Assembly (NCBI RefSeq): GCF_026151205.1
Contig: NC_087083.1
Span: 6,736,460 to 6,800,459 of the forward strand
Reading direction: 5' to 3'
Length of the DNA: 64,000 nt
From: Bolinopsis microptera
Lineage: Eukaryota; Ctenophora; Tentaculata; Lobata; Bolinopsidae
Position numbers and translations under genes: made by a program. The notes beneath the pieces are model-generated. The model saw only the letters and a program-made list of their open reading frames with translations. It had not been told where the DNA came from and did no database searches. Positions 1 through 64,000 of this stretch are shown in pieces (position 1 is the stretch's first letter; each line of letters starts with the position of its first letter).

Positions 1-890
1 GACTAGTTATTCTTTTATTATCGTGACCTCGTGACACCAACCCTGGTTATTGCTAGGATGCAATCAGATACATACATCTACATACTGGAATATAAGTCAT
101 AGCAATGTACCATTAGGGGTCGTTCACATACTACGTAATCATAATGTGAACGACCCATTATCTTAAGGGGCATTTCTCGGAAAGGACTCATATCACCCTC
201 GCAATGCATGTTATACCTTATAGATTCGTTTTTAGTGAGAATTAGCGGGGTGACCCGGGTTGTTAGATATTTGAGAGATGATCTATTAGATGCGTAAACT
301 TGAGATTAGAGCTGCCGACTCCCCTTGCTTATGTATCTATCTATCTTATTCAAATGTTCATATACTAGACTAGACGAAGCTTTTTATCATGAGATGTAAT
401 CAATCTCGTGAAAACTGCCAGTCAACTGTCAAGCTGTGATGAATTTTATGTTTAAAATAATGTAGCAGTTAGCTGCTGCATATGTTTCATTATATTTGCA
501 ATTTATAATTTAATTTGCAATTCCGTATTTTGTGAAACAGATATATTTTAAATCCTGTTAAACATCAGTATTTGAAAGACTGAGATTTGATCATTTGTTG
601 CCATTATTCAAAATACAGTACAATAGTCAGTAGATTTTTTAATCTTGTATTCTTATTCCATGTTTTTCCTTATAATTAGACTAAGCAGCCGCACGGTAAT
701 CTATGTAAGTATTTGCGTGTAACTTTATTCAGGTGCGGCAATACAAATAAAGTTGACATTTAGAGAAGGAACTGTTGCCCTTTGCTTACTTTACCTGCTA
801 TTCAGCCTTTGCATTGGTGTATCATATCAATGTGCGAATCTTAATATTGAGTACTGCAGATTGCGACGTTTTTAAAAATCTCCAATCAGA
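1..890. other. Non-coding flank with a small palindrome
   Basis: No coding region is supported here. The only structure seen is a 13-bp inverted repeat at 117-129 and 144-156 (GGGTCGTTCACAT and its complement) around a 14-base spacer. It may be the remnant of a small DNA transposon, but no clear target duplication confirms this. The rest is AT-rich unique-looking sequence. Confidence 0.5.
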
Positions 891-945
891 GACCAGAGTT
901 TACAAGGCTTGAAAAGTACATCCAGAGGTTCTGGTCTGCTGCTCA

Positions 946-1536
946 GTTACAGTTGCCTGGTTACAGTTGCCTGGTTACAGTTGCCTGGTTACAGTTGCCT
1001 GGTTACAGTTGCCTGGTTACAGTTGCCTGGTTAAAGTTGCCTGGTTACAGTTGCCTGGTTACAGTCGCCTGGTTACAGTTGCCTGGTTACAGTTGCCTGG
1101 TCACAGTTGCCTGGTCACAGTTGCCTGGTCACAGTTGCCTGGTTACAGTTGCCTGGTTACAGTTGCCTGGTTACAGTTGCCTGGTTACAGTTGCCTGGTT
1201 ACAGTTGCCTGGTTACAGTTGCCTGGTTACAGTTGCCTGGTTACAGTTGCCTGGTTACAGTTGCCTGGTTACAGTTGCCTGGTTACAGTTGCCTGGTTAC
1301 AGTTGCCTGGTTACAGTTGCCTGGTTACAGTTGCCTGGTTACAGTTGCCTGGTTACAGTTGCCTGGTTACAGTTGCCTGGTTACAGTTGCCTGGTTACAG
1401 TTGCCTGGTTACAGTTGCCTGGTTACAGTTGCCTGGTTACAGTTGCCTGGTTACAGTTGCCTGGTTACAGTTGCCTGGTTACAGTTGCCTGGTTACAGTT
1501 GCCTGGTTACAGTTGCCTGGTTACAGTTGCCTGGTT
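946..1536. repeat. 14-bp minisatellite, about 42 copies
   Basis: Head-to-tail copies of GTTACAGTTGCCTG, almost uniform except for a few single-base variants near the left end (for example TCACAG and TTAAAG units). Because 14 is not a multiple of 3 and the unit has no stop codon in the forward frames, long open frames run through the array; these are artefacts. The array sits between two copies of a roughly 55-bp direct repeat (about 890-945 and 1541-1596), which suggests it grew inside a duplicated segment. Confidence 0.97.
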
Positions 1537-1596
1537 ATAATCAGAGTTTACAAAGCTTGAAACGTAAACCCAGAGGTTCTGGTCTGCTGTTCAATT

Positions 1597-1967
1597 TACT
1601 GTATTTCTATTAGTTTGTGTGTACTGAGCCGCGTTATGTCGTAAAACTGTTGTGAGAGAAAATTCTTCTCAATCAACATGTTCACTTTATCTCATAACAA
1701 TATTACACACTACCAATGTGTTATCAAGCATCTGCGGTCAATATCTTTATTTTTGTATCTGATTTTTTTTGCCAGCTTACCAATCTCTTTGAATTTTTGA
1801 AGCTTCGAAACTTGTACTGAAACTTTGGTCCTGAATATGGTATATGGTAACTTTATTGTACATTTCTACATTGTAGAATAGTAGAGAATACGTTGATTTA
1901 ACAATAGGACTTATTAATGTCTTAGTAAGTCATCACAGGCATAACATTACTACATATGAATAAACTA
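1597..1967. other. Non-coding spacer
   Basis: AT-rich sequence between the minisatellite and the first DNA element. I see no gene, no RNA and no repeat structure here. Confidence 0.5.
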
Positions 1968-2685
1968 CCTTATCGGACCTTATTTCTTCATTTGAACGGA
2001 CATCAATTGAACACTGGAGGTCCTAGCGTTCATCTTAATGTCCGTAAAAATTAAGTCCGTCCGTTTAAGGTCCGTCCAAGTTAAAGTCCGTTGAGATTTT
2101 TTCCAAAATTATTCCACTGCGAACTCATGTTTAGGTGGAAACTTTTAAATTTCAGTCAATTGTAATTTCTATCATCGGAATCATTATCATGATTATGGCT
2201 GCCATAATCATGATAATGTGATACTGATACTTAACTTTAGAATATTTAAATTGTAAAATAACTCATTTTTTATTGATCCAATGATATAGTTTAGTCCGAA
2301 TCCGATGATAGAAATTACAATTGACTGAAATTTAAAAGTTTCCACCTAAACATGAGTTCGCAGTGGAATAATTTTGGAAAAAATCTCAACGGACTTTAAC
2401 TTGAACGGACCTTAAACGGACGGACTTAATTTTTACGGACATTAAGATGAACGCTAGACATTAAATATGGCATGATCACTTTCTTGATTTTCGGCTTCCT
2501 CGTTCACTTCTTCGGAGTTATTATTTACCTCCACATCTTGGTCTTGTAAAAGTTTACGCTGAAATGCAGGACAGAGTTGGACAAATACATTTTTTTTAGT
2601 AAATATGAAAAAATTTGGATTTTTGATGGTTTTGAATGCCTTGTGTCCGTTCATTTAATGTCCGGTCAAATAAGGTCCGATAAGG
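1968..2685. mobile_element. DNA transposon-like element with ACCTTATCGGACC ends (copy 1)
   Basis: The left end reads ACCTTATCGGACCTTATTT and the right end is its inverted complement (AAATAAGGTCCGATAAGGT). Just inside the ends, short motifs of the type GTCCGTT or AAGTCCG recur many times. An internal inverted repeat of about 155 bp (about 2022-2180 against 2300-2460) makes the element a foldback. It has no convincing transposase, so it is probably non-autonomous. Related copies lie at 2688-4645 and 5800-5985, with a lone end at 63731. Confidence 0.8.
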
Positions 2686-2687
2686 TA

Positions 2688-4645
2688 TATACCTTATCGG
2701 ACCTTATTTGGACGGACATTACTTGAACTCTGGAGGCCCTAGCATTCATCTTAATGTCCGTTCAAATAAAGTCCGTTCAATTTATGTCCGTCCAAGTTAA
2801 AGTCCGTTGAAATTTTTTCAAAAATTTTTCCATTTCGAACTTTATACCCAGAATATAACAACTATGAAAACTTTATTGTGCCGTAAGTTAACGACGGAAA
2901 GGGTCTCCTCGGTCTGCTGGAGGCACAGAAAACTCTACTAGTATATGATGTTTTCAAGGGTCACTTGGCGGAGAAGTCAACGAAATCATGGCACTCAACA
3001 ACATAGTTCATGAGCTAGTCCACGCCAACATGACAAACTTGTTCCAGCCTCTAGATATTACGGTAAATCGTGTTGCCAAGGATATTGTCCGACGTTGTTA
3101 TAGTTCATATTACTGAGGGGAGGTAATGAAACAGTGCTAGGAAAGCTCCACGTGATGTTAAGGTTAACCTAAAGTTGTCTAAGATAAAACCACTTCACGC
3201 CGAATGGCTTTTAAAAGTTAACACTGAAATGCAGGACCGGGGTAGTTTGATAAAAAAAGGTTTCCACAAATCTAGAAATCACTGATGCTTGTTTAAGCAT
3301 GGACTATTTCATGCACGAAAACCCATTTACTTACTTTGTTACTTTGTAGGGTTTCATAGAATCCTCTATCGGGCCATCGAAAAAGTCGACCCCCCCGGAC
3401 AGTGTAGAAACTGTTTTATCACCACTCCAATCAAGCAAGGAGTTTCCATTCCGACGGCTGTATCCTGGAGCTGGAGGCTCGTCCGGAAATGACTTCACAA
3501 AGTTCGTTAAAGCTACTTTGAAATGCATAGGATCCTCGATGGTGTGCATATGTGTTGGGATTACATTCCATAATCGAGGTCCAGTGACTGCAAATGAGTT
3601 GTCGTGTAGTGCTTGATTACGTTGACTGCTGGACTTAGCTATACTGGGCACAACTGCTTTTTGACCATGTCTGAGAGTCACCGAGAACTGGATACCAATA
3701 TCATTAGGGCACTTGCAATGCAGAACTTTCCACATGTTGATGATTAAATACCGTTCTCTTCTTCTTTGCAATGACATCAGATCTAGGGCCTTTAATCTCT
3801 GCCAGTAGTCGAGGTGCTGGGTGCCATCTATTTTCGATGTAAACGTACGCTGAATCCCTTCTAGCTGTTGGATAACCTTGTTCTTAGAGCAATTCCACAG
3901 AGGACAGCAATACTCCAGATGGCTTCTAACGAGAGACTTGTACAGAGTCATCATGGTGGCTTTGTCTCTCGTTTTGAACGCACTTAGCACCCAAGAAGCA
4001 ACTTTTCCTGCGCGTTCAGCTATCCTGTTGACGTGTGGGGTCCAGGACAAATCAGCGGAAACTGTCACTCCTAGATCTTTCACCGTTTGAGTGGGGTACA
4101 GCATGTTTCCGTTAGACACTTCATATGTTTGAGCTTGGATGGCGAATGGATGATCAAACAAGGAATTCTTTGGACAATGCTTGTGAACAAGAAGCTCAAA
4201 CTTATCCTCATGAAGGGCCATGTTGTTGCACTTAGCCCAATTAACAACAGAGTTGAGATCATCCTGCAGGACATCTTTGTCGGCCAAACTGTAGATATGC
4301 TTAAGAATCCTAGTGTCATCAGCAAAGAATCTGATGACAGACCCTTTAACACATAGCTTCATATCATTTATGAACAGAATGAATGAATTTAATGAAGATG
4401 ATATGTGATATTAGACACTGCTCATGTACACATATTTTAACATTTTTACTGCTTAATGACTGCTTTTCTTACTTACTGTATAAAAAATGGATTAAAAAAT
4501 CATTTGCTGAAATTAAAAAACGTCAAAAAATTGAAAAAATTCGGATTTTTGATGGTTTTGAATGCCTTCGAGCGTTCATGTTAATGTCCGTTCACAATTA
4601 TGTCCGTTTATGTAATGTCCGTCCAAATAAGGTCCGATAAGGTAT
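2688..4645. mobile_element. DNA transposon-like element with ACCTTATCGGACC ends (copy 2), interrupted by a LINE
   Basis: It has the same inverted ends as its left neighbour and the same GTCCG-type subterminal repeats, and starts two bases after that copy ends, so two elements lie back to back. Its middle is occupied by a truncated LINE on the minus strand (3331-4390). The right 180 bases are close to those of copies 1 and 3, so the family has a conserved right arm. No transposase reading frame was recognised. Confidence 0.75.
3331..4390 (-). pseudogene. 5'-truncated LINE reverse transcriptase (C-terminal part)
   Basis: An open frame of about 343 codons starts just before the reverse-transcriptase catalytic box, seen here as FADD near its beginning. 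It continues through the thumb and C-terminal region typical of Jockey/CR1-type non-LTR retrotransposons: a DLGV-type motif, a SHLEYC motif near the middle and a GPRLWN-type motif near the end. Upstream fingers, endonuclease and ORF1 are missing, so this is a 5'-truncated copy, as is usual for LINEs. It lies inside a DNA element, so it inserted later. It is not a host gene. Confidence 0.85.
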
Positions 4646-5010
4646 ACTAAATATATTCATAGACACAGTGTTCGTCATATTAGGAAATAGAGAGGGGGTG
4701 GTTTTGGAATTTCGGACAAATCCGGACAGGGGGAGGGGGGGGGGGGGGTTTCTGAAAATCCGGACGTCCGGAAATTTTGGAAGAATTAACAAAAAAGTCC
4801 CATTTATTTCAACTCTTTGAATTTTATTTCAAATATTTGAATTTTATTAATAATGAATTTGAGTCGGTTTTATTCTTACTCTTCAAAGTAGCTGGAAATC
4901 CGGACGTCCGGGGGAGGGTGGTTTTGACAATTCGGACCCACCGGGAAGGGGGTGGTATGAAAACCTGCGATTTTAGCGGACGCCTTAGGCTTAAGTAGAT
5001 GGCCCCTAAC
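4646..5010. repeat. Decayed MITE-like repeat with G-runs
   Basis: It contains a long G run around 4731-4749 and ends in AAGTAGATGGCCCC followed by TAA. Its body (FGGACGTCC-type palindromes such as CCGGACGTCCGG, and a TTTTGGAA..TTCGGAC segment) matches, in inverted order, the 165-bp MITE at 54140-54304. I regard it as an older, rearranged member of the same family. The left limit is uncertain. Confidence 0.55.
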
Positions 5011-5799
5011 CATTGCACCATCGACCCATGATGAGCAAGGACAAAAGAAAATCGCGATTATTTAGGCCAAAAATCGCGGCGCCGCGACAAGCCAAACTTG
5101 CAAAATCGTGGCAAATTGCAGCAAAAATTTCGAAAATTGTGGCTAATTTGCAGAAATTTCCACGGTTCTTCAAGTGAAAAAGTTGTTCTCAGTATTTCAG
5201 CTTTACCATTATTGTGTCACATCGTGACCCCCATCGTCGTTTCACTTAGTGGTGTTAGGGTGAAAGTCACGATATAGCCGCAACCTCATAATATACGTGG
5301 CGAGCCTACAACGTGAGGCAATATAACCCTCATGAGTTTTTGTCCATTTTGTGTTCGCAAAGGTAAGATATAATGTTATAATATAAATTGATTGTCTTAA
5401 CAATTGGTCAATTTTTTGATTGTTCCAAATCTCACTTAACAGATTAACTGCTAACTAACCTTATGCCTAACACATTTAACATTATATACGTATTATGTTA
5501 TTCCTCATCTTTGCCTTTGTTCATAAGTGATAAGGGGGCCTTTATGTATCGTCTTCTGAATGTTTGCAGTTTTCCAGACATTGATTGGGGTGTCAAGTGG
5601 TTAACTCTACATGTCTAGTGGTAAACTTATGTCTAGTGGTCTAAGTTTTTATGTCTAAGTTTTAGGGAAGTTGGGAAGTTTTGTGCTAACAATGTTACGT
5701 CAGCAGAGTATGATCATAAAATCTGGTCATATTTCGTATCTGTTGTTTTTACACAACTTTTATAATCAATAATCATAGACACTGATCTGCAGATATTTT
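5011..5799. other. Non-coding spacer upstream of SIDT gene
   Basis: No gene recognised. It includes a short stretch rich in AAATCGCG-type words near 5045-5130, which also occur in the repeat family at 22440 and 39632, so part of it may be repeat-derived. Confidence 0.4.
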
Positions 5800-5985
5800 G
5801 ACATTTTTACTGCTTAACGACTGCCTTTCTTGCTCATTGTCTGAAAAATTTTAAAAACGCCAAAAAAAAGATGACAAAATTTGGATTTTTGATGGTTTCG
5901 AATGCCTTCGAGCGTTCATTTTAATGTCCGTTCATAATTATGTCCGTTCATTTAATTTCCGGTCAAATAAGGTCCGATAAGGTAC
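5800..5985. mobile_element. Right arm of ACCTTATCGGACC element (copy 3, partial)
   Basis: The last 180 bases match the right arm of copy 2 (4430-4645), including GTCCGTTCAT-type subterminal motifs and the terminal AATAAGGTCCGATAAGGT. No left end was found nearby, so the copy is truncated. It lies about 160 bases before the SIDT start codon. Confidence 0.7.
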
Positions 5986-6144
5986 TGGTAGTTATGAATG
6001 AACTAGCTCTACATATTTTATTCGAGATAATATATACTTGAATCTATTTTTACTATTGAGTAGCATTCATTAAACTTAAGCCAATTTATGGTAATCATTT
6101 TACTAATATTATAGTTACGTTCTGACTCAAGAGAGAACAGAAGA

Positions 6145-9100
6145 ATGAAAATGAGTTTGTTGCTGTTGGTCGGTGTTATTTCCTGGTCTACCGTGTTAGC
6201 TGACAACAATTGGCAGTTTGAAGGAACCATTAACGACGATACGGATAACGAGAAATACATTAAAGTAAGCATAGAAATTATCAATATAAGTACAAATTTT
6301 TTTCAATTTTTGCAGGAACTTTTTCCAAATTAATTTTAAAAACTTCCCTCTCTCAGCTAGACGATACAGATGAAGGAAATGCAGTCTTTCATTTAACAAG
6401 CAGCTGTGAAAATACTGGTGACGATACAAGTTATCTTCAGATTAAGCTATACGAATTCAGGTTGCTGCTACAACTTGTATTGTGCACTTTTTAAACTGTA
6501 AAAAATTATTTATTCCTCCAAATTTAAGACCAGTGTTACTTAAAATCAAAGCAATGTGACTGAAAAAAGAGCTAACAAAATATGATTTCAGTACATTAAT
6601 GACAGTGATATACAAAGATGTTATCTGTGGAGGAGAGTCGGAAACTATTCGTTACTCAGAACCACAGAATGTAGAAAGTGCGAAAGAGTATAAAATACAA
6701 GTGTTTGGGAAGCAAGGAATTGAATTCAAAATCAAGGTAATTGTTGTTTCCATGTCTCAGAGTAATGGGCGAAATGCTCACTATTCCTTTTATCAGCTTA
6801 ATACCAAATGATTTGTTTGTGCATTCTTGGCTTTATTTGTCACGGTTGTAGGAAAGGTCATAGTCGCATTGAAATTGTATTCTCCACTTGTGCTGGAACC
6901 TTTAATTTTCAGCTGGAATTAGAAGAAACAGATATAGTTATGGAGGACAGTGAAGGTACTGTAGATGGTACCATTGCACGAAAGACTATGCTTGTAAAGA
7001 CCTTCACTCTCACTGAAGAAGATATTAAAAGTACGAGTGATTGGAGGTAGGGATTTATAAATTAGGATAACATGTTTATGCCTTGGTAACATATCATATC
7101 AGTGTGTTGCTTATATGGGGAAGGTTTGTTTTTATAAAATTTCTTAGTACATCAACAAAACACAGGTTTGCTATGTCTACCTAACATAGCCAGTTATATA
7201 TTTAGTGGCTGCGTGGCTCAGTTGGTAAATCTTCCTGCTTGTTAATCGCGAGGTACGGCAGGTTCGATTCCCAGCTGAGCTATCAGCCATGAGGTGAGCG
7301 TCGTTGACGCTCAGCTAAGGATTTCGAGTGATCTATGCAGCCCCCCGGTGCTCTCAGCCGAATACCCGAGAAATCGGGTGTGAGGGATAAATCTTTAAAT
7401 TAGTCTCGGGCGAAGAAATTATGGTAGACACTACCTTAACCGTCACTGGCCTAATGTATAACAGTATAATTGAATCGGCTGTAATTGGCTGGTTACACTT
7501 GTGTAACAATGTGACTGTTGGAATGCCCAAAGTAAAATAAAGTGTGAGATAAAATGTTTGTGTTTTTAATTATATATTTGGGTGTTTTCAGTTATGTAGA
7601 GATCTCAGCAGAGTCTGATGATAAGTTCATGGATTTAGAAAAAACGGATTTGTCGGACAAGCGACTAGTAGGGAAGATGATGGTGACTAATAATACCGCT
7701 AACTTGGAAGATTTCTACTCCAATCCTAAAGCTGCTCTTGATGGAGCTATCCGATTAAGTAGGATCAAAATATTGTTTACAGTTTTAAATTGAATGATAT
7801 TTTCCAGCTCAATCACAGGCTCCATCATTTCATTGCCTCGGTCCTTCGTTTGTCTTATTATATGTGGAAGAATGGCGACAATTCTTTATAATTGCATTTG
7901 CATAAAATTACTTTACTTAACAGCTGGGATTGTTTCACAGGTTTCTCTACATTTGGTCAAATAACATTATCCAGTGCCTCTAAACCTGCCCTTACACCTG
8001 GACGGTGGCTTGTTGGTGTTGTCATGGACCCCAGGTGAGTTGTTTCCTTCATCACCAGCAAAAACAGACACAATTACAACATGACATATGTGTTGTGAAC
8101 ATGAGCTGTACAATTGAATGATGTTTGTTTCATACTTCAGGCTCTACTGAGATGTAAAACTTATTTTGAGCTGCAAATGTAATGACAGTTATAGCTGTCA
8201 GCTATGAATCATAACAATCGAAACAACCTTCCCAACAGTCATGGTTCAAATATACGAGCAAAACAAGTGACGTTAAAGATAAAGATTGTAAATGACTACG
8301 AGTACCTTAACAGGGTGCTAATACTGTTTTTTGTTTCTTTCCTTGGACTCATCATTCCTATGTTGGCTCGAGCAATCTTTGACGTTGAGAACGTCAAATA
8401 TGAAGGCCTTAAGTTCAAATATTGGTAAGAAGACACTTTGATCTATTAGATTATTTGGACTGCAATATATCATTTATAGATTGTACCATAATTTGATTTT
8501 CGATGTGGCTTTTTAGGTCAAGGATTTAAATCCAAATTCGAAACTTTAATTTCTGTATTAAGGCTGGAAACTCTAAAGAATTGGTTTTGGTCGGGGAAGA
8601 AGGGACTAACTTATCTCACAGCACTTTTGGCGTGTCTTCTCATCGTCAGTGCTTTCCAAGTACGTTCACTACCGTGGAGAACATGGTAAAACTATTTGTA
8701 CGAAAGATAATCAGTATACTTTCCCCATTGCTTGCAATACGGAAATTTGAAGTATAACAGTGAGTGCTTCCATTTCAGGTAGTACACGCTAAATATAATG
8801 ACATGCAAGAGTCAGGGGACAGAGACATTTGCTTTTACAACGAAAAGTGTTACCGACCTTATGGGGGTAAAATACCATAATTTTTCAAAAGGACTATACC
8901 AAAAATGCTCATGAAACTGTAAATATGAATTAAGATAAATATAATGATCCGCTCAAAACTAGCTCTGAAATTTATAAGTTTATAGTTGGTTGACACTAAG
9001 ATGGCTCACTTCAGATTACTACGATGTATCGGTGAACGGTATAGCTAGTAATCTTCCTTTCATGGTGCAAGGAGTTATTCTTGTAGTTTACTTCTCCATC

Positions 9101-12100
9101 TCTGAAGCGTACTGTAGATCTAATGGTCACGAGTAAGTATAGAATAATGATCATTTTAAATATTATAATGGTGATAATACAATATTTTTATAACTGTATT
9201 ATCATCACTCTTTGTTAAAAACTGTTGCCCTTGTTCCTTGTAAAGAGGAATTAGTTCCTCAAGAGCTTCTATTTTCCACTGGTCAATGAATGATTTGACA
9301 GATCAAAAGTTTACAACAAAGTATACTGAATCAGTTTTATTTTTAAATTATTTTACAAAACTGTCTCAAACTGTTTATTCATATTTACTGACCGACATTT
9401 TTATTGAAATGAATTGATATATCAGACTTTTTCCTTTTATTGACTAAAACTTACACTTACCATAATGAGCTTTCTGTATAACTTCAGGCATTTCGACTAC
9501 TCGATACCTTATTCCTTTGGACTGGCCTTTATCTGTGAAGGGTTTGGATCACTTCTGTACCACATCTGTCCTAGTCAAATAATCTTCCAGGTTCGCACAT
9601 TTTAAACCATTTGTTAAGACTGTTAATTGTACTACTAGTAATATCAGTATCACCAAACCATGGTGTAAATGGTAGTGGCTTTCATTAGAGCTGCGAAAAT
9701 AACACGAGTGTATATGCCTGGGGTTGCGTCCCGACTATACTGCAGGGAAATCTGTACCGAAAGGACCGTGGCCGCACCGCAAAAGAAAAGGAGATCAGCC
9801 CCTCGTTCCTAGCTTGGTTCACCATTGTTGTGTTGTTGTTAATTGTATTAATACTAATAGCAGTATTCAGCTATTAGAAAATGTTTTTAAGTATTTCAGT
9901 GTTATTAAAAATTACAAATCGTGGGTCTTCAGAGAATACGAAAGAAAATTAAAAGTTTTCCAACTGCTTAACCTAACATCCCCCAGTTCGACACCTTGTT
10001 CATGTTTGTGATCTCCATCATAATGATCATAGCTATCTTCGAGGGAAACTCTATCCGGGAGTGTGATGTGAGGTAAGTGTTTTTATCTTCATTAAGTCTT
10101 AGGATGACATTTTTAGATGATTTTTTAATGAAAACCACATTCGAAGAATTATAATTTGAAAATCTCCCCAGGTTTACTAAGGTGGCAAAACACAAAGCGA
10201 TAAGAACCCCAAAAGTTTTTGCTTTCTTTGTTGGTCCTGTCTATTTTTTCAACTTCATTGGCAACTTGATCGCTACTGAAGGTTGGAAGCATTTCAAAGA
10301 TTTACAGTAAATTACCTTTATTTGAAATTTTAACTCAAGTTTAAAAAGATCTAGACAACTGAAAATTATAAAACAAAAAATTTGCTTCAAATGCGCCAGA
10401 AGTATAATATAAAAACCCCACTGCTTGCTTCATTAAACCAGAACAATTCCGTTGAATGTTTTTTAACTTATTATTACATTTGTTATGTCTTCCATAATCC
10501 ATACGCATGAATTATATTGTTTACCCATAGACGAACAAGCAAACGTAGTCAATATTTTCAACATAGAAGTGACGTGGCATGGTATGATGATTTGTTACAA
10601 CACTATTACTATCTAGTAGTGCTCCTTGATCTGTAACATCACTACTCAATTCTTGATCAAATGATCAGTCACACACCACATGGATTTCACGCACCACATG
10701 AATTTCCAGCTGATATCATTTGATTGTATATGTGTATACATACACAATACACATATATGTGTATACATTATATAATATATATGTGTATACATTATAATCG
10801 GTCGACACAGTGATTGTTGTTCGTAGAATATCCCAAGAATCTAAATGAAGGGAAATTGATTATCTCCCTCCTGTAAAATTTTTTATCTTTACAATACAAT
10901 GTTATTTTATTTTATTTTTTTTAAAAGCATTATTTCTTAATTTCTGAACATTAAACAGCAATCCTATTTGACAGGTTTGCCTGTGCCGTTCGTCACAGCT
11001 TTCTATATAGTATTTGGTGCCTGGTGGATTGGAATACTGCTATGGGCTTCCTATAAGCTCGACCTCTGGCCAGATTATTTTAATCCAAAAAGCATTCCGG
11101 AAATGCCTTGTCTGGATGAAGTGGATGGCATGGAAGATACTAAGAAGATGCCTAAAATGGTGGTAAGTATACTCGAAGCAGCTATAGGTACTTGAACCAC
11201 ACGAGTATATATATATCACAATGCTGGCAAGCATTACCGTCGCCCTTATATTCACAATACTATTTACCCCCTATACTATTATATCCCCTTTATTGTTTTC
11301 CAGGCATTAAGACTCATCGAAAGTAGTTCAGCAGGTATATTTAAGTAAAAAACATTCTAATTCAATGTTAAAGATGACAGGAATAAGAAATAGTTATGTG
11401 GAGGTTTTTAAGAAATTTGTGCAAAATACGCGCCAGCATGTTATACGAAATTAGGTAAAAAACCCAAAATCGCCATATTCAGGTGCCTTAAAAACCATGT
11501 TAAAATTGAGTTAGAGATCTGAAACTTTGCAGGGCGTCTAGACCTCGTCCAAATCGACTGTAAAAAAAGTTTCATGTTTCAGGAGTATCGGGAAGTGAGT
11601 TTTCTGGAACCCCTGTTTTACAACAGATTGTCGTGAAGGATATATATACTTATATATATGTATGTATAGACGCTTTGGCAGTCAATTATAGCCTACATTT
11701 AAGTGTCCGTAGAATCAAAAGTATAAAAGATACAGTCATTTTGAACCACAGGTTTTAAAGATAATTGTTTATATTTTAGTTTACATTATATCAAAAAATA
11801 ATTTATCTTCATCATCATCACTTGATGACGTCATCAAATTAAGTGTTTTTAAAACTTGATTTTTGACAAAGTAACAACTTTTCAAATCGATTTTAAACCA
11901 TTAAGGAGTAACTTTATTCAAAATCTGAGGACATTTTCACCTTAGATAATTGTTCAAGCATTCTGAAAATCTACCGGAAAAGTTTCTTACTTTGCTCCTT
12001 CATAAAGATATTCGCTATTGAAGTAAGTGCTTTTTTGAAGAATAATTTCTAAAAACACAAAAGTTGTGAATTAGTATTCTCTGGTGTTGGGCCATCCCTT

Positions 12101-14586
12101 GGGTTGAGGAGCTCAATTTTGCTTTTTAAAGGTCTAAATTGTGTTATAGGCTAGTTTTAAAGTTGAAAATCAAAAAGTTGCACACGTGGGGACACGCCCA
12201 ATTTGATAGAAAATTGCTAAAATTACTGAAAATTGCTGTTTTCACCATTTTTATCAACTTTGGAGTCTCGTTGTGATCCAAGTTCTATATGAAATCTTCT
12301 GAAACTTTGCATGCTTATTAAACTATATATAAAATACTGCTATGCAAAAATTTACGGTGATTCAATATTGTATCCGCACGCAACGTCCGCTCAAAGTTTG
12401 CACGTGCGAAAGGTGAGAATTTTGCTCATTCGTGATTTCTAATAAATTCTGCTTTCCCACGATATTTAAATGGCATTATATATGAATTTAATGCCAACTT
12501 GAATAAGTAAAAAGTGCCATATTCAGTCAGGTAAAATTTCGAAATCGATGAAATTACCTCCTAATTATTAATATAAATATTAATGAAGTTATGAGTTTAC
12601 ATTTCGGCTTTGTAAATTATCCTGACATTATAATCAAAAAGAGATGATATTTGACCAAAACCCATAATCATGGGTAGAGTGTACCGCTGCCAGTGTCTCT
12701 CTTTTCCAAACAAAAGGAAATGATATTAATTTGAATAACCGTCCGAAAATGCAAATTGATACCGAGAATGAAATCGGTCGCTCGCTTTTTCCAATCAATA
12801 AGCTTTATATTACAATTCGTAAGCCGTGATCGAATGGAAAAAGCGAGCGACCGATTTCATTCTCGGTATCAATTTGCATTTTCGGACGGTTATTCAAATT
12901 AATATCATTTCCTTTTGTTTGGAAAAGAGAGACACTGGCAGCGGTACACTCTACCCATGATTATGGGTTTTGGTCAAATATACTATAAGCTAATTCGAGT
13001 TCAGGAAAAACTTAAGGCAAGCAAAAATAAATGTGAGCTATATTTTTACAAGTTTACATCAGTGATCAGTGTGATAATCCTACTAAACATCACTGACCAG
13101 TAACATGTTCCTCTCAGGCGTTCTTTATGAGGCACGCTAAGATAATCAAGGTAACAATGTTCCTGGGGTACTGTGGTGTGGTGGTGGCTGGGTTTGTAAT
13201 GTCCCTCCTACAGATGTTATCATTCTCTATATTCATCCTGGGAGCCCTTATCTTTGGACAAGTTGTAAGTTACGCCAAATAAGGTTAATAATGTAATAAC
13301 TGGATAACTTGACTTGTCCATACTGTGAACAATGTATAATATGTTGTTGATAATAGAGCTCAGTTTTGAACAGGTATCTAGTCTCCCCTAATGTTAATTT
13401 GAATCTATTTAAAAAAATTACATTCGGAGTATTATACCCTCACAGATACAAACGAAATTATTCCTTAAAACCTATATTCCCTTGCAGATACTTACCGGAG
13501 TGTTCTTTATTCCTACCATCTACACAGTATTGCAACATTTCGTTAACATAACTGTGCAGATAAAAGAAAGCAAGACATCTGTCTCAAAGCAGTGCTTAGT
13601 TCTTTTAGGTGCGAGCATGACTGTACAATTTCATCTTTTTTAGAGCGATCAATTATTCTAAATATAGCTTATTATGATTCGCTAAAAACGAAAACGAAAT
13701 AAATAAACTGAGGGCGAATAAGGCTATAAGCTTTATGCAATTTTACTGATTCAACTTTCATGAGTTTTTAAAATGTCAACACATAATTAATGTTTAAGTT
13801 TAATATCCAAATATTAATAAGATCAGAATGCTCATAAAGCATTTCCACAGGTATAGTGTTGTATGTAGTGATCGGGTGTGTTGTAGTTGTGATATCTCTT
13901 ATATTCTTCACCGTGTTCTCTGTCACTGACAAGTCCATATACCCCTGGAGATCACGGGAACAGAACGCCGAGTGTTTCCTCAATGGTTTCTATGACACCC
14001 ACGACTTCTGGCATTTGTTTGCCAGCTTTGCTCTCATGATGATGTCTATGGTAGTGGTACAGGTATGTATTTCTTTATAATGGTTTACTTTTTAATATAC
14101 AAGTATTGTAACTGCTATATTTCTAAACATGAAAATGTTCAATACTGAAAATCAGTGTTGTATCCATAAATCAAGCCTATCTTGAATATAGCATAAATTG
14201 AAGACAGTATATGTCTTATTATTCTGGGAATAGAATTGCTCTCTGGGTCTTAAACATTAGCAAATCAGTGACACTTTATTACTTTTTTAATTATATTTCA
14301 GATCTGCAAGCCATGCCGTGAGTGTTACCTACAATACGTAAAAAAGAACAAGGAAAGAATCGATGCAGTGAGGACAATGTCAGGGGCAGTAAATAAGCTT
14401 AACTTGACTCAGAATGCAATTAACAAGTTCAAGAAACCAATCAAGACACCAGTCACCCCAGTAGCCGATGTGGATAACGAAGCTGGGGGCACTGAGAAAG
14501 ATGTAGGTACAGAGAATCTGAGTTATAACAACCCTGTTGTCAAGTTCTCTGTCGACACTGATCCTAACGCAGTCGAGGATGTGTAG
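6145..14586 (+). CDS. SID-1 transmembrane family protein (SIDT1/SIDT2-like), 18 exons
   Basis: SIDT proteins are multi-pass membrane proteins linked to uptake or release of double-stranded RNA and to lipid handling. Exons: 6145-6264, 6357-6460, 6592-6736, 6913-7046, 7592-7758, 7941-8034, 8239-8424, 8563-8659, 8779-8866, 9015-9132, 9488-9590, 9987-10072, 10172-10281, 10975-11162, 13118-13264, 13488-13608, 13851-14062, 14302-14586. All phases agree and give 834 residues, near the family norm. Residues 1-20 are a signal peptide, 21-280 an extracellular part, and the first membrane segment is about 281-302. Residues 350-379 carry the RDIC..C motif. Introns start with GT and end with AG; the donors after exons 2, 5 and 13 are weak. 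The start codon is the first in frame after an AG acceptor-like site. The 3' exon has an alternative (see 14915). Exon limits are read by eye. Confidence 0.93.
7205..7550 (+). mobile_element. tRNA-derived SINE in SIDT intron 4
   Basis: It has an A box (TGGCTCAGTTGG, about 7212) and a perfect B box (GGTTCGATTCC, about 7261) spaced as in tRNA genes, then an unrelated body of about 250 bases and an end rich in ATAAA/ATAAAA. The head does not fold into a clean tRNA acceptor stem, so it is a SINE and not a functional tRNA. The 3' limit is approximate. Confidence 0.75.
9685..9850 (+). mobile_element. Probable SINE-like fragment with TTGTTG tail
   Basis: A GC-richer block in an AT-rich SIDT intron, ending in a short TTGTTGTTGTT run that resembles the tail of some SINEs. 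I see no clear A or B box, so this is a guess from composition and tail only. Confidence 0.35.
11205..12982 (+). repeat. Dispersed 1.8-kb repeat in SIDT intron 14 (copy 1)
   Basis: This sequence recurs in inverted orientation at 40972-43090 with clear similarity along nearly its whole length, including the GATGACGTCA-containing and GGGCGTGTCCCCACGTG-type stretches. Its right end is a foldback: about 12655-12806 and 12829-12975 are inverted copies, each with a CCAAAACCCATAATCATGGG end. It has no recognisable protein, so the family is unclassified. It explains most of the 1.95-kb SIDT intron. Confidence 0.85.
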
Positions 14587-14729
14587 ATACTCACCTTTTT
14601 AGTATTTTAGTTTATTTTGTAGATTATGTAAAGTCTGTGTTAGTACCATGTACTGGGTTGTTAGTACTACCATCTCAACTGAGAAATAATGATCGTCAAC
14701 TTAAGGCAATTTTTGTTTATTTAATCAAA

Positions 14730-14735
14730 AATAAA
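14730..14735 (+). terminator. Poly(A) signal AATAAA of the SIDT gene
   Basis: AATAAA lies 144 bases after the SIDT stop codon at 14586, a normal distance for an animal 3' end. Another AATAAA follows near 14800. Confidence 0.6.
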
Positions 14736-14914
14736 TCAAAATATCAAACAATTTTTCATCTTCATTCTTTTTAAAATATTTTATTGACCACCAACCCTTA
14801 AATAAATGTACAAGCATCCCATACAAGTTCATTATGAGGGTTTTTTAATCATTTACAAGAAATAGGCTGACAAAAACGTATTTCATAAGAGTATATTTGT
14901 TATACTTTTCTTAG

Positions 14915-14994
14915 ACGTTCCTGGCAACAGAGGCTTGATAGGAGAGGCCAAGGAATCAACATCATTCAACAAGAAGAATCATAACGAGGTCTAA
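14915..14994 (+). CDS. Possible alternative last exon of the SIDT gene
   Basis: After a pyrimidine-rich tract and TTAG at 14911-14914, an 80-base frame encodes 26 residues rich in charged residues and ends with TAA. A donor-like GTACAG at 14507, in phase 1 inside the last SIDT exon, would join it in frame and replace the last 26 residues of the main form. The joining donor is only moderate, and the region lies beyond the first poly(A) signal, so this is a hypothesis. Confidence 0.35.
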
Positions 14995-15975
14995 TTACCT
15001 TCTGATTCTAGGTTTACTAAAAGCTATATGTAAGATGCATGCATATATATTTATATGTGTCACGTGTCGCTGGCGCTGTTACACTATCTGCGACACCTTC
15101 ATTTCAACATGTTCTACCACCTCATTATCTGCACCTTCCTTTCTCTGTGATGCCATGATAATATCTTATACTCGTTGTGTATGTTAATGTTATATTGTAT
15201 ATGTTATGGGATATTAGTGATGAGTAACTAAACTCAGTTGAACTGATGCGACACATGCAGATTCATTTGGAATATTACGAAGGAGAAATATGCTAAACTG
15301 CCCATGAAAAATATGTATGAGTGTTGCAGTTACTATTTGGGATACATAGCATGTACTCTTTTTTTTTATAAAACTCGAATTTAATCTTATATAATCAGTT
15401 ATTTAAATTATGAGTCAGCCTAATTTCTGTTGGGGTACAGTTTATAGTGTTAACATCTTTTTACTTTCATTGCAGATCAGCTTGAATGATTAACTGATAA
15501 ACCTATTACAAAATATTTCAAAATGCAAGCAATAACCGGATAACAAGAATTTTTACGATTCGTAATGGAATTGCAACTGTTTTTATTATTTCATTAATCA
15601 CTCCGAGTTTTAGCGACATGTATTATACTTACTGACTGATATGCTACGTTTTCCAGTAAGTTGATTTTGCAACTCATATTTTAGATAATAAGAGGGATGG
15701 GGATTAATCACTCTACGCTTGCTATCACACAACTTTTGTTTGTTTGGGGACTGGTTTATTATAGCCAGTCAATGTTTACGAATATAATAACTTTATTACA
15801 TAATTATAAATATATAACATAAATAGATAAAATCTTCAACAAAATTTTTGCACACAATTGATAAATAAAAAAGGGAAAAGGATGATTTATTGATTGAAAC
15901 AAAAAATAAAACACACTGTGCTACCAACAGCTTTTAAGACTCGCGCTTACAGCTTAGTTTGTTTGGGACTGAGTT
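14995..15975. other. Non-coding spacer
   Basis: AT-rich sequence after the SIDT gene. No gene or repeat recognised. Confidence 0.4.
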
Positions 15976-18900
15976 ATAGTCATGGATCTGACGACATTCC
16001 CGTCTATATAACTTCCGCCCCGGGGTTTGAGACTTGGAATACCTCAAGGGACCCATTAGAAACAAATTTGACTTGGGTAGAAATTTTGGCTATGGTGCAG
16101 TTTTGCGCAATTGACCACGCCCTTTTTTGGCGCTTTTGCAACTTTAGAATCAAAATAACTCCGCTTCTAATTGGAATTAGAAGCTCAGCTTGGCTTTAAA
16201 GTTGTTCAGAATCATCACATTTAGGGGGGTAGAGCATAATTTTAAAGTCAACAGACATCGGGTTGTTGAGTTATGTGACCACACCCTTATTTACCCTCGC
16301 GAGTCGTGATTTTCACACTAAATACGAGATATCTCGGCTTCTGATCGAGCTACGTGCTCATCCTGGGCATTAAAATGTTCAGAATCATCCCATTGAGTAG
16401 GGTAGAGCACAATTTCAAAGTCCTCAGATGTCAGGTTGTTGAGTTATTAGGCCCCAACCTGTTTTTACGCTCTCGCGGATAGCGATTGCAGCGCTTAAAA
16501 TCAAAATAACTCAGCTTCCAATTGAAGTTAGGAGCAAAACTCGGGCAGCAAAATGTTCACAATCATCACATTGAGTGGGGTAGAACATAGTTTCAAAGTC
16601 CTCAGACGTCAGGTTGTTGAGTTATTAGGCCCCGCCCAAATGTTTACGCTCTCGCAAGTCCCGATTCGACGCTTAAAATCAAAATAACTCTGCTTCTGAT
16701 TAGAGTTAGGAACTAAACTTGTGCATAAAAATGTTCAGAATCATCACATTGAGTGGGGTAGAACGTAGTTTTAAAGTCCTCAGACGTCAGGTTGTTGAGT
16801 TATTAGGCCCACACCATAGTATTTACGCTCTCGCGAGTCGCGAGTGGACACTTAAAATCAAAATAACTCGGCTTCTGATTAGAGTTAGGAACAAAACTTG
16901 GGCATGGAAATGTTCAAAATTATCATATTGAGTGGGGTAGAACGTGGTTTCAAAGTTCTCAGGCGTCAGGTTGTTGAGTTATTAGGCGGAACCCTATTTT
17001 TACGCTCTCGCGAGTCGACACTTAAAATCAAAATAACTCGGCTTCTGATTAGAGTTAGGAACAAAAATTGGGCATGGAAATGTTCAGAATTATCATGTTA
17101 AGTGGGGTAGAACGTGGTTTCAAAGTCTTCAGACGTCAGGTTGTTGAGTTATTAGGCGAAACCTTATTTTTACGCTCTCGCGAGTCGCGAGTCGACACTT
17201 AAAATCAAAATAACTAGGCTTCTGATTGGAGTTAGGAACTAAACGTGGACATAAAAATGGTCAGAATTATCACATTGAGTGGGAAAGAGTGTGGTTGTAC
17301 GGGATTTAGAGAGTATTCACTGTTTGCTCTGGGCAAAACTTACTTTTTCTGGTTATTAATTTAATTTTCAAACTACTTTTACCATCGCAGTTGTGAGCAA
17401 TTCATCTTGGCCAGGAACAAGAAAGAATAATTACATTATTTATCGTATAAGGTCGACGTTAGTTCGTCAAACATAAATAGAAAAATAGAACTCAATACAT
17501 GAGATCATAAATAGAAGTATTAGAACTTGATACATGAGATCATAAACAGAAGTATTAGTGACTCAACAGCCTGAACTGCCTGATCCCTTATGACTTTGAA
17601 CCCACGCTCTACTCCACTCAATTCAATAATTCTAAAAATGTGTATGTTCAAGTTGACTTGCTAACTCCAATCAGAGGCAGAGTTATTTTAATTTTAAGCG
17701 TCGACTCACGACTCGCCTGAGCATACAAATAAGATGGGACCTAATAACTCAACAACCTGACGTCTGAAGACTTTGAAACTACGTTCTACCCCACTCAATG
17801 TGATGATTGTGAACATTTTGCTGCCCGAGTTTTGCTCCTAACTTCAATTGGAAGCTGAGTTATTTTGATTTTAAGCGTTGCAATCGCTACCCGCGAGAGC
17901 GTAAAAACAGGTTGGGGCCTAATAACTCAACAACCTAACGTCTGAAGACTTTGAAACCACGTTCTACCCCACTTAATATGATAATTCTGAACATTTTCAT
18001 GCCCAAATTTTGTTCCTAACTCTAATCAGGAGCCGAGTTATTTTGATTTTAAGTGTCGACTCGCGAGAGCGAGAGCGTAAAAATAAGGTTTCGCCTAATA
18101 ACTCAACAACCTGACGTCTGAGGACTTTGAAACTACGTTCTACCCCACTCAATGAGATGATTTTGAACATTTTTATCCCCAAGTTTAGTTCCTAACTCTA
18201 ATCAGAAGCAGAGTTATTTTGATTTTAAGTGTCCACTTGCGACTCGCGAGAGCGTAAATACTATGGTGTGGGCCTAATAACTTAACAACCTGACGTCTGA
18301 GGACTTTGAAACTACGTTATACCCCACTCAATGTGATGATTCTGAACATTTTCATGCCCAAGTTTAGTTCCTAACTCTAATCAGAAGCAGAGTTATTTTG
18401 ATTTTAAGCGTCGAATCGGGACTCGCGAGAGCGTAAACATTTGGGCGGGGCCTAATAACTCAACAACCTGACGTCTGAGGACTTTGAAACAACAATGTGA
18501 TGATTGTGAACATTTTGCTGCCCGAATTTTGCTCCTAACTTCAATTGGAAGCTGAGTTATTTTGATTTTAAGCGCTGCAATCGCTACCTGCGAGAGCGTA
18601 AAAACAGGTTGGGGCCTAATAACTCAACAACCTGACATCTGAGGACTTTGAAATTGTGCTCTACCCTACTCAATGGGATGATTCTGAACATTTTAATGCC
18701 CAGGATGAGCACGTAGCTCGATCAGAAGCCGAGATATCTCGTATTTAGTGTGAAAATCACGACTCGCGAGGGTAAATAAGGGTGTGGTCACATAACTCAA
18801 CAACCCGATGTCTGTTGACTTTAAAATTATGCTCTACCCCCCTAAATGTGATGATTCTGAACAACTTTAAAGCCAAGCTGAGCTTCTAATTCCAATTAGA

Positions 18901-19090
18901 AGCGGAGTTATTTTGATTCTAAAGTTGCAAAAGCGCCAAAAAAGGGCGTGGTCAATTGCGCAAAACTGCACCATAGCCAAAATTTCTACCCAAGTCAAAT
19001 TTGTTTCTAATGGGTCCCTTGAGGTATTCCAAGTCTCAAACCCCGGGGCGGAAGTTATATAGACGGGAATGTCGTCAGATCCTTGACTAT
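15976..19090. repeat. 3.1-kb inverted repeat with internal tandem units
   Basis: The left arm (about 15976-17300) and right arm (about 17560-19090) are inverted copies. The outer end reads GATCTGACGACATTCCC on the plus strand at 15985 and its complement near 19080. Each arm is built of six or seven units of about 170-178 bp, each holding TTAAAATCAAAATAACTC, GTGGGGTAGAACGT and TCAGGTTGTTGAGTTATTAGGCC. The spacer is about 260 bp. A transcript would fold into a very long hairpin. The short open frames inside repeat the same peptide from the unit and are not genes. It may be a foldback transposon. Confidence 0.9.
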
Positions 19091-19749
19091 TAGGATATCG
19101 TAGATATTGCTATGCCATTAGTTTAAATATAAAGTGTTGTGATTGTTAAAATCAATTACGGTTTGTGCTGATAAGAGAATAGTGATAATGGGGAATGTGG
19201 CAGTGTAATTAATGCGAACCTGGAATTTAGGATGTGTGGCTTATGCGTTAATATTAGTTGCCACTAGTCTGTGCTCAGTGTGTTCTGCGTGCAAACATAT
19301 ATTATAGTTTATTTTCTAATATCATATAATATATTGTACGTAATAATAATCATATCACTAATTAACTAATTAACTAATTAGTTAAACTAATATGACCGTT
19401 CAGTAAATGTCAAACCCGTTGTGATCTTCTTAGTCCTCAGTCCTGGAATGTTATGTAATAAGAAACTGGGCCATGTGTCATCGTAATTTTCTCTCTGCAA
19501 GTTCAAGACTCAAGAGCATGGGTTTTGTAGCCGATTTAAAAAGGTTTATGGAAAAAAAGTGTGGGTAGGGTGCTTACATTAACATTTACAGCATAAATTG
19601 AGAGTAACTGTAAAGATCCTTTTAAAGAACAGCGATGATCTGCAGTGGGTGCATTTTCTGGGAAGGTCATAAGGATTTGTTGAGGGACTGAACTACGGAA
19701 GTGCTTGATTCGATGCATGAGAATTGTAAAAGTAATTAATGTAACCATA
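19091..19749. other. Non-coding spacer
   Basis: No gene recognised. There is a short tandem of TTAACTAA near 19360-19385. Confidence 0.4.
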
Positions 19750-20282
19750 CTTATACTGCCCTGATGACCTGTTTTTGTGGTGAGAAGAGTGATTCAATGT
19801 GATTTTTTGCTGCAAACCCCCATACAATTGAACAAAGTCAAAAGTTTAGGTGCGATTGAACAAAACTTTGATATATCTGTAGCCTTATTTGAATCGGTAG
19901 GTGACGTTTTATTTTATACATAATTCCAACATACCGCATCATTTTTGATCTAACAGCTGCAATATGCTTAGACCATGTTAATTTTTCATCCATTATGTTT
20001 ATAACGCCAAGAAACCGTGCTTCCCCTTAACAGTCTAATTGTGTGTCCGCAATATGAATATTTGGAGAATGGAGTATTATCAGTATTACTATTACTAACA
20101 CCGAAATGCATATAGCAGATCTTTTTTAGATTGAGTGCAAGTCCATTACAGTCAACCCAGCGTACAAACTCGTGGGAGAGTTGGTTGAACTTTAACGCTT
20201 TCTGTGTAACCCAATCTCTAACCCAAGCATCTGCAAAAGCTCGATGAAAAATTTGACTACATTTATCATTTATGATAAACAA
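19750..20282 (-). pseudogene. Decayed LINE reverse transcriptase fragment
   Basis: Read on the minus strand, 20282-19986 encodes a WVDCNGLALNLKKI-type motif, typical of the region after the RT catalytic box. After a frame change, 19990-19760 encodes a FLGV...DEKLTWSKHI-type stretch and a SHLNF motif. In-frame stops and at least one frameshift show it is dead. It resembles CR1/Jockey-type elements but is distinct in sequence from the fragment at 3331. Confidence 0.7.
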
Positions 20283-21474
20283 CCGTGTGATAAAAACAGT
20301 TTTTCACTTGTCAGGAAGCATTTTAACTTTTAAGCCTATTATATAAAATACAAAACATGCAGAAGCTTGGAATCAGCGCTAAAAATATGTCAAATCCAGT
20401 CGCTTTCAAATTCTGGGGCCATTGATCAAGTGTAGAGTGATATCATTAGAGAAATAACAGGAGTTTTTTGAGGGACGTATAGGAACTTTTTGTACTTGTA
20501 GGACTCCAGCTAATTCAAATTTTGAATTTGGAATATTGAATTGATGTATATGTTAAGTGCGATAAAATATTTATTGTTAGTGTATGAATATAATGCTTAT
20601 TTTTGGAAATATGAATACAATATATTATTTGCTGGATTTTTCCTATTCTAAATCATGTGCTTTAGATAATTAGAATAGATATCGTGCTTTTGAAACAATG
20701 ATGCATGGAATAATTAGCTTTACTTAAATTTTCTTTAATGTTATTTTTATCATTTTCTGTTCTGTAACATCATTTCATTCAACTTTTAAACAAAAAGTAC
20801 GCGTATTTTTTACTACGAATAGTGAAATAAAAATATGAATTTTATCAGAATTGAAGGAATAAGTTGTCAATTTCTTCATCATATAAAGTGTACAAAACGT
20901 GTTCGCATTAAATGAATACTTCGAAAAAGCGTGAATTTGAGTAAAAACATCAACTGACGGTTTGAAAGCAGTGATAAATGCCACAGCAAGATATAGTACA
21001 ACTAAAAGCTTTACAATGGTAAGCTCTTTTAAAAGTTAACATCAAGAGGAATATTACTCCTGATTAACAAATATAATTCCCAGTCCGCAGGTAAAAGTAA
21101 TAAAAAGAAGTGCAACTCTGCTTATAGATTTTCATAGTTCGTAAAGGGAGAGAGATCTCTTCGTAATCGCTAGCCAGTAACGATTAAAACAGTTAGTAGT
21201 CCTGAATTCCTAGGCACGTTCAATGATCAATCTCGCTTGCAAAATCTCAACAAATAAAATGATTTTTTTCAATACTTCTGGTAAAAGTGGGTTATAGCTG
21301 ACTGCATTGAAAATATTTCCACCTCAGTAATATCAGGTATCAGAGGTCATGATCAGTTGTTTTACTCCACTTTCTCCAACTTTGAGCTTCAGGCTGTCAA
21401 TCCGTTTATTTTTCACCTAATTCACTACACGTGCAGAATGTTGTCTCCTTCACAAGCACGTGCTGTATGGTGTC
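20283..21474. other. Non-coding stretch, includes 3' UTR of the minus-strand gene
   Basis: AT-rich. The part next to 21475 should be the 3' UTR of the large minus-strand gene, with a poly(A) signal near 21406. Nothing else was recognised. Confidence 0.4.
21406..21411 (-). terminator. Poly(A) signal of the large minus-strand gene
   Basis: AATAAA on the minus strand, 64 bases after the stop codon at 21475-21477. It is the first such signal after the predicted last exon. Confidence 0.55.
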
Positions 21475-24400
21475 TTACACGTGGGCTGCTTTCTTCTTGA
21501 TGTTGGACCGCCGCCGTCTCCACAATAACATAGCAGAAGCTAAGATAATGATGCCGAGCGCTAGTGTACCACCCCCAGCTATAGCTAGTGGCATGTTTTT
21601 GTGACGTCCGAACAGGTCGAATAACTCTACTATGATCATTATTATTCCAACTCCTATCATCAACACTCCTGTAAGTTGTTTTCAAGGTTATAAAAAGTTG
21701 TGTTTTTAATATTATAATTCAACTGAATAAAGCAATTCCAGCATCTCATTAGTCATTGACATTAGAACGCAAAAAACAACCACATGTTATTTGACCTTCT
21801 AAAGATCTACAAACATGTAATTTTAGCCTTCGATATTTCTGAAAATTTGTAATACGACCAGCTGTATAAATAAGAAAAACAGAGTTTTCAAAAATATAGG
21901 GTTCTCGAGAACAGCGCTATACCAACACTCACCAAAAAACATAACACAGCTGTAACAATACATTCCGTCGTTCTGGGCCTCTCTGTCATAGTTCTGCACT
22001 GCTTTAGTGAAGTTGTATCTCTCTGGGTTCTGCATCTGATAAAACTTGGGGATATAACACATGTAAGGGCTAGCAGCGACAATCAGTCATTCACATAGAA
22101 ACGGGCAATGAGTTTAGTGCTCATCACTAAACGTGCTCTTTTGCTTGGTGCTTTTTGCATGCTTTAGTCTCTTATCATCACTAAACGGGCTCTTTTGCTT
22201 TGTGCTTTTTAGGCTATTTGTGCTTTTTATTTGCTTTAATCTGTTATCGTTGCTTGATTAGACTGGTAGGAGCTAACAAAAAAGGTTTGCAAATGATACT
22301 AGCCAAGTAAAACTTTCTTACAATTGGGCAGGTTCTGAGTGGAATGATCAAATATAGTCCGGTTAGGTAGAGATGCTGCTATTGTTACCAAAATGTGGCC
22401 ACAATCAGTTCTAAAGAAGTGACACCATCTAGGTTGGCATGGAGTGTAGGAAGCAGGGGAAGCATCGCCCCCCCCCCCCCCCCCCCCCTATAATATCTGG
22501 GCAAGGGGCCAAAAAGGGCCAACTTTTTTATTTAGGTTTCTAAAAATGTTCGGAAAAACATAGGTATTTTTCGGTTTTCGAAGTCCGCACCTACCCTTCG
22601 ATATGATTTTGGACTCGAGGGTTTCCCCTTGTGATGCGATGTCGGAAGACAGGCCTCGCGATTTGTCGCAGCAAACGTGAAAAATCGCGATTTGTCGCCG
22701 AGAATGGGAAAAAAGAGATTCTGAGCCAAAAAATCCAAACTGTGGCGCGAAGCACCAACAAAAATTTATAATTTGACCCCCCATGAAGAAAATTATTCCT
22801 ACACCCCTGGGTTGACATGAGTGACGAAAATGTCCCTAACGTTAGCTTTGCTTCATATTTTAACATCGCTGTTCCAAGGATTTGCTTCCATGCACCCTCG
22901 AATTGCTTTACAAAAACAATTAATCTGAAGTGTGCTTTGAAAAATATAAGAAGTAAATGTGCTTAAACCATAAAATTTGAAATCAAACGCATTTACATTA
23001 CTGCAATTATATAAAAGTATAAAGCTTTTTTTAATCTTGAGTTGCTGTTTTTGGCAGAGTATTTGATAAATAAATAAATTGCTCAATTAAATAATTAATT
23101 GATTAATAGTGTTCAAACACATGAAACATCCTACTCACATGGTAATAACTTTTGTGGTTCTGTGGATAATTGTTGGGGAATTGTTGCTGATAGAACATGT
23201 GTTCAGGGTTTCCTTGATCTATGAGTGGAGCGTTCATGTGGTACTGTTCTTGTAGAGGGTCGTAACCTGGCTGTTGGTTATACAGGTTCTCTCCTGCAGT
23301 GGGCGGTAATTAGGCGGTAATTAGGTGGTAATTAGGTGGTAATTATGTGGTGATTAGGTGGTAATTAGGTGGTAATTAGGTGGATAAAATATATCCTTGT
23401 GTATACATTTATTATTTCTACGTCTTCTTTTCTGTAAAAACTAAAAAATTGTTATTTGAAGCGATGCTGTATATTATTTCCATAATTTTTGAGGTAATTA
23501 AGCTATCGACAACTACAAAAATGGAAGGTATTCAAAATATTCCAGTCAAGGATCTCAATTTAATTGTATGTACTTAGTACTTCAACATAAGGTTTCACCA
23601 GAGCAATCGTCACCATTTCTATTGGTACTATTAACCAAGTAGCGCAAATCGAATAAACAATTGGTGATCAGTCAAAAGTTTGCGGAGGCGGTGCCAAATA
23701 AAATTACCAAGTATTATTCTTATCACTGAATATAACATGAAGGGTGCTCAAAGTAAACAATAAACATGGTGTGAAGTAGTGCTGATATAACTGGTAGACT
23801 GGTTGTTTTGCTGGAACAGTCAAGGAACATGACCTACAATAAACAAAACAAGTGTACTGGTGCTGTGCAAACAATAAGGCTATTACAAAATACAAACCTT
23901 GTCAGCAGGAATCATGCAAATCTTTGTTTATAAGTTTAAGTTTTCCCTACGATTACTATATTTCTAGAACTGGTTACTAGGTTACTAGAAGTGGTTACTA
24001 GAGTAATAAGTGTGAACCCTTTCTCACCGCAGGGAGATGCTGTCTCACCGTAGGGAGAAGAGTCGTAACTCTCGTAACTGTACGCAGGTGCACTCATCTG
24101 TTGAGAAGGAGGTCCTCCGAACTGGGGGTCTTGTGGGGGAGGGCCCCCAAGTTGAGGCACTTGCTGAGGATGAACACTGAGTTGGGGCGCCATTGCAGGA
24201 GACATTGGGCCAGGAGAAGGCGGGACCGACGACAGATCCTCTGGAGGTGGGGCGCTGGAAGCTTGCGGAGGAAGAAGGAGAGTGGGTGGGTGGGCTGGTT
24301 GCTGGGCAACAGGTTTCCCATCCACTTGATCAGCCGGAGCATCTAGAATACCACTGTTAACACGACACGCGCACATGCTAAATACAAACTAACAGTGAGG

Positions 24401-26683
24401 GTGTTATACGAAGTACGATAATAGAGAGCTTCACTTACTACAAAATATGACATGTTAATAAATACTGCTGTATTAAACTCTTCTACTACGGAGTTTAACT
24501 GTTAACCGAACTTAAACTAAGTATAAACATTAGTTAAAATACTAAAGAATGCGACTAACCGATGAGTTTCACCCTTATGGGATCTGAAGGTATTCGCTCC
24601 TCGTCGTACATCTCACCTTCCTGTCCCCCTTCTCCAATCTGCTCCGGGTGTGTAGCTAGTACACCCGCGTCAAACTGGGGGTGGGTGTGTGTAGTTACTG
24701 GTCGTGTAGTGGTGAGTGGTGGAGTGGTGATGACAATTAACGAAGAGAGAACGGTTTAGACTTTCATACAGTGCCATTATAACCATTGATTTGGTGGAAA
24801 TTTGTATAGTCGCATTATTCATGCGTATAATAATGTTTGGTCAATGCTTTGCGTAAACCATATTGAATATCCTACCTAAAATAGATGAATAAAATAAACG
24901 ACACGTATCTAAAACTCCTATCCATGTCATTGATAGTATAAATTCTTTGTATCAAAATATTTACAATCTTAAACAGTTCCACTGAAATCACAAAAAATCA
25001 CACTATAAAACGATATTAAATTCTGATTCTCTCTAAGTCTCTACGACTGTGATCAACTATTTGAGTTTCCAGACGCATGGCCCTTCCCTTTACTAGAAAC
25101 TTCGTGGTACACAAAATCAACGTCTTTTTTCAAAGCAGTAAAAGATTTCCTCCTAATCTCCTTCATATCCTGTATAATAGACTTGATGACTTTGTTGCTA
25201 TCAGTCAGTACGTTATCTGAGAACTCTCCATAGTTCTCGATCTGTTTCTTATGGGCCTCCAGAAATCGTCTTACAGCTGGATCCATATCCAGGTTACTGT
25301 TACCCAGGTTAATGTTGTTCAGGTTACTTTTGTCAGCCATTGTTGCTTTGTGGAGATGAGTACTAGATATTAGCGTCAGTTTCACTACTACACTTGGAAA
25401 GGAACTAAACCAAGATTGCAATAAAAAGGAACTAGTTATTTACCACAAAAACAATTTGTGAAGCTTCAGTATGGAAAAAAGATTTAGATTATGCTCGCAA
25501 AAAACGTTTCACGTAATAATTATCCGCGACCACGGGAAACACTAGATTGCAATGTGAATGGTTTCCTCTAAAGACTAACGAGCTTAAGCAGCAAAACCCA
25601 CTGCGCTAATTAGCAATTAACTGGAAATTCCCCGTCTGCCAAGGATAAAGCACCTGTCATGTTAGTTAGCACCATGGTGCCGTGATTAGCACCTTTTAAA
25701 TAACATCCAGTTGCTGTCTAGCTTGCTTTTATCTTTGCTAATTTTAGCAGATTTTTAGCCAATTTCATGGACGATTTGTTCATGTTGGTGCCAAATCGGT
25801 CGCCAACCTCGCACCTAAAATGGAAGCAGCTAGTTGCCAGAACAACCATTTCCTTCCCCCTAGTGGTGACGCGGGACAGGGTTAGTTAGACTTCTTTCCA
25901 AGATCACGATGTTTTTAATGAACCAAATCCTACCGAAGAGGTGCCGAAACCGACTCAAGCACTGCAGATCGCCACAGTATAAGGAACCGGAAACCTTAGC
26001 CTAAATTTGTATCATTTTCCAATCTCCAGATCACCTACCTGATTATTACGTTACCGTTACTGGTGGACCTCCTTACCTAGGAACCGTGGTAGAGTGAGTG
26101 GCCCACAAACAAACTATGTTTCCTGATTTACAATTTAACGATTAAAATGCTGTTGTCTCACAGAGAGCACTGTGTCCCCTGACTACCTCGTCCTGCTGGC
26201 TGAAGGGAGCAGTAATGAAGGGGTGCTAAATACTTATAGTTATACAAGTATAGAGATGAATAGTAACAATAACTTACTCTGGTCGGATCAGCAGAGTTGG
26301 GGGTCTGTTCTCCGTCCATTGGTATATCAGAGTCTGCACCTGACATCTGGGACATCTGGGCTCCCATCAAACCAGCACCTTGGATACCTGCAACAATTAC
26401 TATGTTAACAGTTGCCAGGGTAGCAGTTACCATATTAACAGTTGCCAGGGTAGCAGTTACCATGTTAACGGTTGCCATGGCTACTCCATTTCATTATCAA
26501 TACTACCTACAAAACATGGAAGGTCTATTAAAGGAATATTGAGAAGATAATAACTGTACAATACAATAATAACTGTAGCGAGAATTACCTGATGCAGCCT
26601 GTAGTAAGCGAGGGTCCATGTGGGAGCTAAGTGCTGTCGGTGTGTTGCTCGTGAGCGCTGCTCCGCCAACCGTATTCTGGATC
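21475..26683 (-). CDS. Constant 3' exons of the multi-promoter gene
   Basis: Exons on the minus strand: 26683-26589, 26387-26278, 24674-24560, 24342-24028 (or 24049), 23293-23139, 22069-21933, 21668-21475. The first four joins and the last keep frame. The 24342 exon is rich in Pro, Gln and Ser and ends with YSYESYDSSPYGE. The 23293 exon is Gln/Tyr/Asn-rich. The last two exons encode a Cys-containing membrane segment (YCYSCVMFF, then GVLMIGVGIIMIIVELF), a short charged loop, and a second membrane segment, then RRRRSNIKKK and the stop. Both ends are probably cytosolic. The join 23139 to 22069 does not keep frame (phase 0 donor, phase 2 acceptor), so a small exon is probably missing from my model. 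Confidence 0.7.
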
Positions 26684-29600
26684 CTGCAATGGAATTAGTT
26701 TAGTTTGTCTGCTAATACTTTGTCCATATTATGTGTTCATCTCGAGAGAGAGGATTATTTCTGGAAAACGGTGGTTTCCTACTCTCTATCTCTCTGAACA
26801 GTATACAGTAAGTGAGGGATCAGCATTGTTACTGACGTACTGAATGTAGACTGTAGAGATATTATAGTCCTAATGGACAAACGGCTATCGAATACACAGA
26901 CATTGAAAAAGATCTTGGAGTACATATCAATAGTAAGTTAGATTGGTCACATCACTGTGATATGATATACTCTAAGGCTAGTCAGAGGTTAGGCCTTCTA
27001 AAAAGAACATGTTACTTCACCAAGAACACTAAAAAACGTCGGGCCTTCTATCTATCTCAGGTTAGAAGTCATTTCGAACACTGCACAATTGTCTGGCGGC
27101 CTCATTCAGAAACCTCGGTGGAGAAACTTGAATCGATACAAAAAAGAGGCATCAAGTGGATCCTTAATGATATTTACTTGAGCCTTAGAGACAAAAAAAA
27201 AAGGTATTTCATAGCGTGTAAGGAACTAAATATCCTTCCACTCTCGGTAAGGTTTGATTACAAGGATATATTATATTTTCATAATATTTTTTATGACATG
27301 TCAGTTGTGACATTTCCACCTTACTTACGACGTTTCATGGGAAGTAGGTTAAGGCGATCACATCTAGACGATCTCAGTATGATTAGTGACATTTCTCCTC
27401 AAGTTCCACAAAACCTTACGTCAAGCCAGACCAGATGTTCAGGCATATCTAAGTCTTACTTTTACAGAGCACACATTCTTTGGAATAAACTCCCTTATGA
27501 ATTAAGGGAAATCTCAAGGCCATCCGTGTTTAAAACCCATTTAATTAAGTACCTCTGGACAGTTCTAAACGACCATATAACATCCTCTGACAGTTAAACA
27601 ATTTACCTTAATGTAACTATATTGTCTAAATATAAATTGATAAAAAGTATAATTAATAAAATATGTTAAATAAAGTGTGTTTATAATTATGATTTATGGT
27701 ACATTGTTATTTATTATATTTATATTTTAGGCTGTAACCTTATTAGTTCAATGGAATAAACCTAGCATGCCTTGGTTGCAGCATCGCTTCACTTATAGGT
27801 GCATTTAGGGCCCGATGTAATTGCTATGATCAGTTTACTGGTCAACTGGTGTTTCGGTGTCCCTTATTTTGTATACACTCGGTCACTTGTCAAGGCATGT
27901 AAGGTCATTCGGCGATATTTTCTTTGAAATAAAATGATGTATTTGTGTAACAATTTGAAAGTTTATTGATAAAAAATGGGAGACAGTTTATCGAGCAGCG
28001 AAAAATAGGTTTTTTTGTCTTTATGGTGGCCAACAATTGAAGGACGCGCGAAAAACTTTTTAACTATTGATACATTCTGAAATAGAAACTGTTTTTTGCA
28101 TGCTGATGCTTTAACTCTTTAACAAGTTGGCTTCAGTCCAAAAAGGAAACTAAGCATAAGCTGCTCTCTGATATTCAACCACAACAGATCATGTATGTTA
28201 GAATTAGTGATGTATGTTAGAATTCGTGATCCTCCCCCAAGTTACTATAGTAACAGACAGATTATAAATATATTTTGTTGCTATGGTAGGACGTTCTGTT
28301 GCCACAGTAACAGACTGTTGCCACAGTAACAGACTGTTGCCACAGTAACAGATCAGGTTGAAACTTACTCATCTTCAGGTTTATCGTCAGGCTCTTTAAA
28401 AGAGTAAACATGTTCGGCGGTGTTAACTCCCTGATGACCGTGAGCAGCTGTTTTGTGTGTTTTATTTGGAGTCCGCGGTTTAGTTTTGGCTTTAGCAGCC
28501 CATTGTTTAGCTAGTTTCTGTGCCTTGACGGGAGCCATGATAGCAGCAGCTAGTACGTGTTCAGGGGGCTGGAAGGCAGGTTTATCTGCTTCAGGGGCCT
28601 TGAAAGAGTGGTCCACTGTCTTGATGTGGCCTGAACTGATATTACCACGTTTAGCCGCTGTACGAGTAGCTGGCATACGTGACTTTGGTCTGGGTGTACT
28701 TTTAACATTCCCTCCCACGCTCTTCAGTCCATTAGCTAGCCCTTGTTTAGGTTTTCCTCCTCCTCCTCCTCTTCTGCCGCCGTGACGAGGCAGACAGGGA
28801 GCTGATCTGACCATGCGGCGATGCATGGTCCGACCCATGAGGGGGTTGTCATGACTACCATTACCAAGCCCTCTCTTGCTAGCAGAGCGGGGTCTGGGAG
28901 CGTCTCCAATAGTGGAGGAGCGGGGTCTGGAGCCGGTTCTAACGGGGAGGATCTGGCGGACTGAGGGGTTGGTAAAGGAGAACTTGTTGTGTGGTAGTGA
29001 GATTACTGACATATCACGTGCTGATCACATCTGGAACTTTCCTCAGAATAAGCAGCAACAAGGTGATTGTGTACAAGGTGTCATGTTAATCTGAGAGAGA
29101 GGCAATGCGGGGCGGAGTATCGGAGTCATGTGAAGCGGAGAGATACTGGAAAATATACACAAATTATGCGAATCAGATAACAAGTTTGTTGATGAAGGAG
29201 TAGATCATGAGAGTTAACAAGACTGTATTGTTTTGAAACTTGTGCATGTGAAGAACTAAGTCTCAGCTCGTTTACAGTATTTGTTGTGCATTGCTGCGTT
29301 TTTAAACTTTGGTTTAAAATCCTGCATGTAAAAGGACGACTGTATCTTTAATACATCACGTTCTTGTAGGAGCCCAGAAGGTCTTCTTATAGATATAGCT
29401 TGTTAAACGTACACTAGTTTCCGGATTGGGGTTGGGTTACTTTCCAATAATATAATAATAGAGTGCACTTCACACAGGTACAATTGTAGCAGACCAGAGA
29501 AGAACAGTTGCAGCACGCTTAAATTTTAGCGTATAACATTGCTGTGTTAAACTTAACAACGGTTTATTCTCAATTCTGATCTCATTGACGGTTTCTTTTA

Positions 29601-32600
29601 TGACAAAGAATGATTATGTTGTGTATTTTGAGGCAGGAAAGAAATATAACCATTCTTCAGAAAAGTTAAGAATTATATTGTATTTTGAGGCATGAAAGAA
29701 ATATAACCATTCAGTTATTGACGTCACTAAAAGAAGAGGCAAGTGGCATTAATTGATTGGAAAAATGAATCATTTAAAGCATTTTCTGTATATTTTCCAA
29801 CAAAAAGTCGTATATTTTCATAATCTAAATTATTAAATTTGCGGTGTGCGGTGGGTTGATATTGTAACATACTTTTTTTATCTGTTAACTGTTTCGCGCG
29901 AGAGTTTTAAAATTTCGAGTTTAAGAAATCTTCGTCGGAATCAAATACACCAAAATTGGGTATTCGCTTTCGCGAAATTACCTGAAATGAAACATAAAAT
30001 GCTCTTATTTAACGTCTTTAAGATGACTGAGCAAAATACGAACCATAAACACTGATCCGCAGCTTCTAGATAACGTTTACATTAATACAAAACAAATAGG
30101 ATACCATAACAAGACCATTACGTTTATTGATAGAAATTGGATTTGGAAAAATAAAATAAAATAAAATCGGAAAAAATGTTTACCCGCACAGTTCTGTGAC
30201 CAAGTGAGATGTTGTTGATTGTTTTTGTAGTTAACACGCGGAATGATATTTTAGAATTTTAAATATCTTTCATTTTGTTATTGACTTTCTTTTTGTGGTT
30301 CAGTCCAACAGTTGTCATTTTTGAAAATATTGTATAACTATTTTGTTGAATTACTAGTTAATAAATAGTATGGTTAGTGGTTGATAGTAGAATTAGTAAT
30401 TTATTATATTAAAAATTATATTAAAAGTAGTTATTGTTATTAAATATAATATTAAATGAAGTAAATATTATTAAGAATATAGTATTAAAAGCAGTGAATA
30501 GTATTAAAAACAAACAAAAGTAAGAGTGAAACTCACTTCTCCAGGTCAATGTGTTTGTTTTTGGAGCTGGTGACGCTTTCAAGTGATATAATAGGGGACA
30601 GGATAGACTTTTTCACTACTTTGACTATTTTTAATAGAGGGTCTGCTTCTTTTGAATTTTTACCTAAAGTTGTCAAATCCACGTGTGATCTAGATTGGAT
30701 CTTTTCCCTTTGATTGCTTTGTAGATTTTTACCTAAAGTATTTGATGCAGGACTATTAGACCTATTAACTGGACTAGGAGTTGGTTTTGGCTTTCTCGAT
30801 AAGTTCATAGAGCTTCCGTCGAACTTCTTTACGAGGTTCGTTGAGTTGTTAGTGTTTTTAGTAAGACCGAAATTAGCATTACTGTTATCTTCACAAGCCA
30901 TGAAGATGTTAGTCATACTTCTGTCCAGAGCCATTCTATCAGTAGCCACAGAGAGCCCCCTTATTAACCCGGCCCCAGAGGAGGGACCTGCTAGGTTATC
31001 TCTAGAGAGAATGCCAGGGTTCCTCATGATCTCTCTTTGGAGAGTCTCTGGGAAAGTCCCCGACTGTACTGACTGTTTAGCGGTTTAATTAAACTGATGG
31101 ACTCTCTCCCTACTAAATGGGAGTTCCTCGTGTTCACTGATATCCCCCCACCAATAGTGCGTCCTTTGGGTTTAGGTTTAGCGCCGCCAGCTTTAGCGAC
31201 GCCGCCTTTCTTAGCGCCTTTAGCGCCTCCCTTAGCGCCGCCACCTCCAGCTCGTTTAGCGCCACCTCCACCAACTCTCTTCGCTCCACCAGGTTTTGGG
31301 GCAGGCATATCAAATGAGAACTAACAATTTCAAAAACTAGTGTAAGATTAGACTGAGAGAGAAATGATAACGTGAAAAACAGTGCGCTTATAATACAATG
31401 ACTACTTATAGCATGTGGTTCACAAGCACGATTATCTAGCTAAACTCGCTCGCAATAACGTTACTGAGTGTTTTTCTTAGAAATATACTCGGTTCTTAAT
31501 CGACAAAAGTATGCAGAAATAGCAGTATAAAGTAGACTGTATTACATTTCATTTGAATTGTAAAACTTTATGATGAATGATGATGTTATTTTAATTCATA
31601 ATTATTCAAAGTGATTGAAAAGTGTAATATCATATCATCCAAAACAAAACAATTCACTTTCTTAACAAGCTGCATGCAAATAGCACTTGTCAGAACAGTA
31701 GCATGCAAAGGTCCCCTAGGTTCAAGAATAAGAGGGTCTACTAGGTTCAAGAACAAGAGGGTCCTCTAGGTTCAAGAACAAGAGGGTCCCCTAGGTTCAA
31801 GAACAAGAGGGTCCCCTAGGTTCAAGAACAATTAGGTCCTCTAGGTTCAGGGACAAGATACTAAAACAGGTTCAATAACAACTAACCAGGTAAATAACTT
31901 CAAGTTACATTCGTGGAGTAACAAATCTCATGCACACACATAAAATAAGGGTCCACAATATAAACATGCAACTCTACCTCGCTAGCTCCCCGACCTTCAA
32001 CCTCTCCAGATCCCTGAAGTCCTGGAACTTCATTTTCTCCAGGTCCCTCATGGTAAGCTCTCTATGTACATCATCCTCCGTCGCCTCCATCTTCCCCTCC
32101 TTCTTATGCTTCATCCCAGTGAGTAGAGAGCCTGCTACTGCTCCCTTCACCATGTCACCTACACTCCACCCACTCTTCTTCTTCTCATCGTTATCATTGT
32201 CTGCCTTCCCTCCCTGGTTCCCGGAGCTGTAACCCTTACTCTTCTTGCCCTTTATCAACATCATGTCTCGCCCCTTTTTCAGATCTGGTTTTTTTGCATC
32301 TTTGCCCTTCTTACCATCCTTCGTTCTGTAATTGTGTACACTTGCTCAGGTGTAAAAGGGAAATGCTCACTGGAGTCTCTCCTCACCACACCACACTACT
32401 GAGGACTTTAAGTTCTCATCCTCACCACTCTTTCTCTGCGTTCTTTCACTGACAACTTCTCTCTCTTTCGCGATGCTAACAGACAAAGCAAACATACGTT
32501 TTCTCTTCACAATTACACACATTTATTATACATTTCTTGTTAATTTAAGCGAAAGAAAATTATAAAAATATAAATAAACTTCTTACTTACTTGGAGTTTT

Positions 32601-35600
32601 CTCCCTTTTTATCCTTGCCAAATATAGATTTCATCTTGGAGTCTCCCTCCTTGCCTCTACTACCTCCTATAGCTACTTGAGGCTGTGCCTTACTGCCACT
32701 ACTGAAGTTGTCAGCAGGCATCAGCACTGCGTTAGCTGGCTTTAGAGCCCCTGCTGTGTCCATGTTCTGGGATCTGAGCTGTTGTTTACTGGCCTGATAC
32801 TGGGGTATGAGACCAGCACCACCTTGCTGCATCTGACCGTGAGCTCTGAGAGGGATAGGAGATCTGCCCCCGAACTGTTGACCTGCTGCTGCTCCTGTTT
32901 TGTTACCCGGTACACAGAGTCTCCCAGCTCCTCCTCCTCCTGGACCATGTCCTCCTAGTGAACCACCATGCATCCCTCCTGGTGCTCCTGGTGCTCCACC
33001 AGGTTTCATACCTCCACCACCGGGCTTCATGCCTCCACCACCTGGTTTCATGCCTCCCCCACCAGGCTTCATGCCTCCTCCAGATCCACTGAAGCCTGGC
33101 TTACTACCACCTGATTTAGGAGCACCGCCGGGTTTAGAACCCATCCTACCACCTGCTCCACCAGCCTTGCTACCCATCTTGTTAGCGCCCATTTTACCGC
33201 CCATCTTGCCTCCTGCACCCATCTTACCTCCTTTTGCACCTCCCTTCATGCCAGCCCCTCCTCTTCCACCCATTTTAGGCGGCATATTTCAAGTTAGTCG
33301 AGCATCTGTTACTTGGTACTGCAGAGGGAAGATTTATCAGACGTTCTATAAATCAGCTACAAGAAAGTATGTACTAGAGGAGCAAGTAATTATAACAATT
33401 CAGTCGAAATAAGTTCATAGCAAGATCATAGCGATGAGAAAGATTACATAAAGTAAAGTGAAAGCAACTGAGGAAAAGCAGGCAGGTAGGGTAGATTTAA
33501 CAAAGTGAGTTAACGTTTGTTGACAGAAAATCCAAATCATAATAACTCGACGTAGGTGTAAAAATGAAAACTTGAAAACTTTTTCAAATATTTTATAAAA
33601 ACTTTTTTTGTTTGAATTGTTATTGCAATTGAGATTGTCAAAATAGTTAACAAACGGAAGAGAGAACTCGACACCTATAATATTGGCAAGTATTTAAAGT
33701 CCCATGGGTAAAATTCAATATAAAAGTAGAAACAAAAGGATTCTTTAGTTCACATAACTGGTACACGTGGTTGGTAGAATGGTAGAGGGTGTAGTTTTAA
33801 AAAGGCGCTGAAGCGAAGAACTTATTAAAAGTAGAAGTGAAGTAAAGAATATCTTGCCAAAAGGCCTTAGATAACATTAATTTGTAACAATTTTGCAAAT
33901 AAAATTCCTAAAAAGTCAGCTGTTCTAAGAGACTGTAAATTTAAGTAACTGTTTACATTAATTAAAGTAATTAAAGTAATTAATTTAAGTAACTGTTTAG
34001 GGTACAAGATCCCCGCGCTAAACAACCTGTTAAAGAAGTGGCTGTTCAAGTGTAAACCAGGTTAAGTGTGGGTAGATCCCTCATGTTATAATGACACCTT
34101 GTTAAAACTCATATAACAGTAGCACTGGGTTATATCTGGTGTTTTTAGGTGGATCCCACTTTTAACCCACCTGGGTACAAAAGGAAGATTACAGGAAGAT
34201 TACAGGTAGATTACAGGTAGATTACAAGTAGTTTACAGGTAGATTACAGGTAGATTACAGGTAGATTACAGGTAGATTACAGGTAGTTCTTTTACAGAAC
34301 ATTTTGTGACTTGTGTTCTATTGATCGACTGTTCTATTGGTGACATTGGAAAGTATTCACTGCAATTCCTTCTTTCCTGTTCTTCTGCTTAAAAGTTTAA
34401 ATAACTGACTGGTTATTGGTGGTCTATCTTGGGTCATCAGTGGAGGAAAACAAAGGAATTTAGCTGAAAAACAGAAAATTTGTCACATTACTGATAAACT
34501 CTCGGGCTAACAAAGTAGAGAATAACACAAAACAAACTGTGCACTCAAGCCGAATAACAAGGACACATTAAATCTTATTAATTGAGAGGAAATAGGGGTG
34601 AAACATGGCAACAAGTAGCCTGATAATTCACTATAATTCACTATTCCCCTCCCCTTACCCACTAATAAACTTTACATTAGGATAGACTCTGTTCTCTAGC
34701 ATAACGTGTCTAATCTCATTCATTTTATAATCTTAAAATTATTAGGAGATATCGTAAACAACTCATCCGGCTTCCATCAAATCTTACTAAGAGTCGGGCA
34801 ACGAGGACGACATGTTATAAAGTGGTCGTTTAATTTGAGGTTCAATATTTTTCCAACAAGTCAATGACGTCCAGCATTCTAGGAAGTGTGAAATATTGGG
34901 CGTTTTGAGAGCAGTAAAATAAATTGATTAGAGCGCTTTAGTAGCAGGAACGAACAATTTTCAAAATGCAAACATTCATATTTGATTGAAAGTGTGAAAA
35001 GAGCATATTGCACACAAAATGAGCGAAATTTTATAAACGGAATAAAGAAATTTTAACTGTCTAATCTAACCCGCTAACCGTCATAACTGATACATCAGTC
35101 TAAATAGTTGAATCCTAAAATGAGGGACGATAAGAAAAAGGTTCAAACTAAAAGCAATACAATCTACCCCTGACGTTAATTGTTAACCTTACTCTCTGTC
35201 TCAAAACAGATTAGTAAGTTGTGATTAAACTTTGTTGTTAAACTACTTAAGTATGATATCGCTTGGTAATTCAGAATTGGAAACTGACGAATATTAAGCA
35301 TACTACCTCACAAAGTGGTCAGAATTGATACTGTGGTCAGTTTTTATATGATGACAATAGTCTACACAACTATCATCTTATCAGCAGCTTATTTTCCACA
35401 TTGTCAATGATAACTTATAGAGGAGCAGATTTGAGCGAGTTAAACCTATAACTGTATTAAACTTGGTAACTGATCGTCCACTGTCTCCTGTAGGGTGCTT
35501 AACTTGTCACAAAATACATATTTTAAGCTGCAGAGCCCACTTTGAAATTTGTCACATAGACCCCAGTAACGCCAGATCACAAATAATATAAAATCTACAA

Positions 35601-38600
35601 TAAAGACAACAAAAGACACTGTTTTACCCACAATAATTAACTGGGTCACATACTGTTTCAAGCGACTTCCTATAAACTCATATTATTGAAGATTTGAAAA
35701 ACTATCGCCTGCTAAGCTGCAGCTCTGAAGCCTGAAGGAGATGTCTATTACAGTGTAAACTGGAATGTGACTGTTACATTAGAAACTACAATAAGAAATG
35801 TAAGATATTAGTCTACAAATGTTATAGCGTAGTAATATCACGTAAAGTTAGGGAACATAATCCTGTGAGACGGCATAAACAGTGAGACCCACAGCTCCTT
35901 AGCAGCCCCTTAGCAAAACAAATAAAAACAATGTACAGCAAGAGGGGGCGAGGGAAAGGGGCGAGTGTAAAATTAAGGGTTTGCTTTACTTAGCTGGTTC
36001 TAATTGCTAATGAAATACGGAGGAAGTTAACCAGGACTGAGGAGGCATACGGTATCAGTGATACCCAGTATCGCACTGTATCACTTACAATATCACAAAA
36101 AGTTAATTTAAAGTGATCTCAGGATTTATACCGGAATTAGGCTAGAAATCAGGATTAAAACAGTTTCTTCCAGAATCCAGACACAAAGTTACGTACGTAT
36201 TCAGAAAGCGAAATGGTTAGAGTCCTGCCCCTTTTTTCCTGTTTTCTGTTATGAACAAGGTATTACGATACGTTTATTTTTATCTTTAAAAACGTTATGA
36301 TTTCATAGCTTAACAGAATCACCTCATGACGACATTTAAGGATTATTGACAGTCACTTAGATGGAGGGGCAATGGTGAAGAGTTGTTTAGGGTATTAATT
36401 TAAAAGCTAAAAAGTCGAAGGAAAATGATCTAAAAATGAACTAGAAATTGGGATCATGAGAGCATGAAAAATAAAGAAGAATAGACTAGAAAGTAAAAAA
36501 GTAGCTGTAACTTGCATAGTTGGTAAATGGTAACGAGATTGTGCTGATCGTTAGTAAATTGAAGTATAAATAGTGATAAAAGGAAAGTACTACCGTTGTG
36601 AAACAGACGTGACCTTGAGAGATCAAATTAAATAATGATTGTTTGGACGTGACGGAAAAGAAGGGAAGTTAATTAAACAAACAAACAAAAAACTGAAAAA
36701 AACATAAATTTTAAATTAAATAACCGCCTCATTATTGCCTCATTGACCAGAAGGCAAGACCATAGCAAAGTTCACACAGTAAGCAGAAGGAAAGAGGAGA
36801 AGAGCAGAAAGAGAGGAGGAGAAGAGTAGGAAGTTGTTTTGAAACATGCAGTAACAACAATCAGAACCGGCCCCCTACAACACACCTGACTATCACGTGA
36901 CTAGCTCATGTCCTCTGATTGGCTAGTCAGGGTGAGACCAGTGCCCTGATTGGTGCCAGGACCCTTTGTCTGCTCGACAAGCACCAGAGCTTGTCAAGGA
37001 TTGTATGTGTTTCAGAGGTCGCATCACTGTAACAGTCGCTATGAAACGTTTAAAAGGTGGCGTAATTCTGTGAATCATAGTTTAGAAAGTTGGATTAATA
37101 ACGGAAAAAACGTTACGGCACGTTGTAAGAGGAGGCTAGAAGTGATGGGTGCCTTGAAACTAATACTCTAATCAACTGAGTAGCCACTAGTTACCATGGT
37201 TACTAAACTTGTGTATGGTGTCACCACAAAAATAATTTACGGGACATTTCAGTGGATCATGTTAAATTAGGTCCGAGTTGAGATCCGAATGTAAGCAGGA
37301 ATCACTGACGAAAATTAACAACGTTTAAAGTTTACAACAAGGTCATTTTAATGTTACGATCATTCGAGTTCAGAACTTCATCATATTAAACTGAAGGCGG
37401 AAACTTCGGGAAAACTGATTACCGTGAGTATGACAGGTAGGACGTTACTGATTAAAGAAGCCTCTAAGTACGTAAGTAGTCCGGATGCGACTGATAAACG
37501 AAAGTGGCTGATGTCGGTGCTTGATAGAAAAATAAGAGAGCTCCTAAGACGGCACTCTAAGGGAGCTCCAAAGCTACTTGGAACGAACTACACTGTCACA
37601 CACTGTCACATAACACAGTGTCACACAATGTCACACACACTGTCGCACACTGTCACACACAGTGTCACACAATGTCCGGACCTGGCACATAACACGTGAT
37701 GCCCAAATAAGGTTATGATAAAGTGGACCTTCTCTGAGTAGCTTCGCAAGCTCCTTAAAAGTTAAATAAATAACTGACATTTCAGCTTCAGAGTATAGAC
37801 GCTAAGAAACGTTGGGAGAGGACAAAACCAGATTTGTCCCGTATTTAAAAATGATTTCCAAGAAGTATAAGGAAGGTGTAAGTTTAAAAATAAGAGAATT
37901 GCTAAAAAATTTAGACTTGATTCCATCCCAAAAATAACAAGATTAATACAAATGAAAAAACAACGGAAGTCAACTTTTATAAAATCATTTTGATCCTATA
38001 AATCAATTTGATAATTCATGACTCACGTTTAACAAAATATTATAGCCTCTTATGCTCATTGCACTGTTAATTATGGATTATTATCCAGCACGAATCATGG
38101 GCCTCCGTGTTAAATCAGATTAGCGACAATATTTACTGGTGCACTTTTTCACTATAACTCTTCATGACAACAGACATTTTGAAGAATTCCATAGCTATTT
38201 ATTTCCTATACTACTTAGCTTAAAATAACTTATTACAATTAGTGATAGGATCAAGGATGATATGATTTTCCACTCAAAAATTTGCAGCCATTTTGAACGA
38301 TGGTGGCTTTACAAAAGACAAATAAAGAGCACCAACTAAAGCTATAATTATACAGTTATGACGCGTTTCTCTGTTATATGTATGTGCGAAAATTCAATAT
38401 TAGATTAAATTTGGGGCAAGCAAAATTTACGATAAACAAAATAACATTATGTGCATAAACTAATGATATTATGTGGTATAAACTAATAAAATTATTGCTG
38501 TAGCACTATCTAATTGTCCCCTTTTAGTTGACCCTGCTTACACAGCTGTAGATGATCTCATCTAGTTTGTGTAACTAGAATCATTGCGTAACACGGCATT

Positions 38601-41600
38601 AGACTTAGTTCTCATACTTTTCTAGATTTTTTTATTGCCCGGAATAAAGCAAACTATCGTAGGAACGACGCAATGAGTTTACTCCGCAAGCAATAACTTT
38701 CCTTTTCGTAAAACCCTCTGACACGAGGTTAAAACGCTAAATATAAAGACGATTTGGAAAAACACAGTCAATTTGAGAAATGTTTTAGAATCCAGATCAA
38801 TCAAAATTTGAAATACAAAAAATTTAATGAAAGTTGGCAAAATGCCAATTATTTTCCGATTAACAGTTTAATCGATTCCATCATGTGTTACAATCATGGC
38901 GAATTAGTCATACAGGACAATATCGGGAGCAGTGTGAATTTACACTACGATATCGATATATTAGCAGTTTTTAATTGCCTGTATTTTTACTTTATTGCAG
39001 ATTACTATAAGTTAAGAATTAGATTAACATGGCGGCGGTTAACTTATTCTATAAGTCTATAGCTTAATAGGATTTGGGTTTTTACTAATTTGATTCTATA
39101 AGCTGAGATTTGTGGAGCTACCTGCTACAAACGTTGATGATGTTATTGCTTGCGGAGTAAATATCCGAGTATCAAAGTCAGGGATAGTACTAAATTTCTA
39201 AGGACAAATGATGGGAACGGTACTTAAATAATATAGTTCTGGTACCAAAATAATACTTGTAATATATGCCTATTTGGATCTAGCATACTTGAAAATTAAT
39301 TTAAAGAACCATACTTCCGGCCCATGCAAGTCATAAAAATAAAATAAAGGACTAAAAAATAAGTCGCTGCTACGTATAATAATTTGTCGACGTAGGAACA
39401 AAGATTCAACATCAACTAAAATTAAATTTGCACTTATATAGTTTCGTATCAAAAAGAATTCGTTTGATAGTAATTTGTAAAGTTTTACTATTCATTGTAT
39501 AATATAAGTGATATTTTGAGCTTTTACAACTGCAACAAACTGTTTTAGGGCAGAATCTTGTAGCCAATTCGTGAAACTAACTCAATGAAGGGTTCAAAAT
39601 TACCCATATTAGGTATTTAAGCCGTAACTACCAGGGGTGTAGGAATGATTTTCTTCATGGGGCGGCCAAATTCTAAATATTTTTTGGCGCTTCGCGCCAC
39701 AGCCTAAATTTTTTGGCGCTACGCGCCAAAGCCTGAATTTCGAGGGTAAGGATAAAAGAAAATTGCAATATGTGCGGTATCGCGATTTTTCACGTTTTTT
39801 TCAGTTCTTTGCATCAAATTGCGCATTTTCCTTTAAATCTGAGGACCAAATTTGCGTATTTTGCTTCAAATCTGTGGGCAGATATCACGTTTTCTACAAT
39901 TAGTACATGAAACCAATCAGTATCACATCCACAACCTTCCGAATGTAGGTACGGACTTCGAAAACCGAAAAAAGTATTTTCGGCTCATAATGATCAGGGT
40001 AGCATGAAACATGAACAAAAGTAGTTTCCAGAAAACTTTGAAAATTTTTGACTTAGAAAATTTTCGGTCCGAGTCATTCTCGATACGTACCTCTGAAAGC
40101 AAAGCTCCCGCTTCCGAGCTTGTATTGCGAAGGGTAGGCCTGCCTTCCGAGATCGCATTACAAAGGGGAACCCTCGAGTCCAAAATCGTATATCGAACTT
40201 CGAAAACCGAAAAAAATATTTTCGGCTCAGAATGATCAGGGTAGCATGAAACATGAACAAAAGTAGTTTCCAGAAAAACTTTGAAAAATTTTGACTTAGA
40301 AAATTTTCGGTCCGAGTCATTCTCGATACGTACCTCTGAAAGCAGAGCTCCCGCTTCCGAGCGTGTATTGCGAAGGGCAGGCCTGCCTTCCGAGATCGCA
40401 TTACAAAGGGGAACCCTCGAGTCCAAAATCGTACGAACTTCGAAAACCGAAAAAATATTTTTGGCTCATAATGATCAGGGTAGCATGAAACATGAACAAA
40501 AGTAGTTTCCAAGAAAACTTTGAAAATTTTTGACTTAGAAAATTTTTAACTTTAAAAATTTTTAACTTAAAAATTTTTTTTCCCGAAAATTTTTTAGAAA
40601 CCTAATTTAAAAGTTGGCCCTTTTTGGCCCCTTGCCCAGATTTCATGGGGGGGCGATGGCCCCCCTGCCCCCCCGCTTCCTACACCCCTGGTAACTACAC
40701 TTCTGAAGCACTGTTGTATCAGTTATATATTTCTCTAGAACGCCCCTCCAGCCACAACATGACAGCCTAGACAGAATTACTAATGGTACCCGCCAATTTA
40801 GACAAAACTACCGCCGTGAAAATGTTTAACAAACACAAAAGTTGTCAGTTAAACTCCAATATGACGTCACGTGAGGTCACATGAGGTTCATATATGGAAG
40901 TTTTGGTATATCTTTACAGGCTTCAATGCAAAACAAGCATTTAACATAGTACTATTAATTATCGTTATTATTATATTTTACCAAAACCCATAATCATGGG
41001 TAGAGTGGACCGCTGCCAGTGTCTCTCTCTCCCAACAAAAGGAAATGATATTAATTTGATTGACCGTTCTCAAATGCAAAATGATACCGAGAATGAAATC
41101 GGTCGCTCGCTTTTCCCATTCATTCACGGCTTACGAAATGTATAAATAAGTTTCGATTGATTACATCAATCAGATGCTGTAAAAATCTCTTTGGGTTGCG
41201 TTCGGGTCGATACCTAGTATTTCGGGGTAAGGGACAAGGGTGGTAGTTATTACTTATTGAACAAGCTGAAGTTTATTGAATCTTCATTGCCGAGTACAGC
41301 TGCCTTTGGGTAGTTCTTCTTAATCTATTACAATTGTAAATGGATGGGAAAAGCGAGCGACCGATTTCATTCTCGGTATCATTTTGCATTTGAGAACGGT
41401 CAATCAAATTAATATCATTTCCTTTTGTTGGGAGAGAGAGACACTGGCAGCGGTCCACTCTACCCATGATTATGGGTTTTGGTAAAATATCATCTCTTTT
41501 TGATTATAATGTCAGGGTACTTTATAAAGTCGAAATATAAACTGATATCTTCATTAATAAGGAGGAAGTTTCAACGATTTCGAAATTTTTCCTTTAAAAA

Positions 41601-44600
41601 CATTTCCTTGTGTTTATGGAAGCATATCGGTCGATCACTGACTGAATGTGCCACTTAATCCTCATTCAAGTTGGCATTAAATTCATATATAATGACATTA
41701 AACTGTCGTGGCAAAGCAGAATTTGTTGGAAATCACGAATGAGCAAAATTCTCACCTTTCGCACGTGCAAAATTTGAGCGGACGTTGCGTGCGCATCCAA
41801 TATTGAATCGCCGTAAATTTTTGCATGTAGTTGTTTTATATATAGCTTGATAAGCATGCAAAGTTTCAAAGTATTTCAAGAAGAACTGTAATCACAACGG
41901 CACTCTAAAGTTGACAGAAAATGACGAAAACAGCAATTTTCAGTGATTTTAGCAATTTTCTATCAATTTGGGCGTGTCCCCACGTGTGCAACTTTTAGAT
42001 TTTTAACTTTAAAACTAGCCTAATGCACAATTTATACCTATAGGAAGCAGAACTGAGCTCCACAACCCAAGGCATGGCCCAACACCAGAGAATACTAAAT
42101 CGCAAAATTGACGTTTTTATAAAATAATTCTTCAAAAAAGCACAAACTTCAATGACGATTATCTTTATGAAGGAGCAAGCTAAAAAAACTTTCCGGTAGA
42201 TTTTCAGAATGCTTGAACAATTATCTAAGGTAAAAATTTCCTCAGATTTTGAATAAAATTACTTCTTAATGGTTTAAAATTAATTTTAAAAGTTATTACT
42301 TTGTCAAAAATCAAGTTTTAAAAACGGTTAACTTGATGACGTCACCAAGGGGTGTTTATGACGTCAAATAATTTTTTTATACAATGTAAACTAAAGTGTA
42401 CACAATTATTTGCAAGACCTGTGGTCGGAAATGGCTGTATCTTTTATACTTTTGAATCTATGGACACTTAAATACAGGCTACAATTGACTGGCAAAGCGT
42501 CTATCCCTGAATATATATGTATATCTATCTATGTCACGACAATCTGTCGTAAAACAGGGGTTCTAGAAAACCTATTTCCCGATGCTCCTGAAACTTGAAA
42601 CTTTTTTTGCAGTCGATTTGGTCAACGCCTAGACGCCCTGAAAAATTTCAGATCTCTAACTCAATTTTAACATGGTTTTTAAGGCACCTGAATATGGCGA
42701 TTTTGGGTTTTTTTACCGAATTTCGTATAACAGTGCTGGCGAGTATTTTATGCAAATTTCTTAAAAATCTCAACATAACTATTTTTTATTCCTGTCATCT
42801 TTGACATCAAATTAGAATGTTTTGAACTAAAAATAAATCTGCTGAACGACTTCCGATGAGTCTTAATGCCTGAAAAACTCCTGCCGGAGGCGGCGGCCTT
42901 CGGCCGCCGCCTCCGGCCGGAGTGCACGCTTCGCGTGCACGAAAGAGGCTTGTAACGTGTACCAAAGGGGGTATAATAGTAAAGGGGGTATAATAGTAAA
43001 GGGGGTATAATAGTAAATGGGGTACATAGTATACCCACAATAAATGCAACGGTCGTGCTTGCCAGCACTGTGATTATTGTCCTACCAAGTACCAGTATCA
43101 AACAGAGCCGAGACATTTAACAAAGTGTCGGTAACCAGTGGTAACAGTGTCGGTAACCAGTAGTAACAGTGTCGGTAACCAGTAGTAAGAGTGTCGGCCG
43201 TCGGGTGGTTACTATTTAATATTTACTACCTACTAAGCTACTACTCTACTAGTACTATACTGACTTTACTATTCTATTTAGCCTTAGGACAGATTACACA
43301 AAATGAGATGAACAGTCGACAAAATAGAATGTCGTAAATTATATTATTGTAGATATGACACGAAAAAAATGAAATTATGAAAACATGTACAAAGATTGAA
43401 TATTAACTTTAGCACTCGAAAAATTGTGATCCGATCAAAGAAAATATAAATTAAATTTCGAAGAATGTAAACTGTATTTTATATGATCATATTTGCACTG
43501 TAACATAAGTTTTGACTATCAGCAAAGGATCTAGAACCAATGATTTACCATGGTTACCAAACTCGTATTTACTTATTTAGTAGTTCCCGCTGTCATCATT
43601 AGTATAACCCCGTTGAAAAAAGAACAATGCGTGTTCTGAGGTATTTGAGGTAAGGAAACAGCCGCAGTATTACCTAATCAAGGTCTGCCGTAAATCTTGG
43701 TTTAATTGTACAGTGTACACGTATTGGGTTTTATTTAGCCCGCATTTGGAGAAAGTGGTAAATCGGGGCGCACTTAATTATGGCGTGATAAATCGGTTGC
43801 GGTAAATCGGAACGAGGTAAATCGGGGTACAGTAAATCGGGCGCGGTAAATTTGAGCGTGGTAATTCGGGGTTTTGCTTATCGCTGTCATAAGATTTAAT
43901 TTTAAAATTATATAAAATGACTCTTGCATAAAGATGTTTACTTTTAGACCATTCAATAGGTTTGTAGACACGCGCTTATAACGTGAAACATTTTTAAAAG
44001 GCTGTTTTTGACGCAAAATTTGTTTCGCGTTCGCGGTTGATCGCGTTATTCGAAAATGTGAATGCACGCGGGCATGATGCAAGTTGTTTGATGATTTCAG
44101 CTACAAAATTAACAATATTCGCCAATTTAATTTGGTGCAATAGTAGAACATTGTATCAGTAATTATGACCTAATAATATTAATATCAATAGACAAGTGAC
44201 GTCAGAACCTATGACGTCACCATAACTTATGACGTCACCATAACTTATGATGTCATAACTTATGACGTCATATAACTTATGACGTCACATAACTTATGAC
44301 GTCACCACACGCAACATTATAACTGTCTTCTAAAGCTGATCCCTCGAGTAACTGTTGGTTCCTCTAATATGGACTTGTCGACATGTTGTGACGAGCATGC
44401 ACACTGTTACGGGTATAACACTAGTCTACACTCTACACTATAACATGACTACACATTAGTGTTTCTCTGGAAATTAAGGGGAACTCCCAAAAGGTGGAAT
44501 GTGGAGTTTTGAAGAGCTCTCTTCTCCCAACTTGCAACTTGAGTCTCCAATATTCCCAGTGTAATAGCTTCTCTCATTAAATAGAAATATTGATTAATGA

Positions 44601-47600
44601 ATAAAAAAATCATGCTAACTATTCAAGTATGATCACAAACCTATTAAACTGAGTTGGAGCAAGTGTTTTCAGCCAGCCTGATCCGTATTGACGTTCTAAC
44701 ATCATCAGCTCTCTAGGAGTCATCTGGAGATGCGAAATTTTAGAGATACAACATTTTAGAGATTAGAAACAGACGAAAGTTAATCAGGCGCGAATACCAT
44801 GGTAACTGATAACCATGGTAACTGATTACCATGGTAGCTGATAACCTTGGTAACTGATTATCAAAGTAATTGATAAGTGATAACCATGGTAACTGATTAC
44901 CATGGTAACTGATTACCATGGTAGCTGATAACCATGGTAACTGATTACCATGGTAACTGATAACCATGGTAACTGATTACCATGGTAGCTGATAACCATG
45001 GTAACTGATTATCAAGGTAATTGATAACCATGGTAACTGATTATCATGGTAGCTGATAAAAGTTGTTTACCTTTGTGAGATCTAATCGGTCCATCTGAGA
45101 GAGTGCAATGTTTCTAGAGGTGCCCCCGGGCATATCGTTATTACCACCAGAGTTCTGACTGAAAATATAGGAGGTTAATAAAACAGTCACAAGAGCGTCG
45201 TATAGTGTCTTATTTGTTACTTAGTGAAAGTCAGCTTAGTAATTGTAGCATGAGGAGCAATCAAATGTAAGGTTTCAGTAAGTTGTCAGCGTAAGTAATG
45301 TGTAATTCTAGTTGTTGTAAGTCTCGTACGGTAAGTCGTGTAAGTCGTATCTCTCCAGCGGATTGTTAGGAGCGTCAGTCAATCTACCGTTCCTTCTAGT
45401 TCTCCACAGTAACTTTGTTAAAGCTCCCCCCATGAACATTCCATTAGTGAAACTAGGGAAAAACTATTTTTTAACTACTAAATTATTTGTTGACAACTAA
45501 ATTATTTTTTAACTACTAAATTATTTTTTAACTTCTAGATTATTTTTTAACACCTAAATTATTTTTTAACTACAAATTAAATTACGGTTGTCACACGAAT
45601 CGATCAACCGACGCCCATGCGATTTTTTATCTAAAAATGCCGGGTAAATCGAAGTTATTTACTATTTATATTTAAACTCGTATAGCTGTAGCCGTATTGT
45701 AGCCTCTAAATTTTAAAGCTGATAAAGCTGTACAAAGTAGGGAAGTGTGGTCTGTATAAATACTCTCTGATTATTATATGACTATAAGGAATTATACTAA
45801 TAGAATTAATGTTTAAAGTCTATTGTCTGCTTTAAAGCTTTATTTGAAGCTGTGAGCCTACTGTCTTGTAAGTTATCCTGTTACTTTGTAGGGCGTCCTA
45901 TTGTTTTACTGTGTTACTTTTCTACTGTTCTACGGTATCATTGAACCGTATTTTGTCTAGCAAGAAGTGATAAATCTGCAGAATTTATAGAAATTCCACA
46001 GTGTCTGAGTATAATAATATTGGTAAACTAATTTCTACGCTCTGAACAGTGACACTAAAATATAAGTAATCCAGCGTCCTTTAGATCAACTACTACAACA
46101 AATAAAACGTGTGCTCCTTCATAAATACTACTAACCTCGCATTTCTCATCATTCTCTCGTCTCTCTCGTCTGAAAAAGAAAACACAATCTTAGAATAAAA
46201 AGTAAAAACTTGTTAGTAATGCTTAGTTAGTTCATACCTGCTTTGGTATATTAAAGTATAAGTAACAGTGAACAATCATAGCTGAAAAAGGACGATTAAA
46301 AGCTTGTTAGCTAATTAGGTAATTAGCTATTCAGAGTATTTGCTAATTAGCTGATTAGATAGATGCTACATTGAATCAATTATTTCATCTCTGTAACCAG
46401 AAATGAATCCATAACTGTATAATGCTGTAAAAGTGATGACTGAAACATTTTACCATCACAGGTTCGGGTTTCCAGCTCCATGAAGTAATAAAGCATTTTA
46501 CTTCGGTCTTCGGAGGGCTTTTTACAGTGTAGTAAGGAACAAGCAGGTAAAAATTAGTAGTGATGAGTATATAAATCAAAATACTACCCATACGATGCTT
46601 GCAAGTGAAGTATACAAATAAAGGTAAAAACGTTGTAGCGAGCTGAATGATTACACTGAATAAATGAAAGTAAAAACGTTGTAGCGAGCTTTGTGATTAC
46701 AATAAGAATATACCCGCCGCGCTATATAAGGTTTGTATAAGATAGGTGCTAAGTGCACCACCAATCCAATTAGGGATATTAATCAGAATTACACTTTCAG
46801 ATATGAGGGAAGTTGTGAGATTTATATAAATGCTGCGATTAGATTTCTTTTTTGTACATTATTTTCTATGTTTCCATAGCATTCAAATACAGTTTTTCAA
46901 ATTCCATGCAAATCACAGTTAGTTTACTTTTAGTAGGACGGTATTCCTGATTCTCAACACGGTATTCCTGATTCTCAACACACCTCTATAGTTTGTTAGT
47001 GTTCTCACTTCTCAACATGGTCACACATTCTCAACAGGGTCACATATTGGGTTAGTGTTCTCAGATACTGGACCATAACACGCTCCTCTCAGTACTATCT
47101 GACTTAGTATATAGCAGATGAGTAGTTGTAGGTTTATAACCTACCAAGACGCGCGCCGAGTTGGACTCGTCGGCGGTCTCGAAACAGACAATTTACGAAT
47201 ATCAACCGTTAAATGAGTAGATGCACATTTAACACATGATGATCACAACAGAACCACACTCAGGACTATTTCACTGTAGATTTCACTTTGACTATCATAT
47301 TTCACTATAGATTTCACTTTGAAGCGTTTCACTGACTACTCACTTTTCCTCCCGCCAGGAGAGACACGATTGTTAGAGTCACGATTGTTGTCACGGTTAC
47401 TTTGGTTACCATGGTGACCGTGACCACTACGCTCATCTCTTGACGACCTCTCGTTGTAGGATAGATCTCTGGACTTAGAAACTGTGTAAAGAAAAAGAGA
47501 TGACCGCATGATAACATCTCACATAACTGATTCAAGGGATACAAGTTATAATATGCAGACGAAATAAACAACACAGTTTGGTAGTCTACCAGCATTTTCT

Positions 47601-50600
47601 ACTATTTATGTTCCGCCTACTGGTTAGGGGAGAAACTGTGACGAATTATCAATTAAACTCATTTTTAATTAACAGTTGATATAAGTGTTGTGGTTTCATT
47701 AATTAACCATTACCGCTCAGGCGCCTTGGCAACATCCCAATTATTTTATAGTGTTTTAAATCTGGGGAAGTTTCCGTACTACAAAACATTTAGATAATTT
47801 GTGGTTATTTACCGTCGATATATAATTTGTGTACTATAATAATTGGTGATAATAAACTATAGAATTTAAATTAGGGTCTAAAGAAGTTAAATTAAAGCTG
47901 CAGTGTGATTTTATATTAGCTTAATGAAACTCTATGTCTTTAATGTAGAAATATTTTATGTATTGGTTTTGTTTATAAGTTGAAGTTGAACAGCAAACTT
48001 GCCACATAGATCAAGGTTCGGCTGGAGGATTAAATCAACATACTAGTGCTGTATAGCTATAAGATATTAGATATTAAAGAGATAAAGGCTGCTGTTAGAT
48101 ATATGCTACATTAAGAGTGGCAACAGTCACTCTGCTCTGTTTTAAGCTACTGTTAGTGCCACTGTTAGCTACACACAATCCACGTGGTGCCCATATAAGG
48201 AGCGAACTTACGTGAACCACCACCTCGTCCTCCAAACCCTCCACCTGGTTACAACATCTTCACAATGGGTTACAAGGGGTTGCTAGGGGTATTAAGGGGT
48301 TGCTACAGGTTACTAGAGGTTGCTGCTGGTTCCAGGTGTTGCTGGGGGTTGCTAGGGGTTGCTTTGGGGTTTTCTAGAGGTTGCTAGGGGTTGCTAGGGG
48401 TATTAAGGGGTTGCTACAGGTTACTAGATGTTGCTGCCGGTTCCTAGGGGTTGCTGGGGATGCTAGGGGTTGCTGGGGGTTTTCTAGAGGTTGCTGCCGG
48501 TTCCTAGGGGTTGCTGCCGGTTCCTAGGGGTTGCTAGGGATTGCTGGGGGTTCCTAAGGGTTTTTAGGGGTTGGTAGGGGCAACTAGGGATACAAACCGG
48601 ACAATTGTCGGAAACGTATCTCACTGGCTTGGGTTACTATAAACTTCTGCTGTGTTCGAAGGACTCATTCTCTCATTATATTATAATTTCTGTTCAATTT
48701 GCTCACTTTCAATTTCACACTTCTCAAAGCCAGCACAACTACCACACTTGCAGTATCTCTACTATTTGATCAAATCAAAATATAAAAGCAGTATCTTCAG
48801 CTGTAATCAGATCCACGAATGGAAGGTCGGCAAAATCATTTTCAGCTATAAAATTCGTTAAAATCGGAGGTTGAAGACTCAATTGAAGATAATACAAAAT
48901 GATAAGGTATAGAAATTAATGTCTAACTTTAGCTATTCAGTAAAAAACCTTTAAAATAAGTGTTTAGCTGCTTGCATATGTAAAGTTTGATAAACTATTA
49001 TATAGAAAGGATCACTAACCTCCACTACCGTTGTTTTTGTTCGGAGCCATCCCCCTCGTAACATCGTGTGCTGTTTTCAGAGCCACTGCAGTTCTTACAG
49101 TACTCTGAACAGAAGCAGCTCCAACTGCTTTAGCCCCCGCTCCAAGACCTCCAGCTTTACCCGCTGCGCCGATACCGCCAGTTTTAGCAGCTCCCCCGAG
49201 ACCACCTGATTTTCCTACTCCGCCTCCAAGTTTGCTTGCTGATGAGCCAGCTTTGGCACCAATCCCACTACTAGAACCAGCTTTCGCACCAAGTCCAGGT
49301 TTTGAAGCGCCCGCTAATCCCGGTTTCGCTCCCATCGCTCCCGGTTTCGCTCCCATTGCCCCTGGTTTCGCTCCCATTGCTCCTGGCTTGGCACCAGCAG
49401 CGCCTGGTTTTGCAGCACCCATTCCTCCAGGTTTTGCTGCACCCATTGCACCAGGTTTTGCTGCACCCATTCCACCAGGCTTTGCTGCACCCATTCCACC
49501 GGGTTTCGCTGCACCGATCCCACCGGGTTTCGCTGCACCCATGCCACCTGGCTTTGATCCTGAAGCCCCAGGTTTTGCTCCAAGGCCACCAGGTTTTGCA
49601 GCTCCAATGCCTCCAGGCTTGGCTCCACCCATAGCCCCAGGTTTTGCACCGCCAAGGCCACCAGGTTTAGCAGCAGACCCAGGTTTTACAGGAGTTTTAG
49701 CACCAAATCCACCTGGTTTTGCTGCGGATGATGACTTGGCACCGAAGCCTCCAGGCTTTGCTGCTCCGCCTGGTTTAGATCCTAGTCCTCCTGATGACTT
49801 GTTTCCACCAAGACCTCCTCCTGGTTTTGAGGAGGATGAAGACTGTTTCCCGAACCCTCCTCCGGGCTTAGAGCCCATTCCTCCACCTGATTTAGAACCC
49901 ATTCCCCCAGACTTGGCACCTATACCGCCAGGTTTCCCCGGCTGCTTGCCGGCCGCCCCCTTGCCGGCTCCGACCCCACCAGGCTTTCCTCCTCCTTTAG
50001 CGTTCTTGTCATTCTTACCACCAGCTCCTAATACCATCACTTACATCAGGAGACACTGTGAAGTAAGGGAGGTTAATCAAACTGTTCAAAACATTGCTCC
50101 AAACGTATTCAATCAAGCAACATAAAACCGATCAAATATAAAAACGAGGAAGGAAAATTAAAACGTAATTGAGATTGGATAAGAATCACAATAGTTTTGA
50201 CAAATTTATGTCAGCACAAACAAATTAAAAGCGCGTGATACGATATCAGCTAACAAGGAATAAGGATCCACTACATGACCAGTAACTATTAGTATTAATT
50301 ATATTAGGAGGATTATACGATAGAACTAAACCAAGATCCAGCAAGTCTGTCAAAAGGAGTCACGTGACGCCCATATAAGGAGTTATGTATACCACGTGAT
50401 CACCACGTGATGCCCATATAAGTAGACAAGTGTGTCAAGAGCAGTTGTGACAGCAATGAAGTCAGACCACAATGTGGAGTAGTGCGTGTTAGAGATACAA
50501 ACCTATAAAAGTCAGCACTTTTCAGAGCATGTAAAAATTAAAACACGTAAAACGCGGAATTTATAGCGGTCTACCAATGGAATGCAATGAGCTACGTGTT

Positions 50601-51597
50601 TCAGCGAGAAAAGTCTGTATTTTGACAGGTAAACTTACTTACATGGTGGTAAGTGTGGTGGAAGCCGAGAAGTTGCTAATTTGATAAATTAACGAACTCA
50701 CTACTTCGAGGCAGATAGAACAAACTTTGTCCTTACATATTCACACCTCACTGATAGTAATATACCGTACAACTGGCTTTTCATGCTAATTGGTATGTAC
50801 CAGAATATAAACTGCTTTCGTCAAGTTACGGCAAGAAAAACATTCTAGACAACATTATTTGTAAATTTAGCTTAATAAAAGAAAAAAAGAGAATAAAATA
50901 AAAAAGCTCGATTTTGCTTTGCTCGAGAGCTGTTCAAAATTCAAAAGAATATTATGATCTAACAGGCAACTGATTATTGCGTTTAGTGTCTAGTGTCAAC
51001 TTCCAATTGGTAGGATTGACTAAACGATAGAAACGCCCCAATATTAGCGGACTAAGGTACTGTATGATATGCTAACGTAGCAACCATTATATACAAACTC
51101 CGACGTAATACCCTACATAGTGTGTGAAATGTCAGACGTTATACCGAATAAACTAAACTAACTCAATCAAATGATATTTGTAAATAGATCAAAATGACAA
51201 GCCAACTATATTCTGGGGTTAGCTAAAGTATACAGTATTATATACTGAATAGTATATAGTATATAGTATGCAGTATTTAATCCCACTTAAACGTTCAAGG
51301 TTTAAACTGACAAATAGTATAGACGTTATAAGGTTCTATACAAATATTTGTGAAGGAGCTGTGACAGTTTGACGTGTTTATTATGAAATAATAATATATT
51401 TTAGATAAAATAATCAGCAAACTGGTAATATGATTTCTTAATGTGTCAATAATTCATTACTTTCGAAACTGATAACGAACACGGCAAGTAGTGACTTGTA
51501 TTAAAATGTGGCATATTGGAGAACTGATGTCTGGCTCTCAACTAATGCCCAAACAACGTATACTTGTGAATTGCCTTCTCCCTCCCTATAATAATAA

Positions 51598-51644
<47 letters not shown>

Positions 51645-53443
51645 CAGGGTACGACTGTTTGGTATATCAAGCTGTGGCTGTGTAGATTGAGAGCAATCCT
51701 CACCTAGACTATAATTCTATTAAACCATTACAGCAACAATGATTCAGCTAGAATTTAGTAAATAAAAAAATTTGTTAATGAAATAATACTCTGACCCAGG
51801 CATAACGCCGTGTAAATAGCTTAAAAGGGTTAGAAGGCCACCTGTTCTCCGAGAGAAGAACGCCAATCGAGTTTTAATAAAATAAATATTTTCATAAATA
51901 TTTTCAAAATAACTGATCTTTGAAAAATCGAATCCACGATCTAGAGCCAGTTTGGACAACAACGTATTCGTAATTTCATTTTATTTCTACGCAGTATCCA
52001 TTTGGAAATTGTTTCGCATACAAACAAAATGCTTTACTTCGAATTACCGTATAGTGCACACCATGCGTGATAATGAACAATAAGTTAATATTATATGAAG
52101 ATAACTGTATAACTATTAGAAGCAATACCTGTTTACGTGCACAGATACAGACCCAACTAACTAACAGTGGAACTGAGGAATGTGGGTTTGATTAGTGCGT
52201 GTGTTTCCATAACAGCATAACATAATGTTTCCATAACACATAACGTTTCCATAACACATAATGTTTCCATAAGGAATGTGTGAAGAAGATCACCCCTCCC
52301 TCCCTCCCACATTGCTAGTGTGAACTAAGCCAGGGAAATGCAGAATGTAGTAAAGACTTTACAGTTACAGTTACATGGCGTGATCAGGTAAAACACACAA
52401 AACTGAAGCTCCAGAACTGAAGTTCCAGAACTGAAGCAGTGAAGTGTGCGACTGTTCCAATACTATTGCAGTGTAGTCAATAGCCAATAGTGCGTGCTCT
52501 GCAACACTCCAGCAGTGGAGTCAATAGTGTGCTCTGCAACACTGCTGATTTGGTGAGTAACTTCCTAATTAATTAGATACGTTTATTGTTGCACACACAC
52601 TAGATATAATATGTAGATATTGCTAACATATCATTAATCACAAGCTGCAAGGCAAATGTTGGCGAATAGTGGCGAGTTTGACTAATAAGCTGACGATAAA
52701 GCGCATGTTCTAATGCTGGTAGCTCCATATTTGGTACAAGAGAGTCAATCATATCCTTATATGGGCATCACGTGGTCAAGAGACAGCCAAAAATCAAACG
52801 TAATGTTTTGACGTATCAGAAAACCTTTTGACGCACAGTTCGCTCACAATAAACAGTTGAACGTCTGAGCTAAGAGAAAATGTTCAAGTGTAGGTGATTG
52901 CGCGCTGTTTTGCATTACACAATATTGGGAGACCACGTGATGCCCATATAAGGTAGCTTGACACGTGATGCCCATATAAGGTAGCTTGACGCATGTATCC
53001 TTGTAAGATATTAGGAAGAGCACAATTTTCATTATGAGATTAAGGGAACACGGTAAACTTTGTTTTCTACAACAGGTTGATTGTTTTCAGATAACCCATC
53101 TGTGAGCAATTACAGCTGCCCTAATGGAGATTTTTTGCTGGACTGGAGTATGAATAAGGCAGCAGCGATACTGCAAGAGCGGTCGAACTGTAAGTTGACC
53201 CAGTAGAGGAATCTACGAATCTCTCCTGAGTAAGTGGCTAAACTAGCAGTTGTGTGATGACGGCACTTGATGCATGATGACGTCACGATGGCTAAACTAG
53301 CTGCTATCACAAAGAATGTACTTACGGGCTCGTCTCACTTTTAGTCCCACCCGCACTTTCCTCTCTGAGTTCCTCTTCATGTGTCTCTGTGTCTCTGTTC
53401 CCCTCCGTTCTTTATTCCCTCGCATCCAGCCAGGCAGTGACAT
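21475..53443 (-). CDS. Large multi-promoter gene: variable N-terminal exons, common two-TM C-terminus
   Basis: I infer one gene from matching splice phases. Five start exons lie upstream (53443, 50037, 33285, 31308, 29012). Exon sets ending at 44641, 31978, 30537 and 28369 all finish with a phase-2 GT donor, and the common exon 26683-26589 starts in phase 2, so each joins in frame (codon completed as AGG, AAG or GAG). The common part encodes about 372 residues: Ser/Pro/Gln-rich, then Tyr-rich, then two membrane segments and a basic tail. Neither the variable nor the constant part is a family I know. The layout is like UGT1 or clustered protocadherins. Without transcripts, separate overlapping genes are not excluded. 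Confidence 0.6.
22440..22815. repeat. TIR element with CCAGGGGTGTAGGAA ends (copy 1), in an intron
   Basis: One end is GTGTAGGAAGCAGGGG at about 22446 and the other TTCCTACACCCCTGGG at about 22796. It contains a C run of about 19 at 22470-22488 and a block of AAATCGCGATTTGTCGC words. A longer relative lies at 39632-40691. It has no transposase, so it is non-autonomous. Confidence 0.75.
23303..23383. repeat. 11-bp tandem repeat next to a splice acceptor
   Basis: About seven copies of GGTGGTAATTA, starting ten bases upstream (in gene sense) of the acceptor of exon 23293-23139. Variants GGCGG and TGTGGTG are present. Confidence 0.85.
25053..25340 (-). CDS. Small single-exon protein, possibly KxDL-like, nested in an intron
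   Basis: A 95-residue frame with a good start context (ACAATGG) and a stop at 25053-25055. An AG acceptor-like site lies 29 bases before the ATG. The protein is hydrophilic with a helical, coiled-coil-like middle. Near its C-terminal third it has LKKDVDFVY followed by a KGKG stretch, which resembles the KxDL signature and the end of that domain in KXD1, a small subunit of lysosome-positioning (BORC/BLOC-1-related) complexes. The spacing differs by about two residues and the motif has Val for Leu, so the assignment is weak. It lies on the same strand as the host gene, between exons 26278 and 24674. It could be an independent gene, a retrocopy, or an alternative exon of the host. Confidence 0.5.
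   Translation of the reverse strand: MADKSNLNNINLGNSNLDMDPAVRRFLEAHKKQIENYGEFSDNVLTDSNKVIKSIIQDMKEIRRKSFTALKKDVDFVYHEVSSKGKGHASGNSNS
26401..26476. repeat. 30-bp tandem repeat in an intron
   Basis: About 2.5 copies of a 30-bp unit beginning ATGTTAACAGTTGCCAGGG, right next to the acceptor of exon 26387-26278. An open frame across it encodes repeated ATVNMVTATL and is not real. Confidence 0.8.
26860..27597 (+). pseudogene. LINE reverse transcriptase C-terminal fragment
   Basis: From about 26860 an open frame continues past the ATG at 26962 to the stop at 27595-27597. It encodes KDLGVHINSKLDWSHH, then a SHFEHCTIVW motif and a WNKLPYELR-type motif near the end. These are the C-terminal landmarks of Jockey/CR1-like LINE ORF2. 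The catalytic box and upstream domains are absent, so it is 5'-truncated. It lies antisense inside an intron of the large minus-strand gene. The open frame is intact, so insertion was recent or it has decayed little. Confidence 0.85.
27598..28295. other. Intronic, non-coding
   Basis: AT-rich sequence after the LINE fragment, probably partly its 3' tail (to about 27670). Nothing else recognised. Confidence 0.4.
28296..28352. repeat. 19-bp tandem repeat, 3 copies
   Basis: Three exact copies of CTGTTGCCACAGTAACAGA. It lies 16 bases beyond the donor of exon 29012-28369, within the intron. Confidence 0.9.
28369..29012 (-). CDS. Variable first exon D (basic, Arg/Ser/Pro-rich)
   Basis: The ATG at 29012 follows an in-frame TGA 12 bases upstream, so this exon starts translation. 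It encodes 214 residues plus two bases and ends GATGA|GTAAGT, phase 2, which joins the acceptor at 26683 in frame (Glu codon). The protein is strongly basic, with RPRSSTIGDAPRPRSASKR near the start, a GRRGGGGGKPKQ stretch mid-way, and an Ala/Lys-rich helix near residues 150-180. No known domain was recognised. Acceptor-like AG sites lie just before the ATG. Confidence 0.7.
29013..30536. other. Non-coding, AT-rich (between variable exons C and D)
   Basis: This would hold the promoter for exon D. It contains a direct repeat of about 38 bases (about 29618-29656 and 29670-29710, TGTATTTTGAGGC type). No gene recognised. Confidence 0.45.
30537..31308 (-). CDS. Variable first exon C (Lys/Gly repeats, then Ser/Asn-rich), with a probable 65-base intron
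   Basis: The ATG at 31308 starts a Gly/Lys/Ala-rich run (GGGGAKRAGGGGAK type) ending with GGGIS at about 31138. The next frame (31072-30537) opens without an ATG of its own need: splicing GTGAAC at 31137 to CAG at 31073 removes 65 bases and keeps frame. A second possible donor (GTAGGG at 31113) would also keep frame. The second part is Ser/Asn/Lys-rich (about 178 residues) and ends GAGAA|GTGAGT, phase 2, fitting 26683. No known domain was seen. If the small intron is wrong, a frameshift near 31030-31140 would separate two frames. Confidence 0.6.
31711..31860. repeat. 25-bp tandem repeat
   Basis: About six copies of a unit containing CCCTAGGTTCAAGAACAAGA, with CTC/CCC variants. It lies between exon C and exon B2. 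Confidence 0.9.
31978..32325 (-). CDS. Second exon of set B (or shared internal exon)
   Basis: It follows TTACAG at 32326 and opens in phase 2. It encodes 116 residues: Lys/Gly/Asp-rich at first, then SGWSVGDMVKGAVAGSLLTG and a charged helix with ELTMRDLEKMKFQDFRDLERL. It ends GCGAG|GTAGAG in phase 2. Joined to exon B1 (AA|A) the lysine-rich sequence runs on without a break, which supports the pair. Because A6 also ends in phase 2, this exon could be included in set-A transcripts too. Confidence 0.65.
32591..33285 (-). CDS. Variable first exon B1 (GGGMKPGG repeats)
   Basis: The ATG at 33285 follows an in-frame TGA, and the exon ends CCAA|GTAAGT in phase 2. It encodes 231 residues. The first half is Gly/Met/Lys/Pro repeats (KMGGKMG, then GGGMKPGG four times in a row); the second half is mixed polar with a Lys-rich end (FGKDKKGENS). 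A strong acceptor (CCCTCTGCAG) 39 bases before the ATG suggests a separate leader exon. The complementary proline-rich open frame on the plus strand has no splice signals and is an antisense shadow. Confidence 0.7.
33286..34180. other. Non-coding, upstream of variable exon B1
   Basis: AT-rich. It should hold the exon B leader and promoter. No further structure beyond a few repeated TTAAAGTAAT words near 33960-33985. Confidence 0.4.
34181..34288. repeat. 11-bp tandem repeat
   Basis: About nine copies of AGGTAGATTAC, with GGAAG variants at the left and AAGTAGTTTAC in the middle. Confidence 0.9.
34289..36900. other. Intronic or intergenic, no clear gene
   Basis: Mostly AT-rich. A 70-codon minus-strand frame (35661-35446) has no ATG but encodes one hydrophobic segment (VGKTVSFVVFIVDFILFVIW) and a Cys-containing tail, and follows a CAG. 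It might be a last exon of an unseen gene; I cannot support it further. Confidence 0.35.
36901..39631. other. No confident gene; short open frames
   Basis: A plus-strand frame from 37424 contains DRKIRELLRRHSKG, and about 300 bases on a similar LKIRELLKN word appears (37880-37915), interrupted by stops. This may be a degenerate duplicated exon. Tandem CACACTGTCACA words lie at 37590-37680. Otherwise AT-rich. Confidence 0.35.
37693..37712 (+). promoter_or_regulatory. Composite E-box/CArG motif, copy 1
   Basis: CACGTGATGCCCAAATAAGG: an E-box (CACGTG), four bases, then CC(A/T)6GG, the CArG consensus. It lies about 4.4 kb upstream of exon B1 on the gene strand. Confidence 0.5.
39632..40691. mobile_element. 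TIR element with CCAGGGGTGTAGGAA ends (copy 2), with internal tandem duplication
   Basis: The left end is CCAGGGGTGTAGGAA and the right end TTCCTACACCCCTGG. TAACTA flanks both sides as a possible target duplication. Inside, a segment of about 241 bases (about 39955 to 40440) is repeated 2.25 times, differing by a few bases, which creates paired open frames that are not genes. It is related to the intronic copy at 22440. No transposase was seen. Confidence 0.85.
40972..43090 (-). repeat. Dispersed repeat, inverted relative of 11205-12982 (copy 2)
   Basis: It carries the same sequence as the SIDT intron repeat in reverse orientation, with the foldback arms at its left end (about 40979-41130 and 41342-41492) separated by about 210 bases instead of 25. 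Its right end carries extra material not in copy 1: two GC-rich hairpins at 42883-42940 and a 17-bp tandem (AAAGGGGGTATAATAGT, three copies) at 42962-43017. The small open frames here are repeat-borne. Confidence 0.85.
42883..42940. repeat. Two adjacent GC-rich hairpins
   Basis: A perfect 16-bp stem with a TTC loop (42883-42917) is followed by a perfect 8-bp stem with a TTC loop (42922-42940, GTGCACGC/GCGTGCAC). The block is far richer in G and C than its surroundings. Confidence 0.9.
43124..43199. repeat. 22-bp tandem repeat
   Basis: About 3.5 copies of a unit with GTGTCGGTAACCAGTAGTAA. Confidence 0.85.
43200..44195. other. Intronic or intergenic, no gene
   Basis: AT-rich sequence with repeated GGTAAATCGG words near 43750-43860. 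No gene recognised. Confidence 0.4.
44200..44306. promoter_or_regulatory. Cluster of CRE-like TGACGTCA sites
   Basis: Six TGACGTCA or near copies within about 110 bases, five of them in a tandem of about 18 bp with CATAACTTA spacers. This could be a response element for CREB/ATF-type factors or a simple minisatellite that happens to carry the motif. Confidence 0.5.
44641..48244 (-). CDS. Shared middle exons A2-A6 of the multi-promoter gene
   Basis: Exons on the minus strand: 48244-48212 (33 bases), 47481-47344, 46169-46136 (34 bases), 45158-45071, 44723-44641. Phases 1, 1, 1-to-2, 2-to-0, 0-to-2 all agree. They encode Gly/Arg-rich FGGRGGGS, then a polar stretch rich in Arg, Asn, Ser and His, then LSQMDRLDLTK and MTPRELMMLERQYGSGWLKT, a helical segment that looks the most domain-like. 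They follow both start exons at 53443 and 50037 and lead to 26683. Confidence 0.75.
44797..45060. repeat. Palindrome-bearing minisatellite filling an intron
   Basis: Copies of about 15-16 bp containing AACCATGGTAACTGAT or its relatives, each carrying the palindrome CCATGG. The array takes up most of the 347-base intron between exons 45071 and 44723. Confidence 0.9.
45448..45575. repeat. About 19-bp A/T-rich tandem repeat
   Basis: About five copies of ACTACTAAATTATTTTTTA, in the intron between exons A4 and A5. Confidence 0.85.
48181..48200 (+). promoter_or_regulatory. Composite E-box/CArG motif, copy 2
   Basis: CACGTGGTGCCCATATAAGG, eleven bases from the donor side of microexon 48212-48244. 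It carries one base change from the other copies. Confidence 0.5.
48262..48595. repeat. G-rich tandem repeat (GGGGTTGCTA type)
   Basis: Imperfect repeats of GGGGTTGCTAG and GGTTCCTAG on the plus strand, over about 330 bases. Many runs of three to four G make G-quadruplex structure possible. It lies in the intron between exon A1 and microexon A2. Confidence 0.85.
49020..50037 (-). CDS. Variable first exon A1 (KPGG repeat protein part)
   Basis: The ATG at 50037 follows an in-frame TAA six bases upstream, and the exon ends GGAG|GTTAGT in phase 1. It encodes 339 residues, mostly units of 8-10 residues such as GAAKPGGMGAAKPGG, with Gly, Lys, Ala, Pro and Ser making up almost all of it. It is strongly basic with no predicted fold; the last 40 residues are more mixed. 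An acceptor (CTTCACAG) ends at 50059, so a leader exon may exist; GTAAGTAAG at 50642 is a candidate donor. The antisense Pro/Ala/Phe-rich frame is a shadow. Confidence 0.75.
50361..50423 (+). promoter_or_regulatory. Composite E-box/CArG motif, copies 3 and 4
   Basis: CACGTGACGCCCATATAAGG at 50361-50380 and CACGTGATGCCCATATAAGT at 50404-50423 (last base differs from the CArG consensus). They lie 320-390 bases upstream of the start codon of variable exon A1. Confidence 0.55.
50642..51600. other. Possible leader exon of A1, otherwise no gene
   Basis: A donor-like CACCAT|GTAAGTAAG on the minus strand at 50642 could end a non-coding exon beginning around 50760. The rest is AT-rich with no gene recognised. 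Confidence 0.35.
51601..51648. repeat. (TC)n microsatellite
   Basis: About 22 TC dinucleotides with one TTTC interruption. Confidence 0.95.
52755..52774 (-). promoter_or_regulatory. Composite E-box/CArG motif, copy 5 (minus orientation)
   Basis: The minus strand reads CACGTGATGCCCATATAAGG, a perfect copy. It lies about 550-690 bases downstream (gene sense) of variable exon 53443. Confidence 0.55.
52934..52981 (+). promoter_or_regulatory. Composite E-box/CArG motif, copies 6 and 7 in tandem
   Basis: Two perfect copies, 28 bases apart, followed by a third decayed copy. The repeated unit adds TAGCTTGA to the motif. Confidence 0.55.
53326..53443 (-). CDS. Variable first exon E (short, basic)
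   Basis: The ATG at 53443 starts a 39-residue basic frame that ends GCCC|GTAAGT in phase 1, so it can replace A1 and join microexon 48244 in frame. Residues are rich in Arg, Lys, Thr and Glu (GNKERRGTETQRHMKRN type). An acceptor-like CTCAG lies about 20 bases before the ATG. It is short, so coding potential is only moderately supported; the matching phase is the main evidence. GTGAGA at 53339 is a competing donor in another phase. Confidence 0.5.
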
Positions 53444-54136
53444 TATCACTACTACTTGTACTGAGTACTAATACTAACAAGACAGCAAGATCTAGCTCAC
53501 AAGCGCTGATACGTGTTTCTTACTGAGTCCCAAGTGTCGTGATGCAATAAAAACTAATAACTAGTGACTAACACTACAGGAAACTAACGGATTCTAAACG
53601 TTTAGCGAGACGTTTGGTTAATTGATTTGATGCGACGTATTCTGCGGAAGTGATTCTTGTTTTGGATTTAATTGTTGAAAACCATTTTCTTGGTTGCTTT
53701 AAAGTCATACGTTATACCGAATTAAGTGCGGCTGTAAATCGCGAGTTTTAATGAGAGAATCCCACAAATATTGGTACGTTTAAGTTAGACGGTAGCCAAA
53801 AAAACGTGTTCCAAGCCGTTTTACAAATCAACAGCAAAAAAACCATTCCTAATTAATACTGGCAACCACAACTTTTGGTAAAATGCCCGCCAGTATATAT
53901 TGTATTCTATCAAGCGATACATACATGTGCTGACAGGAGACGGAGACAAACCAATAAAAATAATATCTTGCATCAAATACAAATACAAATATACGTGTAC
54001 TCCACAAAGCTTATAGAAAAAATACCGCGAAAACGGCTACCAAATAACGTACTCGAATTTTTCAGAGTAGAATCCAATAAGGTATGAAATATGGCGTCAC
54101 CATTATCAGTACCATGAGGTACATAATATAATTATG
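53444..54136. other. Non-coding, upstream of exon E
   Basis: No gene recognised. It would contain the promoter of exon E if that exon is real. Confidence 0.4.
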
Positions 54137-54139
54137 TTA

Positions 54140-54304
54140 GGAGCCATCTACTTAGGACGTTAATTCTTCCAAAATTTCCGGACGTCCTGATTTTCAGAAA
54201 CCACCCCCCCCCCCCTCCCCCTGTCCGAATTTGTCCGAAATTCCAAAACCGCCCCCCCCCCCCCCCCTCTCGCTATTTGTCGGACGTCCTAAGTAGATGG
54301 CCCC
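54140..54304. mobile_element. 165-bp MITE with TTA target duplication
   Basis: The left end GGAGCCATCTACTTAGGACGT and the right end are inverted near-perfect copies of about 20 bases. The element is flanked by TTA on both sides (54137-54139 and 54305-54307), the target size and sequence typical of PIF/Harbinger elements. Two long C runs and CCGGACGTCC palindromes lie inside. It has no coding capacity. It is related to the repeat at 4646-5010. Confidence 0.85.
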
Positions 54305-55315
54305 TTATCTAAATTAATTATCGTCAATTTATGAGTACTACCAATTAATTATGTTTTGGGAAAAATAACCATTAATTTTTAACATCTTATCTTGATTTTT
54401 AACAGGTCATGAGCAATGATAACTTGTATTCAAGTATTACGTTAATTTTAAGTATTCTAAGATAATGCGGTGGTACTCATCCTTATGGAAAAATGATACA
54501 ATAATCGTGGATAATTATGTAATTCTAGACAACAATAAGACTAAAATCTCAAACCGAACATTACATAACGATACAAATACCCAGATCAGCGGCTGTTAGT
54601 GTATATTCTTAAGTTATACAGTGTATTTATAGAAACCTATAGATCTAGACTTCGAGTAGCGAGATCAAGAGTACGAAGCATTAGGTTGCACCAGATCTAA
54701 CGTTTTACTAGAGTAAATAAAATATATAACGTTAGATCTGGTTGATAATTAGAATATATCACGCGACCAGATCTAGATTCTAGCGGTTAATAATTAGAAT
54801 CTATCACCTGACAATATATTCAGATGTATGATTTTATAGTTTAGATTGTACAGTGCCCGCATGATCTAACAACCTCCGTTTTAAAGAACGTAACCAAAGA
54901 CTAACGAGCAAATTTCAAATAGCTATAGCCAGGGTAGGAAATCGGTTGAATGGTCGGTTCTATTTCAGCTGCTTATAATGGGTTTATTTAAATTTTCATT
55001 GGTCTCGCTAAAACAGTCGACAAAAGAACAGGAATTAAACAGGAACTAAACAGGAATTAAACAAGAATTAAACATGGGAATAAACAAGAATTAAACAAGA
55101 ACAAAACAAGGACAATAGACAGGAAGATTGTAGAAAGTCCTGTTGTTATTCTTTAAGATCTCGCTTAAACAATTGACAGAGGAATAAAACAAGAATTAAA
55201 CATGAGTTAAACAGGGTTATTAGACAGGAAGAAAGTCTCGTACCTCCGCATGCAACCCACAGTGGTGAGAAGTAGACGGGTGTCAAGTTTGGCAAATAAG
55301 ACGTGGAAACTAGAC

Positions 55316-55335
55316 CACGTGATGCCCATATAAGG
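55316..55335 (+). promoter_or_regulatory. Composite E-box/CArG motif, copy 8
   Basis: Perfect copy of CACGTGATGCCCATATAAGG, about 1.9 kb upstream of exon E. Confidence 0.5.
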
Positions 55336-57685
55336 AGATGGGTGAGGGCTAGTTCCACAGTGTCGTCACGTCTGAGAGGACAACTGGGCAGAACTGCAGG
55401 AGAAACTTCTTCGTTCTCCCACTAGTATTGTACACTAATAGTGTACCGTGCAGTTGCCAGCTACTCTAGTGGTTAACAGACTGTGCTTCATTCAATAGGG
55501 CGGTTCAAGAAGTGCAAACCTAGCCAGAAATTACAGATTATTTTCCGAAGCCGTATTATTTAAATTAGTACAGTTTTTTTCGTCAATTACCTAGCAATAT
55601 ATAGTATATAGGTGCAGCTGGTATTAATATTGAAAACTTTGGCAGAAGTCAGCTGTTTCTCTTTATTCAGTGCCAGAAAAAAGTGTGGCTTTTTTACATA
55701 AAGGGCTAAATGTTATTCCGTCTCAACGTACAACAGACATTGAGTAAAAGCAGTCGCGATCAGGATAGCTTTAAGAACTTTAAACTAACGGAAATAGCCA
55801 GCAAAAATGTCACTAATTCACAATACCTCCAAATTATTACGTTATAAGCCATTTGCAAATTAATGACATCTCTGCTAAATACCAATCAGCAATAAATACC
55901 GTTTACTCAAATCAAGCAGCCATTAAACCACTCAACTCCTTCATAAATATCACGATGAAGGAAAAATTAGAACATGACTCGCGAATAAATATGTACGTGT
56001 ACTTATATATATAAGACGTGTACAAACTTTAGAAAAACTAGATCGAATCTGTCCGACACTGAATCACTACATTTTCAAATGAGCGTAATGAGGTTAGTAC
56101 AAAATAGAGAGTTCACCCAGAAATGAATACATATAGAGTTTAAAAACAGCGAATGGAGACTGTAGTAAATAAGTAAATGCAGCGAATAGAGACTATAGCA
56201 AATAGATAAATGCAGCGAATAGAGACAGTAAACATATAATATATAGTAAATACCTGATACCGTTTAAATACCGTTCAGGATGCATGCATTCAGCATTCCA
56301 GATGACAAACGCAAGAAATGAATAGTTCCTGAATTAGTAATGTTTCCAAACACACCCGAACATTGGAAACTTAACGAATTTTCAAAGTATCTAAGATATT
56401 TATAAAGGAGCTAAGTAACCGGACCGCATAACGACAGCATCTCATCACCACAGCATTAAACCAAGCCCACAGGGCTCCCCACACGAGCACGATGGCTTTA
56501 CTTTTAATTCTTGATTCGCAAATTGTAAAAATCGGCCGATTACCGGATTATCTCGAAAGGCTCTGACAAATTTGGTAACTCCATAAGAAGGCCAGATAAA
56601 GTTTGGAGGAATATTACATCTCCCAGCTCAAACACAAAGTGTTATTTGAAGTGAAGTTTGATCGATTTCGATAGAACTGAATATTAGTGGGAAGGGAAAC
56701 CATATTTGTTTTAACACAGAGAAAGATTCTGAGTTTTAATTGTTCGATATTGGAAGCGGTCGTTGTTACGTGTCAGTTCCTCAGGAGTATCCAGATTCCA
56801 GATCTATAATGCACGTTCTCAAACCTTTTACGGAAATTAAACAAAGATTTGTAAAAAATTAATTTAAATTAAAAACAACATACGTCATACTACAGAAATA
56901 CGATTTAGAAAAATTAAAAGAACGAATGCAAAACAAATTAATTTTAAAGTGTTTTTAGACGAACAATTTGCAGTTTAAAATCGGCGCCGATAAACCTCAA
57001 AATAGCGGTTTTACGACATTTCATGAACGGTAGACGATAACATGATAGGGTGAAAGGAACCCAAAGTATCTAAGATATTTATGAAGGAGCACTACACTCA
57101 TGCTCAAACCAGAAGCCCGACTACACAATCCTTCCTGTTACTGATATTAACTGGTACATTCATAATTATATCATCCACTGATAGTACTGTTGTTAGGTGT
57201 GGACTGTAGGGTCCACATAATTATTCATAATTATGCAATATTACGATATGTATGCTTTGCCAACACTTCTCTTGATGAAATGTGGCCCCCTTGGAAGGTT
57301 TAAGGAAGGGAAACTTATTTAAAGGAAGAGAAACCAATGGCCACTTATCACTAGCCCTTTTAACAATACCAATCAGTAGCCCCGATGCTCATAAGAAAAT
57401 ACAAGGAAACGTCTTAAGCGGTATGACAATGAGGAATCAACATGTCAAAACCGTTCTTATGTGCCACGTGACTCAAACCAGCCGATCAGGAAGCTGTATT
57501 CTAGTCACGTGACTCAAACCAGCCAATCATAAAGGAGAATTTTAGTCACATGACTCCAACTATACTCTGAGTTCTCGACGAGAGAGAAGTGTTAAACGGA
57601 GTGTGCAACGTCAAGAAAGAAGAGGAGAGCTCTGCAGTTGACAGGGCAAGACCGTGTTAATGGTCACCCAATTATACTACCCTTC

Positions 57686-57739
57686 CACGTGAGCCTGCAC
57701 GTGGGCTAACACGTGGGCTATCACGTGGGTTGTCACGTG
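57686..57739. promoter_or_regulatory. Cluster of five CACGTG E-boxes
   Basis: CACGTG occurs at 57686, 57698, 57710, 57722 and 57734, evenly spaced by 12 bases, linked by GGGCTA or similar. The even spacing suggests a degenerate 12-bp minisatellite. Two further copies in a CACGTGACTCAAACCAGCC context lie at 57462 and 57506. They could bind bHLH factors of the Myc/USF type. Confidence 0.5.
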
Positions 57740-58385
57740 ACACATCACGCAGGTTTAGATATCTCCCCTAACTTGCATCTAGTATCTAATCTACTCCTCC
57801 TAGTCAGAGGTTTACATTCGATAGTTTATTGAATTTTATGACGCAGTTGTTATCGGTGAGGAGACGACTGTATTATAACTGGAGTAGAAGTGATGTCCAG
57901 GAGCGACTCTAACTGTACAACAGGTTGTTTAATGTTAGTACAGGAGCACTGAACTGACCTTGAGCCCTGTCAGAGAAGATACACTGACGTATATTCAGTC
58001 TGTCAGTCTCTTCAGAAAACTGCAGTTGAAGAGTTATTCAGACTTTTAAATACTGATGATGACATCTCGACTAGAGGTATATTAAGACTCAGCGAAGAAA
58101 ACATTTGACTCCTCGTTTTAATGTTGATTAAATCAATGGCAGACTTTCACAGTTGCCAAATATCGAATTAAAGGTGTCTTGAAAATAAAGATAAAGTGTC
58201 TTGAAAATTACTAACTCAAACCACTAACTTAACACCAAGAAGAGTTTCCAGTCTCCTGCTGAAGGCAAAAAAATGCCGAAAACCAGACACTAGATTGAAA
58301 CAATACCCAAAACAAAATACTAAATCAGCGTTGACTAATAAATGCAAAAGCAGACTGGGCATGAAAGGGAACCCCTAGAAACTAC

Positions 58386-59010
58386 ACTAGACAACTACAC
58401 TAGTTACCCCTGGTTACACTAGACAACTACACTAGTTACCCCTGGTTACACTAGACAACTACACTAGTTACCCCTGGTTACACTAGACAACTACACTCGT
58501 TACCCCTGGTTACACTAGACATCTACACTAGTTACCCCTGGTTACACAAGACAACTACACTAGTTACCCCTGGTTACACTAGACAACTACACTAGTTACC
58601 CCTGGTTACACTAGACAACTACACTAGTTACCCCTGGTTACACTAGACAAATACACTAGTTACCCCTGGTTACACTAGACAACTACACTAGTTACCCCTG
58701 GTTACACTAGACAACTACACTAGTTACCCCTGGTTACACTAACCAACTACACTGGTTACCCCTGGTTACACTAGACAACTACACTCGTTACCCCTGGTTA
58801 CACTAAACAACTACACTAGTTACCCCTGGTTACACTAGACAACTACACTAGTTACCCCTGGTTACACTAGACAACTACACTAGTTACCCCTGGTTACACT
58901 AGACAACTACACTAGTTACCCCTGGTTACACTAGACAACTACACTGGTTACCCCTGGTTACACTAGACAACTACACTCGTTACCCCTGGTTACACTAGAC
59001 AACTACCAGA
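58386..59010. repeat. 32-bp minisatellite, about 19 copies
   Basis: Head-to-tail copies of a 32-bp unit containing CTAGACAACTACACTAGTTA followed by CCCCTGGTTACA. Variation is small (ACTGG, ACTCG and a few single changes), with the same variants recurring at 58.5 and 58.9 kb, which hints at amplification of multi-unit blocks. Confidence 0.95.
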
Positions 59011-59135
59011 CAACTACTGAACTACAGTAAACGCACGTTACCAGATACTAAAACCAATGATAAGATGTACAATGTCTCAATGTGGTAAATAAGCAAATGA
59101 CCAAACAACTTTAAAGGACGATCAACACTTACTAG

Positions 59136-59240
59136 TGTAACAAGGGTAACCAGTAGTTGTCTAGTGTTACTGGTCACTTACTAGTGTTACTGGTCACTTA
59201 CTAGTGTTACTGGTCACTTACTAGTGTTACTGGTCACGTA
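59136..59240. repeat. 20-bp minisatellite beside an inverted piece of the 32-bp unit
   Basis: Four copies of TTACTAGTGTTACTGGTCAC. Just before them (59136-59170) the sequence matches the 32-bp unit in inverted orientation, so the two arrays probably share an origin. Confidence 0.85.
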
Positions 59241-61395
59241 CTATACTGGACTATACTGATCAGGTATAGTCAATGCTGAAAGGGGATCCCTGGCTATACG
59301 GACAAATGAAAAAAAATCAATTAACATCGGCACAGAACTACAAAATGAGGCGAATGACTGCAATGAAAAACTGAAACCCCAGCAGTCAAATAGTAAGAAG
59401 GGGAAAAACCAGAAATTCTCAAAAACATATTCTAGATATGGTAATGAATAAATGTTCATTTGAGGGCAAATGAGAACTACCCAAATAGAAATAGGATTCA
59501 CTGGCACAACATCCAAAACAACATAATATTCATATTAAAATTTTATCACCGTAAAATAACATAACCGCAGTTGTAACTGTGTAAATTCTGTAACATATAT
59601 TGAAAAAACCAAAGTCGGACGGAGAAAGAACCCTTATTATAGAGACCCGGTAAACAGTAGAAACACCCTCTAACAACCACCAACTACAGAGTTGGGAACA
59701 CAATATGATTACGAGCTCCAGAGAGCCCTATAAACGAGGTATTACATGAACATTGGACCAACAGTAGAACAGTAGTACTGGTAGGACTGTACACTAGAGC
59801 TGTAGTAGGTCTTTTCTCCGAGTTAATTGCAAGAGTACTGATCCCTTCTGACTAATGTAACCTGGACATGGTTTCTCATTCTATTTACTGCTCTGCTCTG
59901 CCTATATGACTTTACTAAATGGACCTTACAGTCTACGGAGCCCTCTTAATCTACGCGGTATTCTTTGTTCAACCTAATTCATGAGACAGTTTTAATTCAA
60001 CTCTCGGTTTAAGAAACCCTTTTAAAATTACATAATCTTACAATGACGTCACTAAGCTAAATGTGACGTCACCAGTCTAAATATGACGTCACCAAGCTGT
60101 GATGTTATACTAAAATGAGCACTGTGGTGTCTTCAAGCGTCACTAAAATGAGACACTCTGGACAATCACTGGAGAGAGGCGGAAACTATTCAATTAACAG
60201 CAGCATGTACAGCGGAGAAGGAGAGTAAATACTTGCTGTGCAGAACAGTCAAGCGTTTAACTTAGCGTCAGTAGTCAGTGTGATGACGTCACGTGTCAGT
60301 GTGATGACGTCATGTTCGTAATATCAGCCCACTTTCTCCGAATGACTGATAGGGTGGGGATCCTCATGGAGGTATAGAGAACGTGAGTTTTAAAGTTACA
60401 TAATTATTGTACCCCGCATCCTTGAAGATATAACACTACATGTCATATGGCATAATTAAAATTAGCAAAGATGGTGGTATCAAAAAATTTGCGAAGCTGA
60501 CAAAGGAAAAAGAAATAACGACGATCACAGTCACAGCTATGATCGTGAAACTATTGCACATTATGCGAGGATTCTATTTTAGTGCAGTTATTGGACATAT
60601 CCTGCTACAGCAGAACAATACGTTACTACAGCAGAACAATACGTTGCTGTATGAATAAAAAGGAGTTAATATTGAAATTAGATACATAGCTTCTATAGAG
60701 CCTACCAAACAGGATGTAAATTAGAATTTAGAACTTAAGGTGCAACTTCTGATCATTAGCAGAGATCGAATCAGAACACACCCCGGTCCTTATAATGACA
60801 GGTAACAGTGTAACAACAGTGTGACAACAGTGCAACAACTCTGTAACAACTCTGTAACACCTGATGAGTACTTGACAAACAAGTAGTATGTATGTGCTAA
60901 AAACTTAAAAAGCACCATATCTAGCCGTGTATTACTATTATCGTGTGTGTTGCAGGGAAATGGTATTTATTTGTATATCCACTTCCAGCTAATAAAAACA
61001 CGTGATGCCCAAATAAGGTAATGATAAGACTAACAGTTAGTATAAAATAAACAGTTACTGTGAGTAGTGGCGTGAGATATGCAAGTATGCGGCATTATTA
61101 TTCCTACTTTAATCAAATATCAACATTATTCGCTGGATGATTAGTCAATTTGTACAAATTCTTGGACGGTTAGTGTAACACTACTTACCAATGACAGAGC
61201 TAATACTCCTATTACTAGGATGTATTGGGAGATTATATAATCAACACTAACAGCTATAAACTCGTTCAATCTTGCCACGCAAATAATCACTAACGATAGT
61301 ACTAGTTGAGTAGTTGCGAGAGAATGTTAGTACTTACTGATATTAGTTTCTAACACTACTCTACTAACACTTACTAGTATACTAGTGTTTACTCC
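59241..61395. other. No confident gene; CRE-like sites
   Basis: TGACGTCAC words occur at about 60042, 60064 and 60084, and again at 60285 and 60305, in two short clusters. A 21-base direct repeat (CTACAGCAGAACAATACGTT) is at 60604 and 60625. Open frames here look spurious; one at 59241-59516 has an antisense frame rich in Lys and Asn that may be an old retroelement fragment. Confidence 0.4.
60999..61018 (+). promoter_or_regulatory. Composite E-box/CArG motif, copy 9
   Basis: CACGTGATGCCCAAATAAGG, the same variant as copy 1 at 37693 and followed by a similar GTTATGATAA/GTAATGATAA stretch, so the two are more alike than the minimal motif requires. Confidence 0.5.
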
Positions 61396-62698
61396 TTTTT
61401 TTTTTGTTTGAAAACCAGTTTTTGCTGGTACCCATAAGGGCTTTGGAACCAATATATAATAAATTGTATGAATAAATCAAATCCCCGTGGGGCACGCGAC
61501 ATTCAAGATCTAGTTGCAAGCACATGTTATAAAACATTGTAAAATAGCCTCAAGACCAGAACTGCATATTGCTTGGGCTTCCAGCCCAGTTTGCTCAACA
61601 GTTCGTGGCCTACTTACCTAACTTAAAACCTTAGTGCAATGCTTGCAACAACTAAAATCCTATTCTATAACTAAGTTACCCTATTACGTATAATCTAGAA
61701 GAGTGATGCAAAAAGTCAACTGATAACGCAACACAGTCTAATCATACTCTTATCAGTAGTTCCTCTAACCTCTGTTCTCAGTTATACAAAAAGTTTTAAC
61801 TCTATGAAATTAACGTCACACACATACACAAATGCTTGACTTTCTCAAATAATTAGTCACTCAGCGACACAAACTTTGTTGTTTTTAATGTAATATTTCT
61901 TGCTCGGGTCCTTCTTGATTCCCTCTTTCATTTCCTGTACGAGCTTTTGGCGAGAGATTCGCTCATCCTGCGACCTGTCTGGAGATAAGTAGAGTTTGTT
62001 GTAGTTGAAATTGTAGTCTGCCACATCAACCGATTTCAAGACTTTTGCTCTGCTCAGAAATTCACGTACAATTTCAGGATCTCGCAAAGTAACTTTTATC
62101 GGCCGTGATCGAGGGCTGTCAGACTTCTTTACTCCACTCTCTCAATGTTTGTTATAGTCGGCCTTCCAATGAACTTCATAAAACCCCAAATATCACCCAC
62201 GAGATCCCGTTCGTTCATTTCTTGCTCTTCACATTCGAGCTGTTCTGGGGCCCCGAAGATGATAAAGTTTTTCGACCGATCATCTTCTGTAATCGCCGAT
62301 TTCACAGCCATTTTGATTTTAGCTGGAGAGATATCAGAAGCTACGCTGTTATTCTTCACAACATCTGTAAACAGTTTCATTTCTGTTTTCACTGTCTCCT
62401 TCACTGAAGCTAGTTTACCAGATTTGCATTGGATGAGCTCGTTCTGAGTTTTTATCTGTTCTGATTTCTGTTGGTCAAGCGTCTCTGCTGCTGATCTCAA
62501 AACATTTCTCGATTTACATATCATAGACCCCATCTTCAAAACTATTTCGGTTATTACATCCTTTGTAACGCCTTTTGGCTTGAACAAGTCATGAGTGAGG
62601 TCCTCTAGTTTCCTGCAATTAAGATTCGCTAAAACCGAGTCTGATAAGTCCTCAATCTGTTTCTCCAGTTCGTGAAGTGTACTGACCGAAAATTCCAT
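61396..62698 (-). mobile_element. LINE ORF1-like element with poly(A) end
   Basis: The minus-strand unit begins with the frame at 62698 and ends in an A-rich tail (a run of about ten T on the plus strand at 61396-61406). Just before the tail is a small hairpin, ACCAG-CAAAAA-CTGGT. No reverse transcriptase follows the ORF, so this is either a truncated or internally deleted LINE or a non-autonomous ORF1-only copy. Its position is upstream of the large minus-strand gene. Confidence 0.7.
61857..62698 (-). pseudogene. LINE ORF1-like protein, broken by a one-base frameshift
   Basis: The first part (62698-62129) is a coiled-coil-rich region of about 190 residues leading into KNFIIFGAPEQ, the start of an RNA-binding fold common in LINE ORF1-type proteins of invertebrates. 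The second part (62087-61857) continues with a RDPEIVREFLSRAKVLK stretch and LSPDRSQDERISRQKLV, the conserved second half of the same domain. Between them, near 62122-62128, the frame shifts by one base and a TAA ends the first part. Together they would make about 280 residues, a typical size. The break suggests a dead copy. Confidence 0.75.
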
Positions 62699-63540
62699 AT
62701 TGTGTATACTTCGTGTATAGCAAAGCTGCACAGTAAAAGGCAGTGCAATTACCTATTTACTGATAAGAGACAACTGATATCAACTCACAAGCGAAAAGAT
62801 TGATTGCACACTCGTAGAGCGTAATTACTAGAGCGTTACTTATACCTATCTTAAAGACGTTAGAAATATAACAGGTAACGTAATTGTAACAATAAAACCA
62901 TTTTATAACAATAACGTTGCACATTTAATTTTAACGTCAGCATAAAGTATGAGGGCTAAGAGTGGATCAGTACAAACATATTATATTTGAGTATACGGTG
63001 CTTTACCAGGCAGTGGCTCACTCGCAAAATACGGTACTTTGTGTATCGCACCCAGGTGCCGAGCCCAATTACCGAAATCTTCTAATAATCCAGAAATGTA
63101 CAAGCTCTTATGTACACTGTCATGCTGGTGCAAGCTTGTTTTACAAGTTTATGTGCGCCCCGAGTGTACGAATAATCAATTAGTCAATAACTAGCCAGTA
63201 ATTTGGAAGGGATTGTTTATAAGCTGTGCCTAGAGGGGGTTCTGTATGTAAATATGTTAATTAAAGCTATTAATTCTAAGTGAGATTGTGTAGAGAATTG
63301 GACTATAAGCTAGCTAACAATTACCTATACTTACCTATGAAATAAGTAATGTAGAACAAGGACTAGTTACTAGGTAACTGTTATGTTACCTAGTAAGCAA
63401 TGTAGGACAGTGTATGTTAACAATTAGGGTTGCTACTATTTACTAAAATAGAAGCAGATTTAAGTGGGCACATATAGTATCAACTACAACAACACAAATG
63501 TAGCTGCAAGGCAATCAGCGAGCTTATGTCACAGTCAGGT
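62699..63540. other. Non-coding flank
   Basis: AT-rich. No gene or repeat recognised. Confidence 0.4.
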
Positions 63541-63590
63541 CACGTGACAGAAACTCCGCAGTCACGTGGCTAACACGTGATAGACACGTG
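63541..63590. promoter_or_regulatory. Cluster of four CACGTG E-boxes
   Basis: CACGTG at 63541, 63563, 63574 and 63585, within 50 bases; a TCATGTGAC follows at 63598. Another candidate bHLH-binding cluster. Confidence 0.45.
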
Positions 63591-64000
63591 TTCTAGTCAT
63601 GTGACTGATACCATTGTGGTGCGTGCTGGTATCGGGGCTGAATCGTCCCAGCTAGTAAGGTATATTGCTCTCATTTCTAGTCACATATAGACATCTCACA
63701 TTGTGTGCAATAACGCTGCAATGAGGCAACTACCTTATCGGACCTTATTTGTAACTATATGTTACATACATTCCACTAGAAGAAGCCGACTCTCGTAGTT
63801 AGATACAATCAGGAGTAAACAACAGTCAGTCCTCTGCGGTGTTTAGCAGTCTAGCAGCACTGGGATTCGCAGGGCAGAATCGATTAGTTCAAACACAGTT
63901 AATTAGTGGGTGCTGAATATTTGAAATCACCGTGGGATTATGTGATCAGCTTTGGACAAGTATATTTTACCCCAGACTTCACATTCGACAAGTGGGAAGT
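63591..64000. other. Right edge of window with a lone transposon end
   Basis: ACCTTATCGGACCTTATTTG at 63731-63750 matches the left end of the elements at 1968 and 2688. No right end is visible before the window stops, so this may be the start of another copy or a solo end. Nothing else recognised. Confidence 0.5.

Follow-up and report, generated by a model that had tools for sequence, protein, structure and literature searches.

A candidate ctenophore gene with several alternative, putatively leader-capped first exons and one common end

Based on reading frames, donor sites and composition at one locus of the ctenophore Bolinopsis microptera, we propose that a single gene may carry several alternative, leader-capped first exons in front of one common end; the chances that this reading holds are about even. 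The locus lies on the minus strand of a window of 64,000 nucleotides (the whole stretch of DNA that was analysed), whose positions are used throughout. Its exons were rebuilt from the raw sequence. Seven constant exons (26683-21475) have start exons at 53443, 50037, 33285, 31308 and 29012 upstream, and the models joined from all five starts run open to the common stop, with lengths of 519 (A), 819 (B), 702 (C), 577 (D) and 569 (E) residues. An earlier sequence-only reading had named these five starts, the donors 44641, 31978, 30537 and 28369 and the acceptor 26683, and all of them were located where it had placed them. The exons are listed below, with splice sites scored in bits by weight tables not built from the host species.

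53326..53443, minus strand: start exon A; phase 1 donor, fits 48244
49020..50037, minus strand: start exon B1, which contains KPGG repeats; 3' splice site before 50055; donor in phase 1
48212..48244, minus strand: set B exon 2; weak acceptor, -1.3 bits
47344..47481, minus strand: set B exon 3
46136..46169, minus strand: set B exon 4; phase 2 donor
45071..45158, minus strand: set B exon 5; phase 2 to 0
44641..44723, minus strand: set B exon 6; phase 2 donor, weak, 3.5 bits
32591..33285, minus strand: start exon C1, Gly/Lys-rich; GTAAGT donor in phase 2; 3' splice site before 33318
31978..32325, minus strand: set C exon 2, Lys-rich; phase 2 to 2; weak acceptor, -0.8 bits
31152..31308, minus strand: start exon D1, Gly/Lys-rich; inferred phase 1 donor; 3' splice site before 31352
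30537..31047, minus strand: set D exon 2; GTGAGT donor in phase 2
28369..29012, minus strand: start exon E; GTAAGT donor in phase 2; 3' splice site before 29090
26589..26683, minus strand: first constant exon; acceptor of 4.1 bits in phase 2, donor of 8.3 bits in phase 1
26278..26387, minus strand: constant exon 2; phase 1 to 0
24560..24674, minus strand: constant exon 3; phase 0 to 1
24049..24342, minus strand: constant exon 4, Pro/Gln-rich; phase 1 to 1
23139..23293, minus strand: constant exon 5; phase 1 to 0
21933..22035, minus strand: constant exon 6, in which the first hydrophobic helix begins; phase 0 to 1
21475..21668, minus strand: last constant exon, with hydrophobic helices, an RRRR...KKK tail and the stop; entry phase 1

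The constant exons follow one another in phases 2-1, 1-0, 0-1, 1-1, 1-0, 0-1 and 1-stop and form one open frame of 355 residues, somewhat shorter than the approximately 372 residues given before, with a poly(A) signal at 21410 (AATAAA/ATTAAA pattern; AATAAA as read). The claim that 26683 is entered in phase 2 was borne out, as only this phase reaches the constant chain: in phase 0 the exon runs into a stop, and in phase 1 it stays open, but its phase-0 exit meets a stop in exon 26387. The phase-2 exit ascribed to the four set-end donors was confirmed for 44641, 31978, 30537 and 28369. The start at 53443 had been grouped with these exits; its donor is actually in phase 1, which suits 48244 instead of 26683. 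In the case of the set drawn from 31308 to 30537, both ends were found, but the two lie in different frames and an extra intron is needed. The intron chosen here, 31151-31048, has a phase 1 donor of 6.0 bits and a phase 1 acceptor of 5.0 bits; many others fit the frame, and an assembly indel could be an alternative cause of the frame break. Each of the five starts shows a purine at position -3 and is preceded by an in-frame stop at a distance of 6-27 nt, in agreement with the former statement that the ATGs are preceded by an in-frame stop or an acceptor. Frames, donors and the constant chain are established at the locus. Points that count against one gene with alternative first exons are upstream ATGs (two before E, one each before B1 and C1) and the weak splice sites at 48244 (-1.3), 32325 (-0.8) and donor 44641 (3.5).

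Coding signal was assessed by codon scores built from 24 Ras-family ORFs of the same genome, some of which are near-identical. The score is best in the claimed frame for eight of the ten variable exons scored (B1, B3, B5, C1, C2, D1, D2 and E; the two small B exons at 48244 and 46169 were left out), with a margin of 0.176 vs 0.175 in D exon 2, and for five of the seven constant exons (2, 3, 4, 6 and 7). Another frame scores higher in constant exons 1 and 5, in A and B6 and in the ORF at 25341. The coding signal of the first constant exon is weak, at 0.077 in frame vs 0.288 in another frame. The synonymous component is close to zero for many of the exons (B1 0.021, E 0.014, D1 -0.031), and the codon signal therefore derives mostly from amino-acid make-up.

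The composition of the fronts is established as well. Every variable part is strongly basic, carrying a net charge of +17 in A, +51 in B, +35 in C, +24 in D and +28 in E. When 426 ORFs of at least 70 aa were ranked by their richest 70-residue Gly+Lys stretch, C1, B1, D1 and C2 took ranks 1-4 and E the sixth, in a set of 201,480 bases that combines the window with loci fetched for other reasons, includes some overlap and is not a random sample. Homology among the variable exons was sought in 13 segments and 78 pairs, leaving out the Gly/Lys-rich N-terminal parts of B1, C1 and D1; the best shuffle P was 0.0075, and none survives multiple tests. A 15-residue ungapped match between the end of B and the end of C (DLTKMTPRELMMLER / DLEKMKFQDFRDLER) was rejected, as it falls outside the 14 best of the 78 pairs and is not significant. 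A genome search with four of the front exons, namely C1, C2, D exon 2 and E, gave no second copy.

The constant part has a net charge of -14 and contains 21% Pro+Gln. Two hydrophobic stretches, at about residues 280-314 and 316-342 (19-residue windows above 1.5), are followed by RRRR and KKK. Under the positive-inside rule, both ends of the protein would lie in the cytosol. The last 96 residues resemble small two-helix membrane proteins such as TMEM100, whose Pfam model they match (E 2e-6, 27.9 bits); 17 further Pfam models match the same stretch with E from 0.0019 to 1.7. The TMEM100 score stays under the curated cut-off of 34 bits, and the large N-terminal part is without a match in the Pfam search. 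We take the last 96 residues as a probable two-helix anchor and not as a sign of TMEM100 family membership. An exon-by-exon genome scan with the TMEM100 model, which may miss weak matches, gave no match, a search of solved structures yielded nothing (best E 1), and our literature search retrieved no paper on the TMEM100 Pfam domain in invertebrates. The genome searches (264.65 Mb assembly, 232 contigs) found no second copy of the constant exons (seven matches, one per exon) and no paralogue of the last two elsewhere in the genome.

Predicted 3' splice sites stand 18-78 nt upstream of four of the five starts. The best site within 120 nt reaches 9.3 bits at 50055, 7.6 at 33318, 9.2 at 31352 and 10.1 at 29090, and 4.4 bits in the case of 53443; among background 120-nt windows of the minus strand, 16.2% reach 7 bits, 10.4% 8 bits, 6.9% 9 bits and 3.0% 10 bits. 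These sites suggest that four of the starts may be joined to something upstream, either a spliced leader or a non-coding 5' exon, since cis-splicing of a 5' exon would produce the same picture. As a control, Ras-family loci were taken from 151 matches, and 24 of 28 gave a start. An acceptor of at least 7.5 bits precedes six of these 24 starts (two of the six being one repeated gene), compared to 9.9% among the 1541 windows of the background. This agrees only weakly with a raised acceptor rate, and an upstream acceptor is not the rule. The genome holds many Ras-family small GTPase matches, which cluster at 12425539-12482154 of the contig labelled C1, mostly on one strand.

In the ctenophore Hormiphora, a spliced leader ending in AATTTGAG is present on 56% of long reads, which is a lower bound, according to excerpts of PMC8527503. 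Since leader trans-splicing is common in ctenophores, the likely way of choosing a start changes. The 22-letter Hormiphora leader pattern followed by GT (at most three mismatches) has 43 matches in the genome vs 20 for the reversed pattern. Twelve of the 43 belong to one tandem array on contig C8 (7889746-7895419; copies about 513 bp apart, each matching the leader at three mismatches), and several others are one dispersed repeat. Six forward matches (L054-L059) lie on one strand within 83 kb of contig C13 (12811466-12894453). Their leader is near that of Hormiphora and ends in AATTTGAG, followed by GTAAG in four copies or by GTTAAG/GTAAAG. Next comes an inverted repeat, CTGGTTCTC...GAGAACCAG, exact in L055 and imperfect in others; TCTTTTGG stands after this first inverted repeat and is followed by a second, imperfect one. 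The consensus fold of the six copies is weak (-4.4 kcal/mol) and without clean hairpins, and the copies vary by many single-base gaps, which may reflect decay or assembly error. Rfam assigns them no family at its cut-off, the best result being SmY in one copy (25.5 of 39 bits, E 0.011). We take the six copies as putative spliced-leader RNA genes or decayed copies of such genes, which by themselves would mark the host very probably as a ctenophore. Mitochondrial COX1 gave no match in the assembly. A second dispersed repeat of high identity (L060-L067, on contigs C1, C2, C4, C6, C7 and C12) also ends in AATTTGAG and continues with GTGTG; this repeat may represent a transposon or a leader-like element of another kind.

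In the proposed mechanism, transcription would begin upstream of one among the four or five start exons, and a spliced leader would be joined to the 3' splice site directly before it (exon starts 50055, 33318, 31352 and 29090). The start set would be cis-spliced from its own phase-2 donor to 26683, skipping the start exons that lie between, and the transcript would continue to the common stop. The products would vary in their front part only. The fronts would be basic, rich in Gly, Lys and Pro and probably disordered, while the common back would be acidic and Pro/Gln-rich, with a terminal two-helix membrane hairpin and both ends cytosolic. As a guess, each front would act as a disordered basic tail that recruits different cytoplasmic partners to one membrane. 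It is the use of 26683 by every set, the addition of a leader, the topology and the function that we infer here. Because four or five basic fronts are all compatible with one membrane-anchored end, one gene may make several proteins, i.e., it may yield a small protein set through exchange of the front end. With little confidence we go one step further and suppose that the choice of the leader-accepting splice site, and not the promoter alone, might select the basic front for the common membrane anchor. It is also unlikely, in our view, though worth stating, that we would here be dealing with a variable-first-exon cluster run by trans-splicing, with fronts alike in charge and composition and without traceable tandem duplication.

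Protein diversity can arise from first exons clustered upstream of a constant end, a layout best known from vertebrates. In the vertebrate UGT1 and clustered protocadherin loci, the variable first exons are tandem duplicates of a homologous exon and the last exons are constant; each variable exon has a promoter of its own, and the mRNA links one of them to the constant exons. The comparison with these loci made in the sequence-only reading holds for the layout: several start exons stand in a row on the same strand, each set has the same exit phase, and phase-compatible start exons lie upstream of one constant set. It does not extend to ancestry, since the variable exons of the ctenophore locus align without significance and have composition alone in common, being alike in charge and Gly/Lys content. 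In addition, the fronts encode basic low-complexity tails instead of enzyme or cadherin domains, and there are four or five of them, some sets having more than one exon. A different parallel is offered by C. elegans sma-9, where alternative leader trans-splicing yields different 5' ends (excerpts of PMC2904332). Similarly, a 3' splice site near an internal start could accept a leader here and give a different front. The ctenophore locus differs from sma-9 in having four such predicted sites, each with its own front exon. Our literature search retrieved no paper on alternative first exons in ctenophores, and we make no wider claim.

If the proposal is true, it would suggest that a variable-first-exon layout can arise without tandem duplication, and leader trans-splicing would gain a part in protein diversity. 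For the latter, a study on trypanosomes reports no widespread evidence, according to the excerpt of PMC6821157. Long-read RNA exists for ctenophores (PMC8527503 and PMC10232365, in the parts at hand), and the model is therefore directly testable.

Several rival explanations have to be weighed against one gene with alternative first exons. That the region holds mostly chance ORFs of low complexity next to one ordinary gene at the constant exons is highly improbable. Low-complexity ORFs are long by nature and antisense frames are open too, yet any ORF of at least 180 aa appeared in just one of 100 first-order Markov shuffles. Three of the six minus-strand ORFs of this length in the locus end exactly in GTRAGT, compared to 0.87% of the 8258 stop codons of the window (binomial 1.3e-5); two of the six are overlapping ORFs of the tandem repeat 39949-40546. 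In phase 2, the donors GTAAGT and GTGAGT contain an in-frame stop codon, at which any ORF leading up to them necessarily terminates; the ORF end at the donor and phase 2 consequently form a single observation. The earlier judgment that the matches are hard to explain by chance agrees with these figures. Quite unlikely, too, is one long gene from 53443 or 50037, in which the ATGs at 33285, 31308 and 29012 would not be starts, and C exon 2 and the end of the 30537 ORF would be optional cassettes. Phase 2 entry is possible at 32325, at 31001 (8.9 bits) and, inside C1, at 32845 (10.5 bits); the join of B to C2 is open, and the phase 2-2 exons (32325-31978; 31001-30537) can be chained to one another. 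This long gene is at odds with C1 and D1, which lie upstream of these acceptors and are open, best in frame and Gly/Lys-rich, and with the in-frame stops and purines at -3 that mark the starts.

A group of separate genes running in parallel, some of them nested within introns of others, is somewhat unlikely in our estimate. Here, set B would be a gene of its own ending at 45308, some other sets would end in 25392 or elsewhere, and the constant gene would use only E, or E and D, as first exon. Two terminal exons speak for this arrangement:

45308..45452, minus strand: rival terminal exon of set B; phase 2 entry, ends in a stop; acceptor 1.0 bits
25056..25392, minus strand: possible nested gene or rival last exon; acceptor 25392 in phase 2, 5.1 bits; 112 codons to the stop; codon score 0.256

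The former has a codon score of 0.306, best in frame, although its acceptor is weak. The latter includes a 95-codon ORF (25341-25056) on the same strand, in the intron between constant exons 2 and 3, which has no Pfam match better than E 0.14; 25392 could serve as last exon of any set. Moreover, nested genes are many in Hormiphora, some of them parallel to the host gene (excerpts of PMC8527503). A scan of the stretches B-C, C-D, D-E and below E for phase-2 acceptors of at least 3 bits that open at least 25 codons to a stop gave 51 candidates. Six of them have a codon score above 0.15: 25392, 24254 (inside constant exon 4), 22496 and 22487, all below E, and, in the B-C stretch, 40766 and 37038. 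The C-D and D-E intervals hold three candidates, none of which reaches this score, and C, D and E are thus left without a good last exon of their own ahead of the following start. Separate genes are further disfavoured by the basic, Gly/Lys-rich make-up that B, C, D and E have in common. Frame, donors, composition and the scarcity of better terminal exons thus support the earlier proposal of many starts on one putative two-TM end.

Some further elements of the window deserve mention. The 20-mer CCTTATATGGGCATCACGTG, a CArG-like box plus CACGTG, has 1240 copies in the genome at no more than one mismatch and none for a reversed control. Nine copies (at most one mismatch) lie in the window, at 37693, 48181, 50361, 50404, 52755, 52934, 52962, 55316 and 60999, eight of them on the strand of the gene, and tandem arrays occur elsewhere in the genome. 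Most of 30 copies read have unrelated flanks, which indicates a unit of about 20-21 bp with sharp edges. A role as common promoter or loop anchor was rejected, as the 20-mer occurs near A and B, once 4.4 kb upstream of C, and not near D or E. It does not match the described ctenophore loop motif either, which is GC-rich with two CpGs according to excerpts of PMC12221973. Insertion with target duplications was likewise rejected: flank matches of at least nine were seen in five of the 30 copies, compared to 0.5% for flanks paired between loci and 9.3% at random sites, and the rate at random sites leaves this reading unsupported. Three ORFs, 26857-27597 on the plus strand and 3331-4410 and 62129-62752 on the minus strand, are putative retroelement fragments as judged by eye, and the first of them lies antisense within the intron that separates E from the first constant exon. 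At 946-1537 of the window, a 14-bp unit is repeated in 42 copies (98% match), with three frames open.
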